NCBI RefSeq assembly: GCF_900114185.1
Contig: NZ_FOSE01000003.1
Span: 310,001-374,000 of the forward strand
Reading direction: 5' to 3'
DNA length: 64,000 nucleotides
From: Cellulomonas sp. KH9
Lineage (GTDB): Bacteria > Actinomycetota > Actinomycetes > Actinomycetales > Cellulomonadaceae
The notes under the pieces were generated by a model that had not been told where the DNA came from, made no database searches, and was given only the letters and a program-made list of their open reading frames with translations. The position numbers and the translations under genes were made by a program. Numbering within the stretch: position 1 is the stretch's first letter; the number at the start of each line of letters is the position of its first letter. Positions 1 to 64,000 of this stretch are shown here, one piece after another.

Positions 1-191
1 GGGACGCGGACGCCGGCTACCAGGGTCTGCGGCTCTTCGCCGAGCACCTGGTGACGCTGGCCGTGCCGCTGGACGAGGCCGCCCTGCTGGGCGACCTGAC
101 CGTGGCGGACCAGGCCCCGCAGGAGCGGACCGCGGAGGTGCGTTCGATCGCGCCGCCCGTCGCCCCGGCCGGGGTGACCGCCCTGGCATGA
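1..191 (+). CDS. C-terminal end of an unidentified protein (partial)
   Basis: An open frame entering from the left edge (codons from base 3) ends at a TGA at 189-191. The 62 visible residues run from DADAGYQGLRLF to a Pro/Ala/Val-rich tail ending in GVTALA. The first half could be an amphipathic helix. I do not recognise the family. The stop overlaps the ATG of the next gene as ATGA, so the two genes are probably co-transcribed and translationally coupled. High GC at third codon positions fits real coding sequence. Confidence 0.55.
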   Translation, partial: DADAGYQGLRLFAEHLVTLAVPLDEAALLGDLTVADQAPQERTAEVRSIAPPVAPAGVTALA

Positions 192-1438
192 CCGCACCGA
201 CCGCGGCGCGCGGCGCCGGCACCAGCGCCGGCGCGGCGTCGTCCACGGGTGCGGTGACACGCACGCTGGGGGAGCGGCTCGACACGGCGACCGCCGGCCT
301 GTCCGCACCGCTCGTCGTGGTGGACCTCGATGCTCTCGAGGCCAATGCGACGGACGTGGTGCGGCGGGCCGGCGGCACGCCCGTGCGCGTCGCCAGCAAG
401 TCCGTGCGGGTGCGTCACGTGCTCGAGCAGGTGCTGGCGCGCCCCGGGTTCGCCGGGGTCATGGCGTACGCGGCCTCGGAGGCGCGCTGGCTCGCCGGTC
501 ACGGCGTGCGCGACGTCCTGCTCGGGTACCCGACCGTCGACGCGGCCGCGGTGGACGCCGTCGCCGCGGACCCGCAGGCCGCCGACGCGGTGACCTTCAT
601 GGTCGACGACACGGTCCAGGCCGACCTGCTGGCCGCTGCCGCCCGCCGTCACGGCCGCCGGCTGCGGGTCTGCCTGGACGTGGACGCGTCGCTGCGGCTG
701 GGACGCGGCCCGCTGACAGTGCACGTCGGCGTGCGCCGCTCACCGGTGCGCACGCCCGCCGACGCGGCGGCGCTGGCCCGCGCGGTCGAACGCCGCGGGT
801 GCCTCGACGTCCGCGGCGTCATGCTCTACGAGGCGCAGATCGCCGGGTTGCCGGACACGTCCGCCGGCGTGCGGCTGCTCAAGGCCGTGTCGGCGCGCGA
901 GCTGGCCCGCCGCCGGGCCGACGTCGTGGCCGCCGTGACCGAGGCGACGGGACGTCCGACCGACCTCGTCAACTCCGGGGGGACGGGCTCGCTCGAGGTC
1001 AGCGCGGCCGCACCGGGTGTCACGGAGGTGACCGCGGGGTCGGGCCTGTTCGCGCCCACGCTGTTCGACGGGTACCGCGCCTTCACGCCGCGGCCCGCCG
1101 CCTACATCGGTCTCGACGTGGTGCGCCTGCCGGCCGACGGGTGGGCCACGGTGTTCGGGGGCGGCTACGTCGCGTCCGGGCCGCCGGGGCCGGGTCGCCT
1201 GCCCCGGCCCGTGCAGCCGGCAGGGCTGCGGCTCGAGGCACGCGAGGGCGCCGGTGAGGTCCAGACGCCGCTGCGCGTCCCCGCCCGCGCGGACCTGCGC
1301 ATCGGTGACCGCGTGTGGTTCCGTCACGCCAAGGCCGGCGAGGTCATGGAGCGCTTCTCCGAGGTGCACCTGGTGCGCGGTGACCGCGTCGAGGAGACCG
1401 TCCCCACCTACCGCGGCGAGGGCGTCTGCGCAGGCTGA
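188..1438 (+). CDS. D-threonine aldolase / alanine-racemase-like PLP enzyme (amino acid deaminase/aldolase)
   Basis: This is a 416-residue fold-type III PLP enzyme of the D-threonine aldolase / D-serine dehydratase-like group (COG3616). An alanine-racemase-type barrel covers about residues 35-290. The PLP lysine should be K71 in RVASKSVRVRH. A phosphate-binding stretch NSGGTGSLE follows, and the D-serine-dehydratase-like C-terminal domain includes FGGGYVASG, WFRHAKAGEVMERF and a closing TYRGEGVC; the His and Cys there are candidate metal ligands. It probably acts on D-amino acids or beta-hydroxy amino acids in the cytoplasm, but the substrate is not readable from sequence. The first 35 residues are Ala/Gly/Thr-rich and probably disordered. 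The start overlaps the upstream stop (ATGA). Confidence 0.85.
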   Translation: MTAPTAARGAGTSAGAASSTGAVTRTLGERLDTATAGLSAPLVVVDLDALEANATDVVRRAGGTPVRVASKSVRVRHVLEQVLARPGFAGVMAYAASEARWLAGHGVRDVLLGYPTVDAAAVDAVAADPQAADAVTFMVDDTVQADLLAAAARRHGRRLRVCLDVDASLRLGRGPLTVHVGVRRSPVRTPADAAALARAVERRGCLDVRGVMLYEAQIAGLPDTSAGVRLLKAVSARELARRRADVVAAVTEATGRPTDLVNSGGTGSLEVSAAAPGVTEVTAGSGLFAPTLFDGYRAFTPRPAAYIGLDVVRLPADGWATVFGGGYVASGPPGPGRLPRPVQPAGLRLEAREGAGEVQTPLRVPARADLRIGDRVWFRHAKAGEVMERFSEVHLVRGDRVEETVPTYRGEGVCAG

Positions 1439-1484
1439 GCGCCGCGCCCCACCGTGCCGGTCGGGCGCGGGCAGCCCGCCCCGG

Positions 1485-1490
1485 TAACCT
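1485..1490 (+). promoter_or_regulatory. -10 box TAACCT for a probably leaderless cysS transcript
   Basis: TAACCT lies exactly 6 bases before the GTG start codon of cysS at 1497, and no ribosome binding site fits in between. This spacing puts the transcription start on the GTG itself, the usual layout of leaderless actinobacterial mRNAs. It also supports GTG 1497 as the true start. No clear -35 box is visible. Confidence 0.6.
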
Positions 1491-1496
1491 GGGGCG

Positions 1497-2936
1497 GTGA
1501 ACCTGCGGCTGTACGACAGCGGCACCCAGGCGGTGCGCGACTTCGTCCCCCTCGTCGAGGGTCGGGTCGGCATCTACCTGTGCGGTGCCACCGTGCAGGC
1601 GCCGCCGCACATCGGCCACGTCCGCTCCGCGGTGGCGTTCGACGTGCTGGTCCGCTGGCTGCGCCGCAAGGGCGTGCGCGTCACGCTGGTCCGCAACGTC
1701 ACCGACATCGACGACAAGATCCTGGCCAAGGCCGCCGCCGCCGGCAGCGAGTGGTGGGCCTGGGCGCTGACCAACGAGCGGGCGTTCACGGCGGCCTACG
1801 ACGCGCTGGGCGTGCTGCCGCCGGACTACGAGCCCCGGGCGACCGGGCACGTGCCGGCGATGCTCGACCTCATGGACCGGCTCGTCGCGCGCGGCCACGC
1901 CTACGCCGCCGGCTCCGGCGACGTGTACTTCGACGTGCGCTCCTGGTCCGAGTACGGCTCGTTGACCAACCAGCGCGTCGACGACATGACCGACGTCCCC
2001 GAGGACGCGGGCACCGGCAAGCGCGACCCGCACGACTTCGCGCTGTGGAAGGCCCCGAAGGAGGGGGAGCCCGCGACCGCGTCGTGGGACACCCCCTACG
2101 GGCGGGGTCGGCCCGGCTGGCACCTCGAGTGCTCGGCCATGGCGCACCGGTACCTGGGCGAGTCGTTCGACATCCACGGCGGCGGTCTCGACCTGCGCTT
2201 CCCGCACCACGAGAACGAGCAGGCGCAGTCGCGCGCCGCGGGCTACGGGTTCGCGCGGTACTGGCTGCACAACGGCTGGGTGACGCAGGGCGGCGCCAAG
2301 ATGAGCAAGTCGCTCGGCAACGGGCTGCTCGTGACGACGGTGCTGGAGAAGGCCCCGGCGGCCGTCGTCCGCTACGCGCTCACCGCGGTGCAGTACCGGT
2401 CGATGCTCGAGTGGACCGACGACACCCTGGCCGAGGCCGAGGCGACGTGGGACCGGCTCGCCGGGTTCGTGCAGCGGGCCGCGGAGCGTGTGGGGCCTGC
2501 GTCGGACCACGAGGTGGCGCACGTCGACCTGCCCGCGGCCTTCGCCGCCGCGCTGGACGACGACCTCAACGTGCCCGCCGCGCTCGCGGCCGTGCACGAG
2601 ACGCTGCGCGCGGGCAACAGCGCGCTCGCAGCGGGTGACGACGCCGCCGCGCGCGCCGCGATGGTGGCGCTGCGCGGCATGCTCGACGTGCTCGGCCTCG
2701 ACCCCGGCTCCCCCCAGTGGAGCACGGCGGCCGGTGACGGGCGCACCGCGCGGGCTCTCGACGCGCTGGTGCGCGCCGAGCTCGACGCGCGCGCGGCGGC
2801 ACGTGCCGCCCGCGACTGGACCACCGCCGACGCGATCCGCGACCGGCTGACCACTGCGGGAGTCGTCGTCGAGGACTCCCCGACGGGTGCGCGCTGGACG
2901 CTCGCCGCGCCCGCGACCCACACCACGGAGGACTGA
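1497..2936 (+). CDS. cysS: Cysteine--tRNA ligase
   Basis: A 479-residue class I aminoacyl-tRNA synthetase that charges tRNA-Cys with cysteine in the cytoplasm. The zinc-site Cys is seen in [10 protein letters not shown] (C29). The HIGH motif is PPHIGHVRS (H38-H41). Further zinc ligands lie in WHLECSAMA and FPHHENE, and the KMSKS loop is KMSKS at 268-272. The C-terminal helical anticodon-binding region ends at THTTED. Length is normal for bacterial CysRS and longer than a typical MshC, and CysRS fits better than the mycothiol ligase. The GTG start is fixed by the TAACCT box 6 bases upstream. The stop overlaps the rlmB start by one base (TGATG). Confidence 0.97.
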
Positions 2937-3937
2937 TGGCCGGCAACTCCCAGCGCCGAGGCGCGACCCGCAAGCCGGGGAGCAAGAAGGGCGCCCGCGT
3001 CGGCACCGGCGGGCACAGCCGCCGCGCGCTCGAGGGCAAGGGGCCCACGCCCAAGGCGGAGGACCGCCCGTACCACGTCGCGCACAAGCGCAAGGTCGCG
3101 GCCGAGAAGGGCACGGGCGCGTCCGGCGCGTCGGGCCGCCCGTCGGCGCGCGCCGCCCGCGGGGCGTCCGGCTCCCGCGGGGGCCGCACCTCCTCGACGC
3201 ACGAGATCGTCTCCGGCCGCAACTCCGTGGTCGAGGCGCTGCGTGCCGGGATCCCGGTGGCGACCGTCTACCTGGCGTCGCGCCTGGAGGCCGACGACCG
3301 CACGCGCGAGATCATCTCGACCGCCGCGGACGCGGGCTACCCGCTGCTCGAGGTGGGCCGTGCCGAGCTCGACCGGCTGACGGACGGCAGCGTCCACCAG
3401 GGTGTCGCGATCCAGGTGCCGCCGTACGAGTACCTCGAGCCCGACGACCTGCTGGACACCGCCGAGGCGTCGGGCACGGCTCCGCTCGTCGTCGCGCTCG
3501 ACGGCATCACGGACCCCCGCAACCTGGGTGCGGTGCTGCGGTCCGCGGGGGCGTTCGGCGCGCACGGCGTGCTGGTCCCCGAGCGGCGTGCCGCCGGTGT
3601 CACGGCCTCCGCCTGGAAGGTCTCGGCCGGTGCGGCCGCCCGCGTGCCCGTGGCGCGCGCGACCAACCTCACCCGTGCGCTGCAGGACTACCGCCGTGCC
3701 GGCGTGTTCGTCGTCGGTCTCGACGCGGGCGGCGACGTGCCGCTCGGTGAGCTGCCGTTCGCGGCGGACCCGCTGGTGCTGGTCGTGGGCTCCGAGGGCA
3801 AGGGGCTGTCCCGGCTCGTGCGCGAGCAGTGCGACGCGATCGTCTCGATCCCCATCGCGTCGGCCGTCGAGTCGCTCAACGCGGGCGTGGCCGCCGGCAT
3901 CGCGCTGTACGAGGTCGCGCGCCAGCGCGCCGTCTGA
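2936..3937 (+). CDS. rlmB: 23S rRNA (guanosine-2'-O-)-methyltransferase RlmB, TrmH/SpoU family
   Basis: A 333-residue SPOUT methyltransferase. Residues 1-85 are a Lys/Arg/Gly/Ser-rich extension typical of actinobacterial members. A substrate-binding domain follows (about 88-160, starting [17 protein letters not shown]), then the knotted catalytic domain with the three SpoU motifs: [34 protein letters not shown] and [20 protein letters not shown]. By family it 2'-O-methylates G2251 (E. coli numbering) of the 23S rRNA P-loop using S-adenosylmethionine. A role on another RNA cannot be excluded for TrmH relatives. It is coupled to cysS by a one-base overlap, an arrangement common in actinobacteria. 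Confidence 0.92.
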
Positions 3938-3947
3938 CGGCAGCGGC

Positions 3948-3969
3948 GCCCGCAGGGATCCCTGCGGGC
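3948..3969. terminator. Bidirectional hairpin between convergent rlmB and DUF4032 gene
   Basis: A perfect palindrome, GCCCGCAGG-GATC-CCTGCGGGC, lies 11 bases after the rlmB stop. Flanking GCGGC/GCCGC can extend the stem. It sits between convergent genes, so it can serve both strands. There is no U-tract, as usual in GC-rich actinobacteria. Confidence 0.65.
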
Positions 3970-4012
3970 ACCGCCGCTCGGCGGGCGCCGCCGCACCGGG
4001 GCTCCCGGCGCG

Positions 4013-5302
4013 TCAGCCGATCATCTGGTCGAGGTCGACGTCGTCCTCGCCACCGTCGCCGTCGCGCAGGTCCTCCGCGCGGGTGCCGAGCACGGCCTGC
4101 TCGTCGGGGCGGGTCGGGAGGATGTCCCGCACGTAGCCGGCGGCGACCTCGGGCATGGGCACGTCGCGGTGCTGCTGCTGCGACAGGAACCAGCGGTGGT
4201 CGAGCAGCTCGTGGTAGATCTGCGCGGGCTCGAGCTTGCCGCGCAGCTCGCGCGGGACGCTGCGCACGGCGGGCTCGAAGACGTCGGTGAGCCAGTCGTG
4301 CGCCACGAACGCCTCGTCGTCGGCCTGCCGGTCGGTGGCGGCGCGGAACTCGTCGAGGTCGTTCAGCAGGCGGCGGGCCTGGTTCTCCTGGACGTCCAGC
4401 CCCGTGAGCCGCATGAGGCGACGCGAGTGGTGCCCGGCGTCGACGACCTTGGGCTGGATCCGCACGGACGTGCCGTCGAGGTCGGTGGTGATGTCGAGCT
4501 CGCCGACGTCGAACCCCAGGTCGTTGAGGCGGTCGATGCGGGCCTGCACCCGCCACCGCTCACCGAACCCGAACGACTCGGTCTCGGTCAGCGCCCGCCA
4601 CAGCTCCTCGTACCGCACGACCAGCGCCTCGCCGATGGCGACGGCGTCCTCGGCCTCGTCGAGGAACTCACCGGCCTGCAGGTCCATGAGCTCACCGATG
4701 ATGTTGACGCGCGCGACCTCGAGGTCGTACCCGCGCTGACCGGGGGTGAGGCGGTCGTGCAGGTCGCCGGTCTCGGCGTCGACGAGGTAGGCGGCGAACG
4801 TCTCGGCGTCGCGCCGGAACAGCGTGTTCGACAGCGAGACGTCGCCCCAGTAGAAGCCCGCGAGGTGCAGGCGGACCAGCAGGACCGCGAGGGCGTCGAT
4901 GAGGCGCGTCGCGGTGTCCGGCCGCAGCGCCTGGCTGAACAGCGCGCGGTAGGGCAGCGAGAACTGCAGGTGCTGCGTGATGAGCACCGCCTCGAGCGGC
5001 TCGCCGTCGGGGGCGCGCCGACCGGTGATGACACCGACCGGCTCCACGCTGGGGACGTCGAGCTTGCGCAGCTGGCGCAGCAGCTCGTACTCCCGGTACG
5101 CGACCGTCTCGCCGATCTCCTTGATCGCGACGACCCGCCCGGACATGCGGGCGAACCGCACGACGTGCCGGGAGATGCCGCGGGGCAGGGCCGCGAGGGT
5201 CTCCGCCGGCCACTCCTCCAGCGGCACGTGCCACGGCAGGTCCAGCAGCGCCGGATCGGGGTTGGCTGCCGTGATCTGCAGACGCTGTGCCGTACCGCTC
5301 AT
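4013..5302 (-). CDS. DUF4032 protein with a kinase-like (WaaP/lipopolysaccharide-kinase-like) domain
   Basis: A 429-residue cytoplasmic protein. The N-terminal two thirds look kinase-like: VVAIKEIGE resembles a nucleotide-binding strand with the ATP-contacting Lys, and FYWGDVSLSNTLFR resembles a catalytic loop with Asp and downstream Asn, followed by AYLVDAET as a DFG-like position. The C-terminal part, about 240-400, is the DUF4032 domain (ARIDRLNDLGFDV, ARRLLNDLDEFRA, HDWLTDVFEPAV, HRWFLS). The acidic tail ends in DDVDLDQMIG. No substrate is known for the family; phosphotransfer is inference. It appears monocistronic, with an AGAGGA-type ribosome site before the ATG. Confidence 0.8.
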   Translation of the reverse strand: MSGTAQRLQITAANPDPALLDLPWHVPLEEWPAETLAALPRGISRHVVRFARMSGRVVAIKEIGETVAYREYELLRQLRKLDVPSVEPVGVITGRRAPDGEPLEAVLITQHLQFSLPYRALFSQALRPDTATRLIDALAVLLVRLHLAGFYWGDVSLSNTLFRRDAETFAAYLVDAETGDLHDRLTPGQRGYDLEVARVNIIGELMDLQAGEFLDEAEDAVAIGEALVVRYEELWRALTETESFGFGERWRVQARIDRLNDLGFDVGELDITTDLDGTSVRIQPKVVDAGHHSRRLMRLTGLDVQENQARRLLNDLDEFRAATDRQADDEAFVAHDWLTDVFEPAVRSVPRELRGKLEPAQIYHELLDHRWFLSQQQHRDVPMPEVAAGYVRDILPTRPDEQAVLGTRAEDLRDGDGGEDDVDLDQMIG

Positions 5303-5353
5303 GGCCGGATCCTCTCAGGTGCAGCCGACATCCGACGAACCCCGGACGCGCGG

Positions 5354-5384
5354 GAGGCGGGCCCGGACGTGCCGGACCCGCCTC
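5354..5384 (-). terminator. Hairpin terminator after msiK
   Basis: GAGGCGGGCCCGG and CCGGACCCGCCTC pair over 13 positions with one G-U wobble and a 5-base loop (ACGTG). The hairpin lies 19 bases after the msiK stop, in the msiK direction, and there is no U-tract. Confidence 0.6.
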
Positions 5385-5402
5385 GTCGCGCTGTGCAGGA
5401 CG

Positions 5403-6527
<1,125 letters not shown>

Positions 6528-6640
6528 GGTTCAGTCCCTTCACCGGCAGGTACGTGCCGGACGATCCGTCGTGAAGAGTGTCAACGCAGCACCGCGGGGA
6601 CGCGGCGCTGCTGAGCCCTTGTGTCTCCGCTGACACGGAA

Positions 6641-6668
6641 CGAGGGGGGTCCGATCGGGCCTCCCTCG
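6641..6668 (-). terminator. Hairpin terminator after otsB
   Basis: CGAGGGGGGTCC and GGGCCTCCCTCG can pair over all 12 positions with two G-U wobbles around a GATC loop. It lies about 60 bases downstream of the otsB stop and upstream of msiK, so it would separate the two minus-strand units. Confidence 0.5.
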
Positions 6669-6728
6669 GTCGCGGCCAGTATGGCACAAGGAGCTGTCCG
6701 GTCCCGACACTCCCGTCGCCCGTCCGGC

Positions 6729-7532
6729 TCAGGTCCCGTCGGCCTCGTCCAGCGCCCGGAGCAGCGCCTCGAGCGCCGCCACGGCGGCCGCGGGGTCGGC
6801 CACGCGGTGGCGCGCCACCGTCGGTCCGGCACCGACCTTGACCGTGACGTCCGTCGGGTCGAGCGCCTCGAACGCGTGCTCGTCGGTGACGTCGTCGCCG
6901 GCGTACAGCACGACGGGTGCCCCGAGCTCGTGGCGCAGGGACTGCAGCGCCGTGCCCTTGTCGGCCGCCAGGACGGTCAGCTCGACGACGTCCTTGCCGT
7001 GCAGCGTCCCGACCCCGAGCTCGGTGCCCAGGGCGATGGCCTCCGCCTCGGCCGGCTCCGCGTCGACCGGCTCGGCGAGCCGGGTGTGCACCACGACGGC
7101 GGTCGGCTTGGTCTCCACCCAGACGCCGTCGCGCCCGCGGGCGACCGCCGCGGCGCGCGCCCCCAGCGCGGAGAGCAGGTCGGCCTGCTCGTGGCTGAGC
7201 TCCACCACGTCGCGGTCCAGGCCGAACTGCGTGGTCCGGGCGCGCTCGACACCGTGGCTGCCCACCAGGAACGTGCCGGCGGGGACCTCGGCCAGCAGGT
7301 GCAGGTCGCCCATCGCCCGGCCGGAGACCAGCGCGAGCGCGACGTCGTCCCGGGCCGCGAGGGCGGCGAGCACCGTGACGCCCCCGGGCAGGATGCGCGA
7401 CGCGGTCGGGTCGTCCTGCAGGGGTGCCAGGGTGCCGTCGAAGTCCAGCGCGACGAGCAGCGGGCGCGCGGCGGGGTCGCCCGCCACCGCCGCGAGCCGG
7501 TCGAGCAGGTCGGTCGGGACGCCGCCGCTCAT
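6729..7532 (-). CDS. otsB: Trehalose-6-phosphate phosphatase OtsB
   Basis: A 267-residue HAD-superfamily phosphatase that removes phosphate from trehalose-6-phosphate in the cytoplasm, the last step of the OtsAB route. HAD motif 1 is [13 protein letters not shown] with the two catalytic Asp residues, motif 2 is [11 protein letters not shown], and motif 4 is [12 protein letters not shown]. The trehalose-phosphatase cap segment includes [10 protein letters not shown] chose the ATG that overlaps the otsA stop (ATGA at 7532-7529), which signals translational coupling. An upstream in-frame extension (to 7586) would lie inside otsA and is unlikely. Confidence 0.93.
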
Positions 7533-8965
7533 GCGTCGTCCCGCACGGGGACGGCGGTCAGGGTCGCGAGGAACTGCTCGGACCACGCGGCGACGTCGTG
7601 CGTCAGCACCCGGCGCCGCAGCCGGCGCATGCGCTTGCGGGACTCGCGCGGGTCCATGTGCACGGCGTACGTGATCGCGTCCTTCATGCCGTCGATGTCG
7701 TGCGGGTTGACCAGCACCGCCCCGACCAGCTCGTCCGCGGCGCCCGTGAACTCGCTGAGCACCAGCGCCCCGCGCTCGTCGGACCGCGCGGCGACGTACT
7801 CCTTGGCGACCAGGTTCATGCCGTCGCGCAGCGCCGTGACGAGCATGACGTCCGCGGCCAGGTACAGGGCGGCCATCTCCTCCATCGGGAACGACTGGTG
7901 CAGGTACTGCACGGGGGCGTGGCCGACCTGACCGTGGTCGCCGTTGATGCGTCCCACCAGCAGCTCGACGTCGTCACGCAGCTGCTGGTACGCGCCGACG
8001 TTCTCCCGGCTCGGGCTCGCCACCTGCACCAGGGTCGTGGAGGTCGCCGACAGCCGGCCGTCCTCCAGCAGCTCGCCGTACGCCTTGATGCGGTGCCGGA
8101 TGCCCTTGGTGTAGTCGAGGCGGTCGACGCCGAGCAGCAGGTGCTCGGGGTCGCCCAGCTCTCTGCGGATCTCCTTCGCGCGCCGCTGCACCGCCTCGGT
8201 GCGCGCGAGCTGGTCGAACGCGTGCGAGTCGATGGAGATCGGGAACGCGGCGGCGCGGACGTGGCGCTGGTCGGGCGTGCCCTCGTCGACCGTGATCATC
8301 TGCCCCCGCGTCGTCAGGTCCGTCAGCCGCCGCACGATCCGCACGAAGTTGGCGGCGTCGCCACCGCGCTGGAAGCCGATGAGGTCCGCACCGAGCAGCC
8401 CCTCGACGACCTGCTTGCGCCACGGCAGCTGCGCGAAGATCTCCAGCGGGGGGAACGGGATGTGGTGGAAGTACCCGATGCGCAGGTCCGGGCGCAGCGC
8501 CCGCAGGTACGCCGGCACCAGCTGCAGCTGGTAGTCGTGCACCCACACCGTCGCGCCGTGCGCCGCGTTGGCCGCGGCGGCCTGCGCGAACCGCTCGTTC
8601 ACGCGCCGGTAGGCGTCCCACCACTGCCGGTGGAACTGCGGGGGTGCGATGACGTCGTGGTACAGCGGCCACAGCGTGTCGTTGGCGAAGCCCTCGTAGT
8701 ACCGCTCGACGTCGGTCTCCGTGAGCATCACCGGCACGAGCTCGGTGCCGTCCACCTCGAACGGCTCGAGCTCGAGCCCCGGGGACCCGCCCCACCCGAC
8801 CCAGGCCCCGCTGGTCCGGGACATGACGGGGGCGAGCGCGGTGACGAGCCCGCCGGGCGACCGGGTCCAGCTCGGCTCGCCCTCCTCGTCCAGGGTCACG
8901 TCGACGGGCAGGCGGTTCGCGACGACGACCAGCTCCTGGCCGTCGCGCGGTGCTTCGATGGGCAC
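7529..8965 (-). CDS. otsA: Trehalose-6-phosphate synthase OtsA (GT20)
   Basis: A 478-residue retaining glycosyltransferase of family GT20 that joins UDP- or GDP-glucose to glucose-6-phosphate. Visible family segments are [69 protein letters not shown] and [16 protein letters not shown]. The frame stays open far upstream against the kinase gene; I set the start at GTG 8965 because AAGGAG sits 8 bases upstream and the family N-terminus begins right after it. It overlaps otsB by four bases. The product trehalose is a compatible solute and stress protectant. It is divergent from the kinase gene. Confidence 0.93.
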
Positions 8966-9061
8966 CAGATCAACTCCTTGCAGGGTCTCGCCGAACGACC
9001 CTAGTCGTCCCAGGGGTGACACGCTCGGGGTGGGGCCCCACCGTCTCGCCCGCCGACCGGC

Positions 9062-9067
9062 TAGGTT
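9062..9067 (+). promoter_or_regulatory. -10 box TAGGTT for a probably leaderless kinase transcript
   Basis: TAGGTT ends 7 bases before the ATG at 9075 with no ribosome binding site between. This places the transcription start at or next to the ATG and supports that start over the longer open frame. Confidence 0.55.
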
Positions 9068-9074
9068 CGGCGTC

Positions 9075-11288
9075 ATGGAGCGGATCGGTCTGACGCCGGG
9101 GTCGGAGGTCGGCGGGTACACGATCGTCGCGCCGCTGGGCTCCGGCGGCATGGGGACGGTGTACCGGGCGGTGGACGGCGGTGGCACCCGCGTCGCGCTG
9201 AAGATGCTGCACCCCCACGTGGGGTCCGACGCCGTCGTGCGGGCGCGGCTCATGCGGGAGGTGGCCGCGCTGCAGCGGCTGCGGCACCCCGCCGTGGCGG
9301 CCGTGCTCGACGCCGAGGCGGACTCGACCGAGGCCTTCCTCGTCACCGAGCTGGTGGCCGGCGACACGCTGACCGAGCACGTGCGCGAGCACGGGCCGCT
9401 GGGTCCGCGGGACCTGCTGACCCTGGCCGAGGGGCTGCGCTCGGCGCTCGCGGCCGTGCACGCGGCCGGTGTGGTCCACCGCGACCTCAAGCCCTCCAAC
9501 GTGCTGGTGACCGACGGCGGCCCGGTGCTCATCGACTTCGGCCTGGCGCAGGGCGTCGACGACGACGCCGACCTCACCTCGGCGGGCTTCGTGCTGGGGA
9601 CGCCCGGGTACCTGGCGCCCGAGCTGCTCGACGGCGGCGAGGCCGGTCCGGCGACGGACCTGTGGGGCTGGGCCGCGTTGCTCGCGTTCGCCGCCACGGG
9701 CCGTGACCCGTTCGGTTCGCGGCCGGTCGAGGCGGTGCTGGCACGTGCGCGGTCGGGTGAGGTGGACCTCGAGGGCGTCGGGCCGCTGACGGCGGCGGCG
9801 ATCGCCGGCGCGCTGCGCCCGGAGCCGGCCGACCGGACGGCCCCGGACGACGTGGTGGCCGCGCTGCGGACCGTCGTCGCCGAGGGTGACCTGCCCGCCG
9901 GCGCGGCCGCCGCAGTCGTGCCCGCCGGCGGGCACGGGGCGTTCGGCGGTGCCGCCGTCGCCGCGGCCGTCGCCGGTGCGACGGGGGTGGCGGTCGCCGG
10001 CACGGGGACGGACGCGGACGATGCGGCCGACGATGGCGCGGACACCGAGGACGCGGACGGCACCGACGCGGCCGACGACGACGCGGCCGACGACGTCGAC
10101 GCGGGCGACGTCGCCCCCGACGCCGACGACGACCTCGCCGACGAGGACCTGGACGACGACGACCTCGACGACGACGACCTCGACGACGACGACCTCGCCG
10201 ACCTCGACGACGACCACGACCTGGAAGCCGACGGCGGCACCGTCGACGCCGACGACGACCTGGACGACGACGACCTGGACGACGACGACCTGGACGACGA
10301 CCCCGACGACGAGGAGCGGTGGGAGGAGGACGACCTCGCCACGGAGCTCGTGGCGCAGCGGCCGTCGCCGCAGGACACGCTGCGCACGGTGGCCGTCGCC
10401 AACGCGGGCGGGGCCGCCGCGACCACCACGGTGCCGCCGGCCACGACGCCGCTGGTCGCGCCCGCCGAGGCGCCGGTGCGGGACGGCCACACCGTGGCAG
10501 TGCCGGTGCGCCGTCCCGCGTCCGTGCCGCCCCCGAGGGGGGACGACGAGCCCGACGGCCACGACCTCGAGGACGAGGGCGACGACGGCGTCCAGGACCC
10601 GGACGGCGTCGGGTGGCTCGAGGACGACCTCGACCGCTCGGAGGGCCCGGAGGGCGAGGGGTCCGGGTACGCCCGCCCGCCCGCGCGTCGTCGCTGGGGG
10701 TCGTTGCTCGCCCTCGGTCTGGTGGTCGCGCTCGCGGGCACCCGCGCGCCGCTGCTCACGCTGGCCGTCGTGCTGGTCCTGGTGGTGGTGGTCCGGACGG
10801 TCGGCACGGCCGTCGAGGCGATGCACACCCGGCGCGAGCGCCGCGGGGTGCGGCGCTCCGACGTGCCGGTCGCCCTCATGGGGACGCCCTGGTACCTGCT
10901 GCGCGCCGTGCTGGGCGTGCTGCCCGCGGTCCTCGTCGGTGGCGCCGTCGTGGTCATCGTCGCGGGCATCGGGTGGTGGCTGCTGGGGTCGGGGCGCTGG
11001 GAGATCGGCGGCTCGCCGCCCGGTGCGGAGCCGCAGGGGCACACGGCGATGCTGGTCGTCGGCGCGCTGGTCGTGCTCGCGGTCGTCCTGCTGTGGTGGG
11101 GCCCGCTGTCGCGCATGACGCGCACCGGGGCGCGGCGGACCCTGGCCGTGGTCGCGCCCGGCCCCGTCGGTGCCCTGGTCGTCGTCGTGCTGGCGCTGGT
11201 GGGTGCGCTGCTGCTGGCCGACGGTGTGCTCGACGTCCGGCCGATCAGCTGGTGGCCCGTCGACGCCCCGCGCCTGCCCGCCGGCTGA
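9075..11288 (+). CDS. Membrane Ser/Thr protein kinase with an Asp-rich linker and C-terminal membrane segments
   Basis: A 737-residue protein. Residues 10-270 form a Hanks-type kinase: glycine loop LGSGGMGTVYRA, ATP-binding lysine in VALKML (K43), catalytic loop VVHRDLKPSNVLV (D137), DFG at about 154, and APE in GYLAPELL. Residues about 313-421 are an extreme low-complexity acidic stretch built of Asp with interspersed Leu/Ala. At least four hydrophobic segments follow at about 541-580, 615-640, 660-680 and 698-722. Actinobacterial PknB-type kinases usually carry one membrane segment and PASTA domains; this has neither arrangement. It is divergent from otsA. Substrates are unknown. Confidence 0.88.
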   Translation: MERIGLTPGSEVGGYTIVAPLGSGGMGTVYRAVDGGGTRVALKMLHPHVGSDAVVRARLMREVAALQRLRHPAVAAVLDAEADSTEAFLVTELVAGDTLTEHVREHGPLGPRDLLTLAEGLRSALAAVHAAGVVHRDLKPSNVLVTDGGPVLIDFGLAQGVDDDADLTSAGFVLGTPGYLAPELLDGGEAGPATDLWGWAALLAFAATGRDPFGSRPVEAVLARARSGEVDLEGVGPLTAAAIAGALRPEPADRTAPDDVVAALRTVVAEGDLPAGAAAAVVPAGGHGAFGGAAVAAAVAGATGVAVAGTGTDADDAADDGADTEDADGTDAADDDAADDVDAGDVAPDADDDLADEDLDDDDLDDDDLDDDDLADLDDDHDLEADGGTVDADDDLDDDDLDDDDLDDDPDDEERWEEDDLATELVAQRPSPQDTLRTVAVANAGGAAATTTVPPATTPLVAPAEAPVRDGHTVAVPVRRPASVPPPRGDDEPDGHDLEDEGDDGVQDPDGVGWLEDDLDRSEGPEGEGSGYARPPARRRWGSLLALGLVVALAGTRAPLLTLAVVLVLVVVVRTVGTAVEAMHTRRERRGVRRSDVPVALMGTPWYLLRAVLGVLPAVLVGGAVVVIVAGIGWWLLGSGRWEIGGSPPGAEPQGHTAMLVVGALVVLAVVLLWWGPLSRMTRTGARRTLAVVAPGPVGALVVVVLALVGALLLADGVLDVRPISWWPVDAPRLPAG

Positions 11289-11330
11289 GCCCGGGACCTT
11301 TCGCGGGGGTCCGGGCCGGGTACCTGCCTC

Positions 11331-11336
11331 TACCCT
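11331..11336 (+). promoter_or_regulatory. -10 box TACCCT before a probably leaderless gene
   Basis: TACCCT lies 7 bases before the GTG at 11344. No Shine-Dalgarno sequence fits between them, so the mRNA may begin at the start codon. Confidence 0.5.
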
Positions 11337-11343
11337 GGGTCGC

Positions 11344-11853
11344 GTGCACGTGACCTCGGACCTGCGGACGGCCGCCGGCCTGCACGCGCGCGCCCGCGTG
11401 ACGGGTGCGCTCGGTGCGGCGGTGGCGCTCGCGTCGGTCGTGCTCGGGGTCCACGGGCGGGTGCTGCTGCACCAGTGCGTCACGGCCGACGGCCCTCTCG
11501 CGTCGCTCGGCGTCCGGCTCGCGGTCCTGCGCTCGGCGGTGGAGTGCCCCGACGGCACGCTCGGCCTCGGTCCCGCGTCGCACGGCGCGGTCCTGCTGCT
11601 CAGCGTCGCGGCGCCCGTCGTGGCGGCGCACCTGCTGCTGACGGCCGCCGGCCTCGGCCTCGGCGTCGTGGCGCGCCGCGGTCTGCGCGCTGCCGCCCGG
11701 GTGGCAGCACGCCTGCTGCCGGGTCCCGCGACGGCGGGCCTGCCGGTGCTCGCCGGCCGGGTCGCGGCGGTGCCCCCGGCCCTGCCCGCACGGGTCCGGC
11801 ACGACCGCCGCCACGACCCCGCACGTCCCCGGCGCGGGCCGCCGGCGCACTGA
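11344..11853 (+). CDS. Small membrane protein of unknown function
   Basis: A 169-residue protein with two or three hydrophobic segments: about 20-40 (GALGAAVALASVVLGVHG) and about 80-110 (AVLLLSVAAPVVAAHLLLTA). Two cysteines in HQCV and VECPDG lie between them and may face the same side. The tail is Arg/Pro/His-rich and basic. I do not recognise the family. It sits directly upstream of a DsbA-family gene in the same direction (59 bases apart), so a role in the membrane or in redox handling is possible but is inference only. GTG 11350 is an alternative start. Confidence 0.6.
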   Translation: MHVTSDLRTAAGLHARARVTGALGAAVALASVVLGVHGRVLLHQCVTADGPLASLGVRLAVLRSAVECPDGTLGLGPASHGAVLLLSVAAPVVAAHLLLTAAGLGLGVVARRGLRAAARVAARLLPGPATAGLPVLAGRVAAVPPALPARVRHDRRHDPARPRRGPPAH

Positions 11854-11912
11854 CGCGCCCTCGCCCGCACCCCCGGCCGGGACGTCCCGGCCCCCCGAAC
11901 CCAGGAGCACCC

Positions 11913-12833
11913 ATGCCCAGCAACGCCCCCCGTCCCACCAAGTCGCAGCGCCGCGACGACGCCCGCGCCAAGGCGCTCGCGATGCGCCAGGAGCAGGAGC
12001 GCAAGGCCAGGCGAACCCGCATGATCGCGATCACGGGCCTGGTCGCCGCCGTGCTCGTCCTCGGTGCCGTCATCTTCGCCATCGTCCGCCAGGGCCAGGC
12101 GAACGCCGAGGCCTACGCGGACGTCGTGTACGCCGCCGGCACCCAGGACACCGTGGTCCCGGCACCCGAGGACGTCGACGCCCCGGAGGCCGCCGACGCC
12201 GCCGGTGGCATCCCGATCAGCGCCGCCGGCGTCGGGGAGGCGGGCGAGGACGACGTCGTCGTCGAGGTGTACTTCGACTTCATGTGCCCGTGGTGCGGGA
12301 AGTTCGACCGCGCCAACTCGGGCGAGCTCGACGCGCTGGCCGCCGGCGAGGGCGTCACGGTCGTCTACAAGAACATCGCGTTCCTCGACGGCCAGTCCCA
12401 GGGCACGTTCTTCTCGACCCGTGCCGCCAACGCCGCGGCCGTCGTCGCGGCGGAGGACCCGGAGCACTACAGCGACTTCGTGACCGCCGTCTTCGAGGAG
12501 GAGCCCCAGGAGGGCACCGCCGGCATCAAGGACAGCCGCCTCGCGGAGATCGCGGTCGAGGTCGGCGTGCCGCAGAAGGTCGCCGACACCTTCACCGAGA
12601 CGGTCGACGGCACCTACCAGGTCGCGACGTCCGACGACGCGACCGAGGAGCGCGAAGGCACGTGGCGCCGGTACGCGCCGTTCGTCGCCTCGGCCACCCA
12701 GCAGGCCGCGACCGACCTCGGCGGGCTCAGCACCCCGACCGTCCTCATCGACGGCAAGAAGTGGGAGGGCGACCTGTACACGCCCGGCCCGCTCACGCAG
12801 GCCGTGCTCGAGGCCGTCGCCGCCAAGGGCTGA
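11913..12833 (+). CDS. Membrane-anchored DsbA-family thioredoxin-like protein
   Basis: A 306-residue protein with a basic N-terminus (about 1-35), one membrane segment at about 37-59 (MIAITGLVAAVLVLGAVIFA), and an extracytoplasmic thioredoxin-fold domain. The active site is C125-P-W-C128 in YFDFMCPWCGKF. The helical insert follows and the cis-Pro region is GLSTPTVLIDGKKW. By family it forms, isomerises or reduces disulfides in exported proteins. The CPWC dipeptide differs from the CPHC of E. coli DsbA and gives no firm redox prediction. AGGAG precedes the ATG. It has no obvious redox partner in the window apart from the Cys-bearing membrane protein upstream. Confidence 0.88.
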   Translation: MPSNAPRPTKSQRRDDARAKALAMRQEQERKARRTRMIAITGLVAAVLVLGAVIFAIVRQGQANAEAYADVVYAAGTQDTVVPAPEDVDAPEAADAAGGIPISAAGVGEAGEDDVVVEVYFDFMCPWCGKFDRANSGELDALAAGEGVTVVYKNIAFLDGQSQGTFFSTRAANAAAVVAAEDPEHYSDFVTAVFEEEPQEGTAGIKDSRLAEIAVEVGVPQKVADTFTETVDGTYQVATSDDATEEREGTWRRYAPFVASATQQAATDLGGLSTPTVLIDGKKWEGDLYTPGPLTQAVLEAVAAKG

Positions 12834-12842
12834 CCGCACGCC

Positions 12843-12874
12843 ACCGGCGCCCGTCCTGCGGGGCGGGCGCCGGT
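12843..12874 (+). terminator. Hairpin terminator after the DsbA-family gene
   Basis: ACCGGCGCCCG and CGGGCGCCGGT form a perfect 11-bp stem with a 10-base loop, starting 10 bases after the stop codon. There is no U-tract. Confidence 0.65.
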
Positions 12875-12888
12875 CGCGTCCCGGCCGG

Positions 12889-12894
12889 TACCCT
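12889..12894 (+). promoter_or_regulatory. -10 box TACCCT of the tRNA-Thr gene
   Basis: TACCCT ends 9 bases before the 5' end of the mature tRNA, a plausible position for a promoter giving a very short 5' leader. The -35 region is weak. Confidence 0.45.
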
Positions 12895-12903
12895 GGCCGC
12901 CTC

Positions 12904-12980
12904 GCCTCCTTAGCTCAGCTGGCCAGAGCAGCTGTCTTGTAAACAGCAGGTCGTCGGTTCGAATCCGACAGGGGGCTCCA
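12904..12980 (+). tRNA. tRNA-Thr (anticodon TGT), CCA encoded
   Basis: The acceptor GCCTCCT pairs with AGGGGGC. The anticodon stem GCTGT/ACAGC encloses the loop CTTGTAA, so the anticodon is TGT (12938-12940), reading ACA and by wobble other Thr codons. The T arm contains GGTTCGAATCC. The discriminator is T at 12977 and CCA follows at 12978-12980. Confidence 0.95.
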
Positions 12981-12983
12981 CGG

Positions 12984-13006
12984 GCTCGGGGCGTCACGCC
13001 CCGAGC
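12984..13006. terminator. Hairpin terminator shared by tRNA-Thr and the AP endonuclease gene
   Basis: GCTCGGGGCG and CGCCCCGAGC form a perfect 10-bp stem. The 3-base loop TCA is the complement of the endonuclease stop codon TGA. It starts 3 bases after the tRNA CCA end. The tRNA would be terminated inside the neighbouring reading frame, and the convergent gene carries its own terminator across its stop codon. Confidence 0.7.
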
Positions 13007-13755
13007 GCCTCGCGCAGGCGTGCGATGTCGTCGGCCTGCGTCTGCGAGGGCGTCTCGACGACGGCGTCGCAGCCGGCCTCCCGCACGACGTGCGCGATCA
13101 GCTCGGGCGGGATCGTGCCGTCGGCGAAGCCGGCGTGCCGGTCCCGGCTCGACCCCTGCGGGTCCCGCGACGAGTTGGCGTGCACGAGGTCGATGCGGCC
13201 CGTGATCGCGGTCAGGCGCTCGACGATCGTCTCGAGGTCCTCGCCCGCCGCCCAGGCGTGGCAGGTGTCGAGGCACACGCCGACGTCGTAGCCGCCGATC
13301 GCGTCCCACAGCATCGCCCAGCGGTCCAGCGTGCGGGCGCACGCGTTCTCCCCGCCCGCGGTGTTCTCCACCAGCACGCGCACCGGGAACGTGGCGCGCT
13401 CGAACGTCTTGCGCCAGTTGTCGATGCCCGTGGCGACGTCGTCGCCGTCGCCGACGTGCCCGCCGTGCACCACCAGGCCCCGCGCGCCCAGGTCCGCGGC
13501 GGCCGCGGCGTGCTGCGCGACCATGGTGCGGCTCGGGATGCGGATCCGGTTGTTGGTGGACGCGACGTTCACGAGGTACGGCGCGTGGGCGTAGATCCCC
13601 AGCCCGGAGGCGACCAGGTCGTCGGCGTCCGGCCGGCGGACCGGCTTCTTCCAGCCCTGGGGGTCGGCGAGGAACACCTGGACCGCGTCCGCGCCGACGC
13701 GCTCGGCCTCGACCAGCGGCTCCTCGCCGCGCACGTGCGCCCCGATCAGCACCAC
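12994..13755 (-). CDS. nfo: Deoxyribonuclease IV / AP endonuclease family 2 (Nfo-like)
   Basis: A 253-residue TIM-barrel endonuclease. By family it cuts at abasic sites in base-excision repair with three zinc ions. Metal-ligand segments are visible: IGAHV, YAHAPYLVNVAS, LVVHGGHVG, VLVENTAGG, VCLDTCHAWAAG, DLVHANSS and a DRHAGFADG segment. The gene has AAGGAGG before two consecutive GTG codons; GTG 13755 is 5 bases and GTG 13752 is 8 bases from it, and either could be used. It is slightly shorter than E. coli Nfo (285 residues). It converges on tRNA-Thr. It could be a sugar-phosphate isomerase relative, but the metal motifs favour Nfo. Confidence 0.88.
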   Translation of the reverse strand: MVLIGAHVRGEEPLVEAERVGADAVQVFLADPQGWKKPVRRPDADDLVASGLGIYAHAPYLVNVASTNNRIRIPSRTMVAQHAAAAADLGARGLVVHGGHVGDGDDVATGIDNWRKTFERATFPVRVLVENTAGGENACARTLDRWAMLWDAIGGYDVGVCLDTCHAWAAGEDLETIVERLTAITGRIDLVHANSSRDPQGSSRDRHAGFADGTIPPELIAHVVREAGCDAVVETPSQTQADDIARLREALGA

Positions 13756-13795
13756 GAGAGCCTCCTTCGTGCCGCGCACCGCTCGTGCGCGGCGG

Positions 13796-14467
13796 TCACA
13801 GGGACGGACCGGTCTCCTCCAGCAGACGCAGCGCCGCGCTCACCCGGGGGTTCAGCGACGGCGCGGCGTCGATGCCGAGCGTCGAGTACACCGCGTACAC
13901 GTGGTTCTGCACCGACTTCTCGGTGATCTTCAGCCGCTCGGCGATGCCCGCGTTCGACAGCCCCTGCGCGAGCAGGCGCAGCACCTCGTACTGCCGGTGC
14001 GTCAGCCGTGCGACCGCCGACCCGGCGCGGGGCGACACACGCTCCAGCAGCGCGGGGTCGAGCACCGTCTCCCCGACGGCCGCCGCGCGGACGGCGTGCA
14101 GCAGCGCGGACTCGCTGGTGGTGCTCGTCTTCGACAGGTAGCACCAGCCGTGCGCCACGTCCCGCGGCAGGTCCAGCAGCAGCTCCATCGCGTCGTGCGC
14201 GGAGAGCAGGAGCACACCCAGGTCGGGCTGCGAGCGGCGCAGCACGACGCCCAGGGCGATGCCGTTGCCGTCGGGCAGGTCGATGTCGAGCACCACGACG
14301 TCGGCCGTGCCGGGCGTCAGCACGCGGCGGGCCTCGGTCACGGTGCCGACGGCGGCCACCACCTCGAGGTCGCCCGAGTCCGTGAGCGTGCGCTCGAGCA
14401 TGGAGCGGAAGAGCGGCTGGTCCTCGACGAGGGCGACGCGCAGGCGGCGTTGGGAGGTCGGCATCAT
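13796..14467 (-). CDS. NarL/LuxR-family response regulator
   Basis: A 223-residue two-component regulator. The receiver domain (about 8-125) has the acidic pocket in VALVEDQPLF and the phospho-acceptor D61 in VVVLDIDLPDGNG. The Lys of the receiver pocket is in YLSKTST. The C-terminal LuxR-type helix-turn-helix (about 155-220) contains LTHRQYEVLRLLAQGLSN and KSVQNHVYAVYSTLG. I chose ATG 14467 because a CATACT box lies 7 bases upstream on the minus strand, which suggests a leaderless message; a GTG at 14485 would overlap that box. It is divergent from the histidine kinase gene 80 bases away, which is the likely partner. Confidence 0.87.
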   Translation of the reverse strand: MMPTSQRRLRVALVEDQPLFRSMLERTLTDSGDLEVVAAVGTVTEARRVLTPGTADVVVLDIDLPDGNGIALGVVLRRSQPDLGVLLLSAHDAMELLLDLPRDVAHGWCYLSKTSTTSESALLHAVRAAAVGETVLDPALLERVSPRAGSAVARLTHRQYEVLRLLAQGLSNAGIAERLKITEKSVQNHVYAVYSTLGIDAAPSLNPRVSAALRLLEETGPSL

Positions 14468-14474
14468 CGTGACC

Positions 14475-14480
14475 AGTATG
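14475..14480 (-). promoter_or_regulatory. -10-like box CATACT for the NarL-type regulator
   Basis: Read on the minus strand, CATACT ends 7 bases before ATG 14467, the same spacing as the other leaderless candidates. It lies in the short divergent region shared with the kinase gene. Confidence 0.4.
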
Positions 14481-14547
14481 GTCACGGCGGGGCCGCCGTG
14501 ACCGACGACGCGCGACGCGGTCCGCCCGCGGGACCGGAGGGGGGCAG

Positions 14548-15717
14548 ATGGCGGTGGTCCGTGACGTGCCTGCCGGCGTGCGCGAGCAGGACGAGGCGGC
14601 CGACCGGGGGACTCTCCTGCGCGGCGCCGGCGTCATCGCCCTGGGGTACGCCGTCGGTGCGTCCGTGCAGAGCGCCTGGATCTACGCGGAGCTCGTGCCG
14701 GACTGGGCGGACGTGCAGCTGTGGCGCCGGCTGGCCGCCAACGGCGTCGCCGTGGTCGGGCTCGTCGGGGCGCTCGCCGTGCTGGGGGTGCACCGGGTCC
14801 GAGGGCTGCCGACGATCGCGGCACGCCTGGTGATCGCAGCGGCCACCATGGCGTGGCTGCGCACGGTGCTGCAGGTGCTGCTCGGCGTGCACCCGGCCGA
14901 CGGCGTGCGGTCCCTGAGCGCCGAGCTGGTCACGGGTGCGGTCATCGCGGTGATCGCCGGGTCCGCCGGCGCCTGGGCGATGGTGGCGGGCCGCCGGGCC
15001 CGGGCATCGGCGCGGGCCGCCGAGCGAGAGGCGATGAGCGTGGAGCTCGCGCTGCGTGCGCTGGAGGCCGAGGAGATCCGGGTCCGCCGCCAGGTCGCCG
15101 AAGGGCTGCACGGCACGGTGCAGCAGCGGCTGCTGCTCGTCGACGCACGGTTGGCGGCCGCTCAGGACGCCGCCTCGCAGAGCGTGCCGTCCGTCGCGGA
15201 CGAGATCGGGTGGGCGCGCGCCGAGCTGGCGGAGTCCCGCGAGCGCGACGTGCGGCGCGTCAGCCGCCTGCTGTACCCCGAGCGGCTGGAGATGGGTGTC
15301 GCGCCGGCGGTGCGCGCGCTGCTCAGCCGCCTGCCGGCGACCATCGCGACCCGCCTGGACGTCGGGGCCGGGCTGCGGGAGGTCGACGACCCCTCGCTCG
15401 TCGGGCTCACGATCGCGGAGCGGCTGCTCGCGGTGCGGGTGGTGGAGGAGGCGGTGACCAACGCGCTGAAGAACGGTCCGCCGTCCGCGGTGGAGGTGCG
15501 GCTCGACGTCGTGGACCACGAGCTGCTCGTGCGGGTGGAGAACGACGGCGCCCCGTTCGAGCCGCCTGCGGTGCGCGACCCGGTCTCCGGGACGTCGCGC
15601 CTGGACCAGCGGCTGCGGCTGGCGGGCGGGCGGCTGGCGGTGTCGCGGCGCGAGCCGACGGGAGCGGTCGTGGAGGCCGCCCTGCCGCTGGGCGTCCTGC
15701 CCCCGGACGGCGGCTGA
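14548..15717 (+). CDS. Membrane sensor histidine kinase of the NarX/DesK type
   Basis: A 389-residue kinase. Four hydrophobic segments occupy about 25-155 (for example GVAVVGLVGALAVLGV and AVIAVIAGSAGAWAMVAG). The dimerisation/phospho-acceptor helix contains GLHGTVQQRL with H188 as the likely autophosphorylated residue. A minimal HATPase domain follows (about 270-385) with VVEEAVTNALKNG as N box and RVENDGAPF as a G1-like box. There is no separate sensor domain, so it probably senses through the membrane segments. GGAGG lies before the ATG. Its partner should be the divergent NarL-type regulator at 13796-14467. Confidence 0.88.
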   Translation: MAVVRDVPAGVREQDEAADRGTLLRGAGVIALGYAVGASVQSAWIYAELVPDWADVQLWRRLAANGVAVVGLVGALAVLGVHRVRGLPTIAARLVIAAATMAWLRTVLQVLLGVHPADGVRSLSAELVTGAVIAVIAGSAGAWAMVAGRRARASARAAEREAMSVELALRALEAEEIRVRRQVAEGLHGTVQQRLLLVDARLAAAQDAASQSVPSVADEIGWARAELAESRERDVRRVSRLLYPERLEMGVAPAVRALLSRLPATIATRLDVGAGLREVDDPSLVGLTIAERLLAVRVVEEAVTNALKNGPPSAVEVRLDVVDHELLVRVENDGAPFEPPAVRDPVSGTSRLDQRLRLAGGRLAVSRREPTGAVVEAALPLGVLPPDGG

Positions 15718-15749
15718 TCCGTCCCCCGCGTCCCGGAGCCGGCGGGACC

Positions 15750-16601
15750 TCACTCCACGGGGGCCAGCTCGGGTCTCTTCGGCACCCGAAGGTTCCCCGA
15801 CGACGTGCGGCGCAGGCGTCGCGTCGCCCACGGGTACGCGTACTCGCGCAGCCAGCGGGCGTCGGCGCGGGCCTGCACCATGCGCGGCACGGGCGGCAGC
15901 GGGGCGAGCGGGTCGTCCCAGTCCTCCCGGTCGGGCGGCAGCCCGAGCGCGACCAGCGCCGCCTGCGAGACGCGGGCGTGCCCGTCGGTGGTGAGGTGGA
16001 TCCGGTCCTCGGACCACAGGCGCCAGTCCAGCAGGCTGCGCATGCCCCAGGGGTCGACCACGTACGCGCCCTGGCGCCGCGCGATGGACCACACGTGCGC
16101 GTTGAACACGCCGGCCCGCATCCGCGTGGCGCGGACCAGGGGGCTCTCGCGGGCGTCGAAGCCCGTGCTCAGCAGCACGTCGACGCCCTGGGCGCGGACG
16201 GCCGCGACGGCGCGCTCCAGGTCGGCGGCCACCCGGTCGACGTCCACGGCCGGGCGCAGGATGTCGTTGCCGCCCCCGACGATGCTCACCAGGTCCGGCT
16301 CCATGGCGAGCGCCGCGGGCACCTGCTCGGTGAGGATCGGGCGCATGAGGCGGCCACGGACGGCCAGGTTCGCGTACTCGAGCGGCGCGAGCCCGGCGGC
16401 GGTGCGGCGCCGCGACAGGTGCGAGGCCAGCAGGTCCGCCCAGCCGCGCAGCGGTGCCTCGGGCCCCGCCGGTGCGTCCCACAGGCCCTCGGTGAACGAG
16501 TCGCCGCAGGCGACGTAGCGCGTCCACCGGGGTGCGTCCGCGGGTGGGGTCGGGGGGTGGGGCGTCGTGGGCGGGTCGGACGCGTCGGGTGCGGACGTCA
16601 T
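15750..16601 (-). CDS. SGNH/GDSL hydrolase
   Basis: A 283-residue SGNH-fold esterase/lipase-like protein. Block I is ACGDSFTEG with the catalytic Ser, block II is EYANLAVRGR with Gly/Asn, block III is VGGGNDI with Asn, and block V is DRIHLTTDGH with catalytic Asp and His. The first 25 residues are Pro/Ser/Thr-rich without a hydrophobic core, so no signal peptide is seen and the protein is probably cytoplasmic. The ester substrate is unknown. It converges on the histidine kinase gene with a 32-base gap. Confidence 0.88.
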   Translation of the reverse strand: MTSAPDASDPPTTPHPPTPPADAPRWTRYVACGDSFTEGLWDAPAGPEAPLRGWADLLASHLSRRRTAAGLAPLEYANLAVRGRLMRPILTEQVPAALAMEPDLVSIVGGGNDILRPAVDVDRVAADLERAVAAVRAQGVDVLLSTGFDARESPLVRATRMRAGVFNAHVWSIARRQGAYVVDPWGMRSLLDWRLWSEDRIHLTTDGHARVSQAALVALGLPPDREDWDDPLAPLPPVPRMVQARADARWLREYAYPWATRRLRRTSSGNLRVPKRPELAPVE

Positions 16602-16666
16602 CCCCCCATCATGCGACGGACCGGGCGGCGGGGAGGTCGGATCGGCCTGCGCACCGTCGCGCCCGC

Positions 16667-17341
16667 TCAGGGCAGCCGCCAGTCCACGGGCTCGGCCCCC
16701 TGCTCGCGCAATAACGCGTCGACCGCGGAGAAGGGACGGGACCCGAAGAACCCGCGGGACGCCGACAGCGGGCTCGGGTGCGGGCCGGCGACGACCGGGA
16801 CGTCACCGAGCGCCGGCCGCAGCTGCTGCGCGTCGCGCCCCCACAGCACCGCCACCAGCGGTCCGCCCCGCTCGACCAGAGCCGCGACCGCGCGGTCGGT
16901 GACCTGCTCCCAGCCCTTGCCGCGGTGCGACGCGGGGGCGCCGGGCCGGACGGTGAGGACGCGGTTGAGGAGCATGACGCCGCGGTCCGCCCAGGGGGAG
17001 AGGTCGCCGCTGGTGGGCTGCGGCACACCGACGTCCGCCACGAGCTCGCGGAAGACGTTCTGCAGCGAGCGCGGCAGCGGGTGGACGTCCGGCTGCACCG
17101 AGAACGACAGGCCCATCGCGTGGCCGGGGGTGGGGTAGGGGTCCTGCCCGACGACCAGCACGCGCACGTCGGCCAGCGGGCGGCGGAACGCGCGCAGCAC
17201 GTCGTCCCCCGCGGGCAGGTACCCGCGCCCGGCGGCGACCTCCTCGCGCAGGAACAGTCCCGCGGCGCGCAGCGCGGGCTCGACGGGGGCCAGGGCGCGC
17301 GCCCAGTCGGGCGCGACGAGGTCGTCCAGAGGTGCCTCCAC
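16667..17341 (-). CDS. ung: Uracil-DNA glycosylase, family 1
   Basis: A 224-residue enzyme that removes uracil from DNA. The water-activating loop is [20 protein letters not shown], the uracil-binding strand is [12 protein letters not shown], and the minor-groove leucine loop is [15 protein letters not shown]. The ending [10 protein letters not shown] and the [11 protein letters not shown] loop match the mycobacterial Ung type. The frame is open far upstream on this strand; I set the start at GTG 17341, which gives the usual family length. It is divergent from the DUF3263 gene. Confidence 0.95.
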
Positions 17342-17440
17342 GGGGTGGCACGCTACCCGCGCGGTCGAATGACACCCGTGTGGTTCGCCGCGTACGATGC
17401 CGGGCGGAGCACCGACGGCACGGCGCGACGAGGAGGAGCC

Positions 17441-17752
17441 ATGGACGGCACGGCCACCCACGCGGTCGCGGGCGACCTGCGCGACGACGAGCGCGGCACC
17501 GACGGACTCAGCGAGCGGGACCGGCAGGTCCTGGCGTTCGAGCGGCAGTGGTGGAAGTACGCCGGCGCCAAGGAGCAGGCGGTCCGCGAGCTCTTCGACA
17601 TGTCGGCCACCCGCTACTACCAGCTGCTCAACGCGCTGATCGACGACCCCGCCGCGCTCGCGCACGACCCGATGCTCGTCAAGCGGCTGCGTCGGATGCG
17701 CTCGTCCCGTCAGCGGGCGCGTACCGCCCGTCGCCTGGGCGCCGAGGCCTGA
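17441..17752 (+). CDS. DUF3263 protein, small helix-turn-helix-like
   Basis: A 103-residue protein of the actinobacterial DUF3263 family. The domain spans about 25-90: [20 protein letters not shown], then a predicted helix-turn-helix-like stretch [20 protein letters not shown] and [16 protein letters not shown]. The C-terminus is strongly basic. The shape suggests DNA binding, but no function is established. AGGAGGAG stands 3-10 bases before the ATG. The LytR_C gene follows in the same direction; this pairing recurs in actinobacteria. Confidence 0.85.
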
Positions 17753-17776
17753 GTCGCCCCGGGTGCCCGGTACGTC

Positions 17777-17797
17777 CCGGAACGGCGCGGGTTCCGG
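17777..17797 (+). terminator. Weak hairpin after the DUF3263 gene
   Basis: CCGGAAC and GTTCCGG form a perfect 7-bp stem around GGCGCGG, 24 bases after the stop. It could be a partial terminator, because the next gene appears to have its own promoter. Confidence 0.35.
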
Positions 17798-17841
17798 CAC
17801 GCCCGGCGGCGGGGCGCGCCCGGGCCGGTGTGACGAGCCGT

Positions 17842-17847
17842 TAGCCT
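17842..17847 (+). promoter_or_regulatory. -10 box TAGCCT for a probably leaderless LytR_C gene
   Basis: TAGCCT ends 7 bases before the GTG at 17855 and no ribosome binding site is present. Confidence 0.5.
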
Positions 17848-17854
17848 TGCGGCC

Positions 17855-18469
17855 GTGAGCAAGGCCGACTACCCCTACCCCGAGGACGAGTTCGACGCGA
17901 TCTCGCCCGACGCGCCGACCGGCGTCCACCGTGCGCCCCGGTCCGCGTGGAGCCGGTGGTGGCCCTTCCTCCTGGTGCTGCTGGTCGTGCCGGTGCTGGC
18001 GTACGGCGCCGTCGAGTACCTGTCGCGCACCGGTGACCTGCCGCAGTCCGGCGGCGGCACGGCGCAGGAGCAGCCGGAGGTCCCCGCCGAGGAGGACCCG
18101 GCGGCGGGTGAGGGTGCCGGTGACGGCACCGAGGAGCCCGGCGGCGAGGCCGAGCCTCCCGTGGAGGAGACCGCACCCGCACCCGAGCCGGTCCTGACGA
18201 CGCCCGTGGCGGTGCTCAACGGTGCGCGCGTGTCCGGCCTGGCGGGCCGGGTGGCGGACGAGCTCACCGCGGCGGGCTTCACCGACGTGACACCGGACAA
18301 CGCGTCCAGCGCGCTGCCGGCGGAGTCCACCGTGTACGTCGCGTCGGAGGAGCTGCGGCCGACGGCCGAGCTCGTCGCGGCCACCATCGACGTCCCGACC
18401 GTCGAGGTCGCGCCCGACCGCGCCGGCGGCGGCATCGTCGTCCTGCTCGTCACCGACCCGGACGCCTGA
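17855..18469 (+). CDS. LytR C-terminal-domain membrane protein
   Basis: A 204-residue single-pass protein. The cytoplasmic N-terminus is about 30 residues, the membrane segment is about 33-52 ([19 protein letters not shown]), and an acidic Pro/Glu-rich linker of about 50 residues follows. The C-terminal LytR_C domain (about 112-204) starts [20 protein letters not shown]. The same domain is found at the end of LytR-CpsA-Psr proteins, but the catalytic LCP domain is absent here, so this is probably a cell-envelope accessory or binding protein. It follows the DUF3263 gene. Confidence 0.85.
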
Positions 18470-18485
18470 GCCGCCGGGGCCCGAG

Positions 18486-18514
18486 CCGACCCGGCCGGGC
18501 CGTCCCGGGGTCGG
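18486..18514 (+). terminator. Hairpin after the LytR_C gene
   Basis: CCGACCC and GGGTCGG form a 7-bp stem, with further GC pairing possible inside, 17 bases after the stop codon. Confidence 0.35.
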
Positions 18515-18547
18515 TCCGCCCGCCGCACGTCCCTCCTGCGCAGACCC

Positions 18548-18576
18548 TTTCGAGCGTCGGCCCGCGCGGCTAGGCT
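18548..18576 (+). promoter_or_regulatory. Candidate promoter of the cold shock gene
   Basis: TTTCGA (18548-18553) and TAGGCT (18571-18576) are separated by exactly 17 bases. A 5' untranslated region of about 50 bases would follow before the ATG at 18635, typical of cold shock genes, where leader structure controls translation. Confidence 0.5.
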
Positions 18577-18634
18577 CCCTCGCAACCGGGTGCCAGCGGA
18601 GCGTCCCGGTCACCAGGACGTCGAGGAGCGCGGC

Positions 18635-18838
18635 ATGGCCCAGGGCACGGTCAAGTGGTTCAACGCGGAGAAGGGGTTCGGGTTCATCACCCCGGAGGGC
18701 GGTGGCCAGGACCTCTTCGTCCACTACAGCGCGATCCAGGTCGACGGGTACCGGACCCTCGACGAGGGTCAGGCCGTCGACTTCGAGGTCGGCCAGGGCA
18801 CCAAGGGCCCGCAGGCCGAGCAGGTGCGCCCCGTCTGA
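18635..18838 (+). CDS. cspA: Cold shock protein, CspA family
   Basis: A 67-residue single OB-fold nucleic-acid-binding protein. RNP-1 is [10 protein letters not shown] and RNP-2 is DLFVHYSAI; the start [17 protein letters not shown] is diagnostic of the family. It acts as an RNA chaperone that melts mRNA structures in the cytoplasm. GAGGAG lies about 8 bases before the ATG. Whether expression is induced by cold or constitutive cannot be told from sequence; actinobacterial CspA proteins are often constitutive. Confidence 0.95.
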
Positions 18839-18885
18839 CCCGCGGCAGGCGTAGCCGACCCGTTCGGCCGCGTCCGCCGGCGGGG

Positions 18886-18922
18886 CCTGACGTCGTCGCA
18901 GGCCCGGCGCGACGACGTCAGG
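18886..18922. terminator. Bidirectional terminator between cspA and the GH15-like gene
   Basis: CCTGACGTCGTCGC and GCGACGACGTCAGG form a perfect 14-bp stem with a 9-base loop between convergent genes. A third related half, GCGACGTCAGG, follows at 18929-18939 and reaches into the stop codon of the GH15-like gene. Confidence 0.65.
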
Positions 18923-18935
18923 TCGCGCGGCGACG

Positions 18936-20450
18936 TCAGGTGCCGCGGCGCGGCACCGGCTCGGTGCTCGCGTGCTCCAGCGCGTCGATCGCCAGCAGGA
19001 CGCACGCCGCGCTCCACCCCAGCGGCGCGACGGCGGCGGGGCTGCCGTCGGCGAGCACCTTCTCCGGGATGGCGCCCGACGACGTGCGGTGGCGGTCGAC
19101 GACGTCGAGCCACCGCCGGGCCCCGGCGACGTCGCCCTGCTCGGCCGCCACCCACGCGTACAGGGTGGTCTGCGGCGTCCAGGACACCCCGTCACGACGC
19201 CAGGCCCCGCCCGGCGCGAGACCGGCCGCGGGGCGCAGCATCGACGTGACCGAGCCTCGCCAGGCCGCGGCGCCCTCGTGCGGGGCGGTCGACCAGAAGG
19301 GCGTGAGGACGAACGCGCTCGCGGCGTCGGGCACGCCCCGCGTCGCGTAGCGGCCGTACCCGGTCGGCCCGAACGCGTCGACCACCGCCTGCCGCGCGCG
19401 CCCGGCCCCCGCGGCGGCGTCGGCGGCGGGGCCCGGGCGGCCGGCGGCGTCGAGGACGACCGCGGCCTGCTCCATCCCAGCGACCAGCGGTGCGGCGGTC
19501 CCCAGCGTGACCTCGTCCTCGGGGACCTCCCAGTAGTCCGGTGACGCCGGCGGCAGCCCGCCGGCCACGAGGGCGAGCGCGCGCCCGGCCGAGCGCTCCA
19601 CCAGCGGGGCGAGCCGCTCGGCCGTGGCGGCGCGCCGGTCGCCCGGTACCTCGGCCAGCACGAGCCCGGCCGCCCACATGGCCCAGCCGGTGCCGTCGGT
19701 CTGCAGGCCGCGGCCGTCGGGCGGCCCCGACCCGTCGGGCAGGTAGCGCGCCTCGAACGACCCGTCCGCCTCCTGCACGCGCGCCAGGAAGTCGAGGACG
19801 TCGAGGGCGTCCTCGACGTGCCCGGTGCGGGCCAGCGCCACCGCCACGAACGACGAGTCGCGCGGCCACACGTACCGCCACTTCTCCGACCAGCCGGCCA
19901 CGACCACGCCCTCGCCCACGGTCAACGAGTGCAGGTCCAGCAACGCCGCGCGGGCCAGCTCCTCGTACGGGCCGCCCGTACCGGGGACGTCACCCGTCGC
20001 CAGCCAGGTGCGTTGCGCACCGGCGGCGTCCGTGGCGGCGCGGGGGCCCAGGGCGGCGACGGTGGTCGGCGTCGCACCCAGGGCCCCGGCCAGGACGGCG
20101 GCGGCCGGGTCCGGGACGCGGGTGCCGGGCAGGAAGACGGCGAGGGCGTCGGCGGGGACCTCCGCCCGGGCGCCGCCCGGCAGCACCGAGACCGCCTGCT
20201 GGTAGAGGGCGATCCGGGCGTGGGCCGTGGTGGCGGTCACGTCGACCGCGGTGCGGCCCACCCCCGCGCCGACCCCGCCCACGGCCCCCGATCCGGTGGC
20301 GTCCAGGCGGGTCGCGTCCGTCGGCGCCGGCGGTCGCGCGGCCGAGGGCGCGCCCGTGCTCGCGGCGGCGCCGAGCAGCGCCCCGGCCAGCACGAGCACC
20401 GCGCGGGCGCGCAGGCGCCGGGCGCGGCTCACGACGACGGCGTCGGGCAC
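18936..20450 (-). CDS. Secreted glycoside hydrolase family 15-like (glucoamylase-like) protein
   Basis: A 504-residue protein. Residues 1-36 form a signal peptide (basic start, then [17 protein letters not shown]). The middle and C-terminal parts look like the alpha/alpha-six barrel of GH15: [57 protein letters not shown] and [21 protein letters not shown]. By family it would release glucose from alpha-glucans or act on trehalose-like glucosides. The catalytic glutamates cannot be assigned with certainty; DYWE-VPEDE is one candidate site. A TAGTGT box 6 bases before the GTG suggests a leaderless message. Confidence 0.75.
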
Positions 20451-20456
20451 ACCGAA

Positions 20457-20462
20457 ACACTA
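20457..20462 (-). promoter_or_regulatory. -10 box TAGTGT before the GH15-like gene
   Basis: On the minus strand TAGTGT ends 6 bases before GTG 20450. No ribosome binding site lies between, as in the other leaderless candidates. Confidence 0.5.
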
Positions 20463-20501
20463 GGGCTTCGCCCAGGGCGGATGTCCAGGTCCCCCCAGCT
20501 G

Positions 20502-20528
20502 CTTGCACTCGGAGGGGTCGAGTGCTAA
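20502..20528 (+). promoter_or_regulatory. CIRCE operator 1 (HrcA site) overlapping the groEL promoter
   Basis: CTTGCACTC-N9-GAGTGCTAA matches the CIRCE consensus TTAGCACTC-N9-GAGTGCTAA at 16 of 18 half-site positions. A promoter is embedded: TTGCAC (20503-20508), 17 bases, TAACCA (20526-20531). HrcA bound here would block RNA polymerase until heat stress. Confidence 0.85.
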
Positions 20529-20536
20529 CCATGGAG

Positions 20537-22306
<1,770 letters not shown>

Positions 22307-22331
22307 CGCGGCTGAGCACCACCTGAACGGT

Positions 22332-22370
22332 CCGACGGCCGGTCACCCCGCTGGGGTGGCCGGCCGTCGG
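22332..22370 (+). terminator. Strong hairpin terminator after groEL
   Basis: CCGACGGCCGG and CCGGCCGTCGG pair perfectly, and the inner CACCCC/GGGGTG continues the stem to about 18 bp with a 3-base loop. It starts 26 bases after the groEL stop. Confidence 0.8.
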
Positions 22371-22388
22371 CGTTCCTGCCCGGTGCGC

Positions 22389-22919
22389 TCAGCGCTCCCC
22401 GGGTGCGTGCGGCGCGGCCGGGGGCTCCCACGGCGACGCGCCGGGGGCCGGCGGGACCGGGCCGGCGGGGGAGGGGTCGTAGGGGGACGCCGGGGGTGTC
22501 GGGGCGCCGTAGGCCGGGGCGGCCGGGGTGGTGGCGCCGTACGCCGGGGCAGGGGCGCCGTAGCCGGTGCCGTAGCCGCCGCCGTAGCCGTACGGCGCGG
22601 CGCCGGGGTAGCCGGCCGTGCCGTCGCCGGGCATCTCGCCGGTGGCCAGCGCGAGCTGGGCCTCGGCCTCGCGCAGCCGCCGCTCCACCGGCCACTCCGT
22701 GAACGCGAACATGATGATGAAGACCACGTTCGCCAGCGGCACCAGCATGAGCAGCCCGTGCCAGATCGTCCACCCCGCCTTGCGGGCGACCCGCATGTAC
22801 AGGTAGATGCCGAACAGCAGGACGGCGACGTACAGGGCGCCCACGAGGACGATCCCCACCACCTCCCCGGCACCGGGGCCCGTGTCGTAGGTCGAGTAGT
22901 CGTACGTGCCGGTGTGCAT
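22389..22919 (-). CDS. Small two-segment membrane protein with a Pro/Gly/Tyr-rich tail
   Basis: A 176-residue protein. Two hydrophobic segments at about 18-45 (EVVGIVLVGALYVAVLLFGI) and 54-72 (HGLLMLVPLANVVFIIMF) surround RVARKAGWTIWHG. That layout resembles the DUF5684 / inner-membrane family whose loop reads KAGxxxW. The C-terminal 85 residues are a low-complexity Gly/Pro/Ala/Tyr tail with repeated APAYGA-like units, probably disordered and cytoplasmic. Function is unknown. GAAGGAG stands before the ATG. It converges on groEL. Confidence 0.7.
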   Translation of the reverse strand: MHTGTYDYSTYDTGPGAGEVVGIVLVGALYVAVLLFGIYLYMRVARKAGWTIWHGLLMLVPLANVVFIIMFAFTEWPVERRLREAEAQLALATGEMPGDGTAGYPGAAPYGYGGGYGTGYGAPAPAYGATTPAAPAYGAPTPPASPYDPSPAGPVPPAPGASPWEPPAAPHAPGER

Positions 22920-23013
22920 GGATGCTCCTTCTCGGGCCTGTGGGCGCGGGAAGGCTACCGCCCGGCCGGGCCGGACGGCTGCCGCCGTCCGGGGCGTCGG
23001 ACCGGGGGCGGTC

Positions 23014-24246
23014 TCAGCGCGGCGTCTGCCGGTACGACGACAGGAAGTTGCCCATGCGCTCGACCGCCTCGGCCAGCACGCGGGCCTCGGGGAGCGTCAC
23101 GATGCGCAGGTGGTCCGGGGTGGGCCAGTTGAACCCCGTGCCCTGGACCAGCAGGATCTGCTCGCTGACGAGCAGGTCGTAGACCAGCTGGGCGTCGTCG
23201 ACGATGCCGAAGACCTCGGGGTCGAGGCGCGGGAACAGGTACAGGGCGCCGTCGGGCTTGGTGCACGAGACGCCGGGGATGGCGTTCAGCCCCTCCCACG
23301 CGACCTGCCGCTGCTCGTGCAGCCGGCCGCCGGGCGCGATGAGCGCGTCGATCGACTGGACGCCGCCGAGCGCCGCCTGGATCGCGTGCTGCGCGGGCAC
23401 GTTGGGGCACAGCCGGGTCGACGCGAGCAGCGTCATGCCCTCGAGGAACCCCTTGGCGTGCGCCTGCGGCCCGGTGACGACGACCCACCCGGCGCGGTAG
23501 CCCGCCACCCGGTACGTCTTCGACAGCCCGTTGAACGTCAGGCACAGCAGGTCCGGTGCGACGCTCGCCATCGGGATGTGCTGCGCGCCGTCGTAGAGGA
23601 TCCGGTCGTAGATCTCGTCGGCGAGGACGAGCAGGCTGTGCTCGCGGGCGATGTCCGCGATCTGCTCGAGCACCTCGCGGCGGTACACCGCACCGGTCGG
23701 GTTGTTCGGGTTGATGACGACGATCGCCTTGGTGCGCGGCGTGATCTGCTCGCGGATGTGCTCGACGTCCGGCTCCCAGCCGTTCGACTCGTCGCAGCGG
23801 TAGTGCACGGGCTGGCCGTCGGACAGGCTCGTCATGGCCGTCCACAGCGGGTAGTCGGGGGACGGGATGAGCACCTCGTCGCCCTCGTCGAGCAGCGCCT
23901 GCAGCGTCATGGTGATGAGCTCGGAGACGCCGTTGCCGAGGTACACGTCGTCGACGTCGAACGTGGGGAAGCCCGGCACCGTCTCGTAGCGGGTGACGAT
24001 CGCGCGCCGCGCCGGCAGGATGCCGCGGGACTCGGTGTACCCGTGCGCGTACGGGACGGCCGCGATGACGTCGGCGACGATCTGGTGGGGTGCGTCGAAC
24101 CCGAACGCCGCCGGGTTGCCGGTGTTCAGCTTGAGGACGCGGCGGCCCTCGGCCTCCATGCGTGCTGCCTCGTCCAGTGCCTTGCCGCGGATCTCGTAGA
24201 GGACACCCTTGAGCTTGGCGGACTGGTCGAGGGGGCGCAGCGTCAT
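23014..24246 (-). CDS. PLP-dependent aminotransferase, AlaA-like (class I/II)
   Basis: A 410-residue fold-type I aminotransferase. Recognisable parts are LNTGNPAAFGFDAP near the start, the PLP region YLGNGVSELI, VINPNNPTGAVY with the conserved Asn, LVLADEIYDRILYDG with Asp, FNGLSKTYRVAGYRAGW with the Schiff-base Lys, and a C-terminal substrate Arg in HLRIVTLPEA. The start LDQSAKLKGVLYEIRG is typical of alanine-synthesising AlaA-type enzymes. It most likely exchanges amino groups between glutamate and pyruvate. It is in the same direction as the urease operon, 99 bases after ureD, but no functional link beyond nitrogen metabolism is shown. Confidence 0.88.
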   Translation of the reverse strand: MTLRPLDQSAKLKGVLYEIRGKALDEAARMEAEGRRVLKLNTGNPAAFGFDAPHQIVADVIAAVPYAHGYTESRGILPARRAIVTRYETVPGFPTFDVDDVYLGNGVSELITMTLQALLDEGDEVLIPSPDYPLWTAMTSLSDGQPVHYRCDESNGWEPDVEHIREQITPRTKAIVVINPNNPTGAVYRREVLEQIADIAREHSLLVLADEIYDRILYDGAQHIPMASVAPDLLCLTFNGLSKTYRVAGYRAGWVVVTGPQAHAKGFLEGMTLLASTRLCPNVPAQHAIQAALGGVQSIDALIAPGGRLHEQRQVAWEGLNAIPGVSCTKPDGALYLFPRLDPEVFGIVDDAQLVYDLLVSEQILLVQGTGFNWPTPDHLRIVTLPEARVLAEAVERMGNFLSSYRQTPR

Positions 24247-24345
24247 GCCCTGCAGCGTAAACCCGGCCGCTGGGTGCGCGGAGCGGCCACCTGGGGGGAG
24301 GTGGCCTGGTCGGGCGGGCGCCCGCGGGCCGGCGGGTGGGTCCGG

Positions 24346-25191
24346 TCAGCCGCCGTGGTGCGCGACCTCGGGCCGGTCCGTGTCCCACGCCCGCGGGCGG
24401 CCCGGCGCCGCGTTGTGCCGACGGGCGTCGTGGGCCGTGCTGCGCGACCGCGGGGGGACGACCGACGACACGACCCCCACGGCGGCCGTCAGCGCGCCCG
24501 CGAGGTGCGCGTCGGTCGCCGGCCCGCCGACCGTGCGGACCATGGTGCCCTCACCCTCCAGCTGCAGCGCACCCGGCAGGTCGAGGCGGGCGCCCAGCAG
24601 CAGCAGGGTGTCCAGGTGACGTCCCCCGTCGGCGAGCAGCGGGTCGAGCGCCGGCGCCGGCTCCAGCACGACCGTCTCCGCCAGGAGCGGCTGCGCCGCC
24701 CGCCGCGCCCGCACGGTGGTCCGCACCCGGCCCGCCCGCTCCCCGGGGCGGCCCAGCACGAGGGTCTCGCGCAGCACCACCCGGGCGCCCGGCGCGAGGT
24801 CGACGTGGGTGAGCCGCAGGACGTCGGCACCGTCGGCGACGAGGAAGGGCAGGCTCGGCCACAGCAGGACGGCGTCGGCGCCGAGGCGCACGTCGACCAT
24901 CCAGGTGGCCCGGCCGCCGGCCATGTCGTGCGCCGCCGCACCGGTGAGCTCCACGAGCTCGAGGGACCTGCCGGGTGCCACGTCCACCGCGATGCGGACG
25001 TCGCCCCCGGCGCCGAGCGGTCCGGCGGGGCCGAGGAGCGCCACGCGGACGCGGCCGTGCTCGTCGGGGAGCCGGCGTGCGCGGGCGACGTCGCCGTCGA
25101 GCTCGACGTCGCCGTCACCGGTGACGACGACGCGGGTGCGCGTCGCCCCGGCGTCGGGGTGCGTGCGTGTCGTGGCCTGCAGGACGTCCAC
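24346..25191 (-). CDS. ureD: Urease accessory protein UreD, distal copy
   Basis: A 281-residue UreD-family protein. Family segments are VRVALLGPAGPLGAGGDVRI, LELVELTGAAAHDM, LLWPSLPFLVADGADV, VVLRETLVLGRPGE and LDTLLLLGARLD. UreD binds the urease apoprotein and, with UreF and UreG, channels nickel into the active site. It follows a second UreD gene at 25337-26125 that it resembles along its whole length, but the two are clearly diverged. The last 45 residues (after AVGVVSSVV) are a basic, probably disordered extension not found in its neighbour. The start is a GTG with a poor ribosome site. Confidence 0.85.
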   Translation of the reverse strand: MDVLQATTRTHPDAGATRTRVVVTGDGDVELDGDVARARRLPDEHGRVRVALLGPAGPLGAGGDVRIAVDVAPGRSLELVELTGAAAHDMAGGRATWMVDVRLGADAVLLWPSLPFLVADGADVLRLTHVDLAPGARVVLRETLVLGRPGERAGRVRTTVRARRAAQPLLAETVVLEPAPALDPLLADGGRHLDTLLLLGARLDLPGALQLEGEGTMVRTVGGPATDAHLAGALTAAVGVVSSVVPPRSRSTAHDARRHNAAPGRPRAWDTDRPEVAHHGG

Positions 25192-25336
25192 CCCCGGGTG
25201 CCGGTGCCGCCGCCTCCGGGCGTCGGGCTCGCGCCATGGTCACCGAGGGCCCGGGGTCCCGCCATCGCAGGGGCGGCACCGGTGCGCAGGCCGCACGCCC
25301 CGGGGTACGGCGGCCCGCAGCGGTGGGGTGGTGCGC

Positions 25337-26125
25337 TCAGGCCGCCCCGAGCGCCGGGCGCCCGCGGGTCGCCGCGCGCCGTGCGAGCGTCACCACCTCG
25401 GCGAGGTCACCCGCGTGCGCGCGCGTGCCGACCGCCCGCACCAGGGTGCCCGGGCGGCCCAGCTGCAGGACGTCGCGCCCGGGGACGTCGTCGGCACCGG
25501 GCAGGTCGTCGCCGTCCAGCCGGGCACCCAGCACCGTGACCGTGTCGAGGCACCGGTTGCCGCCCAGCACCGCCGGGTCGGCCCACGCCGCCGGGTCCAC
25601 CACCAGCGTCTCGACCAGCAGCGGCCGGTCCGCCAGGTGCGCGCGGGTCGTGGTCGTCAGGTGACCGCCGACCTCGCCCGTGCGGCCCAGCACGACGGTC
25701 TCGCGGAGCACCGCGCCCGCCCGCTCCGCCAGGTCGACCGTCACCGTCCGGTGCACGTGGGCACCCGTCGCGACGACGAACGGCAGCGCGTCCCACACCA
25801 GCAGACCCCCGGCGCCGACGCGCACGTCGACCGCCCACGTCGCCGACCCGCCCTGCATGTCGTAGGCGACGGTGCCGGTGACCTCGACGACCTCGAGCGC
25901 GAGGTCGTCGCCGACGTCGACCGTGACCCGCACGTCGTCACCGGCCAGCAGCAGCGCCTCGGTGGCGACCAGGGCGACACGGACCGTGCGGTCCTCGTCG
26001 GGCAGCCGGCGGCAGGCGAGCAGCCCCCCGGCCGTGTCGACGCGCACCCGACCGTCGGCCGCGCGCGCGACGGCCACCCGCGTGCCGCCGTCCCGGCCGG
26101 TGCCTCGCGCCCTTGCAGCCGTCAT
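25337..26125 (-). CDS. ureD: Urease accessory protein UreD, proximal copy
   Basis: A 262-residue UreD-family protein directly after ureG. It shares with the distal copy the segments RRLPDE, TVRVALVATEALLLAGDDVRV, LEVVEVTGTVAYDMQGG, LLVWDALPFVVATGAHV, AVLRETVVLGRTGE and LDTVTVLGARLD. The usual place of ureD is after ureG in actinobacterial operons, so this is probably the ancestral one. The ATG start overlaps nothing and has a weak ribosome site 42 bases after the ureG stop. The presence of two UreD genes in one operon is unusual. Confidence 0.87.
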   Translation of the reverse strand: MTAARARGTGRDGGTRVAVARAADGRVRVDTAGGLLACRRLPDEDRTVRVALVATEALLLAGDDVRVTVDVGDDLALEVVEVTGTVAYDMQGGSATWAVDVRVGAGGLLVWDALPFVVATGAHVHRTVTVDLAERAGAVLRETVVLGRTGEVGGHLTTTTRAHLADRPLLVETLVVDPAAWADPAVLGGNRCLDTVTVLGARLDGDDLPGADDVPGRDVLQLGRPGTLVRAVGTRAHAGDLAEVVTLARRAATRGRPALGAA

Positions 26126-26166
26126 GCCCAGCGTCCCCGTGCCCGGCGTCCCCGTGCCCGCGCCGC

Positions 26167-26931
26167 TCAGCGGACGGCGTGCTCGTGGCCGTGGTCGTGG
26201 CCGTGGTCGTGGTCGTGGCTGTGGACCGTGACGTGGCCGTCCTCGTCCGCGTGGCTGTGCGGGGCCATCGGGCCGGGGTCCACGGGCGTGTGCCGGCCCT
26301 CGCGGACCGCCGCCGTCATGCGGCGCACCCAGTCCGTGAGCGCGTCGACCGACGCCGGGTCGTGGCGGGACAGGCCGATCACGGGCCCGCCCTCGCGGGC
26401 CGCCGACGCGTCCCGCAGCATGCGCGCGACGTCGACGTCCACGTACGGCGCGAGGTCCGTCTTGTTGACCACCAGCAGGTCGGCGCGCGCGATGCCCGGC
26501 CCGCCCTTGCGCGCCACGTCGCCGCCGCCGGCCACGTCGAGCACGAAGATCTGCGCGTCCACGAGCGCGGGGGAGAACGTCGCGGTGAGGTTGTCGCCGC
26601 CGGACTCGACGAGCACGAGGTCGAGCGGACCGTGGTCGGCCTCGAGGTCCTCGACGGCGATGAGGTTGGGCGTGACGTCGTCGCGGATCGCGGTGTGCGG
26701 GCAGGCGCCGGTCTCGACCGCGCGGATGCGGTCGATCTCCAGCACGCCCGCCGCGCGCAGGATCTGCGCGTCCTCGTCGGTGTAGATGTCGTTGGTGACG
26801 ACGCCCATCTCGATCTCGTCGGCGAGCTCGCGGCACAGCAGCGCGATCAGGGACGTCTTGCCGGTGCCGACGGGCCCCGCGACGCCCAGCCGGAACGCGC
26901 GGGCCGGGGTGGTGGTGACGGGCTCAGCCAT
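26167..26931 (-). CDS. ureG: Urease accessory GTPase UreG with a His-rich C-terminal tail
   Basis: A 254-residue SIMIBI-class GTPase that delivers nickel to apo-urease. The P-loop is [13 protein letters not shown], the nickel-binding Cys-Pro-His is [11 protein letters not shown], the switch segment is [16 protein letters not shown], and the base-recognition motif is VVNKTDLAP. The family usually ends near residue 205-215; here about 40 residues follow, with 11 histidines alternating with Asp/Gly/Glu in the last 31. His-rich regions in UreG are better known at the N-terminus. No ureE is present, so this tail may act as the nickel store. The start overlaps the ureF stop by 8 bases. Confidence 0.95.
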
Positions 26932-27763
26932 GGAACAGCCTCCGGGTGGTGCGGGCGTGGGCCTGCGCCCACGCGTCGGTCATCGGTGCCCCGGCCGACG
27001 GGATGTCGTCCGGGTCGGTCAGGTGGGCGACGCCGCGGGCCATGTCGGCGACGTCGGGGTGCAGGTCGAGCACCCAGCGGGTCGTCGTCGCGGGGTCCAG
27101 CGGGGCGAGCTTGAGCGCGGCCGACGCGATGGTCTGCACGTCGTCGTACCCGACGAGCAGCGCCACCTGCAGCGCGTCGAGGCCGGTCACGGCGCCGATC
27201 GCGCCCGCGACGAGCGGGCGCGGGGGAGCGGTGCGCGGCACGAACGCACCCGCCAGGGCGTCCGGCCACAGGGCGAGCGCGAGCCGCAGGTACCCGCGGC
27301 CGAGCCGCCGTGCGGCGTCCCGCACCGCCGGGCTCGGCGTGCGCGCGGCCCACGCGTCCTCGACCGGCCGCAGGTCGCCACGGTCGAGCCACACGTGACG
27401 CGCGACGACCGCCGCCCCCGCCTCGGTCGCGGTCACGGTCCGCAGCCGCGTGCGCGCCAGCGCGGGGACGCGGGTGACGTCCTCGGCGCCGGCCCGCCCT
27501 CTCATCCTCGCCGAGGGGTCGTTCGAGCCCGGGGCGGGATCGACCTCTCGCGGGTGGGTGGTGGTGAGGAGGCCCGCCTGCACGGCGGGCTCGAGACCGG
27601 CCGAGTGGGCGTGGGCGCCCGTCGGCAGGCGGGCGTCCGCGAGCATCGCGAGCACCAGGAGCGCCGCCGGGCCCGTGGCCGGGTCGACCTCTCGCGCCGG
27701 GGGTGGCGGTGCGTGCGGGCGCGAGGGCGCCGGCCCGGGCGGGGTGGCGGGGGGTGTGCTCAC
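26924..27763 (-). CDS. ureF: Urease accessory protein UreF with an internal insertion
   Basis: A 279-residue UreF-family protein that forms the UreD-UreF-UreG activation complex and gates GTPase activity. Family segments are [74 protein letters not shown] and [14 protein letters not shown] (each read as neighbouring pieces). Between the first block and [10 protein letters not shown] lies a stretch, [20 protein letters not shown], that I do not expect in the family. Its coding DNA repeats a 26-base segment of the N-terminal AREVDPATG region 48 codons away. GTG start, 11 bases after the ureC stop. Confidence 0.85.
27527..27696. repeat. In-frame 26-base direct repeat within ureF
   Basis: Two copies, at 27527-27552 and 27671-27696, match at 23 of 26 positions. 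Both end GGATCGACCTCTCGCG or GGGTCGACCTCTCGCG. They lie 144 bases apart (48 codons), so the reading frame is kept and both encode REVDPA. The first copy is followed on the other side by CCTCGCCGAGGGGTCGTTCG, part of the unusual UreF insertion. Confidence 0.65.
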
Positions 27764-27774
27764 GACGGGTCCGG

Positions 27775-29478
<1,704 letters not shown>

Positions 29479-29817
29479 CTAGAGCGCACCCCCGTCCGTC
29501 TTGCCGCGCTGCAGCCCCGGCACGCGCCGCGCCCCGCGGATCGCCACGGCGTCGACGGTCCGCGACGCGCCCGGCTCGAACCGCTGCGACGTCCCGGACG
29601 GGACGTCCAGCCGGTACCCGTGGGCGGCCGCACGGTCGAACGCGAGTGCGGCGTTCGCGTCCGGCAGGTGCAGGTGCGAGCCGATCTGCACGGGTCGGTC
29701 ACCGGTGTTCTCGACGACGAGGGTGAGGCGCTCGTGCTCCGCTCGGTCGCCGTTGAGCACCACGGTGCCCTCGCGGGTGCGCACCGCACCGGGGCCGTCG
29801 CCGGACGTGCCTGCCAT
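29479..29817 (-). CDS. ureB: Urease beta subunit UreB
   Basis: A 112-residue structural subunit. The conserved core is LTLVVENTGDRPVQIGSHLH, then the phenylalanine/Asn block ANAALAFDRAAAHGYRLD, then SGTSQRFEPGASRTVDAVAIRG. It packs against UreC and completes the alpha-beta-gamma unit. The stop codon is immediately followed by the ureC ATG. A 44-base gap separates it from ureA. Confidence 0.95.
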   Translation of the reverse strand: MAGTSGDGPGAVRTREGTVVLNGDRAEHERLTLVVENTGDRPVQIGSHLHLPDANAALAFDRAAAHGYRLDVPSGTSQRFEPGASRTVDAVAIRGARRVPGLQRGKTDGGAL

Positions 29818-29861
29818 GTGTGTCCTCCGGGGTGGGTGCGCGTGGTCGAGGGCCGGTGCCG

Positions 29862-30164
29862 TCAGGCGATCGGGTCGTGCAGGGTGACGAGCTTGCGGCC
29901 GTCGGGGAACGTCGCCTCGACCTGCACGTCGTGCAGCATCTCCGGCACGCCCGCCATCACCTGGTCGCGGCGCAGCACGGACCTGCCGTCGGTCATGAGC
30001 TGCTCGACGCCCACGCCGTCGCGGGCGCGCTCGATCACCCAGGTGCTCAGGAGCGCGACGGTCTCGGGGTGGTTGAGCCGGACGCCGCGGGCCAACCGGT
30101 CGCGCGCGACCATGCCGGCCACGGCCAGCAGCAGCTTCTCGGTGTCGGCGGGGGTGAGCCTCAT
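29862..30164 (-). CDS. ureA: Urease gamma subunit UreA
   Basis: A 100-residue small urease subunit. It starts [20 protein letters not shown], exactly like the family, so I use ATG 30164 rather than the GTG three codons upstream. Further hallmarks are [39 protein letters not shown] and VTLHDPIA at the end. It is the first gene of the urease operon. The promoter should lie in 30165-30240, which also contains the GTATAC box and the GAAAC/GTTTAC repeat. Confidence 0.96.
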
Positions 30165-30204
30165 GACGGGCACCCTAGGTCCCCGCGCGACGCGGTATCC
30201 GCAG

Positions 30205-30217
30205 ACGTATACAGCCG
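30205..30217. promoter_or_regulatory. GTATAC box 1, upstream of ureA
   Basis: ACGTATACAGCCG with the palindromic core GTATAC at 30207-30212, 43 bases before the ureA start. The same 13-mer stands before the carboxylase gene at 45804-45816 and the core GTATAC stands before urtA at 39187-39192. GntR/FCD regulators often bind palindromes with a GT-AC frame, and two such regulators are encoded in this cluster. Confidence 0.5.
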
Positions 30218-30232
30218 AAACGGAATGTTTAC
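30216..30232. promoter_or_regulatory. CGAAAC-N5-GTTTAC inverted repeat, upstream of ureA
   Basis: CGAAAC (30216-30221), five bases, GTTTAC (30227-30232). The same arrangement with the same half-sites stands at 39109-39125 before urtA. Read as GAAAC-N6-TTTAC it resembles part of an actinobacterial GlnR box, but in reversed half order and incomplete. Confidence 0.45.
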
Positions 30233-30293
30233 ACCGGGTGCCTCGGGCGCACCGCGTCGAGGGACCTCGGTCCTGATCCGGGCGGGGCGGGTG

Positions 30294-30322
30294 TTGCGTA
30301 CGTCACGTACGTCGGACATACT
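30294..30322 (+). promoter_or_regulatory. Promoter of the peptide-transporter operon with CGTACG repeats in the spacer
   Basis: TTGCGT (30294-30299), 17 bases, CATACT (30317-30322). The expected start near 30329 leaves a leader of about 30 bases. Two palindromic CGTACG words (30297-30302 and 30306-30311, separated by TCA) overlap the -35 edge and the spacer, a good place for an operator. Confidence 0.55.
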
Positions 30323-30360
30323 CCTGGCAGATGGGATCCCAAAACCCAACTTCGGAGTCA

Positions 30361-31932
30361 ATGGTGAATCTGAGTCGTCGGTGCATCCGTCTGTCCTGCC
30401 TCGCCGCCGTCGCGGCCCTCGTCGTCACGGCCTGCGCCCCCGCGCAGGACATGGCGGTGGCACCCGCGGACGCGGCGCCGCCGGCCGAGCCGGAGGGGAA
30501 GGTGACCTTCCTGTCGGCGGAGAACCTGTCCGGCGACTGGGACCCCTTCGACCACACGATCCTCGCCCAGGACCGGCTGCAGCGGGCCGCGTACGAGACG
30601 CTGGTCCGCGTCGACGAGGACGGCGCCTTCCAGCCCGGCCTCGCGCTGAGCTGGGAGAACATCGCACCGACGACGTGGCGCCTGGAGCTGCGCGAGGGCG
30701 TCACGTTCCACGACGGGACCCCGATGACGGCCGAGGACGTCAAGGCGTCGATCGAGTACGTGTCCAGCCCCGAGGTCGCCTGGTCCCTGGCGTTCCCGCG
30801 CCCGTTCACCGCCGACGTGGTCGACGACCACACGGTCGACATCCACACCGGGGAGCCGTTCGCGCCCATGGCGGGCCTGCTGGCCACGGGTGCCGCCGGT
30901 GTCGTGGCACCGTCCGAGCTCATCGAGGCGGGTCGGCTCGACGAGAAGTTCGTCGGCACGGGGCCGTACCGCTGGGTGTCGTACGAGAGCGAGGCGAAGG
31001 GCGTCCACCTCACGGTCAACGAGGACTACTGGGGCGAGGAGCCCAAGATCAAGGACTACGTCTTCCGGTACGTGGGGGACAGCCAGACCCGGCTCGCCGC
31101 CCTGCGCTCCGGGCAGGCGGACATCATCGACCGGGTCGAGCCGCACCAGGTCGCGGACGTCGAGAGCGACCCGCGCCTGGCGATCACCCGGACCCCGACG
31201 GTCGAGTCGAAGTGGCTCGCGTTCCGCGCCGCCAAGCCGCCGATGGACAACGCCCTGCTGCGTCGGGCGATCGCCCACGCGATCGACGTGCCGCAGATCG
31301 TCGAGGTGGTCCTGCAGGGCAGCGGGACCGTCAACACGTCGTACTTCTCCCCGAGCCACGAGTTCCACAGCGACTCGCCCACCTTCCCGACGTACGACCC
31401 GGAGCGGGCACGCGAGCTGCTGGCCGAGGCGGGGTACCCCGGGGGTGAGGGGCTCCGGACGCTGGACCTCATGGTCTCCGTCGGCTTCTACCCGATGACC
31501 AAGGAGTACGGGGAGGTCATCGTGCAGAACCTCGCCGACGTCGGGATCGACGTCAGGCTCACGACCCTCGAGACGGCCCGGTACAACCAGGGCCTGTTCG
31601 ACCCCGAGATGGGCGACCTGTACGACCACGGCTGGTTCCTCGGCTCGTACGACGCCAACAGCGTGATGATGTCGCTCTTCGGCAACGCGCTGGTCACCTC
31701 GGTGAACGACCCCGACGTGGACGACGCGCTCGCCGCGCAGATGGCGGCCCTCGACGGGACCGAGCGGCAGCAGCTCATCGACGAGCAGCTGATGTCCGCG
31801 CTGGACGAGTCGATGCTCGAGTTCCCCATGTTCACGAGCGAGCTCATCACGGCCTACTCCCGCAACGTCCGCGACCTCGAGGTGCCCCCCACCTCGTACC
31901 ACCGCATCGAGGACGCGTTCCTCGCGAAGTGA
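30361..31932 (+). CDS. Peptide-type ABC transporter substrate-binding lipoprotein (SBP_bac_5)
   Basis: A 523-residue lipoprotein. The N-terminus MVNLSRRCIRLSCLAAVAAL with VVTAC at the lipobox indicates export and lipid attachment. The mature part is the DppA/OppA/NikA fold: WDPFDHTILAQDRLQRAAYE, WRLELREGVTFHDGTPMTAEDVKASIEY, GPYRWVSYESEAKG and LRRAIAHAIDVPQIVEVV. It should bind a peptide or similar ligand outside the membrane for the permeases that follow. Ligand specificity cannot be read; ureides, nickel complexes or peptides are options. GGAG precedes ATG 30361; an earlier in-frame ATG at 30331 has no ribosome site. It is divergent from the urease operon. Confidence 0.88.
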   Translation: MVNLSRRCIRLSCLAAVAALVVTACAPAQDMAVAPADAAPPAEPEGKVTFLSAENLSGDWDPFDHTILAQDRLQRAAYETLVRVDEDGAFQPGLALSWENIAPTTWRLELREGVTFHDGTPMTAEDVKASIEYVSSPEVAWSLAFPRPFTADVVDDHTVDIHTGEPFAPMAGLLATGAAGVVAPSELIEAGRLDEKFVGTGPYRWVSYESEAKGVHLTVNEDYWGEEPKIKDYVFRYVGDSQTRLAALRSGQADIIDRVEPHQVADVESDPRLAITRTPTVESKWLAFRAAKPPMDNALLRRAIAHAIDVPQIVEVVLQGSGTVNTSYFSPSHEFHSDSPTFPTYDPERARELLAEAGYPGGEGLRTLDLMVSVGFYPMTKEYGEVIVQNLADVGIDVRLTTLETARYNQGLFDPEMGDLYDHGWFLGSYDANSVMMSLFGNALVTSVNDPDVDDALAAQMAALDGTERQQLIDEQLMSALDESMLEFPMFTSELITAYSRNVRDLEVPPTSYHRIEDAFLAK

Positions 31933-31969
31933 GCCGCCGCACCTCGAAGGATCAAAGGAGATCTGTCGA

Positions 31970-32950
31970 ATGCTGAGATCCATCGCCCGACGCGTCGGGC
32001 AGACCCTCGTGGTGCTCCTCGGGGTCGCGACGCTGGTGTTCTTCGCCCTGCGTCTGATCCCCGGGGACCCCGCGCGGGTCATCGCCCCCACCAGCTCGCC
32101 GGAGGTGCAGGCCGAGGTCAGGCGCTCCCTCGGGCTCGACCAGCCGCTCGGCGTGCAGTACCTCACCTACCTGCGGGACCTCGTCACCGGGGACTTCGGG
32201 ACGTCCTACTTCTTCGACGGCAGCACGCTCGGGCTGATCGGCGACGCCCTGCCGTACACGCTGTACCTCGTCGTGACGGCGCTCGTCCTCGGTCTGCTGG
32301 TCTCGATGCCGCTCGGCGCGCTCGCGGCGCGGCACCGCCGGGCCGTCACGGACCGTGCGGTCCTCGGCTTCTCGATCGTCGCGCAGTCGACGCCGAACTT
32401 CCTCATCGCGCTCCTGGGGATCACGGTCCTGGCGTCGGCGCTGTCGCTGCCGACCGTCGGGTACGTGGGTCCGGTCTCGCTCGTCCTGCCGAGCATCGCG
32501 CTGGCCGTCTCGCTCGTCGGTCTGCTGACCCAGAGCATCCGCAACAACCTCGTCACGACGCTCGACGGGAGCCTCACCGAGGCGCTGCGGTCCCGGGGTG
32601 CGTCGGTCTGGCAGATCATCCTGCGCCACGGCGCACGCCTCTCGGCGGTGTCCGTGACCAACCTGCTGGGGGTCCAGCTCGGCTTCCTGCTCGGCGGGGC
32701 CGTGGTGATCGAGTACATCTTCAACTACCCGGGTCTGGGGCTGCTCACGCTGAACGCCGTGCTGCGCCGCGACTACCCGCTGATCCAGGCGATCACGATC
32801 ACCACGGCGCTGGTCTTCGTGCTGCTCAACCTGGTCATCGACCTGTCGCACGGGTACCTCGACCCCCGGATGCGGCCGGCGCGTCGCCGGCCGGCACGTG
32901 CGCCGCGCGCGACGGCGACCGTCGCGACGGCAGGAGGGAGCGCAGCATGA
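31970..32950 (+). CDS. ABC transporter permease, DppB-like
   Basis: A 326-residue inner-membrane permease with six predicted segments. The start MLRSIARRVGQTLVVLLGVATLVFFALRLIPGDP reads as two adjoining family blocks, and the coupling-helix (EAA-like) region is LTEALRSRGASVWQIILRHG. It forms half of the channel with the next gene. AAAGGAG lies about 9 bases before the ATG. It overlaps the following permease gene by four bases (ATGA). The C-terminus after LDPRMRPARRRP is basic and cytoplasmic. Confidence 0.9.
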   Translation: MLRSIARRVGQTLVVLLGVATLVFFALRLIPGDPARVIAPTSSPEVQAEVRRSLGLDQPLGVQYLTYLRDLVTGDFGTSYFFDGSTLGLIGDALPYTLYLVVTALVLGLLVSMPLGALAARHRRAVTDRAVLGFSIVAQSTPNFLIALLGITVLASALSLPTVGYVGPVSLVLPSIALAVSLVGLLTQSIRNNLVTTLDGSLTEALRSRGASVWQIILRHGARLSAVSVTNLLGVQLGFLLGGAVVIEYIFNYPGLGLLTLNAVLRRDYPLIQAITITTALVFVLLNLVIDLSHGYLDPRMRPARRRPARAPRATATVATAGGSAA

Positions 32951-33837
32951 CCGCGGACGTGGGCACGCGATCGCCGGCGACGTCGCCGGCCGGCACGACG
33001 GCACCGCGACGGCACCCCGTCGTCCGCTGGTGGCGGCGCCAGAGCGCGCTGCTGCTCACCGGGTACGGCGTGGTGCTCGCCACGGCGGCGCTCGCCTTCC
33101 TGGTGCCGCTGCTGGCGCCCGAGGACGCGGGCCGCGTGGACCCCGGCCGGGCGTACCTGCCGCCGCTGAGCGACGGGCACCTGCTGGGGACCGACCAGAT
33201 CGGGCGGGACATGCTGCTGCGGGTGGCCGGCGGCCTGCGCGCGTCGCTGCTCATCTCCGGATCCGCCGTCGCGGCGGCGATCTGCATCGGCCTGCTGGTC
33301 GGGCTGGTGGCCGGCTACTACGGGGGCGCCGTCGAGACGGTCCTCATGCGGCTCACCGACGTCCAGATGGCGCTGCCGTTCATCGTGCTCGCCGTGATGA
33401 TCCTGTCGATCGCGGAGCCCAGCTACGTCTCCCTGACGCTCGTCCTGTGCCTGGCGGTGTGGCCGGCGTACGCCCGGGCGGTGCGCAGCTCCACGCGGCT
33501 GGAGAAGGACGCGAACTACGTCCAGGGCATCAAGATCCTCGGCGGCGGGAACCTGCGGGTGCTGCGCAAGTACCTGCTGCCGGCGGCCCTGGCGCCGCTG
33601 GCGGTGCTGGCGGTCCTCGACATGGCGGCGCTGATCCTGTTCGAGGCGACGCTCGGGTTCCTGGGCATCGGGTCGCCCCCCGACTCGCCGTCGCTCGGCT
33701 CGATCATGGCCGACGGCAAGCAGTTCATCACCTCCGCGTGGTGGATCTCCGTGGTCCCCGGGCTCGTCACGTTCGCCGCCATCCTCGGCATCAACCTCGT
33801 CGGGGTGGCACTTCGGGAGAGGAAGGGGCAGTCATGA
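32947..33837 (+). CDS. ABC transporter permease, DppC-like
   Basis: A 296-residue permease with an N-terminal OppC_N-type segment (LLLTGYGVVLATAALAFLVP), the HLLGTDQIGRDMLLRVAGG block, and the cytoplasmic loop YVQGIKILGGGNLRVLRKYLLP. Together with the DppB-like protein it builds the transmembrane pore. It ends in RERKGQS and its stop overlaps the next start (ATGA at 33834-33837). The gene order binding protein, B, C, D, F is the standard peptide/nickel layout. Confidence 0.9.
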   Translation: MTADVGTRSPATSPAGTTAPRRHPVVRWWRRQSALLLTGYGVVLATAALAFLVPLLAPEDAGRVDPGRAYLPPLSDGHLLGTDQIGRDMLLRVAGGLRASLLISGSAVAAAICIGLLVGLVAGYYGGAVETVLMRLTDVQMALPFIVLAVMILSIAEPSYVSLTLVLCLAVWPAYARAVRSSTRLEKDANYVQGIKILGGGNLRVLRKYLLPAALAPLAVLAVLDMAALILFEATLGFLGIGSPPDSPSLGSIMADGKQFITSAWWISVVPGLVTFAAILGINLVGVALRERKGQS

Positions 33838-34868
33838 CGGCTCAGCCCGCAGCAGGGACCGGGGCGCTGCTCGACGCCCCCCGCAGGCGCGACCCGCTGC
33901 TGGCGGTCAGCGGCCTGACGACGTCCTTCCCCGACGGCGACGGGGGTCGCGTCCAGGCGCTCGACGACGTCTCGTTCACCGTGCAGGCCGGACGCACCGT
34001 CGGGATCGTCGGCGAGTCGGGGTCGGGCAAGAGCGTGCTGCTGCGCTCGGTCCTGGGCCTGATCGACCCGCCCGGCGTGGTCGAGCGCGGTGACGTGGTC
34101 TTCGAGGGCGTCTCGCTGACGCAGTCGTCGGAGGCGGCGCTGCGCCGCATCCGGGGGCGGGACATCTCGACGGTCTTCCAGAACCCCGCCGGTGCGCTGA
34201 ACCCGGTGGTCAAGGTCGGCGACCAGTTCGTCGAGGCGGTGCGCCTGCACGAGCGGGTCTCCCGCCAGGCGGCGTACGAGCGGGCCCTGGCCCTGGTCAC
34301 GGACGTCGGGTTCGAGGACGCGGCCGCGCTCATGGCGACCCGTCCGTACGAGCTGTCGTCCGGTGTGGTCCAGCGCATCCTCATCGCGATGGCACTGGTG
34401 CACGGCCCCAAGCTGATCCTGGCGGACGAGCCGACGACCAACCTGGACGTCACTGTCGAGGCGCAGATCCTGGACGCGATCGCCCGGATCCAGGTCGAGT
34501 ACTCGACCACGGTGATCATCGTGAGCCACGACATGGGCGTCGTCAGCCAGGTCAGCGACGAGATCGTGGTGATGTACGCGGGCCGGATCGTGGAGCACGG
34601 CGAGACCGCGGACGTGCTCACGCGTCCCGCCCACCCGTACACCCGGGCCCTGATCGAGTCGGTCCCCACCGGGCGGATCACCGCCGGCACGCGCCTGCCG
34701 ACGATCCCCGGCACGCCGCCGGACCTGTCACGGCTCGGTCCCGGCTGCGCGTTCGCGGAGCGGTGCGCGTACGCGACGGACCGCTGCGTGACGCAGACAC
34801 CCCCGCTCGTCCCCGGCACGCGCACGCTGCGCGCGTGCCACAACCCCCTGGAGGCGGTGGCCCCGTGA
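33834..34868 (+). CDS. ABC transporter ATPase, DppD-like, with altered signature motif
   Basis: A 344-residue ATPase. Walker A is GESGSGKSV, Walker B is KLILADEPTTNLDV and the H-loop is IVSHDMGVV. The C-terminal oligopeptide-transporter domain has the Cys cluster GCAFAERCAYATDRC, which in relatives can hold an iron-sulfur cluster. The signature motif reads LSSGVVQR instead of LSGGxxQR. That changes the second and fourth signature positions while keeping the second Gly, and may make this site weak in an asymmetric dimer with the next gene product. GTGA overlap with the next gene. Confidence 0.9.
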   Translation: MTAQPAAGTGALLDAPRRRDPLLAVSGLTTSFPDGDGGRVQALDDVSFTVQAGRTVGIVGESGSGKSVLLRSVLGLIDPPGVVERGDVVFEGVSLTQSSEAALRRIRGRDISTVFQNPAGALNPVVKVGDQFVEAVRLHERVSRQAAYERALALVTDVGFEDAAALMATRPYELSSGVVQRILIAMALVHGPKLILADEPTTNLDVTVEAQILDAIARIQVEYSTTVIIVSHDMGVVSQVSDEIVVMYAGRIVEHGETADVLTRPAHPYTRALIESVPTGRITAGTRLPTIPGTPPDLSRLGPGCAFAERCAYATDRCVTQTPPLVPGTRTLRACHNPLEAVAP

Positions 34869-35689
34869 CCACGGACAGCTTCGTCTGCGAGCGGCTCACC
34901 AAGTCGTTCGCGCACGGCCCGGACGCCGCCCCGGCGGTGGACGAGGTCAGCTTCACGCTCGGCACCGGCCGCGCGTTCGGCATCGTCGGCGAGAGCGGTG
35001 CGGGCAAGAGCACGCTGCTCAAGTGCCTGGTGGGGCTGCTGCCCGCCGACGGCGGGCGCGTGACGTACGAGGGCCAGGACGTGGGCCGGATGTCCCGCCA
35101 GGAGATGCGGGCGTACCGGCGGCGGGTCCAGCTGGTGCTCCAGGACCCGTACACGTCGCTGCCCGTGAACGCGACGGTCGCGCAGGCGCTCGAGGAGCCC
35201 CTCGCCATCCACCGGCTGGGCAGCTCGCAGGACCGCCGCGCCCGCATCCTGCGCGCGCTGGAGTCGGTGTCGCTCGCGCAGCGGACCCTGGACCGGGGCA
35301 TCCGCACGCTCAGCGGCGGGCAGCGGCAGCGCGTCGCGATCGCGCGGGCGCTCGTGCTCGACCCGCAGACGCTGCTCCTCGACGAGCCGGTCTCCGCCCT
35401 GGACGTGTCGGTCCGCGCCCAGGTGCTCAACGTGCTCATCGACCTGCAGGAGGAGCGGGGTCTGGGGTACGTGGTCGTCTCGCACGACCTCAACGTCATC
35501 AAGATCCTCGCCGCCGAGGTCGCGGTCATGCTCAAGGGCCGGTTCGTCGAGCAGGGCAGCGCCACGCAGGTCCTCCACAGCCCCCGGCACGAGTACTCCC
35601 AGCTCCTGGTCAGCGCCGCGCCGTCGGTGGAGCGCAGCCTCGCGAACCGCGCGCCGCAGGAGCGACCGGCCGTCGCCGGCACCGTCTGA
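34865..35689 (+). CDS. ABC transporter ATPase, DppF-like
   Basis: A 274-residue ATPase with canonical motifs: GESGAGKST (Walker A), [15 protein letters not shown] (signature), TLLLDEPVSALDV (Walker B) and VVSHDLNVI (H-loop). It lacks the Cys-rich tail of the partner ATPase. The start is the GTG overlapping the previous stop. In the heterodimer one ATP site would use this normal signature and the other the altered LSSGV of the partner. Confidence 0.9.
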   Translation: MTTDSFVCERLTKSFAHGPDAAPAVDEVSFTLGTGRAFGIVGESGAGKSTLLKCLVGLLPADGGRVTYEGQDVGRMSRQEMRAYRRRVQLVLQDPYTSLPVNATVAQALEEPLAIHRLGSSQDRRARILRALESVSLAQRTLDRGIRTLSGGQRQRVAIARALVLDPQTLLLDEPVSALDVSVRAQVLNVLIDLQEERGLGYVVVSHDLNVIKILAAEVAVMLKGRFVEQGSATQVLHSPRHEYSQLLVSAAPSVERSLANRAPQERPAVAGTV

Positions 35690-35744
35690 CGCACGCCCCG
35701 CGGCGTCGCACCGGCGCCCGGCACCTCCGAGAAGGGACGTCCCT

Positions 35745-37103
35745 ATGAAGTTCTCCCCGTCGTGCGACACGATGGTCGCACTCGGCTCCGTGACCGCCTC
35801 CGGCCACCCGGTCTTCGCGAAGAACTCGGACCGGGAGCCCAACGAGGCGCAGTACCTGGTCCAGCAGCCACGTGCGACCCACGAGGAGCCGATGGTGCAG
35901 TGCACGCACGTCGCGATCCCCCAGGTCGAGCGGACGCACGCCTTCATCGGGTCGCAGCCGTGGTGGATCTGGGGTCTCGAGCACGGCATCAACGAGCACG
36001 GCCTCGCGGTGGGGAACGAGGCCGCGTGGTCGCGTGACGAGGCGTCGGTCGAGCCCGGCCTCCTGGGGATGGACTACGTCCGCATCGCCCTCGAGCGCGC
36101 GACGACGGCGACGGAGGCGCTGCACCTGGTGACGGCCCTGCTCGAGGAGCACGGGCAGTCCGGCTCGTGCTCCTTCGAGGGGCGGACCGCGTACCAGAAC
36201 AGCTTCATCTTCGCGGACCCCACCACGGCGTGGGTCCTGGAGACGTCGGCCCGGCACTGGGTGGCGCGGCAGGTCACGGACGTCGCGTCCATCTCGAACG
36301 TCTACTCGATCGGCACCGAGTACGACCTGATCTCGCGCGATGCCGTGCAGCACGCGGTCGACAACGGCTGGCACGACCCGTCGCAGCCGTTCAGCTGGAC
36401 CCTGGCGTACACCGACACCGGGCTCGACCGGCTGCCCTCGTGCCGTGCGCGCCTCGGGCGCTCGGGGAGCCTGCTGGCCGGCGACGGGACCCGCACGGGC
36501 GTCGTGCCCGCGACGATGATGGGCTTCCTGCGCGACCACAGCGACGACTCGGGGCGGACCGGCAACGACTGGGCGCCGAGCGCGTCGAGCGAGGGCTCGC
36601 TGTGCATGCACGCCGCGACGGCGGAGGGGTTCGAGACGGCGGCGAGCACGGTCGCCGAGCTGCACGGCGACGCCGAGCGCGGCAACGCGACGATCTGGGC
36701 GTCCTTCGCCTCGCCGTGCATGTCGGTCTTCGTCCCCCTCTGGAACGACCTCGAGGTCCCCGCCCAGCTGCGCCGCCCCGAGAGCCTGGACGGGCCGGAC
36801 CTCTGGTGGCGGACCGAGACGACGCAGCGCAGGGTCGAGCGCTACTTCGACGTGCTGCACCCCGTCGTCGCCCGGCTGGTCGACGTGGAGCAGGCGGCGC
36901 TGCTGGCCGACGAGGCGGCGACGCCGGCGGCCGGCCGTGCGGACCTGACCCGCCGTGCGCTCGCCGCGGCGCAGGCGCACGTCGAGCACGTGGCGGACCT
37001 CGTCGACCGCACGGGCTTCGAGGGCCGCGTGCCCCCGACCGACCGCAGGGCCACCTACCTGGACGACGTCGGCACCGGCGCGTCCCTTCCCACGACCGTA
37101 TGA
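35745..37103 (+). CDS. C69-family (U34/secernin-like) peptidase
   Basis: A 452-residue N-terminal-nucleophile-type dipeptidase relative. The likely nucleophile is C7 in MKFSPSCDTMVAL, and the family block ASGHPVFAKNSDREPNEAQ follows. Further segments are WIWGLEHGINEHGLAVGNE and SVYSIG-like VYSIGTEYD. There is no signal peptide, so it is cytoplasmic. Some members mature by self-cleavage before Cys; six residues precede it here. It stands between a peptide-type importer and its regulator, so it probably processes the imported compound. AGGGACG precedes the ATG. Confidence 0.85.
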   Translation: MKFSPSCDTMVALGSVTASGHPVFAKNSDREPNEAQYLVQQPRATHEEPMVQCTHVAIPQVERTHAFIGSQPWWIWGLEHGINEHGLAVGNEAAWSRDEASVEPGLLGMDYVRIALERATTATEALHLVTALLEEHGQSGSCSFEGRTAYQNSFIFADPTTAWVLETSARHWVARQVTDVASISNVYSIGTEYDLISRDAVQHAVDNGWHDPSQPFSWTLAYTDTGLDRLPSCRARLGRSGSLLAGDGTRTGVVPATMMGFLRDHSDDSGRTGNDWAPSASSEGSLCMHAATAEGFETAASTVAELHGDAERGNATIWASFASPCMSVFVPLWNDLEVPAQLRRPESLDGPDLWWRTETTQRRVERYFDVLHPVVARLVDVEQAALLADEAATPAAGRADLTRRALAAAQAHVEHVADLVDRTGFEGRVPPTDRRATYLDDVGTGASLPTTV

Positions 37104-37114
37104 GGACGGACCCC

Positions 37115-37861
37115 ATGGGCACGGAACGGATGGACGCGGTCGACCCGCCTGCGCTCGCGGTGCTGGTCGTCGACCGGATCCGCGACGCGATCATGGACGG
37201 CCGGCTGCCCCCGGGGTCCCAGCTCGTCCAGCGGGACCTCGCCCAGCAGCTCGGCGTGAGCCGCGAGCCGGTCAAGCACGCGCTGCGGGTGCTGGAGGGT
37301 GAGGGGCTGGTCGAGGCGCGCCCGCGCCGCACGTCGGTGGTCGCCGAGGTCAGCATGAAGGCGACCTGGGAGATCTACGAGGCGCGGTCGTGCCTCGAGC
37401 CGTTCATCGCCGCGAAGGTGGCCCGGTACCCGGACGCCGACCGGGAGCGGCTCGCCACGCAGCTGACGGAGCTGTGCGACGAGGCCGACCGGACGCAGGA
37501 CGGCGTCGAGCTGGCCGTGCTCGACCGCAGGTTCCACACCCTGCTCTACGAGGCGGCCGACAGCGAGCTCATGCTGCGGTTCCTGCGCGCCAACTGGCGG
37601 GACATCGAGCGGGTCATGCGCCGGACGTCGAGCACGTCGTGGGTGAGCGTGTCGTGGCGTGAGCACCGCGAGATCATCGACGCGATCCGCCGCGGCGAGG
37701 TCGAGGAGGTCTCCGCGTGCTCCCGCGAGCACGTCGTGCGGGCCTTCGAGTGGGTCGCCGAGTCGGCGCGGGCCGACGCGGCGGGGCCGGACGCTGCGGG
37801 GCCGGACGCTGCGGGGCCGGACGCTGCGGGGCCGGACGCGTCGACGGGACCGGTGACGTGA
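37115..37861 (+). CDS. GntR-family regulator with FCD ligand domain (first copy)
   Basis: A 248-residue regulator. The winged helix (about 8-72) contains LPPGSQLVQRDLAQQLGVSR and HALRVLEGEGLVEARPRRTS. The all-helical FCD domain (about 80-220) has the metal/ligand positions EARSCLEPFIA, LDRRFHTLLYEAA and REHREIIDAIRRGE. Such regulators sense carboxylates or amino acids. I chose ATG 37115 with GAGGA 8 bases upstream; ATG 37100 overlapping the previous stop is possible. The C-terminus carries four DAAGP units from a tandem DNA repeat. It probably controls its own operon, and perhaps the GTATAC sites. Confidence 0.88.
   Translation: MGTERMDAVDPPALAVLVVDRIRDAIMDGRLPPGSQLVQRDLAQQLGVSREPVKHALRVLEGEGLVEARPRRTSVVAEVSMKATWEIYEARSCLEPFIAAKVARYPDADRERLATQLTELCDEADRTQDGVELAVLDRRFHTLLYEAADSELMLRFLRANWRDIERVMRRTSSTSWVSVSWREHREIIDAIRRGEVEEVSACSREHVVRAFEWVAESARADAAGPDAAGPDAAGPDAAGPDASTGPVT
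37775..37840 (+). repeat. 15-base tandem repeat at the end of the GntR gene
   Basis: Four units of GACGCTGCGGGGCCG (first unit GACGCGGCGGGGCCG) plus a partial fifth. Each unit encodes DAAGP, so copy number could change without a frameshift. It ends about 20 bases before the start of the glycerate kinase gene. Confidence 0.85.
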
Positions 37862-39045
37862 TCCGGGTCCTCGTGGCCCCCGACAAGTTCAAGGGCTCGT
37901 CGTCCGCCCTCGACGTGGCCGAGGCGGTGGCCGCCGGCGTGCGCCGCGTGCTGGGGGAGGCCACGGCCGACGGCCGGCCGGGCTGCGAGGTGGTGTGCCT
38001 GCCGATGGCCGACGGCGGGGAGGGGACCGCCGGGTGCTTCGTGGCCGCCGGGTTCACCGCCCGGCCGGCGACCGTCACCGGCCCGCTGGGGGAGCCCGTC
38101 GACGGGCCCTACTACCGCCGGGGCCGCGCGGCGTTCGTCGAGCTGGCCGACGCCGCCGGCATGACGCTGTGCGGGCCGGGGCTGCGCCCGCTCGACGCCA
38201 CGACGGCCGGGGTCGGCGAGCTGGTGCGGGCGGCGGTCCGCGACGGCGCCGACCACGTCTACGTCGGGCTCGGCGGCAGCGCGTCGACCGACGGCGGCGT
38301 CGGGCTCCTCGCGGCGCTCGGCGGCCGGTTCCTCGACGCCGGGGGCCGCGACCTGCGGCCGGGCGGGGGGCACCTCGAGGACCTGTGCACGGTGGACCTG
38401 GCGGACGTGTGGCGGTCGACCGACGGGGTCGCCGTCACCCTGGTGGCCGACGTCGACGCCCCGCTGCTCGGCCCGGCCGGCGCCGCGCACGTCTTCGCGG
38501 CGCAGAAGGGGGCGACCCCGCAGGACGTCGACCGGCTCGAGCGCGGGCTGGCGCGGCTGGTGGACGTCGCCGCCGCGACGTACGGGCCCGGGTACCGCGA
38601 GATCGCCGACCGGCCCGGGGCCGGCGCCGCCGGCGGCGCGGGCTACGCCCTGCTGGCGGCCCTCGGTGCGGAGTACCGCAGCGGGATCGAGGTGGTCAAG
38701 GAGCTCGTGGGCTTCGACGCCTACGCCCGCAGCGCCGACGTCCTCGTCACCGGGGAGGGGCGCGTCGACGAGCAGACGCTGCGCGGCAAGGTCGTGGCGG
38801 GGGTGGCGCAGACCGCGCGCACGCTCGACAAGCGCCTGCTGGTCGTCTCGGGGCGGTGCGACCTGCCCGCCGCCGCCCTGCAGGGGCTGGGCGTCGAGGG
38901 CGCCGTGTCGCTCCTGGAGCTCGAGCCCGACGTGCGCAGGTGCATGACCGACGCGGCCGTCCTGCTGGAGCGGGCCGGGGCGCTGCTGGCGGAGCGGCAC
39001 CTGCGCGGCGCGTCCCTGCAGCGGGGGGTGGGCGTCGCCGGGTGA
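37858..39045 (+). CDS. Glycerate kinase (GlxK/GarK type)
   Basis: A 395-residue kinase that phosphorylates D-glycerate to 2- or 3-phosphoglycerate. Hallmarks are VLVAPDKFKGSSSALDVAEA at the start, PMADGGEGT, YVGLGGSASTDGGVGLLAALG, and VLVTGEGRVDEQTLRGKVV near the end. Start GTG overlaps the GntR stop (GTGA). In bacteria this enzyme completes the glycerate route from glyoxylate, the carbon product of allantoin/ureide breakdown. Being in an operon with a transporter inside a urea cluster it hints at ureide use, but no other glyoxylate gene is present, so this is inference. Confidence 0.92.
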   Translation: MIRVLVAPDKFKGSSSALDVAEAVAAGVRRVLGEATADGRPGCEVVCLPMADGGEGTAGCFVAAGFTARPATVTGPLGEPVDGPYYRRGRAAFVELADAAGMTLCGPGLRPLDATTAGVGELVRAAVRDGADHVYVGLGGSASTDGGVGLLAALGGRFLDAGGRDLRPGGGHLEDLCTVDLADVWRSTDGVAVTLVADVDAPLLGPAGAAHVFAAQKGATPQDVDRLERGLARLVDVAAATYGPGYREIADRPGAGAAGGAGYALLAALGAEYRSGIEVVKELVGFDAYARSADVLVTGEGRVDEQTLRGKVVAGVAQTARTLDKRLLVVSGRCDLPAAALQGLGVEGAVSLLELEPDVRRCMTDAAVLLERAGALLAERHLRGASLQRGVGVAG

Positions 39046-39061
39046 CCCGGTGCGTGACCTG

Positions 39062-39097
39062 ACGAAGGCGGTGGACCCGACGGTCCACCGCCTTCGT
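39062..39097 (+). terminator. Strong terminator after the peptide-transporter operon
   Basis: ACGAAGGCGGTGGACC and GGTCCACCGCCTTCGT form a perfect 16-bp stem with a 4-base loop (CGAC), 17 bases after the glycerate kinase stop. It insulates this operon from urtA. Confidence 0.85.
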
Positions 39098-39108
39098 GCT
39101 GTCCGGAG

Positions 39109-39125
39109 CGAAACCCGATGTTTAC
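39109..39125. promoter_or_regulatory. CGAAAC-N5-GTTTAC inverted repeat, upstream of urtA
   Basis: CGAAAC (39109-39114), five bases, GTTTAC (39120-39125). The half-sites and spacing are identical to those at 30216-30232 before ureA. Another GAAAC occurs at 39144-39148. TAGCGT at 39159-39164 is a possible -10 box downstream. Confidence 0.45.
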
Positions 39126-39186
39126 CGAACGCAGGCGATCCGCGAAACACGGCATCCCTAGCGTCCTCGGCCATGGGCACCGGCCT

Positions 39187-39192
39187 GTATAC
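39187..39192. promoter_or_regulatory. GTATAC box 2, upstream of urtA
   Basis: GTATAC within CTGTATACGC, 89 bases before the urtA TTG and just downstream of the likely promoter (TAGCGT at 39159), where a bound repressor would block elongation. It matches the core of the boxes at 30207 and 45806. Confidence 0.45.
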
Positions 39193-39280
39193 GCCGCGGG
39201 ACACAGCGCGGTGGCACGCGGTGGGTCGGCGCCCGGGCCCGGCATCGCCCGTCAGCTCGTCCTGATCGAAAGGCATCCCG

Positions 39281-40567
39281 TTGACCACTCACCCCCTCCC
39301 CTCGCGGACGACCCGGAAGCGCGCGCTCGCCGTCTCCGCGGCCGCGCTCGCGGCCGCCCTGACGCTCTCGGCCTGCGGCGGCGCCCGCACCGCGGACGCC
39401 GCCGACGGCTCGCCGTCCGCGTCCGGTGGCTCCTCCTGCGTCGACACGTCCGGCGACACCGTCAAGATCGGGTTCCTCAACTCCCTGTCCGGGACCATGG
39501 CCATCTCCGAGCAGACGGTCCGCGACTCCCTCGACCTCGCCGCGGAGGAGATCAACGCGGCCGGTGGCGTGCTCGGCAAGCAGCTCGAGATCGTCGCCGA
39601 GGACGGCGCGTCCGAGCCCACCGTCTTCGCCGAGAAGGCCGAGAAGCTCATCTCGTCCGACTGCGTCGCCGCGGTCTTCGGCGGCTGGACGTCCTCGTCG
39701 CGCAAGGCGATGCTGCCGGTCTTCGAGTCGAGGAACTCGCTGCTGTTCTACCCGGTCCAGTACGAGGGCCTCGAGGCGTCGTCGAACATCTTCTACACGG
39801 GCGCCACGACGAACCAGCAGATCATCCCCGGCATGGACTACCTGGCCGAGCAGGGCAAGAAGAAGGTCTTCCTCGTCGGCTCGGACTACGTCTTCCCGCG
39901 CACGGCGAACAAGATCATCAACGCCTACGCCGAGGCCAACGGCATCGAGATCGTCGGCGAGGAGTACGCGCCGCTCGGCCACACCGACTTCGCGACGATC
40001 GTCAACAAGCTGAAGGCGTCCGGGGCGGACGCCGTGTTCAACACGCTCAACGGTGACTCCAACGTCGCGTTCTTCAAGGAGTACAAGAACGTCGGCCTGA
40101 CCGCGGACGCCGTCCCGGTCGTCTCGGTGTCGATCGCCGAGGAGGAGGTCGGCGGGATCGGCGTCGACAACATCGTCGGCCAGCTCACCGCCTGGAACTA
40201 CTACCAGACGGTCGAGTCGCCCACGAACGAGACGTTCGTCGCCGCGTTCAAGGAGAAGTACGGCGAGGACCGCCCCACCTCCGACCCGATGGAGGCCGCG
40301 TACACCTCGCTGTACCTGTGGAAGGGCATGGTCGAGAAGGCCGAGTCCTTCGAGGTCGCGGACATCCAGGACGCGGCCGACGGCGTCACCTTCGACGCCC
40401 CCGAGGGCACCGTCACCGTGAACGGCGACAACCACCACATCGCCAAGACGGCGTACATCGGCAAGATCGACGCCGACGGCCTCATCTACCCGGTGTGGGA
40501 GTCCGACGGCCCGATCGAGCCGGACCCGTTCCTCGAGGGCTACGAGTGGGCCGAGGGCCTGTCCTGA
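39281..40567 (+). CDS. urtA: Urea ABC transporter substrate-binding lipoprotein UrtA
   Basis: A 428-residue binding protein. The signal peptide ends in the lipobox LTLSAC. The mature part is UrtA-like: [28 protein letters not shown]-like [49 protein letters not shown] and [20 protein letters not shown]. The WTSSSRKA and YPVQYEG blocks distinguish urea-binding proteins from branched-chain amino acid ones. The start is TTG with GAAAGG about 7 bases upstream. It is first in urtABCDE and is separated from urtB by a hairpin that may raise its relative abundance. Confidence 0.94.
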
Positions 40568-40601
40568 TCCCCGTCCCGCGCACCAGGACGCACCCCTGAG
40601 C

Positions 40602-40641
40602 GGTGGCCCGGTCCGAGCCGTACGGTCCGGACCGGGCCACC
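40602..40641 (+). terminator. Intra-operon stem-loop between urtA and urtB
   Basis: GGTGGCCCGGTCCG and CGGACCGGGCCACC form a perfect 14-bp stem with a 12-base loop. It begins 34 bases after urtA and ends 40 bases before urtB. It could be a partial terminator or a 3' stabiliser that makes the binding protein more abundant than the membrane parts. Confidence 0.7.
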
Positions 40642-40681
40642 CGCCGGGGACGTCGACCACCCCCACGGAAGGCGGCGCCGC

Positions 40682-41566
40682 ATGGACGCCCTGTTCTCCC
40701 AGCTCTTCGCGGGCCTGAGCCTCGGCTCGGTGCTGCTGCTCGCGGCGCTCGGCCTGGCCCTGACGTTCGGTCAGATGGGCGTCATCAACATGGCGCACGG
40801 CGAGTTCATGATGGCCGGCGCCTACACGGCGTTCGTCCTGCAGGCGTTCATCCCCGACGCGGGGGTCTCGCTGCTCGTGGCCCTGCCCGTCGGGTTCGTC
40901 GTCGGCGGCCTGCTGGGCCTGCTGCTGGAGGTCACGCTGATCTCCCGGATGTACCGCCGACCACTGGACACGCTGCTGGTCACCTTCGGTGTCGCACTGG
41001 TGCTGCAGCAGTTGGCGCGCGACGTCTTCGGCGCCCCCAACGTGGACGTGCGCGCCCCGGCGTGGCTGTCCGGCGCGGTGCCGGTCCTCGGCATGAACCT
41101 GCCGAAGACCCGCCTGTTCATCCTCGCGCTGGCGATCGCCTGCGTCGTCGCGCTCTCGCTGGTGCTGAAGACGACGTCGCTGGGCCGGCGCATCCGCGCC
41201 ACCGTGCAGAACCGCGACCTGGCCGAGACGTCGGGCGTCTCGACGCGCGCCACCGACCGGCTCACCTTCTTCGTCGGCTCCGGCGTCGCCGGGGTCGCGG
41301 GCGTCGCGCTGACCCTGCTCGGGTCGATCGGCCCGACGCTGGGCACCAACTACATCGTCGACGCCTTCCTCGTGGTCGTCGTCGGCGGGATCGGGCAGCT
41401 CAAGGGGGCCGTCATCGCGGCGTTCTCGCTGGGCATCCTGCAGGCCACGTTCGAGTACTCGACGACCGCGAGCCTGGCCAAGGTGCTGCTGTTCGTCGTC
41501 ATCGTCGCCTTCCTGCAGGTCCGGCCGCAGGGCCTGGTCTCGGTCCGGACGAGGAGCCTCGCGTGA
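40682..41566 (+). CDS. urtB: Urea ABC transporter permease UrtB
   Basis: A 294-residue LivH-type permease with about eight hydrophobic segments. Family segments are LSLGSVLLLAALGLALTFGQ, MGVINMAHGEFMMAGAYTA and, in the cytoplasmic loop, TSLGRRIRATVQNRDLAETSGV. The pore half pairs with UrtC. GGAAGG lies about 10 bases before the ATG. The stop overlaps the urtC start (GTGA). Confidence 0.94.
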   Translation: MDALFSQLFAGLSLGSVLLLAALGLALTFGQMGVINMAHGEFMMAGAYTAFVLQAFIPDAGVSLLVALPVGFVVGGLLGLLLEVTLISRMYRRPLDTLLVTFGVALVLQQLARDVFGAPNVDVRAPAWLSGAVPVLGMNLPKTRLFILALAIACVVALSLVLKTTSLGRRIRATVQNRDLAETSGVSTRATDRLTFFVGSGVAGVAGVALTLLGSIGPTLGTNYIVDAFLVVVVGGIGQLKGAVIAAFSLGILQATFEYSTTASLAKVLLFVVIVAFLQVRPQGLVSVRTRSLA

Positions 41567-42762
41567 GCGCCCCGGGGACGACGTCCGCCCCGGCCGCCCT
41601 GTGGCGGCGGCCCGCCGTGCGCGTGTGGATCGGCGTCGCCGTCGCCGCGGTCGTCCTGTTCGGGCTGGCCCCCGCGGTCCTCTCGGACTTCCGGCTCAAC
41701 CTGCTGGCCAAGTTCCTGTGCCTGGCGATGGTCGCGGTCGGCATCGGCCTGGCGTGGGGGCGCGGCGGCATGCTCGTGCTCGGCCAGGGCGTGTTCTTCG
41801 GCATCGGCGGCTACCTCATGGCGATGCACATGAAGCTGTCGGACGCGGGCCCGGGCGGTGTCCCGGACTTCATGCTCCTGTACGGCGACGGTGTCGTGCC
41901 CGGGTGGTGGGAGCCGTTCCGCAGTCCGCTGGTCACCGTCCTGGCGATCCTCGTGCTGCCGGCCGGCACCGCGGCGCTGCTCGGCCTGGCCGTGTTCCGC
42001 CGGCGGGTGCGCGGCGCGTACTTCGCGATCCTGTCCCAGGCGCTCGCGGCCGCCTTCGCGATCCTGCTGGTCGGTCAGCAGAAGGTCACCGGCGGCACCA
42101 ACGGGCTCAACGGCTTCCGGTCGTTCTTCGGCTACGACCTGGCCGACCCGGTCAACAAGCGGATGCTCTACTTCATCGCCGCGGGCGTGCTCATCGCCAT
42201 GGTCGTCGTCGTGCGGCTGCTCATGGTGTCCCGCTACGGCGAGCTGCTCGTCGCGGTGCGCGACCAGGAGAACCGCGTCCGGTTCCTCGGCTACGACCCG
42301 GCGAACGTGAAGGTCGTCGCCTACGCGATCGCCGCGTGCTTCGCCGGGATCGGCGGGGCGCTGTTCGCGCCGGTCGTCGGCATCATCTCGCCGGCCGACG
42401 TGGGCGTGATCCCCTCCATCGGCTTCCTCGTCGGCGTGGCGATCGGCGGCCGGGCCACCCTGCTGGGCCCCGTGCTCGGCGCGGTCGCGGTGTCCTGGGC
42501 CGAGACGGGCCTGTCCGAGCAGTTCCCGTCGTTCTGGACCTACTTCCAGGGTGCGCTGTTCATCCTCGTCGTCGCCTTCCTGCCGCAGGGCTTCGCGTCC
42601 CTGGGCGGGCTGTGGCGTCGGCGCCGAGCTGCCGGCGCCGCCCCCGGTGAGCCGCCGACGGACCCCGGACCGACCGGCACCGCGCCCGGCCACGCGACCG
42701 CGGACGACGGCGCCGGCACGACGACGACCGACGACGCCCGCACCGCAGGGAGGACCGCATGA
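41563..42762 (+). CDS. urtC: Urea ABC transporter permease UrtC
   Basis: A 399-residue LivM-type permease. Segments include LLAKFLCLAMVAVGIGLAWG, GQGVFFGIGGYLMAMHMKLS, the urea-type KVTGGTNGLNGF, YGELLVAVRDQENRVRFLGY and FPSFWTYFQGALFILVVAFL. The C-terminal 45 residues are Thr/Asp/Ala/Pro-rich and probably disordered. The start is the GTG overlapping urtB; the stop overlaps urtD (ATGA). Confidence 0.94.
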   Translation: MSAPGTTSAPAALWRRPAVRVWIGVAVAAVVLFGLAPAVLSDFRLNLLAKFLCLAMVAVGIGLAWGRGGMLVLGQGVFFGIGGYLMAMHMKLSDAGPGGVPDFMLLYGDGVVPGWWEPFRSPLVTVLAILVLPAGTAALLGLAVFRRRVRGAYFAILSQALAAAFAILLVGQQKVTGGTNGLNGFRSFFGYDLADPVNKRMLYFIAAGVLIAMVVVVRLLMVSRYGELLVAVRDQENRVRFLGYDPANVKVVAYAIAACFAGIGGALFAPVVGIISPADVGVIPSIGFLVGVAIGGRATLLGPVLGAVAVSWAETGLSEQFPSFWTYFQGALFILVVAFLPQGFASLGGLWRRRRAAGAAPGEPPTDPGPTGTAPGHATADDGAGTTTTDDARTAGRTA

Positions 42763-43658
42763 CCCCGCACCCCGAGAGCGTCGAGCCGGTCGTGCCCGAC
42801 GACGCCGGGGGCCTGGACCCCGAGGCCCTCGAGCAGGTCATCGCCGCACCCGGCGAGCGGTTCCGGCACGACTACCTGGAGATCCGCGACCTGCGCGTGG
42901 TGTTCGACGGGTTCGTGGCCGTCGACGGCGTGGACCTCACGGTCACCCGCGGCGACCTGCGGTTCCTCATCGGCCCCAACGGCGCCGGCAAGACGACGAT
43001 CGTCGACGCGATCACCGGGCTCGCCCCCGCCACCGGGTCCGTGCAGTTCGGCCGTGTCGACCTGCTGGGCAAGCCGTCGCACCGGATCGTGCGCGCCGGC
43101 GTCGGGCGCACCTTCCAGACCGCGAGCGTCTTCGACGAGCTCACGGTGCTGCAGAACCTCGACATCGCCGCGGGCGCGGGGCGCGGACCCGTGACGATGC
43201 TGCGCCGCCGGCGCGGGGTCCCGCCGGAGGTCGAGGCGGCGCTGGAGACGGTCGGTCTGACGAAGGTCCGGGACCTGCCGGCGGGCATCCTCGCGCACGG
43301 GCAGAAGCAGTGGCTCGAGATCGGGATGCTCCTGGTCCAGGACGCCCGCCTGCTGCTGCTCGACGAGCCGGTGGCCGGCATGAGCCAGGCCGAGCGCGAG
43401 GAGACCGGTCTGCTGCTGCAGCGCATCGGCGAGCAGCGCACGGTCGTCGTCGTCGAGCACGACATGGAGTTCCTGCGGGCCTTCGCCGCCTCGGTCACCG
43501 TGCTGCACCAGGGCAGGGTCCTGTCCGAGGGCACGGTCGCGGAGGTGCAGGCCGACCCCCGCGTCGTCGAGGTCTACCTGGGGTCGGGCACGCACGGCCG
43601 AGGGCGGGGGACGACCGCCGCGGCGGCCGCACCCGCCGCGAGCACGGAGGTGGAGTGA
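42759..43658 (+). CDS. urtD: Urea ABC transporter ATPase UrtD
   Basis: A 299-residue LivG-type ATPase. Walker A is GPNGAGKTTIVDAITG, the UrtD-type block is VGRTFQTASVFDELTVLQNL, Walker B is LLLLDEPVAGMS and the H-loop is VVVVEHDMEF. The signature region reads LAHGQKQWLEIGMLL, the GQKQWLEIGM form that is usual in UrtD rather than LSGGQ. About 40 extra residues precede the domain and about 20 Ala/Arg-rich residues follow it. One-base overlap (TGATG) with urtE. Confidence 0.94.
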   Translation: MTPHPESVEPVVPDDAGGLDPEALEQVIAAPGERFRHDYLEIRDLRVVFDGFVAVDGVDLTVTRGDLRFLIGPNGAGKTTIVDAITGLAPATGSVQFGRVDLLGKPSHRIVRAGVGRTFQTASVFDELTVLQNLDIAAGAGRGPVTMLRRRRGVPPEVEAALETVGLTKVRDLPAGILAHGQKQWLEIGMLLVQDARLLLLDEPVAGMSQAEREETGLLLQRIGEQRTVVVVEHDMEFLRAFAASVTVLHQGRVLSEGTVAEVQADPRVVEVYLGSGTHGRGRGTTAAAAAPAASTEVE

Positions 43659-44350
43659 TGCTGGAGCTGCGCGGGCTGCACGTGGGGTACGGCCGCACGG
43701 CCGTCGTCCACGGCGTCGACATCGAGGTCCCGGACGGCGCCGTCGTGGCCGTGATGGGGCACAACGGCGCGGGCAAGACGACGCTCCTGCGGGCGGCGGT
43801 CGGGCTGCTGCCCGCCCGCTCCGGCACGGTCCTGCTCGGCGGTGAGGACGTCACGCGCACGCGGCCGCACCAGCGCGTGCGCGCCGGTCTGGCGTACGTG
43901 CCGCAGGGCCAGCAGTCGTTCGGGCAGCTCACGGCGCGGGAGAACCTGCAGCTCGTCGCCGACGTCGCCGGGTCGCAGGGGGCGCGCCGGCTCGACGAGG
44001 CGCTCGACCTGTTCCCCGCCCTGCGGGGGCTGCTCACGCGCCGCGCGGGTCTGCTGTCCGGCGGTCAGCGCCAGCAGCTCGCGATCGCCCGGGCCCTCAT
44101 CACAGGCCCGCGGCTGATCGTCCTCGACGAGCCGACCGAGGGGATCCAGCCGTCGGTCGTCGCCGAGATCGAGGACGCGATCGTGCAGCTCGCATCGGGC
44201 GGGCTGTCGGTGCTCCTGGTCGAGCAGCACGTCGGGTTCGCCCTCGCCGCGTCGTCGCACTACTACGTGCTGGAGTCCGGGCGGGTCACCGCGCACGGCG
44301 CCGGCGGCGTGGCGCAGGAGGGCGACGTGCGTGCCGCGATGGCGATCTGA
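43658..44350 (+). CDS. urtE: Urea ABC transporter ATPase UrtE
   Basis: A 230-residue LivF-type ATPase. Walker A is GHNGAGKTTLLRA, the signature is LSGGQRQQLAIARAL, Walker B is LIVLDEPTEGIQPSVV and the H-loop is LLVEQHVGFA. LAYVPQGQQSFGQLTARENL is typical of UrtE. It completes the five-gene urea importer. The next gene, a GntR regulator, starts about 80 bases downstream in the same direction. Confidence 0.94.
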   Translation: MLELRGLHVGYGRTAVVHGVDIEVPDGAVVAVMGHNGAGKTTLLRAAVGLLPARSGTVLLGGEDVTRTRPHQRVRAGLAYVPQGQQSFGQLTARENLQLVADVAGSQGARRLDEALDLFPALRGLLTRRAGLLSGGQRQQLAIARALITGPRLIVLDEPTEGIQPSVVAEIEDAIVQLASGGLSVLLVEQHVGFALAASSHYYVLESGRVTAHGAGGVAQEGDVRAAMAI

Positions 44351-44428
44351 GCGCGACCGGCCCGGGGCGGACCGCGGGAGCACGGCCGAGCGGCGTCGCC
44401 GCCGGCCACGAGTCAGGGGGTGGGAGTG

Positions 44429-45136
44429 ATGGGCGCGTCCACGGGTCCGTCGGCGGGCGCGGCCGCGAGCGGCTCGCTGCGGGAGCACGTCTACCAGCGG
44501 CTGCGCGACGAGATCCTCAACGGCAGGGTCTCACCGCGGGAGCGGCTCACCGAGCCCAAGCTGTCCCGGGCGTTCGAGGTGTCCCGCACCCCGGTGCGGG
44601 AGGCGCTGTCGCGCCTGCTGTCCGACGGCCTGGTCGAGCGCACCGACTTCGGCTACGCGGTGGTCGTGCCGTCGCTCGCGTCGCTGCGGGACCTGTACGA
44701 GCTGCGGATCACCCTGGAGCTGCGGGGGATCGCCCGGGCCATCGAGAACCCGCAGGTGCGCCACGACCGGGCGGTGCTGGGCGCCGAGCTCGCGCGGTGG
44801 CAGGAGCTGCGGGACGTCGTGCCCGACCCCGACCCGAGCTTCGTGGTGCTCGACGAGGGCTTCCACCGGGCGCTGTCGCAGGCGTCCGGCAACGCGCAGC
44901 TCACGGACGCGCTGGTCACGGTGAACCAGAAGATCCGTGCCGTGCGGATGCACGACTTCGTCGAGGACGAACGGGTCACCGCGACCATCGAGGAGCACCT
45001 GGAGATCCTCGACCTCGTGCTCGCGGAGCGGCTGGCCGAGGCGCTCACGGCACTGCACCGGCACGTGGGGGAGTCGCTGGAGGTCGTCATGGAGCGCGCC
45101 TCGCACGCGATGGCGCGCATGGCGCTCACGGGCTGA
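44429..45136 (+). CDS. GntR-family regulator with FCD ligand domain (second copy)
   Basis: A 235-residue regulator. The winged helix (about 10-75) contains VYQRLRDEILNGRVSPRERL and SRTPVREALSRLLSDGLVER. The FCD domain (about 85-225) includes YELRITLELRGIARAIE, LDEGFHRALSQASGNAQL and IEEHLEILDLVLAERL with the expected metal-ligand His positions. It directly follows urtE and is the natural candidate regulator of the urea genes. It is not a close copy of the regulator at 37115-37861. ATG 44429 is preferred; GTG 44420 is in frame with a weaker ribosome site. Confidence 0.88.
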   Translation: MGASTGPSAGAAASGSLREHVYQRLRDEILNGRVSPRERLTEPKLSRAFEVSRTPVREALSRLLSDGLVERTDFGYAVVVPSLASLRDLYELRITLELRGIARAIENPQVRHDRAVLGAELARWQELRDVVPDPDPSFVVLDEGFHRALSQASGNAQLTDALVTVNQKIRAVRMHDFVEDERVTATIEEHLEILDLVLAERLAEALTALHRHVGESLEVVMERASHAMARMALTG

Positions 45137-45146
45137 GGCGCGCGCG

Positions 45147-45605
45147 TCAGGCGAGGACCACCGGACAGTCGTCCTCCCAGATCCGCGCCACGGTGTCGCG
45201 GGCCGGGGGGAGGTCGGGGAACGCCTGCGACCACATGTCCCCGATGTCGGCGCGGCCCTCGGTGCCGATCAGGTAGAACCCGAAGTTCACCACGTCGTAG
45301 CCCTTGACGTTCTCGCAGACCGCGCGCGCACCGTCCCGCACGACGGTCACGTCGAGCGGCACCTCGTCGGGCCACCTGACGGTCACCGTCATCGTGTTGG
45401 CGAAGCCGTCGAGGTGCGCGCCGACGTGCGTCTCGTCGGCGTCCGGCAGCGCCTCGGCCACGGCGTCCTTGACGACCGTGGTGATCGCGACGCCGTCCTC
45501 GTCGACCGGCGGCCCGAGAGCCTGGTCGCGCAGGGCGCTGCAACCGCCGAGCACGACGGTCAGCGTGAGGGTCGCGGCGAGTGCGGCCACGGTGCGTCGT
45601 GCCAT
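45147..45605 (-). CDS. Small secreted lipoprotein of unknown function
   Basis: A 152-residue protein. The signal segment MARRTVAALAATLTLTVVL is followed by the lipobox LGGC, so it should be exported and lipid-anchored. The mature part includes VVKDAVAEALPDADETHVGA, FANTMTVTVRWPDEVP and two cysteines (AVCENV and DDCPVVLA), which may form a disulfide. I recognise no family. It converges with the second GntR gene (10-base gap) and is divergent from the carboxylase gene. An upstream in-frame start at 45692 would put basic residues before the signal peptide and is unlikely. Confidence 0.65.
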   Translation of the reverse strand: MARRTVAALAATLTLTVVLGGCSALRDQALGPPVDEDGVAITTVVKDAVAEALPDADETHVGAHLDGFANTMTVTVRWPDEVPLDVTVVRDGARAVCENVKGYDVVNFGFYLIGTEGRADIGDMWSQAFPDLPPARDTVARIWEDDCPVVLA

Positions 45606-45769
45606 GGGTGCGGGGGTCCTTCGGGTCGGGTGGCGGGGTCGCCCAACGTAGACGGGAGCCGCACGCGGGTGCGCGAGGGACACCCGGCGCACGGGGTGAA
45701 ACCGGTCCTCGCGTCGGTCCCGCGCCCCCGCCCGGGCGTAACCCCCCGTTCACGCCCACGCGCCTCCGG

Positions 45770-45785
45770 GGAAACAGCGGTTTCC
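45770..45785. promoter_or_regulatory. Perfect palindrome GGAAAC-AGCG-GTTTCC before the carboxylase
   Basis: GGAAAC (45770-45775) and GTTTCC (45780-45785) are a perfect 6-bp inverted repeat with a 4-base spacer, 68 bases before the carboxylase GTG. It resembles the GAAAC-N5-GTTTAC repeats before ureA and urtA but with one base less in the spacer. Confidence 0.4.
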
Positions 45786-45803
45786 TACGGTCCGGATACC
45801 GGC

Positions 45804-45816
45804 ACGTATACAGCCG
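45804..45816. promoter_or_regulatory. GTATAC box 3, upstream of the urea-type carboxylase
   Basis: ACGTATACAGCCG, identical over 13 bases to 30205-30217 before ureA, 37 bases before the GTG at 45853. TACGGT at 45786-45791 is a possible -10 box, which would place this element at or just after the transcription start. Confidence 0.5.
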
Positions 45817-45852
45817 GCGCGTGGACACCTGGCCGCCGACCCGAAGGACACC

Positions 45853-48800
45853 GTGTTCGACACCCTGCTCGTGGCCGACCGCGGCGAGATCGCCGTGCGC
45901 GTCCTGCGCACGGCGGCCCGGCTGGGCCTGCGCACGGTGGCGGTGCACACCGACGTCGACGCCGCTGCGCCGCACGTGCGCCTCGCCGACGTCGCGGTGC
46001 CGCTCGGTCCCCCCGGCGCCTACCGGCACGCCGACGCGGTCATCGCCGCGGCGAGGGCCACCGGGGCCGGGGCGGTCCACCCCGGGTACGGGGTCCTGTC
46101 CGAGGACGCGGGCTTCGCCGCGGCGGTCGAGGCCGCCGGGCTGGTGTTCGTCGGCCCGGCACCCGAGCACCTGGCCGTGTTCGGCGACAAGCACCGCGCG
46201 CGGCGGGCGGCACGCGCGGCCGGTGTCCCGCTGCTGCCCGGCAGCGGTCTGCTGAGCGACGTCGAGGAGGCGGTGGCAGCGGCCGAGGGGCTCGGCTACC
46301 CGGTGATGGTCAAGGCCGTCGGCGGGGGCGGTGGCACCGGGGTACGTGCGTGCGCGACGCCGGCGGAGCTCCGCGCGGCGTACGCGCGCCTCCGCGGCCT
46401 GCCGGCCGGGGGCGGCGGCGTGTACGTCGAGCGCCTGGTGCGCCGCGCGCGGCACGTCGAGGTGCAGGTGTTCGGCGACGGCACCGGGCGCGTCGTGAGC
46501 CTGGGGGACCGCGACTGCTCGCTGCAGCGCCGGCACCAGAAGGTGATCGAGGAGGCCCCGGCACCGGAGCTCTCCGACGACCTGCGCGAGCGGCTGGCCA
46601 CGTCGGCGCGCGCCCTGACCTCGTCGGTCGCGTACCGGTCGGCCGGGACCGTGGAGTACGTCGTCGACGTCGACCGGGGGGACGCGGCGTTCCTCGAGGT
46701 CAACGCACGGCTTCAGGTCGAGCACACCGTCACCGAGGAGGTCACGGGTGTCGACCTCGTCGCCTGGATGCTGCGCCTCGCACGCGGTGACGCGGACCTG
46801 CGCACCGAGCTGGCCGCGCTGCCGGAGGCAGGTCCGTCGGTCCGCGGGCACGCCGTCGAGGCGCGCGTCCACGCCGAGGACCCGCGGCGCGACCACCGCC
46901 CCGGCACGGGCCTGCTCACCTCGGTCACGTTCCCGGACGGCGTGCGGGTCGACGCCGGGGTCGAGGCGGGTCAGGAGGTCACGACCCACTACGACGCGCT
47001 GCTCGCCAAGGTCGTCGTGCACGCCGACGACCGGGACGCCGCCCTGGCCGCGGCGGGTGCCGCGCTCGCGGGCACGTCCGTGCACGGCGTCAGCACCAAC
47101 CTGCCGCTGCTGCGCGCCGCCGTCGCCGACGACGCCGTGCGGGCGGTGCGCCACACCACGGGGACCCTCGCGGGGATCGTCGACGACGAGCCGTGGGTCG
47201 AGGTGCTGCGACCCGGCGTGCTGACGACGGTGCAGGACTGGCCCGGCCGCCTGGGGCACTGGGACGTGGGGATCTGCCCGTCGGGCCCCATGGACGACCT
47301 GTCGTTCCGGCTGGGCAACGTCGCACTCGGCAACCCCGAGGGTGCGCCGGGCCTGGAGTGCACGCTCGAGGGGCCGGCGCTGCGGTTCAGCCACGCGGCG
47401 GTCGTGTGCGTCTCGGGTGCCGCCGCTCCTGTGACCGTCGACGGTGCTCCCGTGCCGCAGTGGGAGCCCGTCGACGTCCCGGCCGGTGCCGTGCTCGCCG
47501 TCGGCGCGCCGTCGGGTGCCGGGCTGCGCACGTACGTGCTGCTCCGGGGAGGGCTCGACGTCCCGGAGTACCTCGGGTCGGCCGCGACGTTCCCGCTCGG
47601 CGGGTTCGGCGGGTACACCGGGCGGGCGCTGGAGACCGGTGACGTGCTCGTCCCCGCGCCCGTCCCGGAGGGCGCCCCGGCCCCGGCCGCCGTGCCGCGG
47701 GAGGCCCGTCCGCAGATCGGCCACGCGTGGGAGCTCGCCGTGCAGGAGGGGCCGCAGCCGGCGCCGACCTACCTCACGCGCGACGACATGGTGATGCTCC
47801 ACGCCACGACGTGGCACGTGCAGGCGCACACCGACCGCACGGGCATCCGGCTGTCCGGGCCGCGTCCGCGCTGGGCGCGCCCGGACGGCGGCGAGGCGGG
47901 TCTGCACCCGTCGAACCTGCACGACAACCCGTACTCCGTCGGTGCGCTCAACGTCTCGGGGGACACCCCGATCCTGCTGGGTCCCGACGGCCCGTCGCTC
48001 GGCGGGTTCGTGTGCCCCGTCACGGTGGTCGTGGGGCACCGGTGGAAGCTGGGGCAGGTGCGCCCCGGCGACACCGTCCGTCTCGTGCCCGTCCCGACGG
48101 CGACGGCCGACGCGCTGCGGGTGTCGCCCCGGCGGGCGGGCGCGTGCGTCCCCGCGGACCTCGCGACCGGCCCCGACGGCGACGACGGCGTCCTCGCGCG
48201 GGTCACCGGGGACCCCGGCGACCCGCGGGGCCGGCCCGACGTGGTGTACCTGCGCGGCGCGGACGACAACGTGCTGGTCGAGTACGGGCCGATGGTGCTC
48301 GACCTCGGGCTGCGGATGCGGGTGCACGCCCTCGCCGAGGCGCTGCGGGGGCGCGCGCTGCCCGGGGTCGTCGACGTCACGCCCGGGGTCCGCAGCCTGC
48401 ACGTGCACGTCGACCCCGCGCTGCTGCCGGTGCCCGCGCTCGTCGAGGTGCTCGTCGCGCTCGAGGCCGACCTGCCGGCGACCGTCGACCTCGAGGTCCC
48501 GTCGCGGCGGGTGCACCTGCCGATCGCGTTCGACGACCCGGCCGTCGCGGACGCGGTCACCCGGTACGCGGTCGGCGTGCGCGCGCGGGCACCGTGGCTG
48601 CCCTCGAACCTGGAGTTCGTGCGGCGCGCGAACGGCCTGGCGTCGACCGACGACGTCCTGGCGACCGTGGCTGCCGCGGAGTACCTGGTGCTGGGCCTGG
48701 GCGACGTGTACCTGGGTGCGCCGCTCGCCGTGCCCCTCGACCCGCGGCACCGGCTCATGACGACCAAGTACAACCCCGCGCGCACGTGGACCGCCGCGGA

Positions 48801-49479
48801 CACCGTCGGGCTGGGCGGCCAGTACCTGTGCGTCTACGGCACGGACTCCCCGGGCGGGTACCAGCTGGTCGGGCGGACCCTCCCCATCTGGTCCGGGCAC
48901 CGGCAGCACGGGGCCTTCGAGCCCGGCGTCCCGTGGCTGCTGCGGTTCTTCGACCGCATCGTGTGGGAGCCGGTGACCGCCGCCGAGCTCGGCGCGCGGC
49001 GCCGGGCGTCCTCCGCCGGCCGGCTGGACCTGCGCGTCGAGCAGGGCACGTTCCGGTACCGCGACCACCTCGACCTGCTCGCGACCCACGCCGACGAGAT
49101 CGCGGAGCACCGTGCCCGGCAGGCGGCCGCGTTCGCCGTCGAGCGGGCCGCGTGGGCCGCGGCCGGCGAGCTCGGCCCGTTCGACCAGGGCCCGTTCGAC
49201 CTCGCGCCGCCCGCGCCCGTGGCCACCGTCGGGCACCGCGTCGAGCTGGCCGCCGGGCACGTGCTCGTCGAGGCGCCGATGGTCGGGTCGGTGTGGCGCG
49301 TCGAGGCCGCGCCCGGGTCCGAGGTCCGCGCCGGCGACCCGGTGGTCGCGCTCGAGGCCATGAAGCTCGAGCTGGGTGTCCCCTCGCCGTGCGACGGGCG
49401 GGTGGTCCGCGTGCTGGTCGAACCGGGGCAGCAGGTGGGCCCGGGGGCGCCGCTCGCGGTCGTGGCGGCGACGGCATGA
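45853..49479 (+). CDS. Urea/guanidine-type biotin carboxylase (urea amidolyase carboxylase component)
   Basis: A 1208-residue multidomain enzyme. Order: biotin carboxylase with ATP-grasp (about 1-445; GEIAVRVLRTAARLG, VKAVGGGGGTGVR, FLEVNARLQVEHTVTEEV), allophanate-hydrolase-subunit-2/KipA-like domain (about 448-760; GVLTTVQDWPGRLGHWDVG), subunit-1-like domain (about 803-1060; PGVRSLHVHVDP) and a biotinyl domain with VALEAMKLE, biotin on K1171. It should carboxylate urea, or guanidine as shown for many bacterial relatives, with ATP and bicarbonate. The amidase half of urea amidolyase is absent and no separate allophanate hydrolase or carboxyguanidine deiminase follows. GAAGGA precedes the GTG. 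Confidence 0.9.
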   Translation: MFDTLLVADRGEIAVRVLRTAARLGLRTVAVHTDVDAAAPHVRLADVAVPLGPPGAYRHADAVIAAARATGAGAVHPGYGVLSEDAGFAAAVEAAGLVFVGPAPEHLAVFGDKHRARRAARAAGVPLLPGSGLLSDVEEAVAAAEGLGYPVMVKAVGGGGGTGVRACATPAELRAAYARLRGLPAGGGGVYVERLVRRARHVEVQVFGDGTGRVVSLGDRDCSLQRRHQKVIEEAPAPELSDDLRERLATSARALTSSVAYRSAGTVEYVVDVDRGDAAFLEVNARLQVEHTVTEEVTGVDLVAWMLRLARGDADLRTELAALPEAGPSVRGHAVEARVHAEDPRRDHRPGTGLLTSVTFPDGVRVDAGVEAGQEVTTHYDALLAKVVVHADDRDAALAAAGAALAGTSVHGVSTNLPLLRAAVADDAVRAVRHTTGTLAGIVDDEPWVEVLRPGVLTTVQDWPGRLGHWDVGICPSGPMDDLSFRLGNVALGNPEGAPGLECTLEGPALRFSHAAVVCVSGAAAPVTVDGAPVPQWEPVDVPAGAVLAVGAPSGAGLRTYVLLRGGLDVPEYLGSAATFPLGGFGGYTGRALETGDVLVPAPVPEGAPAPAAVPREARPQIGHAWELAVQEGPQPAPTYLTRDDMVMLHATTWHVQAHTDRTGIRLSGPRPRWARPDGGEAGLHPSNLHDNPYSVGALNVSGDTPILLGPDGPSLGGFVCPVTVVVGHRWKLGQVRPGDTVRLVPVPTATADALRVSPRRAGACVPADLATGPDGDDGVLARVTGDPGDPRGRPDVVYLRGADDNVLVEYGPMVLDLGLRMRVHALAEALRGRALPGVVDVTPGVRSLHVHVDPALLPVPALVEVLVALEADLPATVDLEVPSRRVHLPIAFDDPAVADAVTRYAVGVRARAPWLPSNLEFVRRANGLASTDDVLATVAAAEYLVLGLGDVYLGAPLAVPLDPRHRLMTTKYNPARTWTAADTVGLGGQYLCVYGTDSPGGYQLVGRTLPIWSGHRQHGAFEPGVPWLLRFFDRIVWEPVTAAELGARRRASSAGRLDLRVEQGTFRYRDHLDLLATHADEIAEHRARQAAAFAVERAAWAAAGELGPFDQGPFDLAPPAPVATVGHRVELAAGHVLVEAPMVGSVWRVEAAPGSEVRAGDPVVALEAMKLELGVPSPCDGRVVRVLVEPGQQVGPGAPLAVVAATA

Positions 49480-49578
49480 CCGCGCCCCCGCGGCGGACCC
49501 CGCCGCCGCGCCCCACCCCTGCGCTCTCGCCCGGACACCCGTCCGGTGCCGCCCACACCGTCAGCGAGGAGCACGACC

Positions 49579-50559
49579 ATGCACGTTCCTGACCACGTCC
49601 TCAGCGACCCCGTCTCCGCCGGCACGGCCGTCGCGGCCGGCGCGGTCGTCGTCGCGGCCGCCGTGCGTGCCCGGCGCGACGGCGCCCACGCCCCGCACCC
49701 GGTGATGATCGGCGCCACCACCGCCGCGGTGTTCGGGCTCCAGATGCTCAACTACCCCGTCGGCGCCGGGACGAGCGGCCACCTCATGGGGGGTGCGCTC
49801 GCCGCGGCGCTGCTCGGGCCGGCCTGGGGGATCCTCTCGGTGACGCTGGTCCTCGTGGTGCAGTCGGTCGTCTTCGCCGACGGCGGCCTGACGGCGCTGG
49901 GCACGAACACGCTGCTCATCGCCGTGGTCGGCACGCTCATGGGGTGGGCGGTCGCGCGCGGGGTGCTCGGGGCGGGCCGGCCACGGGCGGATCGCGACGT
50001 CCGGGTGTCGGCGCCCGGGGGCGCGGCCGTCGGCGGCGCGGTGAGCGTCGTCGCGGCGGCGCTGCTGTTCGTCGGGCTGTACGCCGCCGGCGGCACGGTG
50101 GCGGTGCCGCTCGGCGCGCTCGCGGGCCAGATGCTGGGGGTGCACCTGCTCATCGCGGTCGGGGAGGCCGTGATCGCCGGTGCCGTCGTCGCCGTCGTCG
50201 CCGCGGTGCGGCCGTCCGCCGTGGCCCTGACGGCGCCCGACGGGCTGCCCTCGCGGGCCGGGGTCCTCGCGCCTGCGGGCGTGCTCACGGGGATCGCCGC
50301 GCTCGCCGCGCTCGCGCTGTCCGCCGTCGCGTCCGCGGCCCCCGACGGCCTGGAGGCCACGGCGGAGCGCGCGGGGTTCGCCGGCGCCGCACGTGACCAC
50401 GCGCTCGGCGGGATGCCGCTGGCCGACTACGGCGAGGTCGGGGGGATCGTCGTCGGGGTGGCCGGGGGCATCGGCCTGGTGCTGTGCCTGCTCGTCGCGA
50501 CGGGGCTGGCCGCCGCGATGACGCGAGGACGCGCGCGGACGCTCACCGCCGGGGCCTGA
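49579..50559 (+). CDS. cbiM: CbiM/NikM-type nickel/cobalt ECF permease with C-terminal PDGLE segment
   Basis: A 326-residue membrane protein. The N-terminus MHVPDHVLSD matches the MHIPD start of CbiM/NikM, where His2 binds the metal. Core segments include GLQMLNYPVGAGTSGHLMGG and LTALGTNTLLIAVVGTLMGW with further conserved His/Asn. About residues 225-325 carry two more hydrophobic segments around APDGLEATAERAGF, the PDGLE motif of the NikN-type partner, so M and N parts are fused. No cbiQ or cbiO genes follow. It lies about 100 bases after the carboxylase, near a urease that needs nickel. GAGGAG precedes the ATG. Confidence 0.85.
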   Translation: MHVPDHVLSDPVSAGTAVAAGAVVVAAAVRARRDGAHAPHPVMIGATTAAVFGLQMLNYPVGAGTSGHLMGGALAAALLGPAWGILSVTLVLVVQSVVFADGGLTALGTNTLLIAVVGTLMGWAVARGVLGAGRPRADRDVRVSAPGGAAVGGAVSVVAAALLFVGLYAAGGTVAVPLGALAGQMLGVHLLIAVGEAVIAGAVVAVVAAVRPSAVALTAPDGLPSRAGVLAPAGVLTGIAALAALALSAVASAAPDGLEATAERAGFAGAARDHALGGMPLADYGEVGGIVVGVAGGIGLVLCLLVATGLAAAMTRGRARTLTAGA

Positions 50560-50601
50560 GACCCGGGCGACCGTCGTCCGCCGGTGCGGGCGTCGCCCGC
50601 G

Positions 50602-50865
50602 TCAGCGGTCGCGGGCGCGGACCCGCAGGCCCGACGCGCGCAGCCGGCGGACGAGGTCGCGGGTGCTCACCGGCTCCGCGCCCAGCGCGACGACGTCGTC
50701 CCACCGCTCGGCGGGCACGTCGTAGTGGTCGTGGTCGAAGGCGCGCCGCGGGATGCCGGCCCGGGCGGCGAAGGCGTGCAGCTCGTCGTACGACGTGTCG
50801 CTCACCAGGTGACCCCAGACCGTGCCGTGGTTGGGCCACAGCGGGGGGTCGACCAGCACGCTCAC
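50602..50865 (-). CDS. DUF4031 protein
   Basis: An 87-residue protein of the DUF4031 family. It begins MSVLVDPPLWPNHGTVWGHL (initiator GTG), then SYDELHAFAARAGIPRRAFD and a DHYDVP motif, ending basic. The His/Asp positions (PNHG, FDHDHYD) are conserved in the family and might bind metal; no function is known. A TACCCT box 6 bases before GTG 50865 supports this start and a leaderless message. It converges on cbiM. Confidence 0.8.
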   Translation of the reverse strand: MSVLVDPPLWPNHGTVWGHLVSDTSYDELHAFAARAGIPRRAFDHDHYDVPAERWDDVVALGAEPVSTRDLVRRLRASGLRVRARDR

Positions 50866-50871
50866 GGGCCG

Positions 50872-50877
50872 AGGGTA
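50872..50877 (-). promoter_or_regulatory. -10 box TACCCT before the DUF4031 gene
   Basis: On the minus strand TACCCT ends 6 bases before GTG 50865, with no ribosome binding site between. Confidence 0.5.
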
Positions 50878-51068
50878 CGTGGCGCGCGGACGGGGCGCCC
50901 GCAGCGTCCCGGCGCCGCGGTCAGCGCACCACAGCACCGCCGGCGGGCCGCGCGTCCCCAGGCCGCTCGGTGCGCTCCGGGCACCCGCACGGGCGCCCCT
51001 AGCGTCGGGTCTGCCGTCGTCACCGGTGCCGCAGCCCGCGGCCCGCGGCGGTCCCCGGGAGGACGTCC

Positions 51069-51359
51069 ATGAGCAGGTACGAGGTCGACAGCGCACAGCT
51101 CGACGGGTCGGCGGCGGGCGTGCTCGCACGGTCCGCGAGCATCCGGGCCGAGGTCGCCGCGATGCAGCGGCAGCTCACCGAGCTGCAGGCGACGTGGCGC
51201 GGCGGCGCCGCGGGTGCGTTCGGCGCCGTGGTCGGGGAGTGGAACGTCACGCAGGCGCGCGTCGAGGAGTCGCTGGCGCAGATCGCGACGGCCATGCAGG
51301 CCGCCGCCCGGACGTACGCCGAGGCCGAGGCCCATGCCTCGCGGCTCTTCGCGCACTGA
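51069..51359 (+). CDS. WXG100-family (ESAT-6-like) protein, orphan
   Basis: A 96-residue helical-hairpin protein. The first helix runs to about residue 40, the turn is TWRGGAAGAFG with the W-x-G motif, and the second helix ends in TYAEAEAHASRLFAH. The Y-x-x-x-D/E-type export tail is seen as YAEAE. Members are exported by type VII secretion as dimers. No partner gene, EccC ATPase or LXG toxin is nearby. GGGAGG precedes the ATG. Confidence 0.85.
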   Translation: MSRYEVDSAQLDGSAAGVLARSASIRAEVAAMQRQLTELQATWRGGAAGAFGAVVGEWNVTQARVEESLAQIATAMQAAARTYAEAEAHASRLFAH

Positions 51360-51438
51360 GTGCCGCGTCGGGTCGCGGGCGCTGCCGCAGGGGGCGTCCG
51401 CCGGGCGGGACCCCGGGGTCGCACGGCGTGGCCGCAGG

Positions 51439-52233
51439 TCAGGGCCGTGCGGTCCCCGAGGTGTACGGCGTCGGGGCGGACGGTGCCGCAGGGGGCGGGG
51501 CGGCGCCCTCCGCGATCGACCCGGCGGCCGCCGCGTCGGCGGCCTCGAGCCGGGCGATCTCCTTCTCCAGCCGCTGGAGCTCGGCCGACACGTTCTGCCG
51601 GGCGGGCTCCTCCCAGGGCTGGGCGAGCGGGCTCACGAACAGCGAGGGGCGGGCCAGCAGCTTGTGGAGGATGCGGATGCGGGCGCGCACGTAGTCCTCG
51701 GTGGGCAGGTGCGCGTACTCGGCCCGCACGTCCTGCAGGTAGGCCTTGTACCGCTGCGGCTCGGTCGCGAGCATCGCGAGGTCGGCGTCGCACAGCACCG
51801 CGCAGTCGGTGTCGGTCGGGTCCGGCGCGTGGCGGACCAGTGCCGAGACCAGTGCGGCGACCTTCCGCACGTTGCCCTCCGGGACCCCGAGGGCCGTGAG
51901 CTCCTCGCGGGCGAGGACAGCGCTGGCGGCCTCGTCCTCGCCGCCCCGGTTGGCGTACGCCTTGCCGTCGGCGGAGTCGAACACGGCGCCGTGGTACCAG
52001 GCGGCCAGGCGGACGAGCTCGGGGTGGTGCGCCTCCTCGTCCAGCTCGTCGACGCGCGCGAGCACGTCGACCAGGTGCCGCAGGTTGTGGAAGTGGCGCT
52101 CCGGCCGGGTCCAGCGGTCGAGCAGCCCCTCGGCGGTACGTCGGATGTCAGGTGCGGGTGCGGTGCCGCCGGCCTCGACGACGTTCCGGGTGAACGCCGG
52201 GACGAGCCAGGCGGGTGCGTCTTGGACGCCCAT
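51439..52233 (-). CDS. HD-type predicted metal-dependent phosphohydrolase (COG4339-like)
   Basis: A 264-residue protein. The HD-like metal site is spread over PERHFHNLRHLVDVLARVD, RLAAWYHGAVFD and LCDADLAMLA; the His-x-x-x-His, Tyr-His and Asp residues fit the family. RYKAYLQDVRAEYAHLP and ILHKLLARPSLFVS follow. By family it may hydrolyse phosphate esters or nucleotides; substrates are unknown. Residues after 205 form a coiled-coil-like stretch (AELQRLEKEIARLEAADAAA) and a Pro/Ala tail. Confidence 0.82.
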   Translation of the reverse strand: MGVQDAPAWLVPAFTRNVVEAGGTAPAPDIRRTAEGLLDRWTRPERHFHNLRHLVDVLARVDELDEEAHHPELVRLAAWYHGAVFDSADGKAYANRGGEDEAASAVLAREELTALGVPEGNVRKVAALVSALVRHAPDPTDTDCAVLCDADLAMLATEPQRYKAYLQDVRAEYAHLPTEDYVRARIRILHKLLARPSLFVSPLAQPWEEPARQNVSAELQRLEKEIARLEAADAAAAGSIAEGAAPPPAAPSAPTPYTSGTARP

Positions 52234-52317
52234 GGATCAGCCTCACGACGATGGCGAAGGAAGCGCCATCGTAGCCACGTCCCCGCCCGGGGGAGTGGTC
52301 GACCACGGATCGGGCGC

Positions 52318-53997
52318 TCAGCGTGTACCGGACGGGACGCCGTCGTCGGGCTCCGCCGTCCCGTCGGTGGGCGCACCCGCACCCGCGTCGGCGCGGGGAG
52401 CGTCGGCCGGTCCGCCGGCGACCCCGTGGGGGCCGGCGACGGGCAGCTCGACGCGGACCGTCGTGCCGCCGCCGGGCGTCTCGCGCACGGTCACGCGGCC
52501 GTCGTGCGACGCGACGATGGCGGCGACGATCGCCAGGCCGAGCCCGGACCCGCCCGAGTCCCGCGTGCGCGAGGGGTCGACGCGGTAGAAGCGCTCGAAG
52601 ACGCGCTCGACGTGCTCGGGCGGGATGCCCGGGCCGTGGTCGCGCACCTCGAGCACGGCCGTGCGGTCGTCGTCCGCCGCCCCGACGACCACCTCGACCG
52701 GGGTGCGCGGCGGCGTGTGGCGCGCCGCGTTGCCCACCAGGTTGGCCAGCACCTGCCGCAGCCGCACCTCGTCCCCGCGGACCACGCGCGGCCCGCTGAC
52801 ACCGCCCAGCGCCTCGAGGCGGGCCGGGCGCAGCGGGTCCAGCGCCCGCAGGTCGCTGACCGCGTCGGCCGCCAGGACGGTCAGGTCGACCGGACCCAGC
52901 CGGCCGTGCCGCCCCTCGTCGAGCCGGGCGAGCGCCAGCAGGTCCTCCACCAGCGAGCCCATGCGCCGCGCCGACTCCTCGATGCGGTGCATGGTGTCGC
53001 CGACCTGCTCCGGGGTCGTCAGGGCACCCATCCGGTACAGCTCGGCGTACCCGCGCACGGCCGCGAGGGGCGTGCGCAGCTCGTGGGACGCGTCCGCGAC
53101 GAACCGGCGCATGCGGGCCTCCGACGCCGTGCGCGCGGTGAACGCCTCCTCGATCTGCGTGAGCATGCCGTTCAGCGCGATCCCCAGACGGCCGACCTCG
53201 GTGGTCTGCGGCGCGACGGGCACTCGCTGGGAGAGGTCACCCGCCGCGATCTTCGCCGCCGTGCGCTCGATCTCGCCCAACGGACGCAGGGACCGGCGCA
53301 CGGCCATGCCGCCGACCAGCACCCCCGCGACGACGATGAGCACGCCCGAGGCGGCGAGCGTCCGGCTCATCTGCACCAGGGTGCTGTGGATGTCCTTCAG
53401 GGGCAGACCGACGACCACGGAGCCGGTGGTGCCGTCCGGGGCCGAGAACGGGTACGCCACGACGCGCCACCCCGACCCCGCGCGCGTCGACGACACCGTG
53501 AACGGCTCCCCGCGGGTCGCCGCGGCCTCGTCCGCGGTGAGGTCGGCCACGCGCGGCGTGCCGTACGACCGCTGTGAGGCGTGGCCGGCCAGCGCCGCCT
53601 GCTGCCCCGCGGTCTGCACCCGTACGTAGTAGTCGGTCGGGACGATCTGCCCGCCGCCGCTGGTGAGGAACGCGAGCGCGTTCTCCGCGACGACCTGCGC
53701 CTCGGCGTCGAGCTTGTCGTCCACCGGCGCCAGCAGGCTGCGCTGCAGGAGGGTCGCGGCGGTCACGGCGGCGACCACCAGGCCCGCACCCAGCAGGACC
53801 GCCGTGATCGTGACCAGCCGGCGCTGCAGCGACGCGGCCCGCCAGGCGTCCCGCAGCGCTGCCAGCGGGCGACGGCGCGTCGGTGCACCGGCCGCGGCAC
53901 CCGGCGAGGGCGCCGGCTCGCCGGACCCGGCGGCCCCGGTGTCACCGGCAGCGGCGTGCACGCGCTCGTCGGACCCGGGACCGGCCGTCCCGCTCAC
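52318..53997 (-). CDS. Sensor histidine kinase, MprB/OmpR-partner type
   Basis: A 559-residue kinase. After a disordered Ala/Gly/Pro start, the first membrane segment is about 58-80 (LVTITAVLLGAGLVVAAVTA) and the second about 215-235 (AASGVLIVVAGVLVGGMAV). An extracellular sensor domain lies between. HAMP follows (LRPLGEIERTAAKIAAGDLS), then the phospho-acceptor DASHELRTPLAAVRGYAEL, and a HATPase with VGNAARHTPP (N), DHGPGIPPE (G1) and GSGLGLAIV (G2). The start GTG overlaps the response-regulator stop, so the pair is one operon. The stimulus is unknown; MprAB relatives respond to envelope stress. Confidence 0.92.
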   Translation of the reverse strand: MSGTAGPGSDERVHAAAGDTGAAGSGEPAPSPGAAAGAPTRRRPLAALRDAWRAASLQRRLVTITAVLLGAGLVVAAVTAATLLQRSLLAPVDDKLDAEAQVVAENALAFLTSGGGQIVPTDYYVRVQTAGQQAALAGHASQRSYGTPRVADLTADEAAATRGEPFTVSSTRAGSGWRVVAYPFSAPDGTTGSVVVGLPLKDIHSTLVQMSRTLAASGVLIVVAGVLVGGMAVRRSLRPLGEIERTAAKIAAGDLSQRVPVAPQTTEVGRLGIALNGMLTQIEEAFTARTASEARMRRFVADASHELRTPLAAVRGYAELYRMGALTTPEQVGDTMHRIEESARRMGSLVEDLLALARLDEGRHGRLGPVDLTVLAADAVSDLRALDPLRPARLEALGGVSGPRVVRGDEVRLRQVLANLVGNAARHTPPRTPVEVVVGAADDDRTAVLEVRDHGPGIPPEHVERVFERFYRVDPSRTRDSGGSGLGLAIVAAIVASHDGRVTVRETPGGGTTVRVELPVAGPHGVAGGPADAPRADAGAGAPTDGTAEPDDGVPSGTR

Positions 53998-54722
53998 GGC
54001 TGCTCGCGCAGCAGGTACCCCACACCCCGGCGGGTGTGGATGAGCGGCGGCAGCCGGTTGCCGTCGGCGTCCGTGAGGTGGTCGATCTTGCGGCGCAGGT
54101 AGGAGATGTACGACTCCACGATGTTGGCGTCGCCGCCCCAGTCGTACTGCCACACGTGGTCCAGGATCTGCGTCTTGGACAGCACCCGCTGCGGGTTGAG
54201 CATGAGGTAGCGCAGCAGCTTGAACTCGGTGGGGGACAGCTCCACCTCGTGCCCCGCCCGGCGCACCTCGTGCGTGTCGTCGTCGAGCTCGAGGTCGGCA
54301 TACCGCAGCACGTGCGCGTCGGTGCCCTCGTCGGGATGGGTCCGGCGCAGGATCGCGCGGATGCGGGCGACGACCTCCTCGAGGCTGAACGGCTTGGTGA
54401 CGTAGTCGTCACCGCCCACCGTCAGGCCCTGCACCTTGTCCGCCGTGTCGTCGCGCGCCGTGAGGAACAGCACCGGCACGTGGTGGCCCTTCTCGCGCAG
54501 GCGCCGCGTCACGGTGAAGCCGTCCATGTCGGGCAGCATCACGTCCAGCACCACCAGGTCGGGGTCCGTGTCCCGCGCCAGCCGCAGCGCGGAGGTGCCG
54601 TCCGCCGCGGCGTGCACCTCGAACCCCGCGAACCGCAGCGACGTGGCGAGCAGCTCGCGGATGTTCGGCTCGTCGTCCACGACGAGGAGCCGGGCCTCCG
54701 GCGCGCTGGGCGTGCTGGTCAT
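53994..54722 (-). CDS. OmpR/PhoB-family response regulator, MprA-like
   Basis: A 242-residue regulator. The receiver (about 8-125) has VVDDEPNIRELLA, the phospho-acceptor Asp in DLVVLDVMLPDMDG, and Lys in YVTKPFSLEE. The winged-helix DNA-binding domain (about 145-240) has LSPTEFKLLRYLMLNP, DHVWQYDWGGDANIVESYIS and RRGVGYLLRE. ATG 54722 gives the family N-terminus MTSTPSAPEARLLVVDDE; the frame is open further upstream but that part is basic and unlike the family. It is the first gene of the two-component operon. Confidence 0.93.
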   Translation of the reverse strand: MTSTPSAPEARLLVVDDEPNIRELLATSLRFAGFEVHAAADGTSALRLARDTDPDLVVLDVMLPDMDGFTVTRRLREKGHHVPVLFLTARDDTADKVQGLTVGGDDYVTKPFSLEEVVARIRAILRRTHPDEGTDAHVLRYADLELDDDTHEVRRAGHEVELSPTEFKLLRYLMLNPQRVLSKTQILDHVWQYDWGGDANIVESYISYLRRKIDHLTDADGNRLPPLIHTRRGVGYLLREQP

Positions 54723-54901
54723 CCCCCCAGTCTGGCGTCGGATCCTGGGAGCCGCCTGGGTACGCGCAGGACGCGTGCGGGCGGGTGGGGCGTCCACGAC
54801 CGGGCACCGTCGCCGGGAACGGACACCCCGGGGCGCGCCGGACACCCCACGATCGTGATGGACACGTGACCTGGACGGGGGGTCCGCGCCGACCCGGCGA
54901 C

Positions 54902-54907
54902 TACCGT
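54902..54907 (+). promoter_or_regulatory. -10 box TACCGT before the amidotransferase-like gene
   Basis: TACCGT ends 6 bases before GTG 54914. No ribosome binding site is present, so the transcript is probably leaderless. Confidence 0.5.
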
Positions 54908-54913
54908 TGACGG

Positions 54914-55696
54914 GTGACCGTTGACTTCAGCGACCGCACGCTCCACGCCTCCGCCGACGCCACCGCGCCCCGGGTGACCGTCGTCCAGAGCTCCCCCGAC
55001 GTGGGCCTCGACCGGTTCGCCGAGTGGCTGCCGGGCGTCGACGTCCAGCTCGTCCGCGCCGACCGCGGCGACGCGCTGCCGGGCCCGACGGAGGTCGGCG
55101 ACGGTCTGCTCGTGCTCGGCGGGCAGATGTCCGCCTACGACGACGACGCCGCCCCGTGGCTGCGCCCGCTGCGTGACCTCCTGGCCGTCGTCAGCGCCAC
55201 CGACGTCCCGGCCCTGGGCATCTGCCTGGGTGCGCAGCTGCTGGCCGTCGCCCGCGGCGGACGCGTCCAGGTCGCGGCGCCCCCCGGGTGCGAGGCCGGC
55301 GTGATCGACGTGCGGTGGCGGCCCGAGGCCGCGACGGACTCGCTCGTCGCGCCGCTGGTCGTGCTCGCCGGGTCGACGCGCACCACCGCCCTGCCCAGCA
55401 TGCACTCCGACGCGGTGGTCGACCTGCCGCGCGGCGCCGTGTGGCTCGCGTCGTCGGCCACCTACCCGTTCCAGGCGTTCCGCATCGGCAGCGCGTGGGG
55501 TGTGCAGTTCCACCCGGAGGCAGGCCCGGAGACCCTGCGCGGCTGGGCCGAGGGTGACGACCGGGTCGACACCGACGCGGTGGTCGCGCAGATGACCGAG
55601 CGGGCCGCCGAGGTCGAGGCGGCCGGTCGCGCCGTCGCCCGGGCGTTCGTCAACGTGGTGCACGACCGCGCGTCCGCGCGCCGCACGCCCCTCTGA
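54914..55696 (+). CDS. Class I glutamine-amidotransferase-like protein
   Basis: A 260-residue GATase1-fold protein. The nucleophile elbow is ALGICLGAQLLAVA with the catalytic Cys, the oxyanion glycine block is LLVLGGQMSAYDD, and the catalytic His is in VQFHPEAGPE. It is a single-domain protein like the GuaA-N-terminal or YfeJ type, without a synthetase domain. It would release ammonia from glutamine or hydrolyse gamma-glutamyl bonds; the acceptor is unknown. A partner synthetase is not adjacent. GTG start set by the TACCGT box. Confidence 0.85.
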   Translation: MTVDFSDRTLHASADATAPRVTVVQSSPDVGLDRFAEWLPGVDVQLVRADRGDALPGPTEVGDGLLVLGGQMSAYDDDAAPWLRPLRDLLAVVSATDVPALGICLGAQLLAVARGGRVQVAAPPGCEAGVIDVRWRPEAATDSLVAPLVVLAGSTRTTALPSMHSDAVVDLPRGAVWLASSATYPFQAFRIGSAWGVQFHPEAGPETLRGWAEGDDRVDTDAVVAQMTERAAEVEAAGRAVARAFVNVVHDRASARRTPL

Positions 55697-55728
55697 CCGT
55701 CACGGCACCGTCCGAGCCCACCGACGAC

Positions 55729-55760
55729 GACGGCCCGGTCCCCGCAGGGACCGGGCCGTC
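55729..55760. terminator. Bidirectional terminator between the amidotransferase-like gene and pspA
   Basis: GACGGCCCGGTCCC and GGGACCGGGCCGTC form a perfect 14-bp stem with loop CGCA. The outer CCGAC/GTCGG can add pairs. It lies between convergent genes. Confidence 0.8.
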
Positions 55761-55780
55761 ACCGTCGGACGTGGTGCGGG

Positions 55781-56560
55781 TCAGGCGTCGTCGGTACCGG
55801 TGCCCACGGCGGGCGTGACCGTCGTCGCCTCGATCTGCCGCGGCGCGCTGCCCTGCTTGAGGGCGGCGAGCCGCGCCTCGATCTCGATCTCCGCGCCGGC
55901 GGACTCGAGCTCGGCGAACTGCGAGTCGAGCGACGACGCGGCGAGCTCGGCCTGGCCCATCGCGTACGCCTCCTCGCGGCGCACCTTCTCCTCGAAGCGC
56001 GCGATCTCGCTCGTCGGGTCCAGGACGTTGATCGAGCCGATCGCCTCCTGCACCTGACGCTGCGCCTGCGCGGACTTCTGGCGTGCGATCAGCGAGTCGC
56101 GGCGCGACTTCAGCTGGCCGAGCTTGTCCTTCATCTGCGCCAGGCCGGACTTGAGCTTCTCGACCGTCTCGCGCTGCGAGGCGATCAGGGGCTCCGCGTC
56201 GCGGACCTCCTGCTCCGCGGTGAGCTGCTTGCCGATGGCGATCTTCGCGAGGTTGTCGAACTTGTCCGCGTTGGCGGCGTCGCCCGCCGCCCGGAACTGG
56301 TCGGCGCGTGCCGACGCGGCCATCGCCTTCTGCCCCCAGTCGCGGGCCGCGGCGACGTCCTCGTTGTAGTCCTGCTCGGCGAGCCGCAGGTTGCCGATCG
56401 ACTGTGCGATCGCCTTCTCGGCGTCCGCGATGGAGCCGGTGTAGTCGCGCACCAGCTGGTCGAGCATCTTCTGCGGGTCCTCGGCCTGGTCGATGAGCGC
56501 GTTGATGTTCGCGCGCGCCAGCTGCGTGATCCGTCCGAAGATCGACTGCTTCTCGGTCAT
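55781..56560 (-). CDS. pspA: PspA/IM30-family membrane-associated protein
   Basis: A 259-residue, almost all-helical protein. It begins MTEKQSIFGRITQLARANIN, an amphipathic membrane-binding helix, then DQAEDPQKMLDQLVRDYTGS and long coiled coils with heptads such as QRETVEKLKSGLAQMKDKLG and RRDSLIARQKSAQAQRQVQEA. PspA/Vipp1 proteins polymerise on stressed membranes. AGGGAGG lies before ATG 56560; the longer open frame upstream is an artefact of the glycine-rich gene next door. It follows the TPM-domain gene in the same direction, a pairing that suits an envelope-stress unit. Confidence 0.92.
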   Translation of the reverse strand: MTEKQSIFGRITQLARANINALIDQAEDPQKMLDQLVRDYTGSIADAEKAIAQSIGNLRLAEQDYNEDVAAARDWGQKAMAASARADQFRAAGDAANADKFDNLAKIAIGKQLTAEQEVRDAEPLIASQRETVEKLKSGLAQMKDKLGQLKSRRDSLIARQKSAQAQRQVQEAIGSINVLDPTSEIARFEEKVRREEAYAMGQAELAASSLDSQFAELESAGAEIEIEARLAALKQGSAPRQIEATTVTPAVGTGTDDA

Positions 56561-56660
56561 CGTGTCGTGCCCTCCCTGTGCTGCCGACCCGGACCGTCCG
56601 TCCGGTGTCACGTGCCGCGTCCGCCGCTCTCGGCAGCCGCGTGAGAATGCCGGGCCGGCG

Positions 56661-58727
56661 TCAGAACCCGCCGCCGCGCCCGCCGCCGCCGAACCCGCCG
56701 CCGCGCCCGCCGCCACCGAAGCCGCCGCCGCCGAACCCGCCGCCGCGCCCGCCGCCACCGAACCCGCCGCCACCGAACCCACCGCCGCCACCGCCCCAGC
56801 CGCCGCCGCCGCGGCCGCCGCCGCGCAGGATCGAGTCGATGAGGATGCCGCCGAGGATCATGCCGCCCACGTCCGTGCCGCCACCGGTGCCGCCGCGGCG
56901 GTCGTGGTCGTCGTACCGGGCGTTCTCGACGTCGATCTGCGCGAGGCGCTGCGCCTCCGCGGCCAGCCGCTCACCCTGCTGGGCGGTGGCCAGCGCGGCC
57001 TCGGGGTCGGTGCTGCGCTGGTCGAGCGCGCGCAGCCGCAGCCGGTCCGCCTCCGCGAGCCGGGTCCGGGCCTGCGGGCCGACCGCGCCGCGCCGGGTGC
57101 TGACGTAGTCGGTGGTGGCGCGCACCGCGGAGTCCAGCCGGCCGAGCGTGTCGTCCAGCAGCGCACGGGCCCGCCGGCCACGCTCCTCGGCGTCGCGGCG
57201 GGGCGCGAGGGCCGCGTCGATCGCGGCCTCGGCGTCGGTGAGGCGACGCAGTGCCGCCAGCGGGTCGCCGTTCCCCCCACGTGCGGCGGTGGCGGCCTCG
57301 ACGGCCGCGCGCGCCTCCTGCGCGTGCGGCACGACCTGCGGGTCGCCGGGCGCCAGCCGGTCGGCGTCGGCCAGGTCGGACGTGATCGAGCGGATGCCGG
57401 CCTCGAGCCGCGCGCCCGCCGTCGCGAGGTCCGCCTCGGCCGAGTCGACGGCGTCGAGCAGCGTCGTGGCCTGCGCGAGGGCCTCCTCGGCGGCGCGCGC
57501 GAAGCCGACGGCCGCGGCCTTGTCGCCCGCGCCCGAGCGCTCGCGGCCCTGTCCGATGGTGGTCTCGACGTCGTCCAGCAGCCGGGCCGCCTGGTCCGCG
57601 TTCCCGGCGACCGAGCCCAGCGTGTCGGGGGAGTAGCGCGCGCTCAGCGTCGCGATCGTGGCGCGCGCGGGCTCCACGCGGCCCCGCAGGCGCTGCGCCT
57701 CGCGGTCGTGCGCGGCGAGGGCGTCGTCCACGCGGGCCTCGATGGCGCGCAGCCGGTCGAACGCGTCCTTCTGCTCGTCGAGCTGCTGCTCGACCTGCCC
57801 GCAGAGCCGCAGGATCTGCGCGGACGTGGCCCGCACCTGCTCCTCGGTGTCGGGCACGTCGTCGTCGAGGGTCTGCCGCAGCCGGAACGCCTCGGTGAGC
57901 GTCTGCTTGCCCTGCACCAGGGCCTGCTCGAAGCCGCGCGTCTGCTCCTCGCCGAACTGCGCCTGGGCGAACCCCAGCTCCTCCTCCGACGAGCGCAGGG
58001 CGTCGTCGAGCGCCACCAGCGCCGACGCGGAGCGGCGGTCCAGCTCGGCCGTGGGCAGGCCGGCGAACTCGTCGGCGGCGCCCGCGACCCGCGTGGCGCC
58101 CGCGGTGTCCCGCAGCGTGCCCGCCGGCTGGGAGCGGCGCCGCAGGAACGTGAACAGCAGGACCGCCCCGATGGCGACGAACCCGAGGAGCAGCACCACG
58201 GTGAACCCGCCGCCCGACGACGACCCGTCCGACCCCGACCCCACGGGTTCGCCGTTCGCCGCTGCGACGATGCCCGACGCGGCCGCGATCGCGGCACCGT
58301 CCCAGTCGTCGTTCGCCAGCTCCGACTCGACGTCGGCGGCGACGCCGTCGAGCTGGGACGACGAGACGGACCCCAGGCTCCGGGGGGCCAGCGTGTACTC
58401 CCGGTCCTCCACGGCGACCGCCAGCACGGCGTCGGACGACCCGAGGCCGGAGGCCTCGGCGGTGCGCTGCACCCAGGTGTCGGGCGACAACCCGTCGAAC
58501 GTGTCGACGTACACGACCGTCAGCCGGTACGGCGTCTCGGTGCGCACCTCGTCGACCGCGTCCTGCACGGTCGACACGTCGTCGAGCACATCCGCGGGGT
58601 CGACGACGGTCTCGCCGCGCAGGTCGAACGGCGCCTCCGCGGCCGCACCGCCCGCGCCGGCGACCAGGACCACCGCCCCGACGGCGACGGCGGCGAACGG
58701 GTGGAGGGCATGACGAGCCAGGTGCAC
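56661..58727 (-). CDS. TPM-domain membrane protein with long coiled coil and glycine-rich tail
   Basis: A 688-residue protein. The signal peptide (about 1-30) is followed by an extracytoplasmic TPM (DUF477) domain, about 33-165, with VVDPADVLDD and VYVDTFDGLSPDTW. A membrane segment lies at about 200-222 (FTVVLLLGFVAIGAVLLFTF) and then a cytoplasmic coiled-coil region of about 400 residues rich in Ala, Glu, Arg. The last 55 residues are almost only Gly with Phe, Arg and Trp in repeated GGGFGGGG units. TPM proteins include photosystem-repair and metal-binding phosphatase-like members; the role here is unknown. AAAGGA precedes GTG 58727. pspA follows. Confidence 0.85.
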   Translation of the reverse strand: MHLARHALHPFAAVAVGAVVLVAGAGGAAAEAPFDLRGETVVDPADVLDDVSTVQDAVDEVRTETPYRLTVVYVDTFDGLSPDTWVQRTAEASGLGSSDAVLAVAVEDREYTLAPRSLGSVSSSQLDGVAADVESELANDDWDGAAIAAASGIVAAANGEPVGSGSDGSSSGGGFTVVLLLGFVAIGAVLLFTFLRRRSQPAGTLRDTAGATRVAGAADEFAGLPTAELDRRSASALVALDDALRSSEEELGFAQAQFGEEQTRGFEQALVQGKQTLTEAFRLRQTLDDDVPDTEEQVRATSAQILRLCGQVEQQLDEQKDAFDRLRAIEARVDDALAAHDREAQRLRGRVEPARATIATLSARYSPDTLGSVAGNADQAARLLDDVETTIGQGRERSGAGDKAAAVGFARAAEEALAQATTLLDAVDSAEADLATAGARLEAGIRSITSDLADADRLAPGDPQVVPHAQEARAAVEAATAARGGNGDPLAALRRLTDAEAAIDAALAPRRDAEERGRRARALLDDTLGRLDSAVRATTDYVSTRRGAVGPQARTRLAEADRLRLRALDQRSTDPEAALATAQQGERLAAEAQRLAQIDVENARYDDHDRRGGTGGGTDVGGMILGGILIDSILRGGGRGGGGWGGGGGGFGGGGFGGGGRGGGFGGGGFGGGGRGGGFGGGGRGGGF

Positions 58728-58828
58728 GTCTCGATCCTTTCTCAGGCCTGCACCTGTGGCAACGCACCCCGCCGCGCGCTGGTTCCGCCAGGCGGGTGAG
58801 GCCGTCGACGTCAGGTGCGCCCGACGCC

Positions 58829-59869
58829 TCAGGCGACGTCGACGTACCGGTGCCAGGACTGCGTCACGTACGACGTGGTGAAGCCCTGCGACAGGTAGAG
58901 CCCGGCCGCGCCCGTGGGGGAGTCCGCGTCGACCTCGAGCCCGACGTACCCGCGCCCGCGTTCGGCCGCGTCCGCGGTCACCGCGTCCAGCAGGGAGCGC
59001 GCCACGCCGCGCCCGCGGGCGGTGCGCAGCACGCCCAGGTACTCGACGTAGCTGCCCACCGGGTGCCCCCGGGCGTCCAGCGACTCGCTCGCGATGAGCA
59101 CCCCGACCGGGACGGGGGCGTCCCCGTCGACGAGCTCGGCCATCCACCAGTGGTCCCAGCGGTGGCCCGGGTCCGCCCGCAGCCGCGCGAGGAACTCGTC
59201 GAACGTCTCCTCGTGGTGGTTGAAGTGGTCGGCGAACGCCTCCTCCAGCACGTCGTGCGAGGCGACGAGGTCCCGCTCGTCGGGCGACCCGTCCGCGGCG
59301 CGCGCCAGCCGGCGGACGACGACCCCCGGGCGCGGCGCCGGCACGACGCGGTCCTCGCGGGTCACCGGGCGCCGCATCTGCCACCACGTGCGGACCCGCG
59401 CGTACCCCGCCGCGGCGAGCCACCGCTGCTGGCGGGCGTCCGTGTCGAAGGCGCCGCTGTCGAGCTGCGTGCGGGGCAGCCCGCGGGCGCCCGCCAGCGC
59501 GACGCCGGCGGCCTGCGCCCACCCGAACAGGGCGGCGGCCAGTGCGTCTCCGGTCGCGTCGTCGAGGTCGGGGTCGACGACGACGGCGACCAGCACGCGC
59601 CCGGCGGCGCGGTCGGTCACGGTCGCCCAGCCGCGCGCTGCGCCGGACGCGTCGCGCACCACCAGGTGCTCCCGCGTCGCCGCGCCGTCGCCCGCGACCT
59701 CGGCCAGCGTCGCGTCGGCTGTCGCGGTCGGTGCACCGCGTGCGGCGACCTCGTGCCGGGCACGCAGCGCGTGCAGCTCGGGGACGTCCTGCGGCCCGGG
59801 GGTGCGGGCACGCCAGCCGGCGGGCAGCGCGGACGGCGGCAGGTCGGGGATCGGCTGCAGCGGGCTCAT
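58829..59869 (-). CDS. Tandem GNAT-family N-acetyltransferase
   Basis: A 346-residue protein with two GNAT-like halves. The first (about 15-165) contains LHALRARHEVAARGA and VVVDPDLDDATGDALAAALF but a weak acetyl-CoA loop, so it may be degenerate. The second (about 190-346) has the clear acetyl-CoA site LGVLRTARGRGVARSLLDA, then YVGLEVDADSPTGAAGLYLSQGF. Mycothiol synthase has the same two-domain plan, but the diagnostic context and motifs are not clear, so I give no specific substrate. ATG lies 4 bases after the XPB stop, so they share an operon. Confidence 0.82.
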   Translation of the reverse strand: MSPLQPIPDLPPSALPAGWRARTPGPQDVPELHALRARHEVAARGAPTATADATLAEVAGDGAATREHLVVRDASGAARGWATVTDRAAGRVLVAVVVDPDLDDATGDALAAALFGWAQAAGVALAGARGLPRTQLDSGAFDTDARQQRWLAAAGYARVRTWWQMRRPVTREDRVVPAPRPGVVVRRLARAADGSPDERDLVASHDVLEEAFADHFNHHEETFDEFLARLRADPGHRWDHWWMAELVDGDAPVPVGVLIASESLDARGHPVGSYVEYLGVLRTARGRGVARSLLDAVTADAAERGRGYVGLEVDADSPTGAAGLYLSQGFTTSYVTQSWHRYVDVA

Positions 59870-59873
59870 CGGG

Positions 59874-61520
59874 TCACCGGGCGACGCCCAGGTCCTCGGC
59901 GTCGACGATCGTGTAGGCGTACCCCTGCTCGGCCAGGAACCGCTGCCGGTGGGCGGCGAACTCCTGGTCGACGGTGTCGCGGGCGACGACCGTGTAGAAG
60001 TGCGCGGTCTTGCCGTCGGCCTTGGGGCGCATGATGCGGCCGAGGCGCTGGGCCTCCTCCTGGCGGGAACCGAACGACCCCGAGACCTGGATGGCGACGG
60101 ACGCCTCGGGCAGGTCGATGGAGAAGTTGGCGACCTTGGAGACGACGAGCGTGGTGATCTCGCCGGTGCGGAACGCGTCGAACAGCCGCTGCCGCTCGCG
60201 CACGGTCGTCTCACCGGTGATGAGGTCGGCGCCCAGGTGCTCGGCCAGCTCGTGCAGCTGGTCGAGGTACTGGCCGATCACGAGGGTCTGCTCGCCGGCG
60301 TGCCTGGCCACCAGGGAGTCCACGACGCGGTTCTTGCCGGACGCGGTCGCCGCCAGGCGGTACCGGTCCTCCGGCTCCGACGTCGCGTACGCCATGCGCT
60401 CGTGGTCGGGCAGCGTCAGCCGCACCTCGACGCACTCGGCCGGTGCGATGTACCCCTGCGACTCGATGTCCTTCCACGGCGCGTCGAACCGCTTGGGGCC
60501 GATGAGGGAGAACACCTCGTCCTCACGGCCGTCCTCGCGCACGAGCGTCGCGGTCAGCCCCAGGCGGCGGCGCGCCTGCAGGTCCGCGGTCATGCGGAAG
60601 ATCGGCGCGGGCAGCAGGTGCACCTCGTCGTACACGATGAGGCCCCAGTCGCGGGCGTCGAGCAGCTCGAGGTGCGTGTACACGCCCTTCCGCTTCGTCG
60701 TCAGCACCTGGTACGTCGCGATGGTGACGGGACGGACCTCCTTGCGGGTGCCCGAGTACTCGCCGATCTCGTCCTCGGTCAGGGACGTCCGCTTCACCAG
60801 CTCGTCGCGCCACTGCCGCGCGGAGACGGTGTTGGTCACCAGGATCAGCGTGGTCGTCGACGACCGCGCCATGGCCCCGGCCCCGACGAGCGTCTTGCCG
60901 GCGCCGCAGGGCAGCACCACGACGCCCGACCCGCCGTGGAAGAACCCGTCGACGGCCTGCTTCTGGTAGGGCCGCAGCGCCCAGCCGTCCTCCAGGAGGG
61001 CGATCTCGTGGGCCTCGCCGTCGACGTACCCGGCCAGGTCCTCGGCCGGCCAGCCCAGCTTGACCAGCACCTGCTTGAGGTGGCCGCGCTCGGACGGGTG
61101 CACGACGACGTCGGTCTCGTCGAGCCGCGCGCCGAGCAGCCCGGCGGTGCGCTTGGAGCGGGTGACCTCGGCCAGCACCGCGGGATCCAGGGCGTGCAGC
61201 ACCAGCCCGTGCACCGGGTCCTGGACGAGCTGCAGCCGCCCGTACCGGGACATGGTCTCGGCGACGTCGACGAGCAGCGCGTGCGGCACCGGGTAGCGGC
61301 TGTACTGCAGCAACGTGTCGACGACCTGCTCGGCGTCGTGCCCGGCGGCGCGCGCGTTCCACAGGCCCAGCGGCGTCAGCCGGTACGTGTGGACGTGCTC
61401 GGGGGCGCGCTCGAGCTCGGCGAACGGGGCGATGGCGCGGCGGCACGCGTCGGCCTGGTCGTGGTCGACCTCCAGCAGGAGGGTCTTGTCGGACTGGACG
61501 ATGAGCGGGCCGTCGGGCAC
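59874..61520 (-). CDS. XPB/Ssl2-type DNA repair helicase
   Basis: A 548-residue superfamily 2 helicase. The N-terminal domain (about 1-170) includes PLIVQSDKTLLLEV. Motif I is VLPCGAGKTLVGA, motif Ia LVTNTVSARQWRDEL, motif II the DEVH box in IVYDEVHLLP, motif III GLTATLVREDG, motif V VVSKVANFSIDLP, and motif VI QEEAQRLGRIMRPK. Bacterial XPB unwinds DNA 3' to 5' and is linked to repair. GTG 61520 has GGAG 6 bases upstream. It follows the helicase-associated protein gene with a 35-base gap. Confidence 0.94.
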   Translation of the reverse strand: MPDGPLIVQSDKTLLLEVDHDQADACRRAIAPFAELERAPEHVHTYRLTPLGLWNARAAGHDAEQVVDTLLQYSRYPVPHALLVDVAETMSRYGRLQLVQDPVHGLVLHALDPAVLAEVTRSKRTAGLLGARLDETDVVVHPSERGHLKQVLVKLGWPAEDLAGYVDGEAHEIALLEDGWALRPYQKQAVDGFFHGGSGVVVLPCGAGKTLVGAGAMARSSTTTLILVTNTVSARQWRDELVKRTSLTEDEIGEYSGTRKEVRPVTIATYQVLTTKRKGVYTHLELLDARDWGLIVYDEVHLLPAPIFRMTADLQARRRLGLTATLVREDGREDEVFSLIGPKRFDAPWKDIESQGYIAPAECVEVRLTLPDHERMAYATSEPEDRYRLAATASGKNRVVDSLVARHAGEQTLVIGQYLDQLHELAEHLGADLITGETTVRERQRLFDAFRTGEITTLVVSKVANFSIDLPEASVAIQVSGSFGSRQEEAQRLGRIMRPKADGKTAHFYTVVARDTVDQEFAAHRQRFLAEQGYAYTIVDAEDLGVAR

Positions 61521-61555
61521 TGGCTTCTCCGGGGGTCGGGGGCAGGCGTGCGGGG

Positions 61556-63895
61556 TCAGTCGGTGGCGTGGGTGACGTCGGCGATGCGGTGGACGGCGAC
61601 GGTCAGCTCGGCCTCGCGGCGCGGGTCCAGCGCGCGCAGCCGGCCGCCCTCGACCTTCAGCGGGCGCACCAGCCGCCGGTCGGCGCGCCCGTCGGGGCCG
61701 ACGATCTCGACCCACACGGCCGTCCGCGCCTGCGCGGCCTCACGGAGCACCACCAACGCGTCACCGGGCTCCGGTGTTCCACGGCCGGCGCCCCGCGTGA
61801 GGGGTGCGGGCAGGGCGGACGACGCACCGCCGCGGCGGCCGGCGGCGGGCGCGGGAGCACCGCCGGCGTCGACGGGCGCCCCCGCGGGGCCCGTCGCGCG
61901 CACGGCCGTGACCGGCGCGGACACGGGCGGGTCACCGCGGCGCAGGGTCGCGACGACCGACGCGGCGCGCTGCGGCAGCGGCCGCTCGTGCACCGGTGCG
62001 GACCGGCGGGGACGGGCGCGCACGCGCCGCTCGGGGGCGACGGCGTGCACCACCGCACCGCGGGCGTCCTCGGCGACGGGCGCCAGGCCGCGAGCCCGCA
62101 GGGCCTCCAGCAGCTCGGCCGGCGACGCGTCGGCGACCAGCACCGTCGGGGCCAGCAGCCGGGGCCGCAGCGACGCCAGCCGCGGGTCGTCGGCCAGGCC
62201 CGCCAGCAGCGCGGGGTCGTCGGCCCGCACGTACGACGACGCCGCACCGGCCCGCAGCCGCCCGTGGCGGCGCGCCACGTCCCGCACCAGGTACTCCAGG
62301 GGCTGCGGCACGCGGCCGCGCGCGGCGGCACCGAGCCGCGTCAGCAGGTCGTCGGCCGTGGTGCCCGCGTCGAGCGCACGCAGCACCGAGTCGGCGGTGA
62401 ACCGCACGGTGACGGCGCCGCCGCGCGACTCCACGTCGGCGGCGAGCTCCAGCAGGTCCTCCAGGTCCGGCGAGGGTCGCCCGGGCACCACGCCCGTGAG
62501 GTCGCCCTGCAGCAGGATCTCGTCGACCGGGGCGGGGAGGTCCGCCGCGAGGGCCTCGCCGGCGTCCTCGTCGGCCACGAGCGCCCGGCCGGCCGACGCG
62601 AGCGCGCCGGCACCCACGACGCCGAGCCTCCCGGCCTCGACGAGCACGGCCTCGATCGCGGACAGCGGCGGCACCGACCGCGGCGAGCGCCAGCGCAGCG
62701 CCTCGTGGACGTCGTCCGCGGTCAGGGCGGCACCGCGCGGTGCCGACGCGAGCACGTCCAGCACGGCGCGCCGCAGCCGCGGCACCCACGGTCGGGTCAG
62801 CTCGGGGTCGAGGGCGGCGCGCCGGGTGCCGCGGTCGTCCCGCTCACCGACCAGCCACGGGGTGCGTGCCGACGTCAGCCACGCCCGCGCGAGCGTCGCC
62901 CAGCGGGGTGCGACGTCCTGCGCGGCCCACACGTCGGCCTCCAGGGTCGGGACGAACGACGGGCTCTCCTCGCCGTCGTCGGCCAGCAGGCCCGCGGTCG
63001 CCGCCGTCTCGACGAGCCACGCCGCGTGCGTGTCGTCGACGTCGAGCGCCTGCGCGGTGCGGCGCAGGTCGCGGGCGCCCAGGCCGCCGGCGCGCAGCAC
63101 ACCGGGCGGGGACTGCTCCCACCGGGTCAGCAGCTGACGCACCAGGCGCACGGTCTGCTCGGCGGCGCGCGCGGACTCGGCGGCCACGACGCCGGCGTCG
63201 CGGACCGGGGCGTCGGCGAACGCGGGGGCGAGGGCCGGTGCCCGGTGGGTGCGCCCGGCGCGCAGCGCGAGCGCGACCCGGCGCGGCAGCAGCACGTGCC
63301 GCTCGTCGGCGCGGGTCAGCAGCCCGTGCCCGACCAGCCACGTCACGGTGTCCGCGGCCGCGGTGCCCGGCGGCGGGACGAGCCCCACGGCCGGGCCCCA
63401 CGTCAGCGCGTCCAGCACGGACGTGGCACCGGGCGGGGCGTCGACCAGGTCGGCCAGGGGGTCGCCCGGTGCGTCGTCGTCACCGGTACCCGGCGGTGCG
63501 AGGCCGGCCACGGAGGCTCCCAGCGCGTCGGTCACGCCGGGCGTGACGTGCAGGGTGCCGTCGTCGTCGGGCCACAGCAGCGCGAGCGCGACGGCGTCCT
63601 GGACGGCCCGCGCCACCCGGGGCGCGTCGTCCGGGGCGGCGCCGACCGCGGCCTGCACCTGCGCCGTCGTGGGCGGGCCGACCGTCGAGGTCAGCACCAC
63701 GACGGACTCGAGCACCTGCAGGACCAGTGCGTCGACCCAGGTCAGCGCCCGGTCCAGGCTCGACCGGCTGGTGGCCCGCGCGGCGAGCGACGCGAGCGTC
63801 GCGGGGTGCGGTGTGGCCAGGTCGGGCCGGCGCACGAGCAGCGCGACGAGCTCGTCGTCGCTGCGTGCGCGCAGGTACCCGGTGAACGTGGCCAT
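61556..63895 (-). CDS. Helicase-associated (XPB-linked) domain protein
   Basis: A 779-residue protein of the actinobacterial helicase-associated family. Its start MATFTGYLRARSDDELVALL and repeated winged-helix-like Ala/Leu/Arg-rich blocks (LDALVLQVLESVVVL, AALTADDVHEALRWRSPRSV, DEILLQGDLTGVVPGRPS) match it. The segment PAPVDEILLQGDLT through YVRADDPALLAGLADDPRLA resembles the Helicase_C_3/XPB-associated domain. It carries no Walker motifs and is probably an adaptor for the XPB helicase encoded next. A TATCGT box 7 bases before ATG 63895 supports that start. A central region is Arg/Pro-rich. Confidence 0.88.
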   Translation of the reverse strand: MATFTGYLRARSDDELVALLVRRPDLATPHPATLASLAARATSRSSLDRALTWVDALVLQVLESVVVLTSTVGPPTTAQVQAAVGAAPDDAPRVARAVQDAVALALLWPDDDGTLHVTPGVTDALGASVAGLAPPGTGDDDAPGDPLADLVDAPPGATSVLDALTWGPAVGLVPPPGTAAADTVTWLVGHGLLTRADERHVLLPRRVALALRAGRTHRAPALAPAFADAPVRDAGVVAAESARAAEQTVRLVRQLLTRWEQSPPGVLRAGGLGARDLRRTAQALDVDDTHAAWLVETAATAGLLADDGEESPSFVPTLEADVWAAQDVAPRWATLARAWLTSARTPWLVGERDDRGTRRAALDPELTRPWVPRLRRAVLDVLASAPRGAALTADDVHEALRWRSPRSVPPLSAIEAVLVEAGRLGVVGAGALASAGRALVADEDAGEALAADLPAPVDEILLQGDLTGVVPGRPSPDLEDLLELAADVESRGGAVTVRFTADSVLRALDAGTTADDLLTRLGAAARGRVPQPLEYLVRDVARRHGRLRAGAASSYVRADDPALLAGLADDPRLASLRPRLLAPTVLVADASPAELLEALRARGLAPVAEDARGAVVHAVAPERRVRARPRRSAPVHERPLPQRAASVVATLRRGDPPVSAPVTAVRATGPAGAPVDAGGAPAPAAGRRGGASSALPAPLTRGAGRGTPEPGDALVVLREAAQARTAVWVEIVGPDGRADRRLVRPLKVEGGRLRALDPRREAELTVAVHRIADVTHATD

Positions 63896-63902
63896 CCGCA
63901 CC

Positions 63903-63908
63903 ACGATA
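63903..63908 (-). promoter_or_regulatory. -10 box TATCGT before the helicase operon
   Basis: On the minus strand TATCGT ends 7 bases before ATG 63895; no ribosome binding site lies between. It would start the three-gene helicase operon with a leaderless message. Confidence 0.5.
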
Positions 63909-63929
63909 CGTGGGACGGGGCGCAGGGGG

Positions 63930-64000
63930 TCAGTCGGTGCCCTGCTCCTGCGGCGGCGCGGCCGGGTCGGGCGGGGGTGTGGTGGGCTCCCCGGGGGTGT
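63930..64000 (-). CDS. C-terminal tail of an unidentified protein (partial)
   Basis: The complement of 63930-63932 is TGA. Reading leftwards from the window edge the last visible residues are TPGEPTTPPPDPAAPPQEQG plus TD, a Pro-rich disordered tail. Only 22 residues are visible, so neither the family nor the true frame can be proved. It lies 34 bases upstream of the helicase-associated gene in the same direction. Confidence 0.35.
   Translation of the reverse strand, partial: TPGEPTTPPPDPAAPPQEQGTD

What the first reader, a model, noticed from the sequence alone, without database searches (positions are those of the whole stretch)
24346..50559. A multi-locus urea/nitrogen island with a shared, apparently undescribed promoter code
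Seen: the three control regions before ureA, urtA and the carboxylase all carry GTATAC, at 30207, 39187 and 45806. Two of them sit in the identical 13-mer ACGTATACAGCCG. I noticed no other GTATAC in the window, and AT-rich hexamers are rare in DNA this GC-rich. Known: GntR/FCD regulators bind short GT-AC palindromes, and two are encoded inside the island. Inference: one of them, most likely the gene just after urtE, links urea import, urease and the carboxylase in one regulon.
Basis: partly seen in the sequence, partly recalled or inferred. Interest (0 to 1): 0.75.

Follow-up and report, generated by a model that had tools for sequence, protein, structure and literature searches.

The report
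Urea-gene switch with repeated operator
In Cellulomonas and related soil bacteria, a repressor gene lying among the urea genes appears to bind a repeated short DNA tag at the promoters for urea import, urease and urea carboxylase, beside sites for the general nitrogen regulator GlnR, so that these genes may switch on only when nitrogen is short and a urea-derived signal is present.

Summary
GTATAC occurs three times in the window, before ureA, urtA and the urea carboxylase gene, and 14 times in the 4.17-Mb genome; GTATACAGCCG occurs only twice in the genome, both here. The regulon inference is well supported comparatively, though binding was not tested. Of 80 urtA loci (76 scorable), GTATAC lies upstream of urtA in 46 of 51 with a linked orthologue of the post-urtE GntR/FCD gene and in 0 of 25 without it. 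It is the hexamer most strongly associated with that gene among 1838 tested. The site is an array: at urtA and the carboxylase related hexamers sit 12 bp away. At urtA and the carboxylase the array follows the predicted -10, as a repressor site would. A sister GntR beside allophanate hydrolase has GTATAC before its gene in 8 of 12 loci, hinting at an allophanate-like signal. The genome has urea carboxylase, but no allophanate hydrolase was found over cut-off. Best reading: GlnR-activated promoters gated by a urea-pathway GntR repressor.

The parts
30207..30212 (.). GTATAC operator unit, ureA side
   Evidence: 43 bp upstream of ureA ATG; GTATAC in 10 of 13 gntR+ loci with ureA, 0 of 9 gntR-
30195..30200 (.). 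sister hexamer GTATCC, 12 bp from GTATAC
   Evidence: read; the 12-bp step is well supported at urtA and the carboxylase, less so at ureA (5 of 17 pairs at +/-12, 8 at -22)
30217..30232 (+). GlnR-like box GAAAC-n6-TTTAC
   Evidence: exact; 4 in whole genome, control 0
30172..30177 (-). predicted ureA -10 (TAGGGT)
   Evidence: read; consensus only, TSS not mapped
29862..30164 (-). ureA, urease gamma subunit
   Evidence: frame; orthologues 75-94% identical in relatives
39110..39125 (+). GlnR-like box GAAAC-n6-TTTAC before urtA
   Evidence: box found in 30 of 50 urtA regions with GTATAC, 77 bp before it in 24 of those 30
39159..39164 (+). predicted urtA -10 (TAGCGT)
   Evidence: pattern found in 36 of 50 regions; gap to GTATAC 22 bp in 26, 34 bp in 9, 20 bp in 1
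39175..39180 (.). array unit GGGCAC
   Evidence: 12 bp before GTATAC; unit class at -12 in 36 of 41 different urtA regions
39187..39192 (.). GTATAC operator unit before urtA
39199..39204 (.). array unit GGACAC
   Evidence: 12 bp after GTATAC; unit class at +12 in 34 of 41 different urtA regions
39281..40567 (+). urtA, urea ABC transporter binding protein, first gene of urtABCDE
   Evidence: TIGR03407 576.3 bits, cut-off 492.75
43658..44351 (+). urtE
   Evidence: TIGR03410 285.6 bits, just under its cut-off of 285.8
44429..45136 (+). GntR/FCD regulator proposed to bind the array; conserved Asp and three His of the FCD metal site
   Evidence: PF00392 and PF07729; co-occurrence; alignment of 16 rows
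45738..45753 (+). GlnR-like box GTAAC-n6-TTCAC before the carboxylase
   Evidence: 2 mismatches to the urtA form, weak alone; conserved form GTAAC-n6-TT[TC]AC in most Cellulomonas carboxylase regions
45786..45791 (+). predicted carboxylase -10 (TACGGT)
   Evidence: TSS not mapped
45794..45799 (.). array unit GGATAC
   Evidence: 12 bp before GTATAC
45806..45811 (.). GTATAC operator unit before urea carboxylase
45853..49479 (+). urea carboxylase, with Asn700/Asp951 urea-type signature and biotin motif EAMKLEL
   Evidence: TIGR02712
37115..37861 (+). second GntR/FCD gene, not the regulator of this array

Best explanation
The GTATAC sites are the most recognisable unit of a tandem operator (hexamers of the type GKNNMC, typically GGATAC or GTATAC, repeated at a 12-bp step) for the GntR/FCD protein encoded right after urtE. 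At urtA and the carboxylase the array lies just downstream of the predicted -10, over the likely start point. At ureA it lies between the GlnR-like box and the predicted -10. GlnR would activate these promoters under nitrogen limitation; GntR would block them until a urea-pathway metabolite, most likely allophanate or a close relative, binds its FCD domain. Shown here: co-occurrence, conservation, array geometry, GlnR-like boxes. Inferred: binding, repression, effector.
For: GTATAC upstream of urtA in 46 of 51 gntR+ loci and 0 of 25 gntR- (4 of 80 not scorable, 3 of them with the site); top of 1838 hexamers, Fisher 1.8e-15. All 5 gntR+ loci without GTATAC carry variant hexamers at the same 12-bp step. 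Kineosporia pair: K. babensis with gntR has GTATAC, K. rhizophila without linked gntR has GTACTG at the same place. The site follows gntR rather than the carboxylase: 11 gntR+ loci without a carboxylase in the held flank have it, 3 do not. GGATAC-n6-GTATAC in 17 of 150 family genomes, 14 of them beside gntR and/or the carboxylase. Sister hexamers at +/-12 bp in 39 of 44 pairs at urtA. Gap from predicted -10 at urtA 22 bp (26 of 36 regions) or 34 bp (9 of 36), i.e. one unit more. Sister GntR next to allophanate hydrolase: GTATAC in 8 of 12 loci, with hexamers 12 bp away. glnR present.
Against: No binding or expression data. On the tree only 6 independent contrasts on supported branches; the site goes the same way in 4.8 of 6 on average, does not differ in 1.2 and goes the opposite way in 0, sign test p about 0.06. 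12 of 38 carboxylase genes lack GTATAC within 400 bp, several lying close behind gntR. At ureA the step is mostly not 12 bp: 5 of 17 pairs at +/-12, 8 at -22. Near-arrays without linked gntR: L096 (GGATAC-n6-GTATTC) and L067 (GGATGC-n6-GTATCC). In one positive locus (L092) GTATAC lies 294 bp before urtA, beside the divergent gntR. A GlnR-like box was found in 30 of 50 urtA and 21 of 27 carboxylase regions with GTATAC, not all. The wider hexamer class (51 of 51 against 1 of 25) was chosen after seeing the exceptions.
Confidence: 0.77

Rival explanations
1. GTATAC is part of an extended GlnR site; no second regulator is needed.
For: GlnR-like boxes lie in the same regions; one published GlnR box, GAAAC-n6-GTATC in S. 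avermitilis, resembles it (passage).
Against: gntR- relatives with GlnR-like boxes before urtA (L048, L050, L054, L055, L061, L065) have no GTATAC. The array has a 12-bp step at urtA and the carboxylase; the published GlnR repeat is 11 nt.
Confidence: 0.06
2. A different regulator, encoded elsewhere, binds the array; gntR linkage only marks the lineages that have it.
For: Linkage is not binding; L096 and L067 have near-arrays without linked gntR.
Against: The sister GntR group in allophanate hydrolase operons has GTATAC and 12-bp neighbours before its own gene in 8 of 12 loci. The second GntR of the window has no match above 31% in the 80 loci.
Confidence: 0.1
3. The urtA element is a leaderless leader peptide or an RNA element of the 5' leader.
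For: ATG or GTG stands 8 nt after the predicted -10 in 31 of 33 regions examined (21 ATG, 10 GTG, 1 AGG, 1 GGG); short frame M/V-G-T-x(n)-Y-T.
Against: Start codon absent in L023 and L044; peptide not conserved beyond about 13 residues. The ureA element in the window lies upstream of the predicted -10. No plausible Rfam match in the leaders.
Confidence: 0.04
4. Shared descent only: relatives kept similar promoters without function.
For: Only 6 independent contrasts on well-supported branches.
Against: Surrounding intergenic DNA has diverged while array and spacing persist in Cellulomonas, Oerskovia, Cellulosimicrobium, Rhodococcus and Kineosporia.
Confidence: 0.03

Closest known systems
E. coli NanR (GntR/FCD) and its (GGTATA)3 operator (PMC8012715, passages read)
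   Same: GntR-type repressor; tandem hexamer repeats downstream of the RNA polymerase site; uptake and catabolic operons. NanR is the second-best NCBIfam hit of this GntR (52.9 bits, below cut-off).
   Different: 12-bp step here; NanR dimers sit about half a turn apart. Hexamer GKATAC instead of GGTATA; urea pathway; different effector expected.
GlnR regulon of actinomycetes (PMC10704036, passages read)
   Same: GlnR-type a/b boxes with n6 spacing; ureA is a known GlnR target.
   Different: Here a second, pathway-specific operator array appears to be stacked on the same promoters.
M. smegmatis urea carboxylase operon under GlnR and AmtR (PMC4222082, passages read)
   Same: Urea carboxylase/amidase genes under GlnR plus a secondary regulator.
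   Different: Secondary regulator there is AmtR (TetR family, the family recalled); here GntR/FCD with another operator.
PhnR-type GntR (TIGR03338)
   Same: Best NCBIfam hit of this protein (70.8 bits).
   Different: Far below the curated cut-off of 271.5 bits.

Membership tests
GntR family, FCD subfamily | N-terminal GntR winged helix and C-terminal FCD domain | tested here: met
   PF00392 65.5 bits, PF07729 66.3 bits, both over the gathering score
GntR family, FCD subfamily | Asp plus three His metal site of FCD (site recalled) | tested here: met
   D and H of DEGFH, H of EEH and second H of LHRHV conserved in all 16 rows aligned
NanR equivalog | NF003011 curated cut-off 260 bits | tested here: not met
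   52.9 bits
GlnR-regulated promoter | a/b box with n6 spacing | tested here: met
   exact GAAAC-n6-TTTAC at two regions, a 2-mismatch form at the third; consensus
GlnR-regulated promoter | GlnR encoded in the genome | tested here: met
   PF21695 148.5 bits, over cut-off
GlnR-regulated promoter | GlnR binding and response to nitrogen | not testable with these tools
   needs gel shift or transcript data
Urea carboxylase | TIGR02712 over cut-off, Asn (not Asp) at K. lactis 1330, Asp at 1584 | tested here: met
   1528.6 bits; N700 and D951; positions from PMC11410670 (passages) mapped through the 3va7 and 5i8i matches
Guanidine carboxylase | Asp at K. lactis 1330 | tested here: not met
   Asn in all 11 enzymes examined
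Urea amidolyase pathway | allophanate hydrolase alongside urea carboxylase | tested here: not met
   none over cut-off in own genome; best hit is GatA

The most novel reading that the evidence does not exclude
In this genome and 11 others of 34 carboxylase-bearing family genomes, urea carboxylase persists without a detected allophanate hydrolase. All 12 have this GntR (12 of 24 carboxylase genomes with it, 0 of 10 without). Boldest reading: urease now does the nitrogen release, and the carboxylase is kept as a signal-making enzyme that turns urea into allophanate, the inducer that lifts GntR from urt, ure and its own gene.
Probability: 0.15. Interest if true: 0.75.

Novelty: new variant of a known kind. 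Interest (0 to 1): 0.52.

Why it matters
Pathway-specific control of urea import, urease and urea carboxylase by a GntR repressor was not found in seven full-text searches (openly licensed PMC papers only, most hits seen as listings). If true it adds a substrate gate to GlnR promoters, gives a readable 12-bp operator code that predicts targets in several actinobacterial families, and supplies natural contrasts (gntR lost, site decayed). The carboxylase without allophanate hydrolase makes a question about metabolite signalling directly testable.

Tried and rejected
Rfam search for a leader RNA (guanidine riboswitches considered because of the carboxylase): only tRNA and msiK at gathering scores in the window; one implausible match in 38900-46000 at E up to 5.

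Guanidine carboxylase: rejected by the Asn signature. Allophanate hydrolase in the own genome: the best hit proved to be GatA.

Leader peptide at urtA: weakened. GTATAC as a -10 element: at urtA and in 22 of 25 carboxylase regions with a recognised -10 it lies 14-34 bp downstream of that -10, but in 3 carboxylase regions (gap -2) it overlaps the -10, and in the allophanate hydrolase operons TATACA could itself be the -10; left open there. The second GntR as regulator: rejected.

Papers: PMC4617892, PMC4222082, PMC8012715, PMC10704036, PMC11410670 and PMC5343134 were read as passages only; the others were seen in listings only. PMC5343134 (Proteobacteria) places allophanate hydrolase, urease and urt under NtrC, not a GntR, in the passages seen.

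Full report
What was checked. GTATAC is present exactly where stated and nowhere else in the window. In the whole genome it occurs 14 times in 4.17 Mb, and GTATACAGCCG only twice, both in the island. On window statistics alone this is modest (2 of 100 shuffles reach 3), so I turned to relatives. The other 11 genome sites look unrelated: one lies in an OppD/F-like coding sequence and one in a tRNA gene (my reading of the sequence), and the only match to the window proteins used as queries (11 of them) in the roughly 3-kb loci was a generic ABC ATPase at 27-28%.

Host and layout. UrtA is 92-93% identical to Cellulomonas sp. N5CT and C. phragmiteti. In those two, ureA and urtA are divergent neighbours about 220 bp apart. 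In the window a nickel/peptide-type ABC operon, a C69-like protein, a second GntR and a glycerate kinase stand between them, so two of the three reported sites probably descend from one ancestral control region.

Co-occurrence. Of 80 urtA loci (the best 80 of 351 related stretches), 76 could be scored. GTATAC lies within -350..+80 of urtA in 46 of 51 loci with a linked orthologue (at least 45% identity) of the urtE-adjacent GntR and in 0 of 25 without; of the 4 unscorable loci (short flanks) 3 have the site. In one of the 46 (L092) the site is at -294, beside the divergent gntR. Among 1838 strand-collapsed hexamers GTATAC has the strongest association with gntR (Fisher 1.8e-15), followed by the overlapping TATACA. 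The association is with gntR rather than the carboxylase: 11 gntR+ loci without a carboxylase in the held flank have the site (3 do not), and the one locus with a carboxylase but no linked gntR lacks it. Relatedness matters: on a UrtA+B+D tree gntR changes 9 times (at least 6 on well-supported branches); in the 6 independent contrasts the site goes the same way in 4.8 on average, does not differ in 1.2 and never goes the opposite way, p about 0.06. The Kineosporia pair is the clearest contrast: GTATAC with gntR, GTACTG without.

The other two promoters. 26 of 38 carboxylase genes whose start lies in the held DNA have GTATAC within 400 bp. ureA: 10 of 13 gntR+ loci have it, the other 3 have ureA directly behind the carboxylase; 0 of 9 gntR- loci have it, 8 of these having ureA behind another gene and one (L052) its own upstream region (operon position judged by eye). 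In loci with gntR, 85 of 94 GTATAC lie upstream of these three genes, and 4 of the other 9 look like carboxylase-type promoters.

The real unit is an array. Sister hexamers stand 12 bp from GTATAC: 39 of 44 pairs at urtA; 23 at -12 and 4 at +24 of 32 at the carboxylase; but at ureA only 5 of 17, with 8 at -22. The wider class GKNNMC is at -12 in 36 and at +12 in 34 of 41 different urtA regions, and at -12 in 14 of 17 carboxylase regions, with a median of 0 over all offsets (identical regions counted once, regions with short flanks dropped). The five gntR+ loci without GTATAC (Actinokineospora, Pseudonocardia) hold arrays of the same step with GGACAC/GTCGAC or GGATAC/GTATCC. With a wider class picked after seeing them, all 51 gntR+ and 1 of 25 gntR- loci match. 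Against this, L096 and L067 have near-arrays without linked gntR. Searched through 150 family genomes, GKATAC-n6-GTATAC is in 24 (reversed control in 1). Of the 17 asymmetric cases 14 are beside gntR and/or the carboxylase, one of these (L104) before allophanate hydrolase; 3 are elsewhere, and the 7 symmetric cases showed no match to these genes. Ten carboxylase genomes with this GntR lack the exact composite.

GlnR. All three window regions hold GlnR-like boxes: GAAAC-n6-TTTAC exactly at 30217 and 39110 (4 in the genome, control 0) and GTAAC-n6-TTCAC at 45738 (two mismatches to that pattern). The published consensus is gTnAc-n6-GaAAc and relatives. A glnR gene is present. Among regions with GTATAC a box was recognised in 30 of 50 at urtA and 21 of 27 at the carboxylase; box to GTATAC is 77 bp in 24 of the 30 and 69 bp in 14 of the 21. 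A -10 was recognised in 36 of 50 and 25 of 27; the gap to GTATAC is 22 bp (26 of 36) or 34 bp (9 of 36) at urtA and 14-16 bp in 19 of 25 at the carboxylase. An operator there suits a repressor. At ureA in the window the array lies between box and predicted -10, also compatible with repression. Start points are predicted, not mapped.

Effector. A sister GntR group (52-58% identical, 13 genes) sits beside allophanate hydrolase in 12 of 13 cases. I fetched those 12; GTATAC is before the gntR gene in 8 of 12, with neighbours at 12 bp, 3 more have GTATCC or GTATGC in its place and one has none. The common thread of both groups is allophanate. The FCD metal site is conserved; in known FCD proteins it often holds carboxylates (recalled). 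Allophanate as effector is inference.

Odd enzyme set. The window carboxylase has the urea-type, not guanidine-type, signature and a biotin motif, but no allophanate hydrolase over cut-off was found in the genome. Of 34 family genomes with urea carboxylase, 12 lack a detected allophanate hydrolase (E up to 1e-100; the partial one of G148 counted as present), all among the 24 with this GntR (0 of 10 without; Fisher 0.006, genera not independent). This motivates the signal-enzyme reading, held at low probability.

Literature. Seven full-text searches brought up no paper that, from its listing or the passages I opened, describes a GntR regulator of urt, urease or urea carboxylase; most hits were seen as listings only. 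M. smegmatis uses GlnR plus AmtR for its carboxylase operon. The nearest operator precedent found is NanR.

Noticed in passing
window 45853-49479; whole genome: Urea carboxylase without a detected allophanate hydrolase in the genome; the same in 12 of 34 carboxylase-bearing family genomes.
   Followed up: partly
window 30331-39045: A nickel/peptide-type ABC operon with second GntR, C69-like protein and glycerate kinase splits what is a short ureA-urtA control region in L021 and L022; a GlnR-like box stands at both ends (30217, 39110), whereas one such box was found in L021.
   Followed up: partly
window 24346-25191 and within 25337-26836, minus strand: Two adjacent UreD-like genes in one urease cluster.
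   Followed up: no
window 39173-39265: Possible leaderless small frame starting 8 nt after the predicted urtA -10; ATG or GTG in 31 of 33 regions examined.
   Followed up: partly
window 6528-6586, minus strand: msiK RNA motif RF01747, 64.8 bits.
   Followed up: no
genome contig C2:800014-800054 (L004): Three GTATAC within 41 bp, perhaps another palindromic operator.
   Followed up: no
L096 (Prescottella defluvii) and L067 (Pseudonocardia lacus): Near-arrays GGATAC-n6-GTATTC and GGATGC-n6-GTATCC before urtA without linked gntR, perhaps decaying sites or an unlinked regulator.
   Followed up: no
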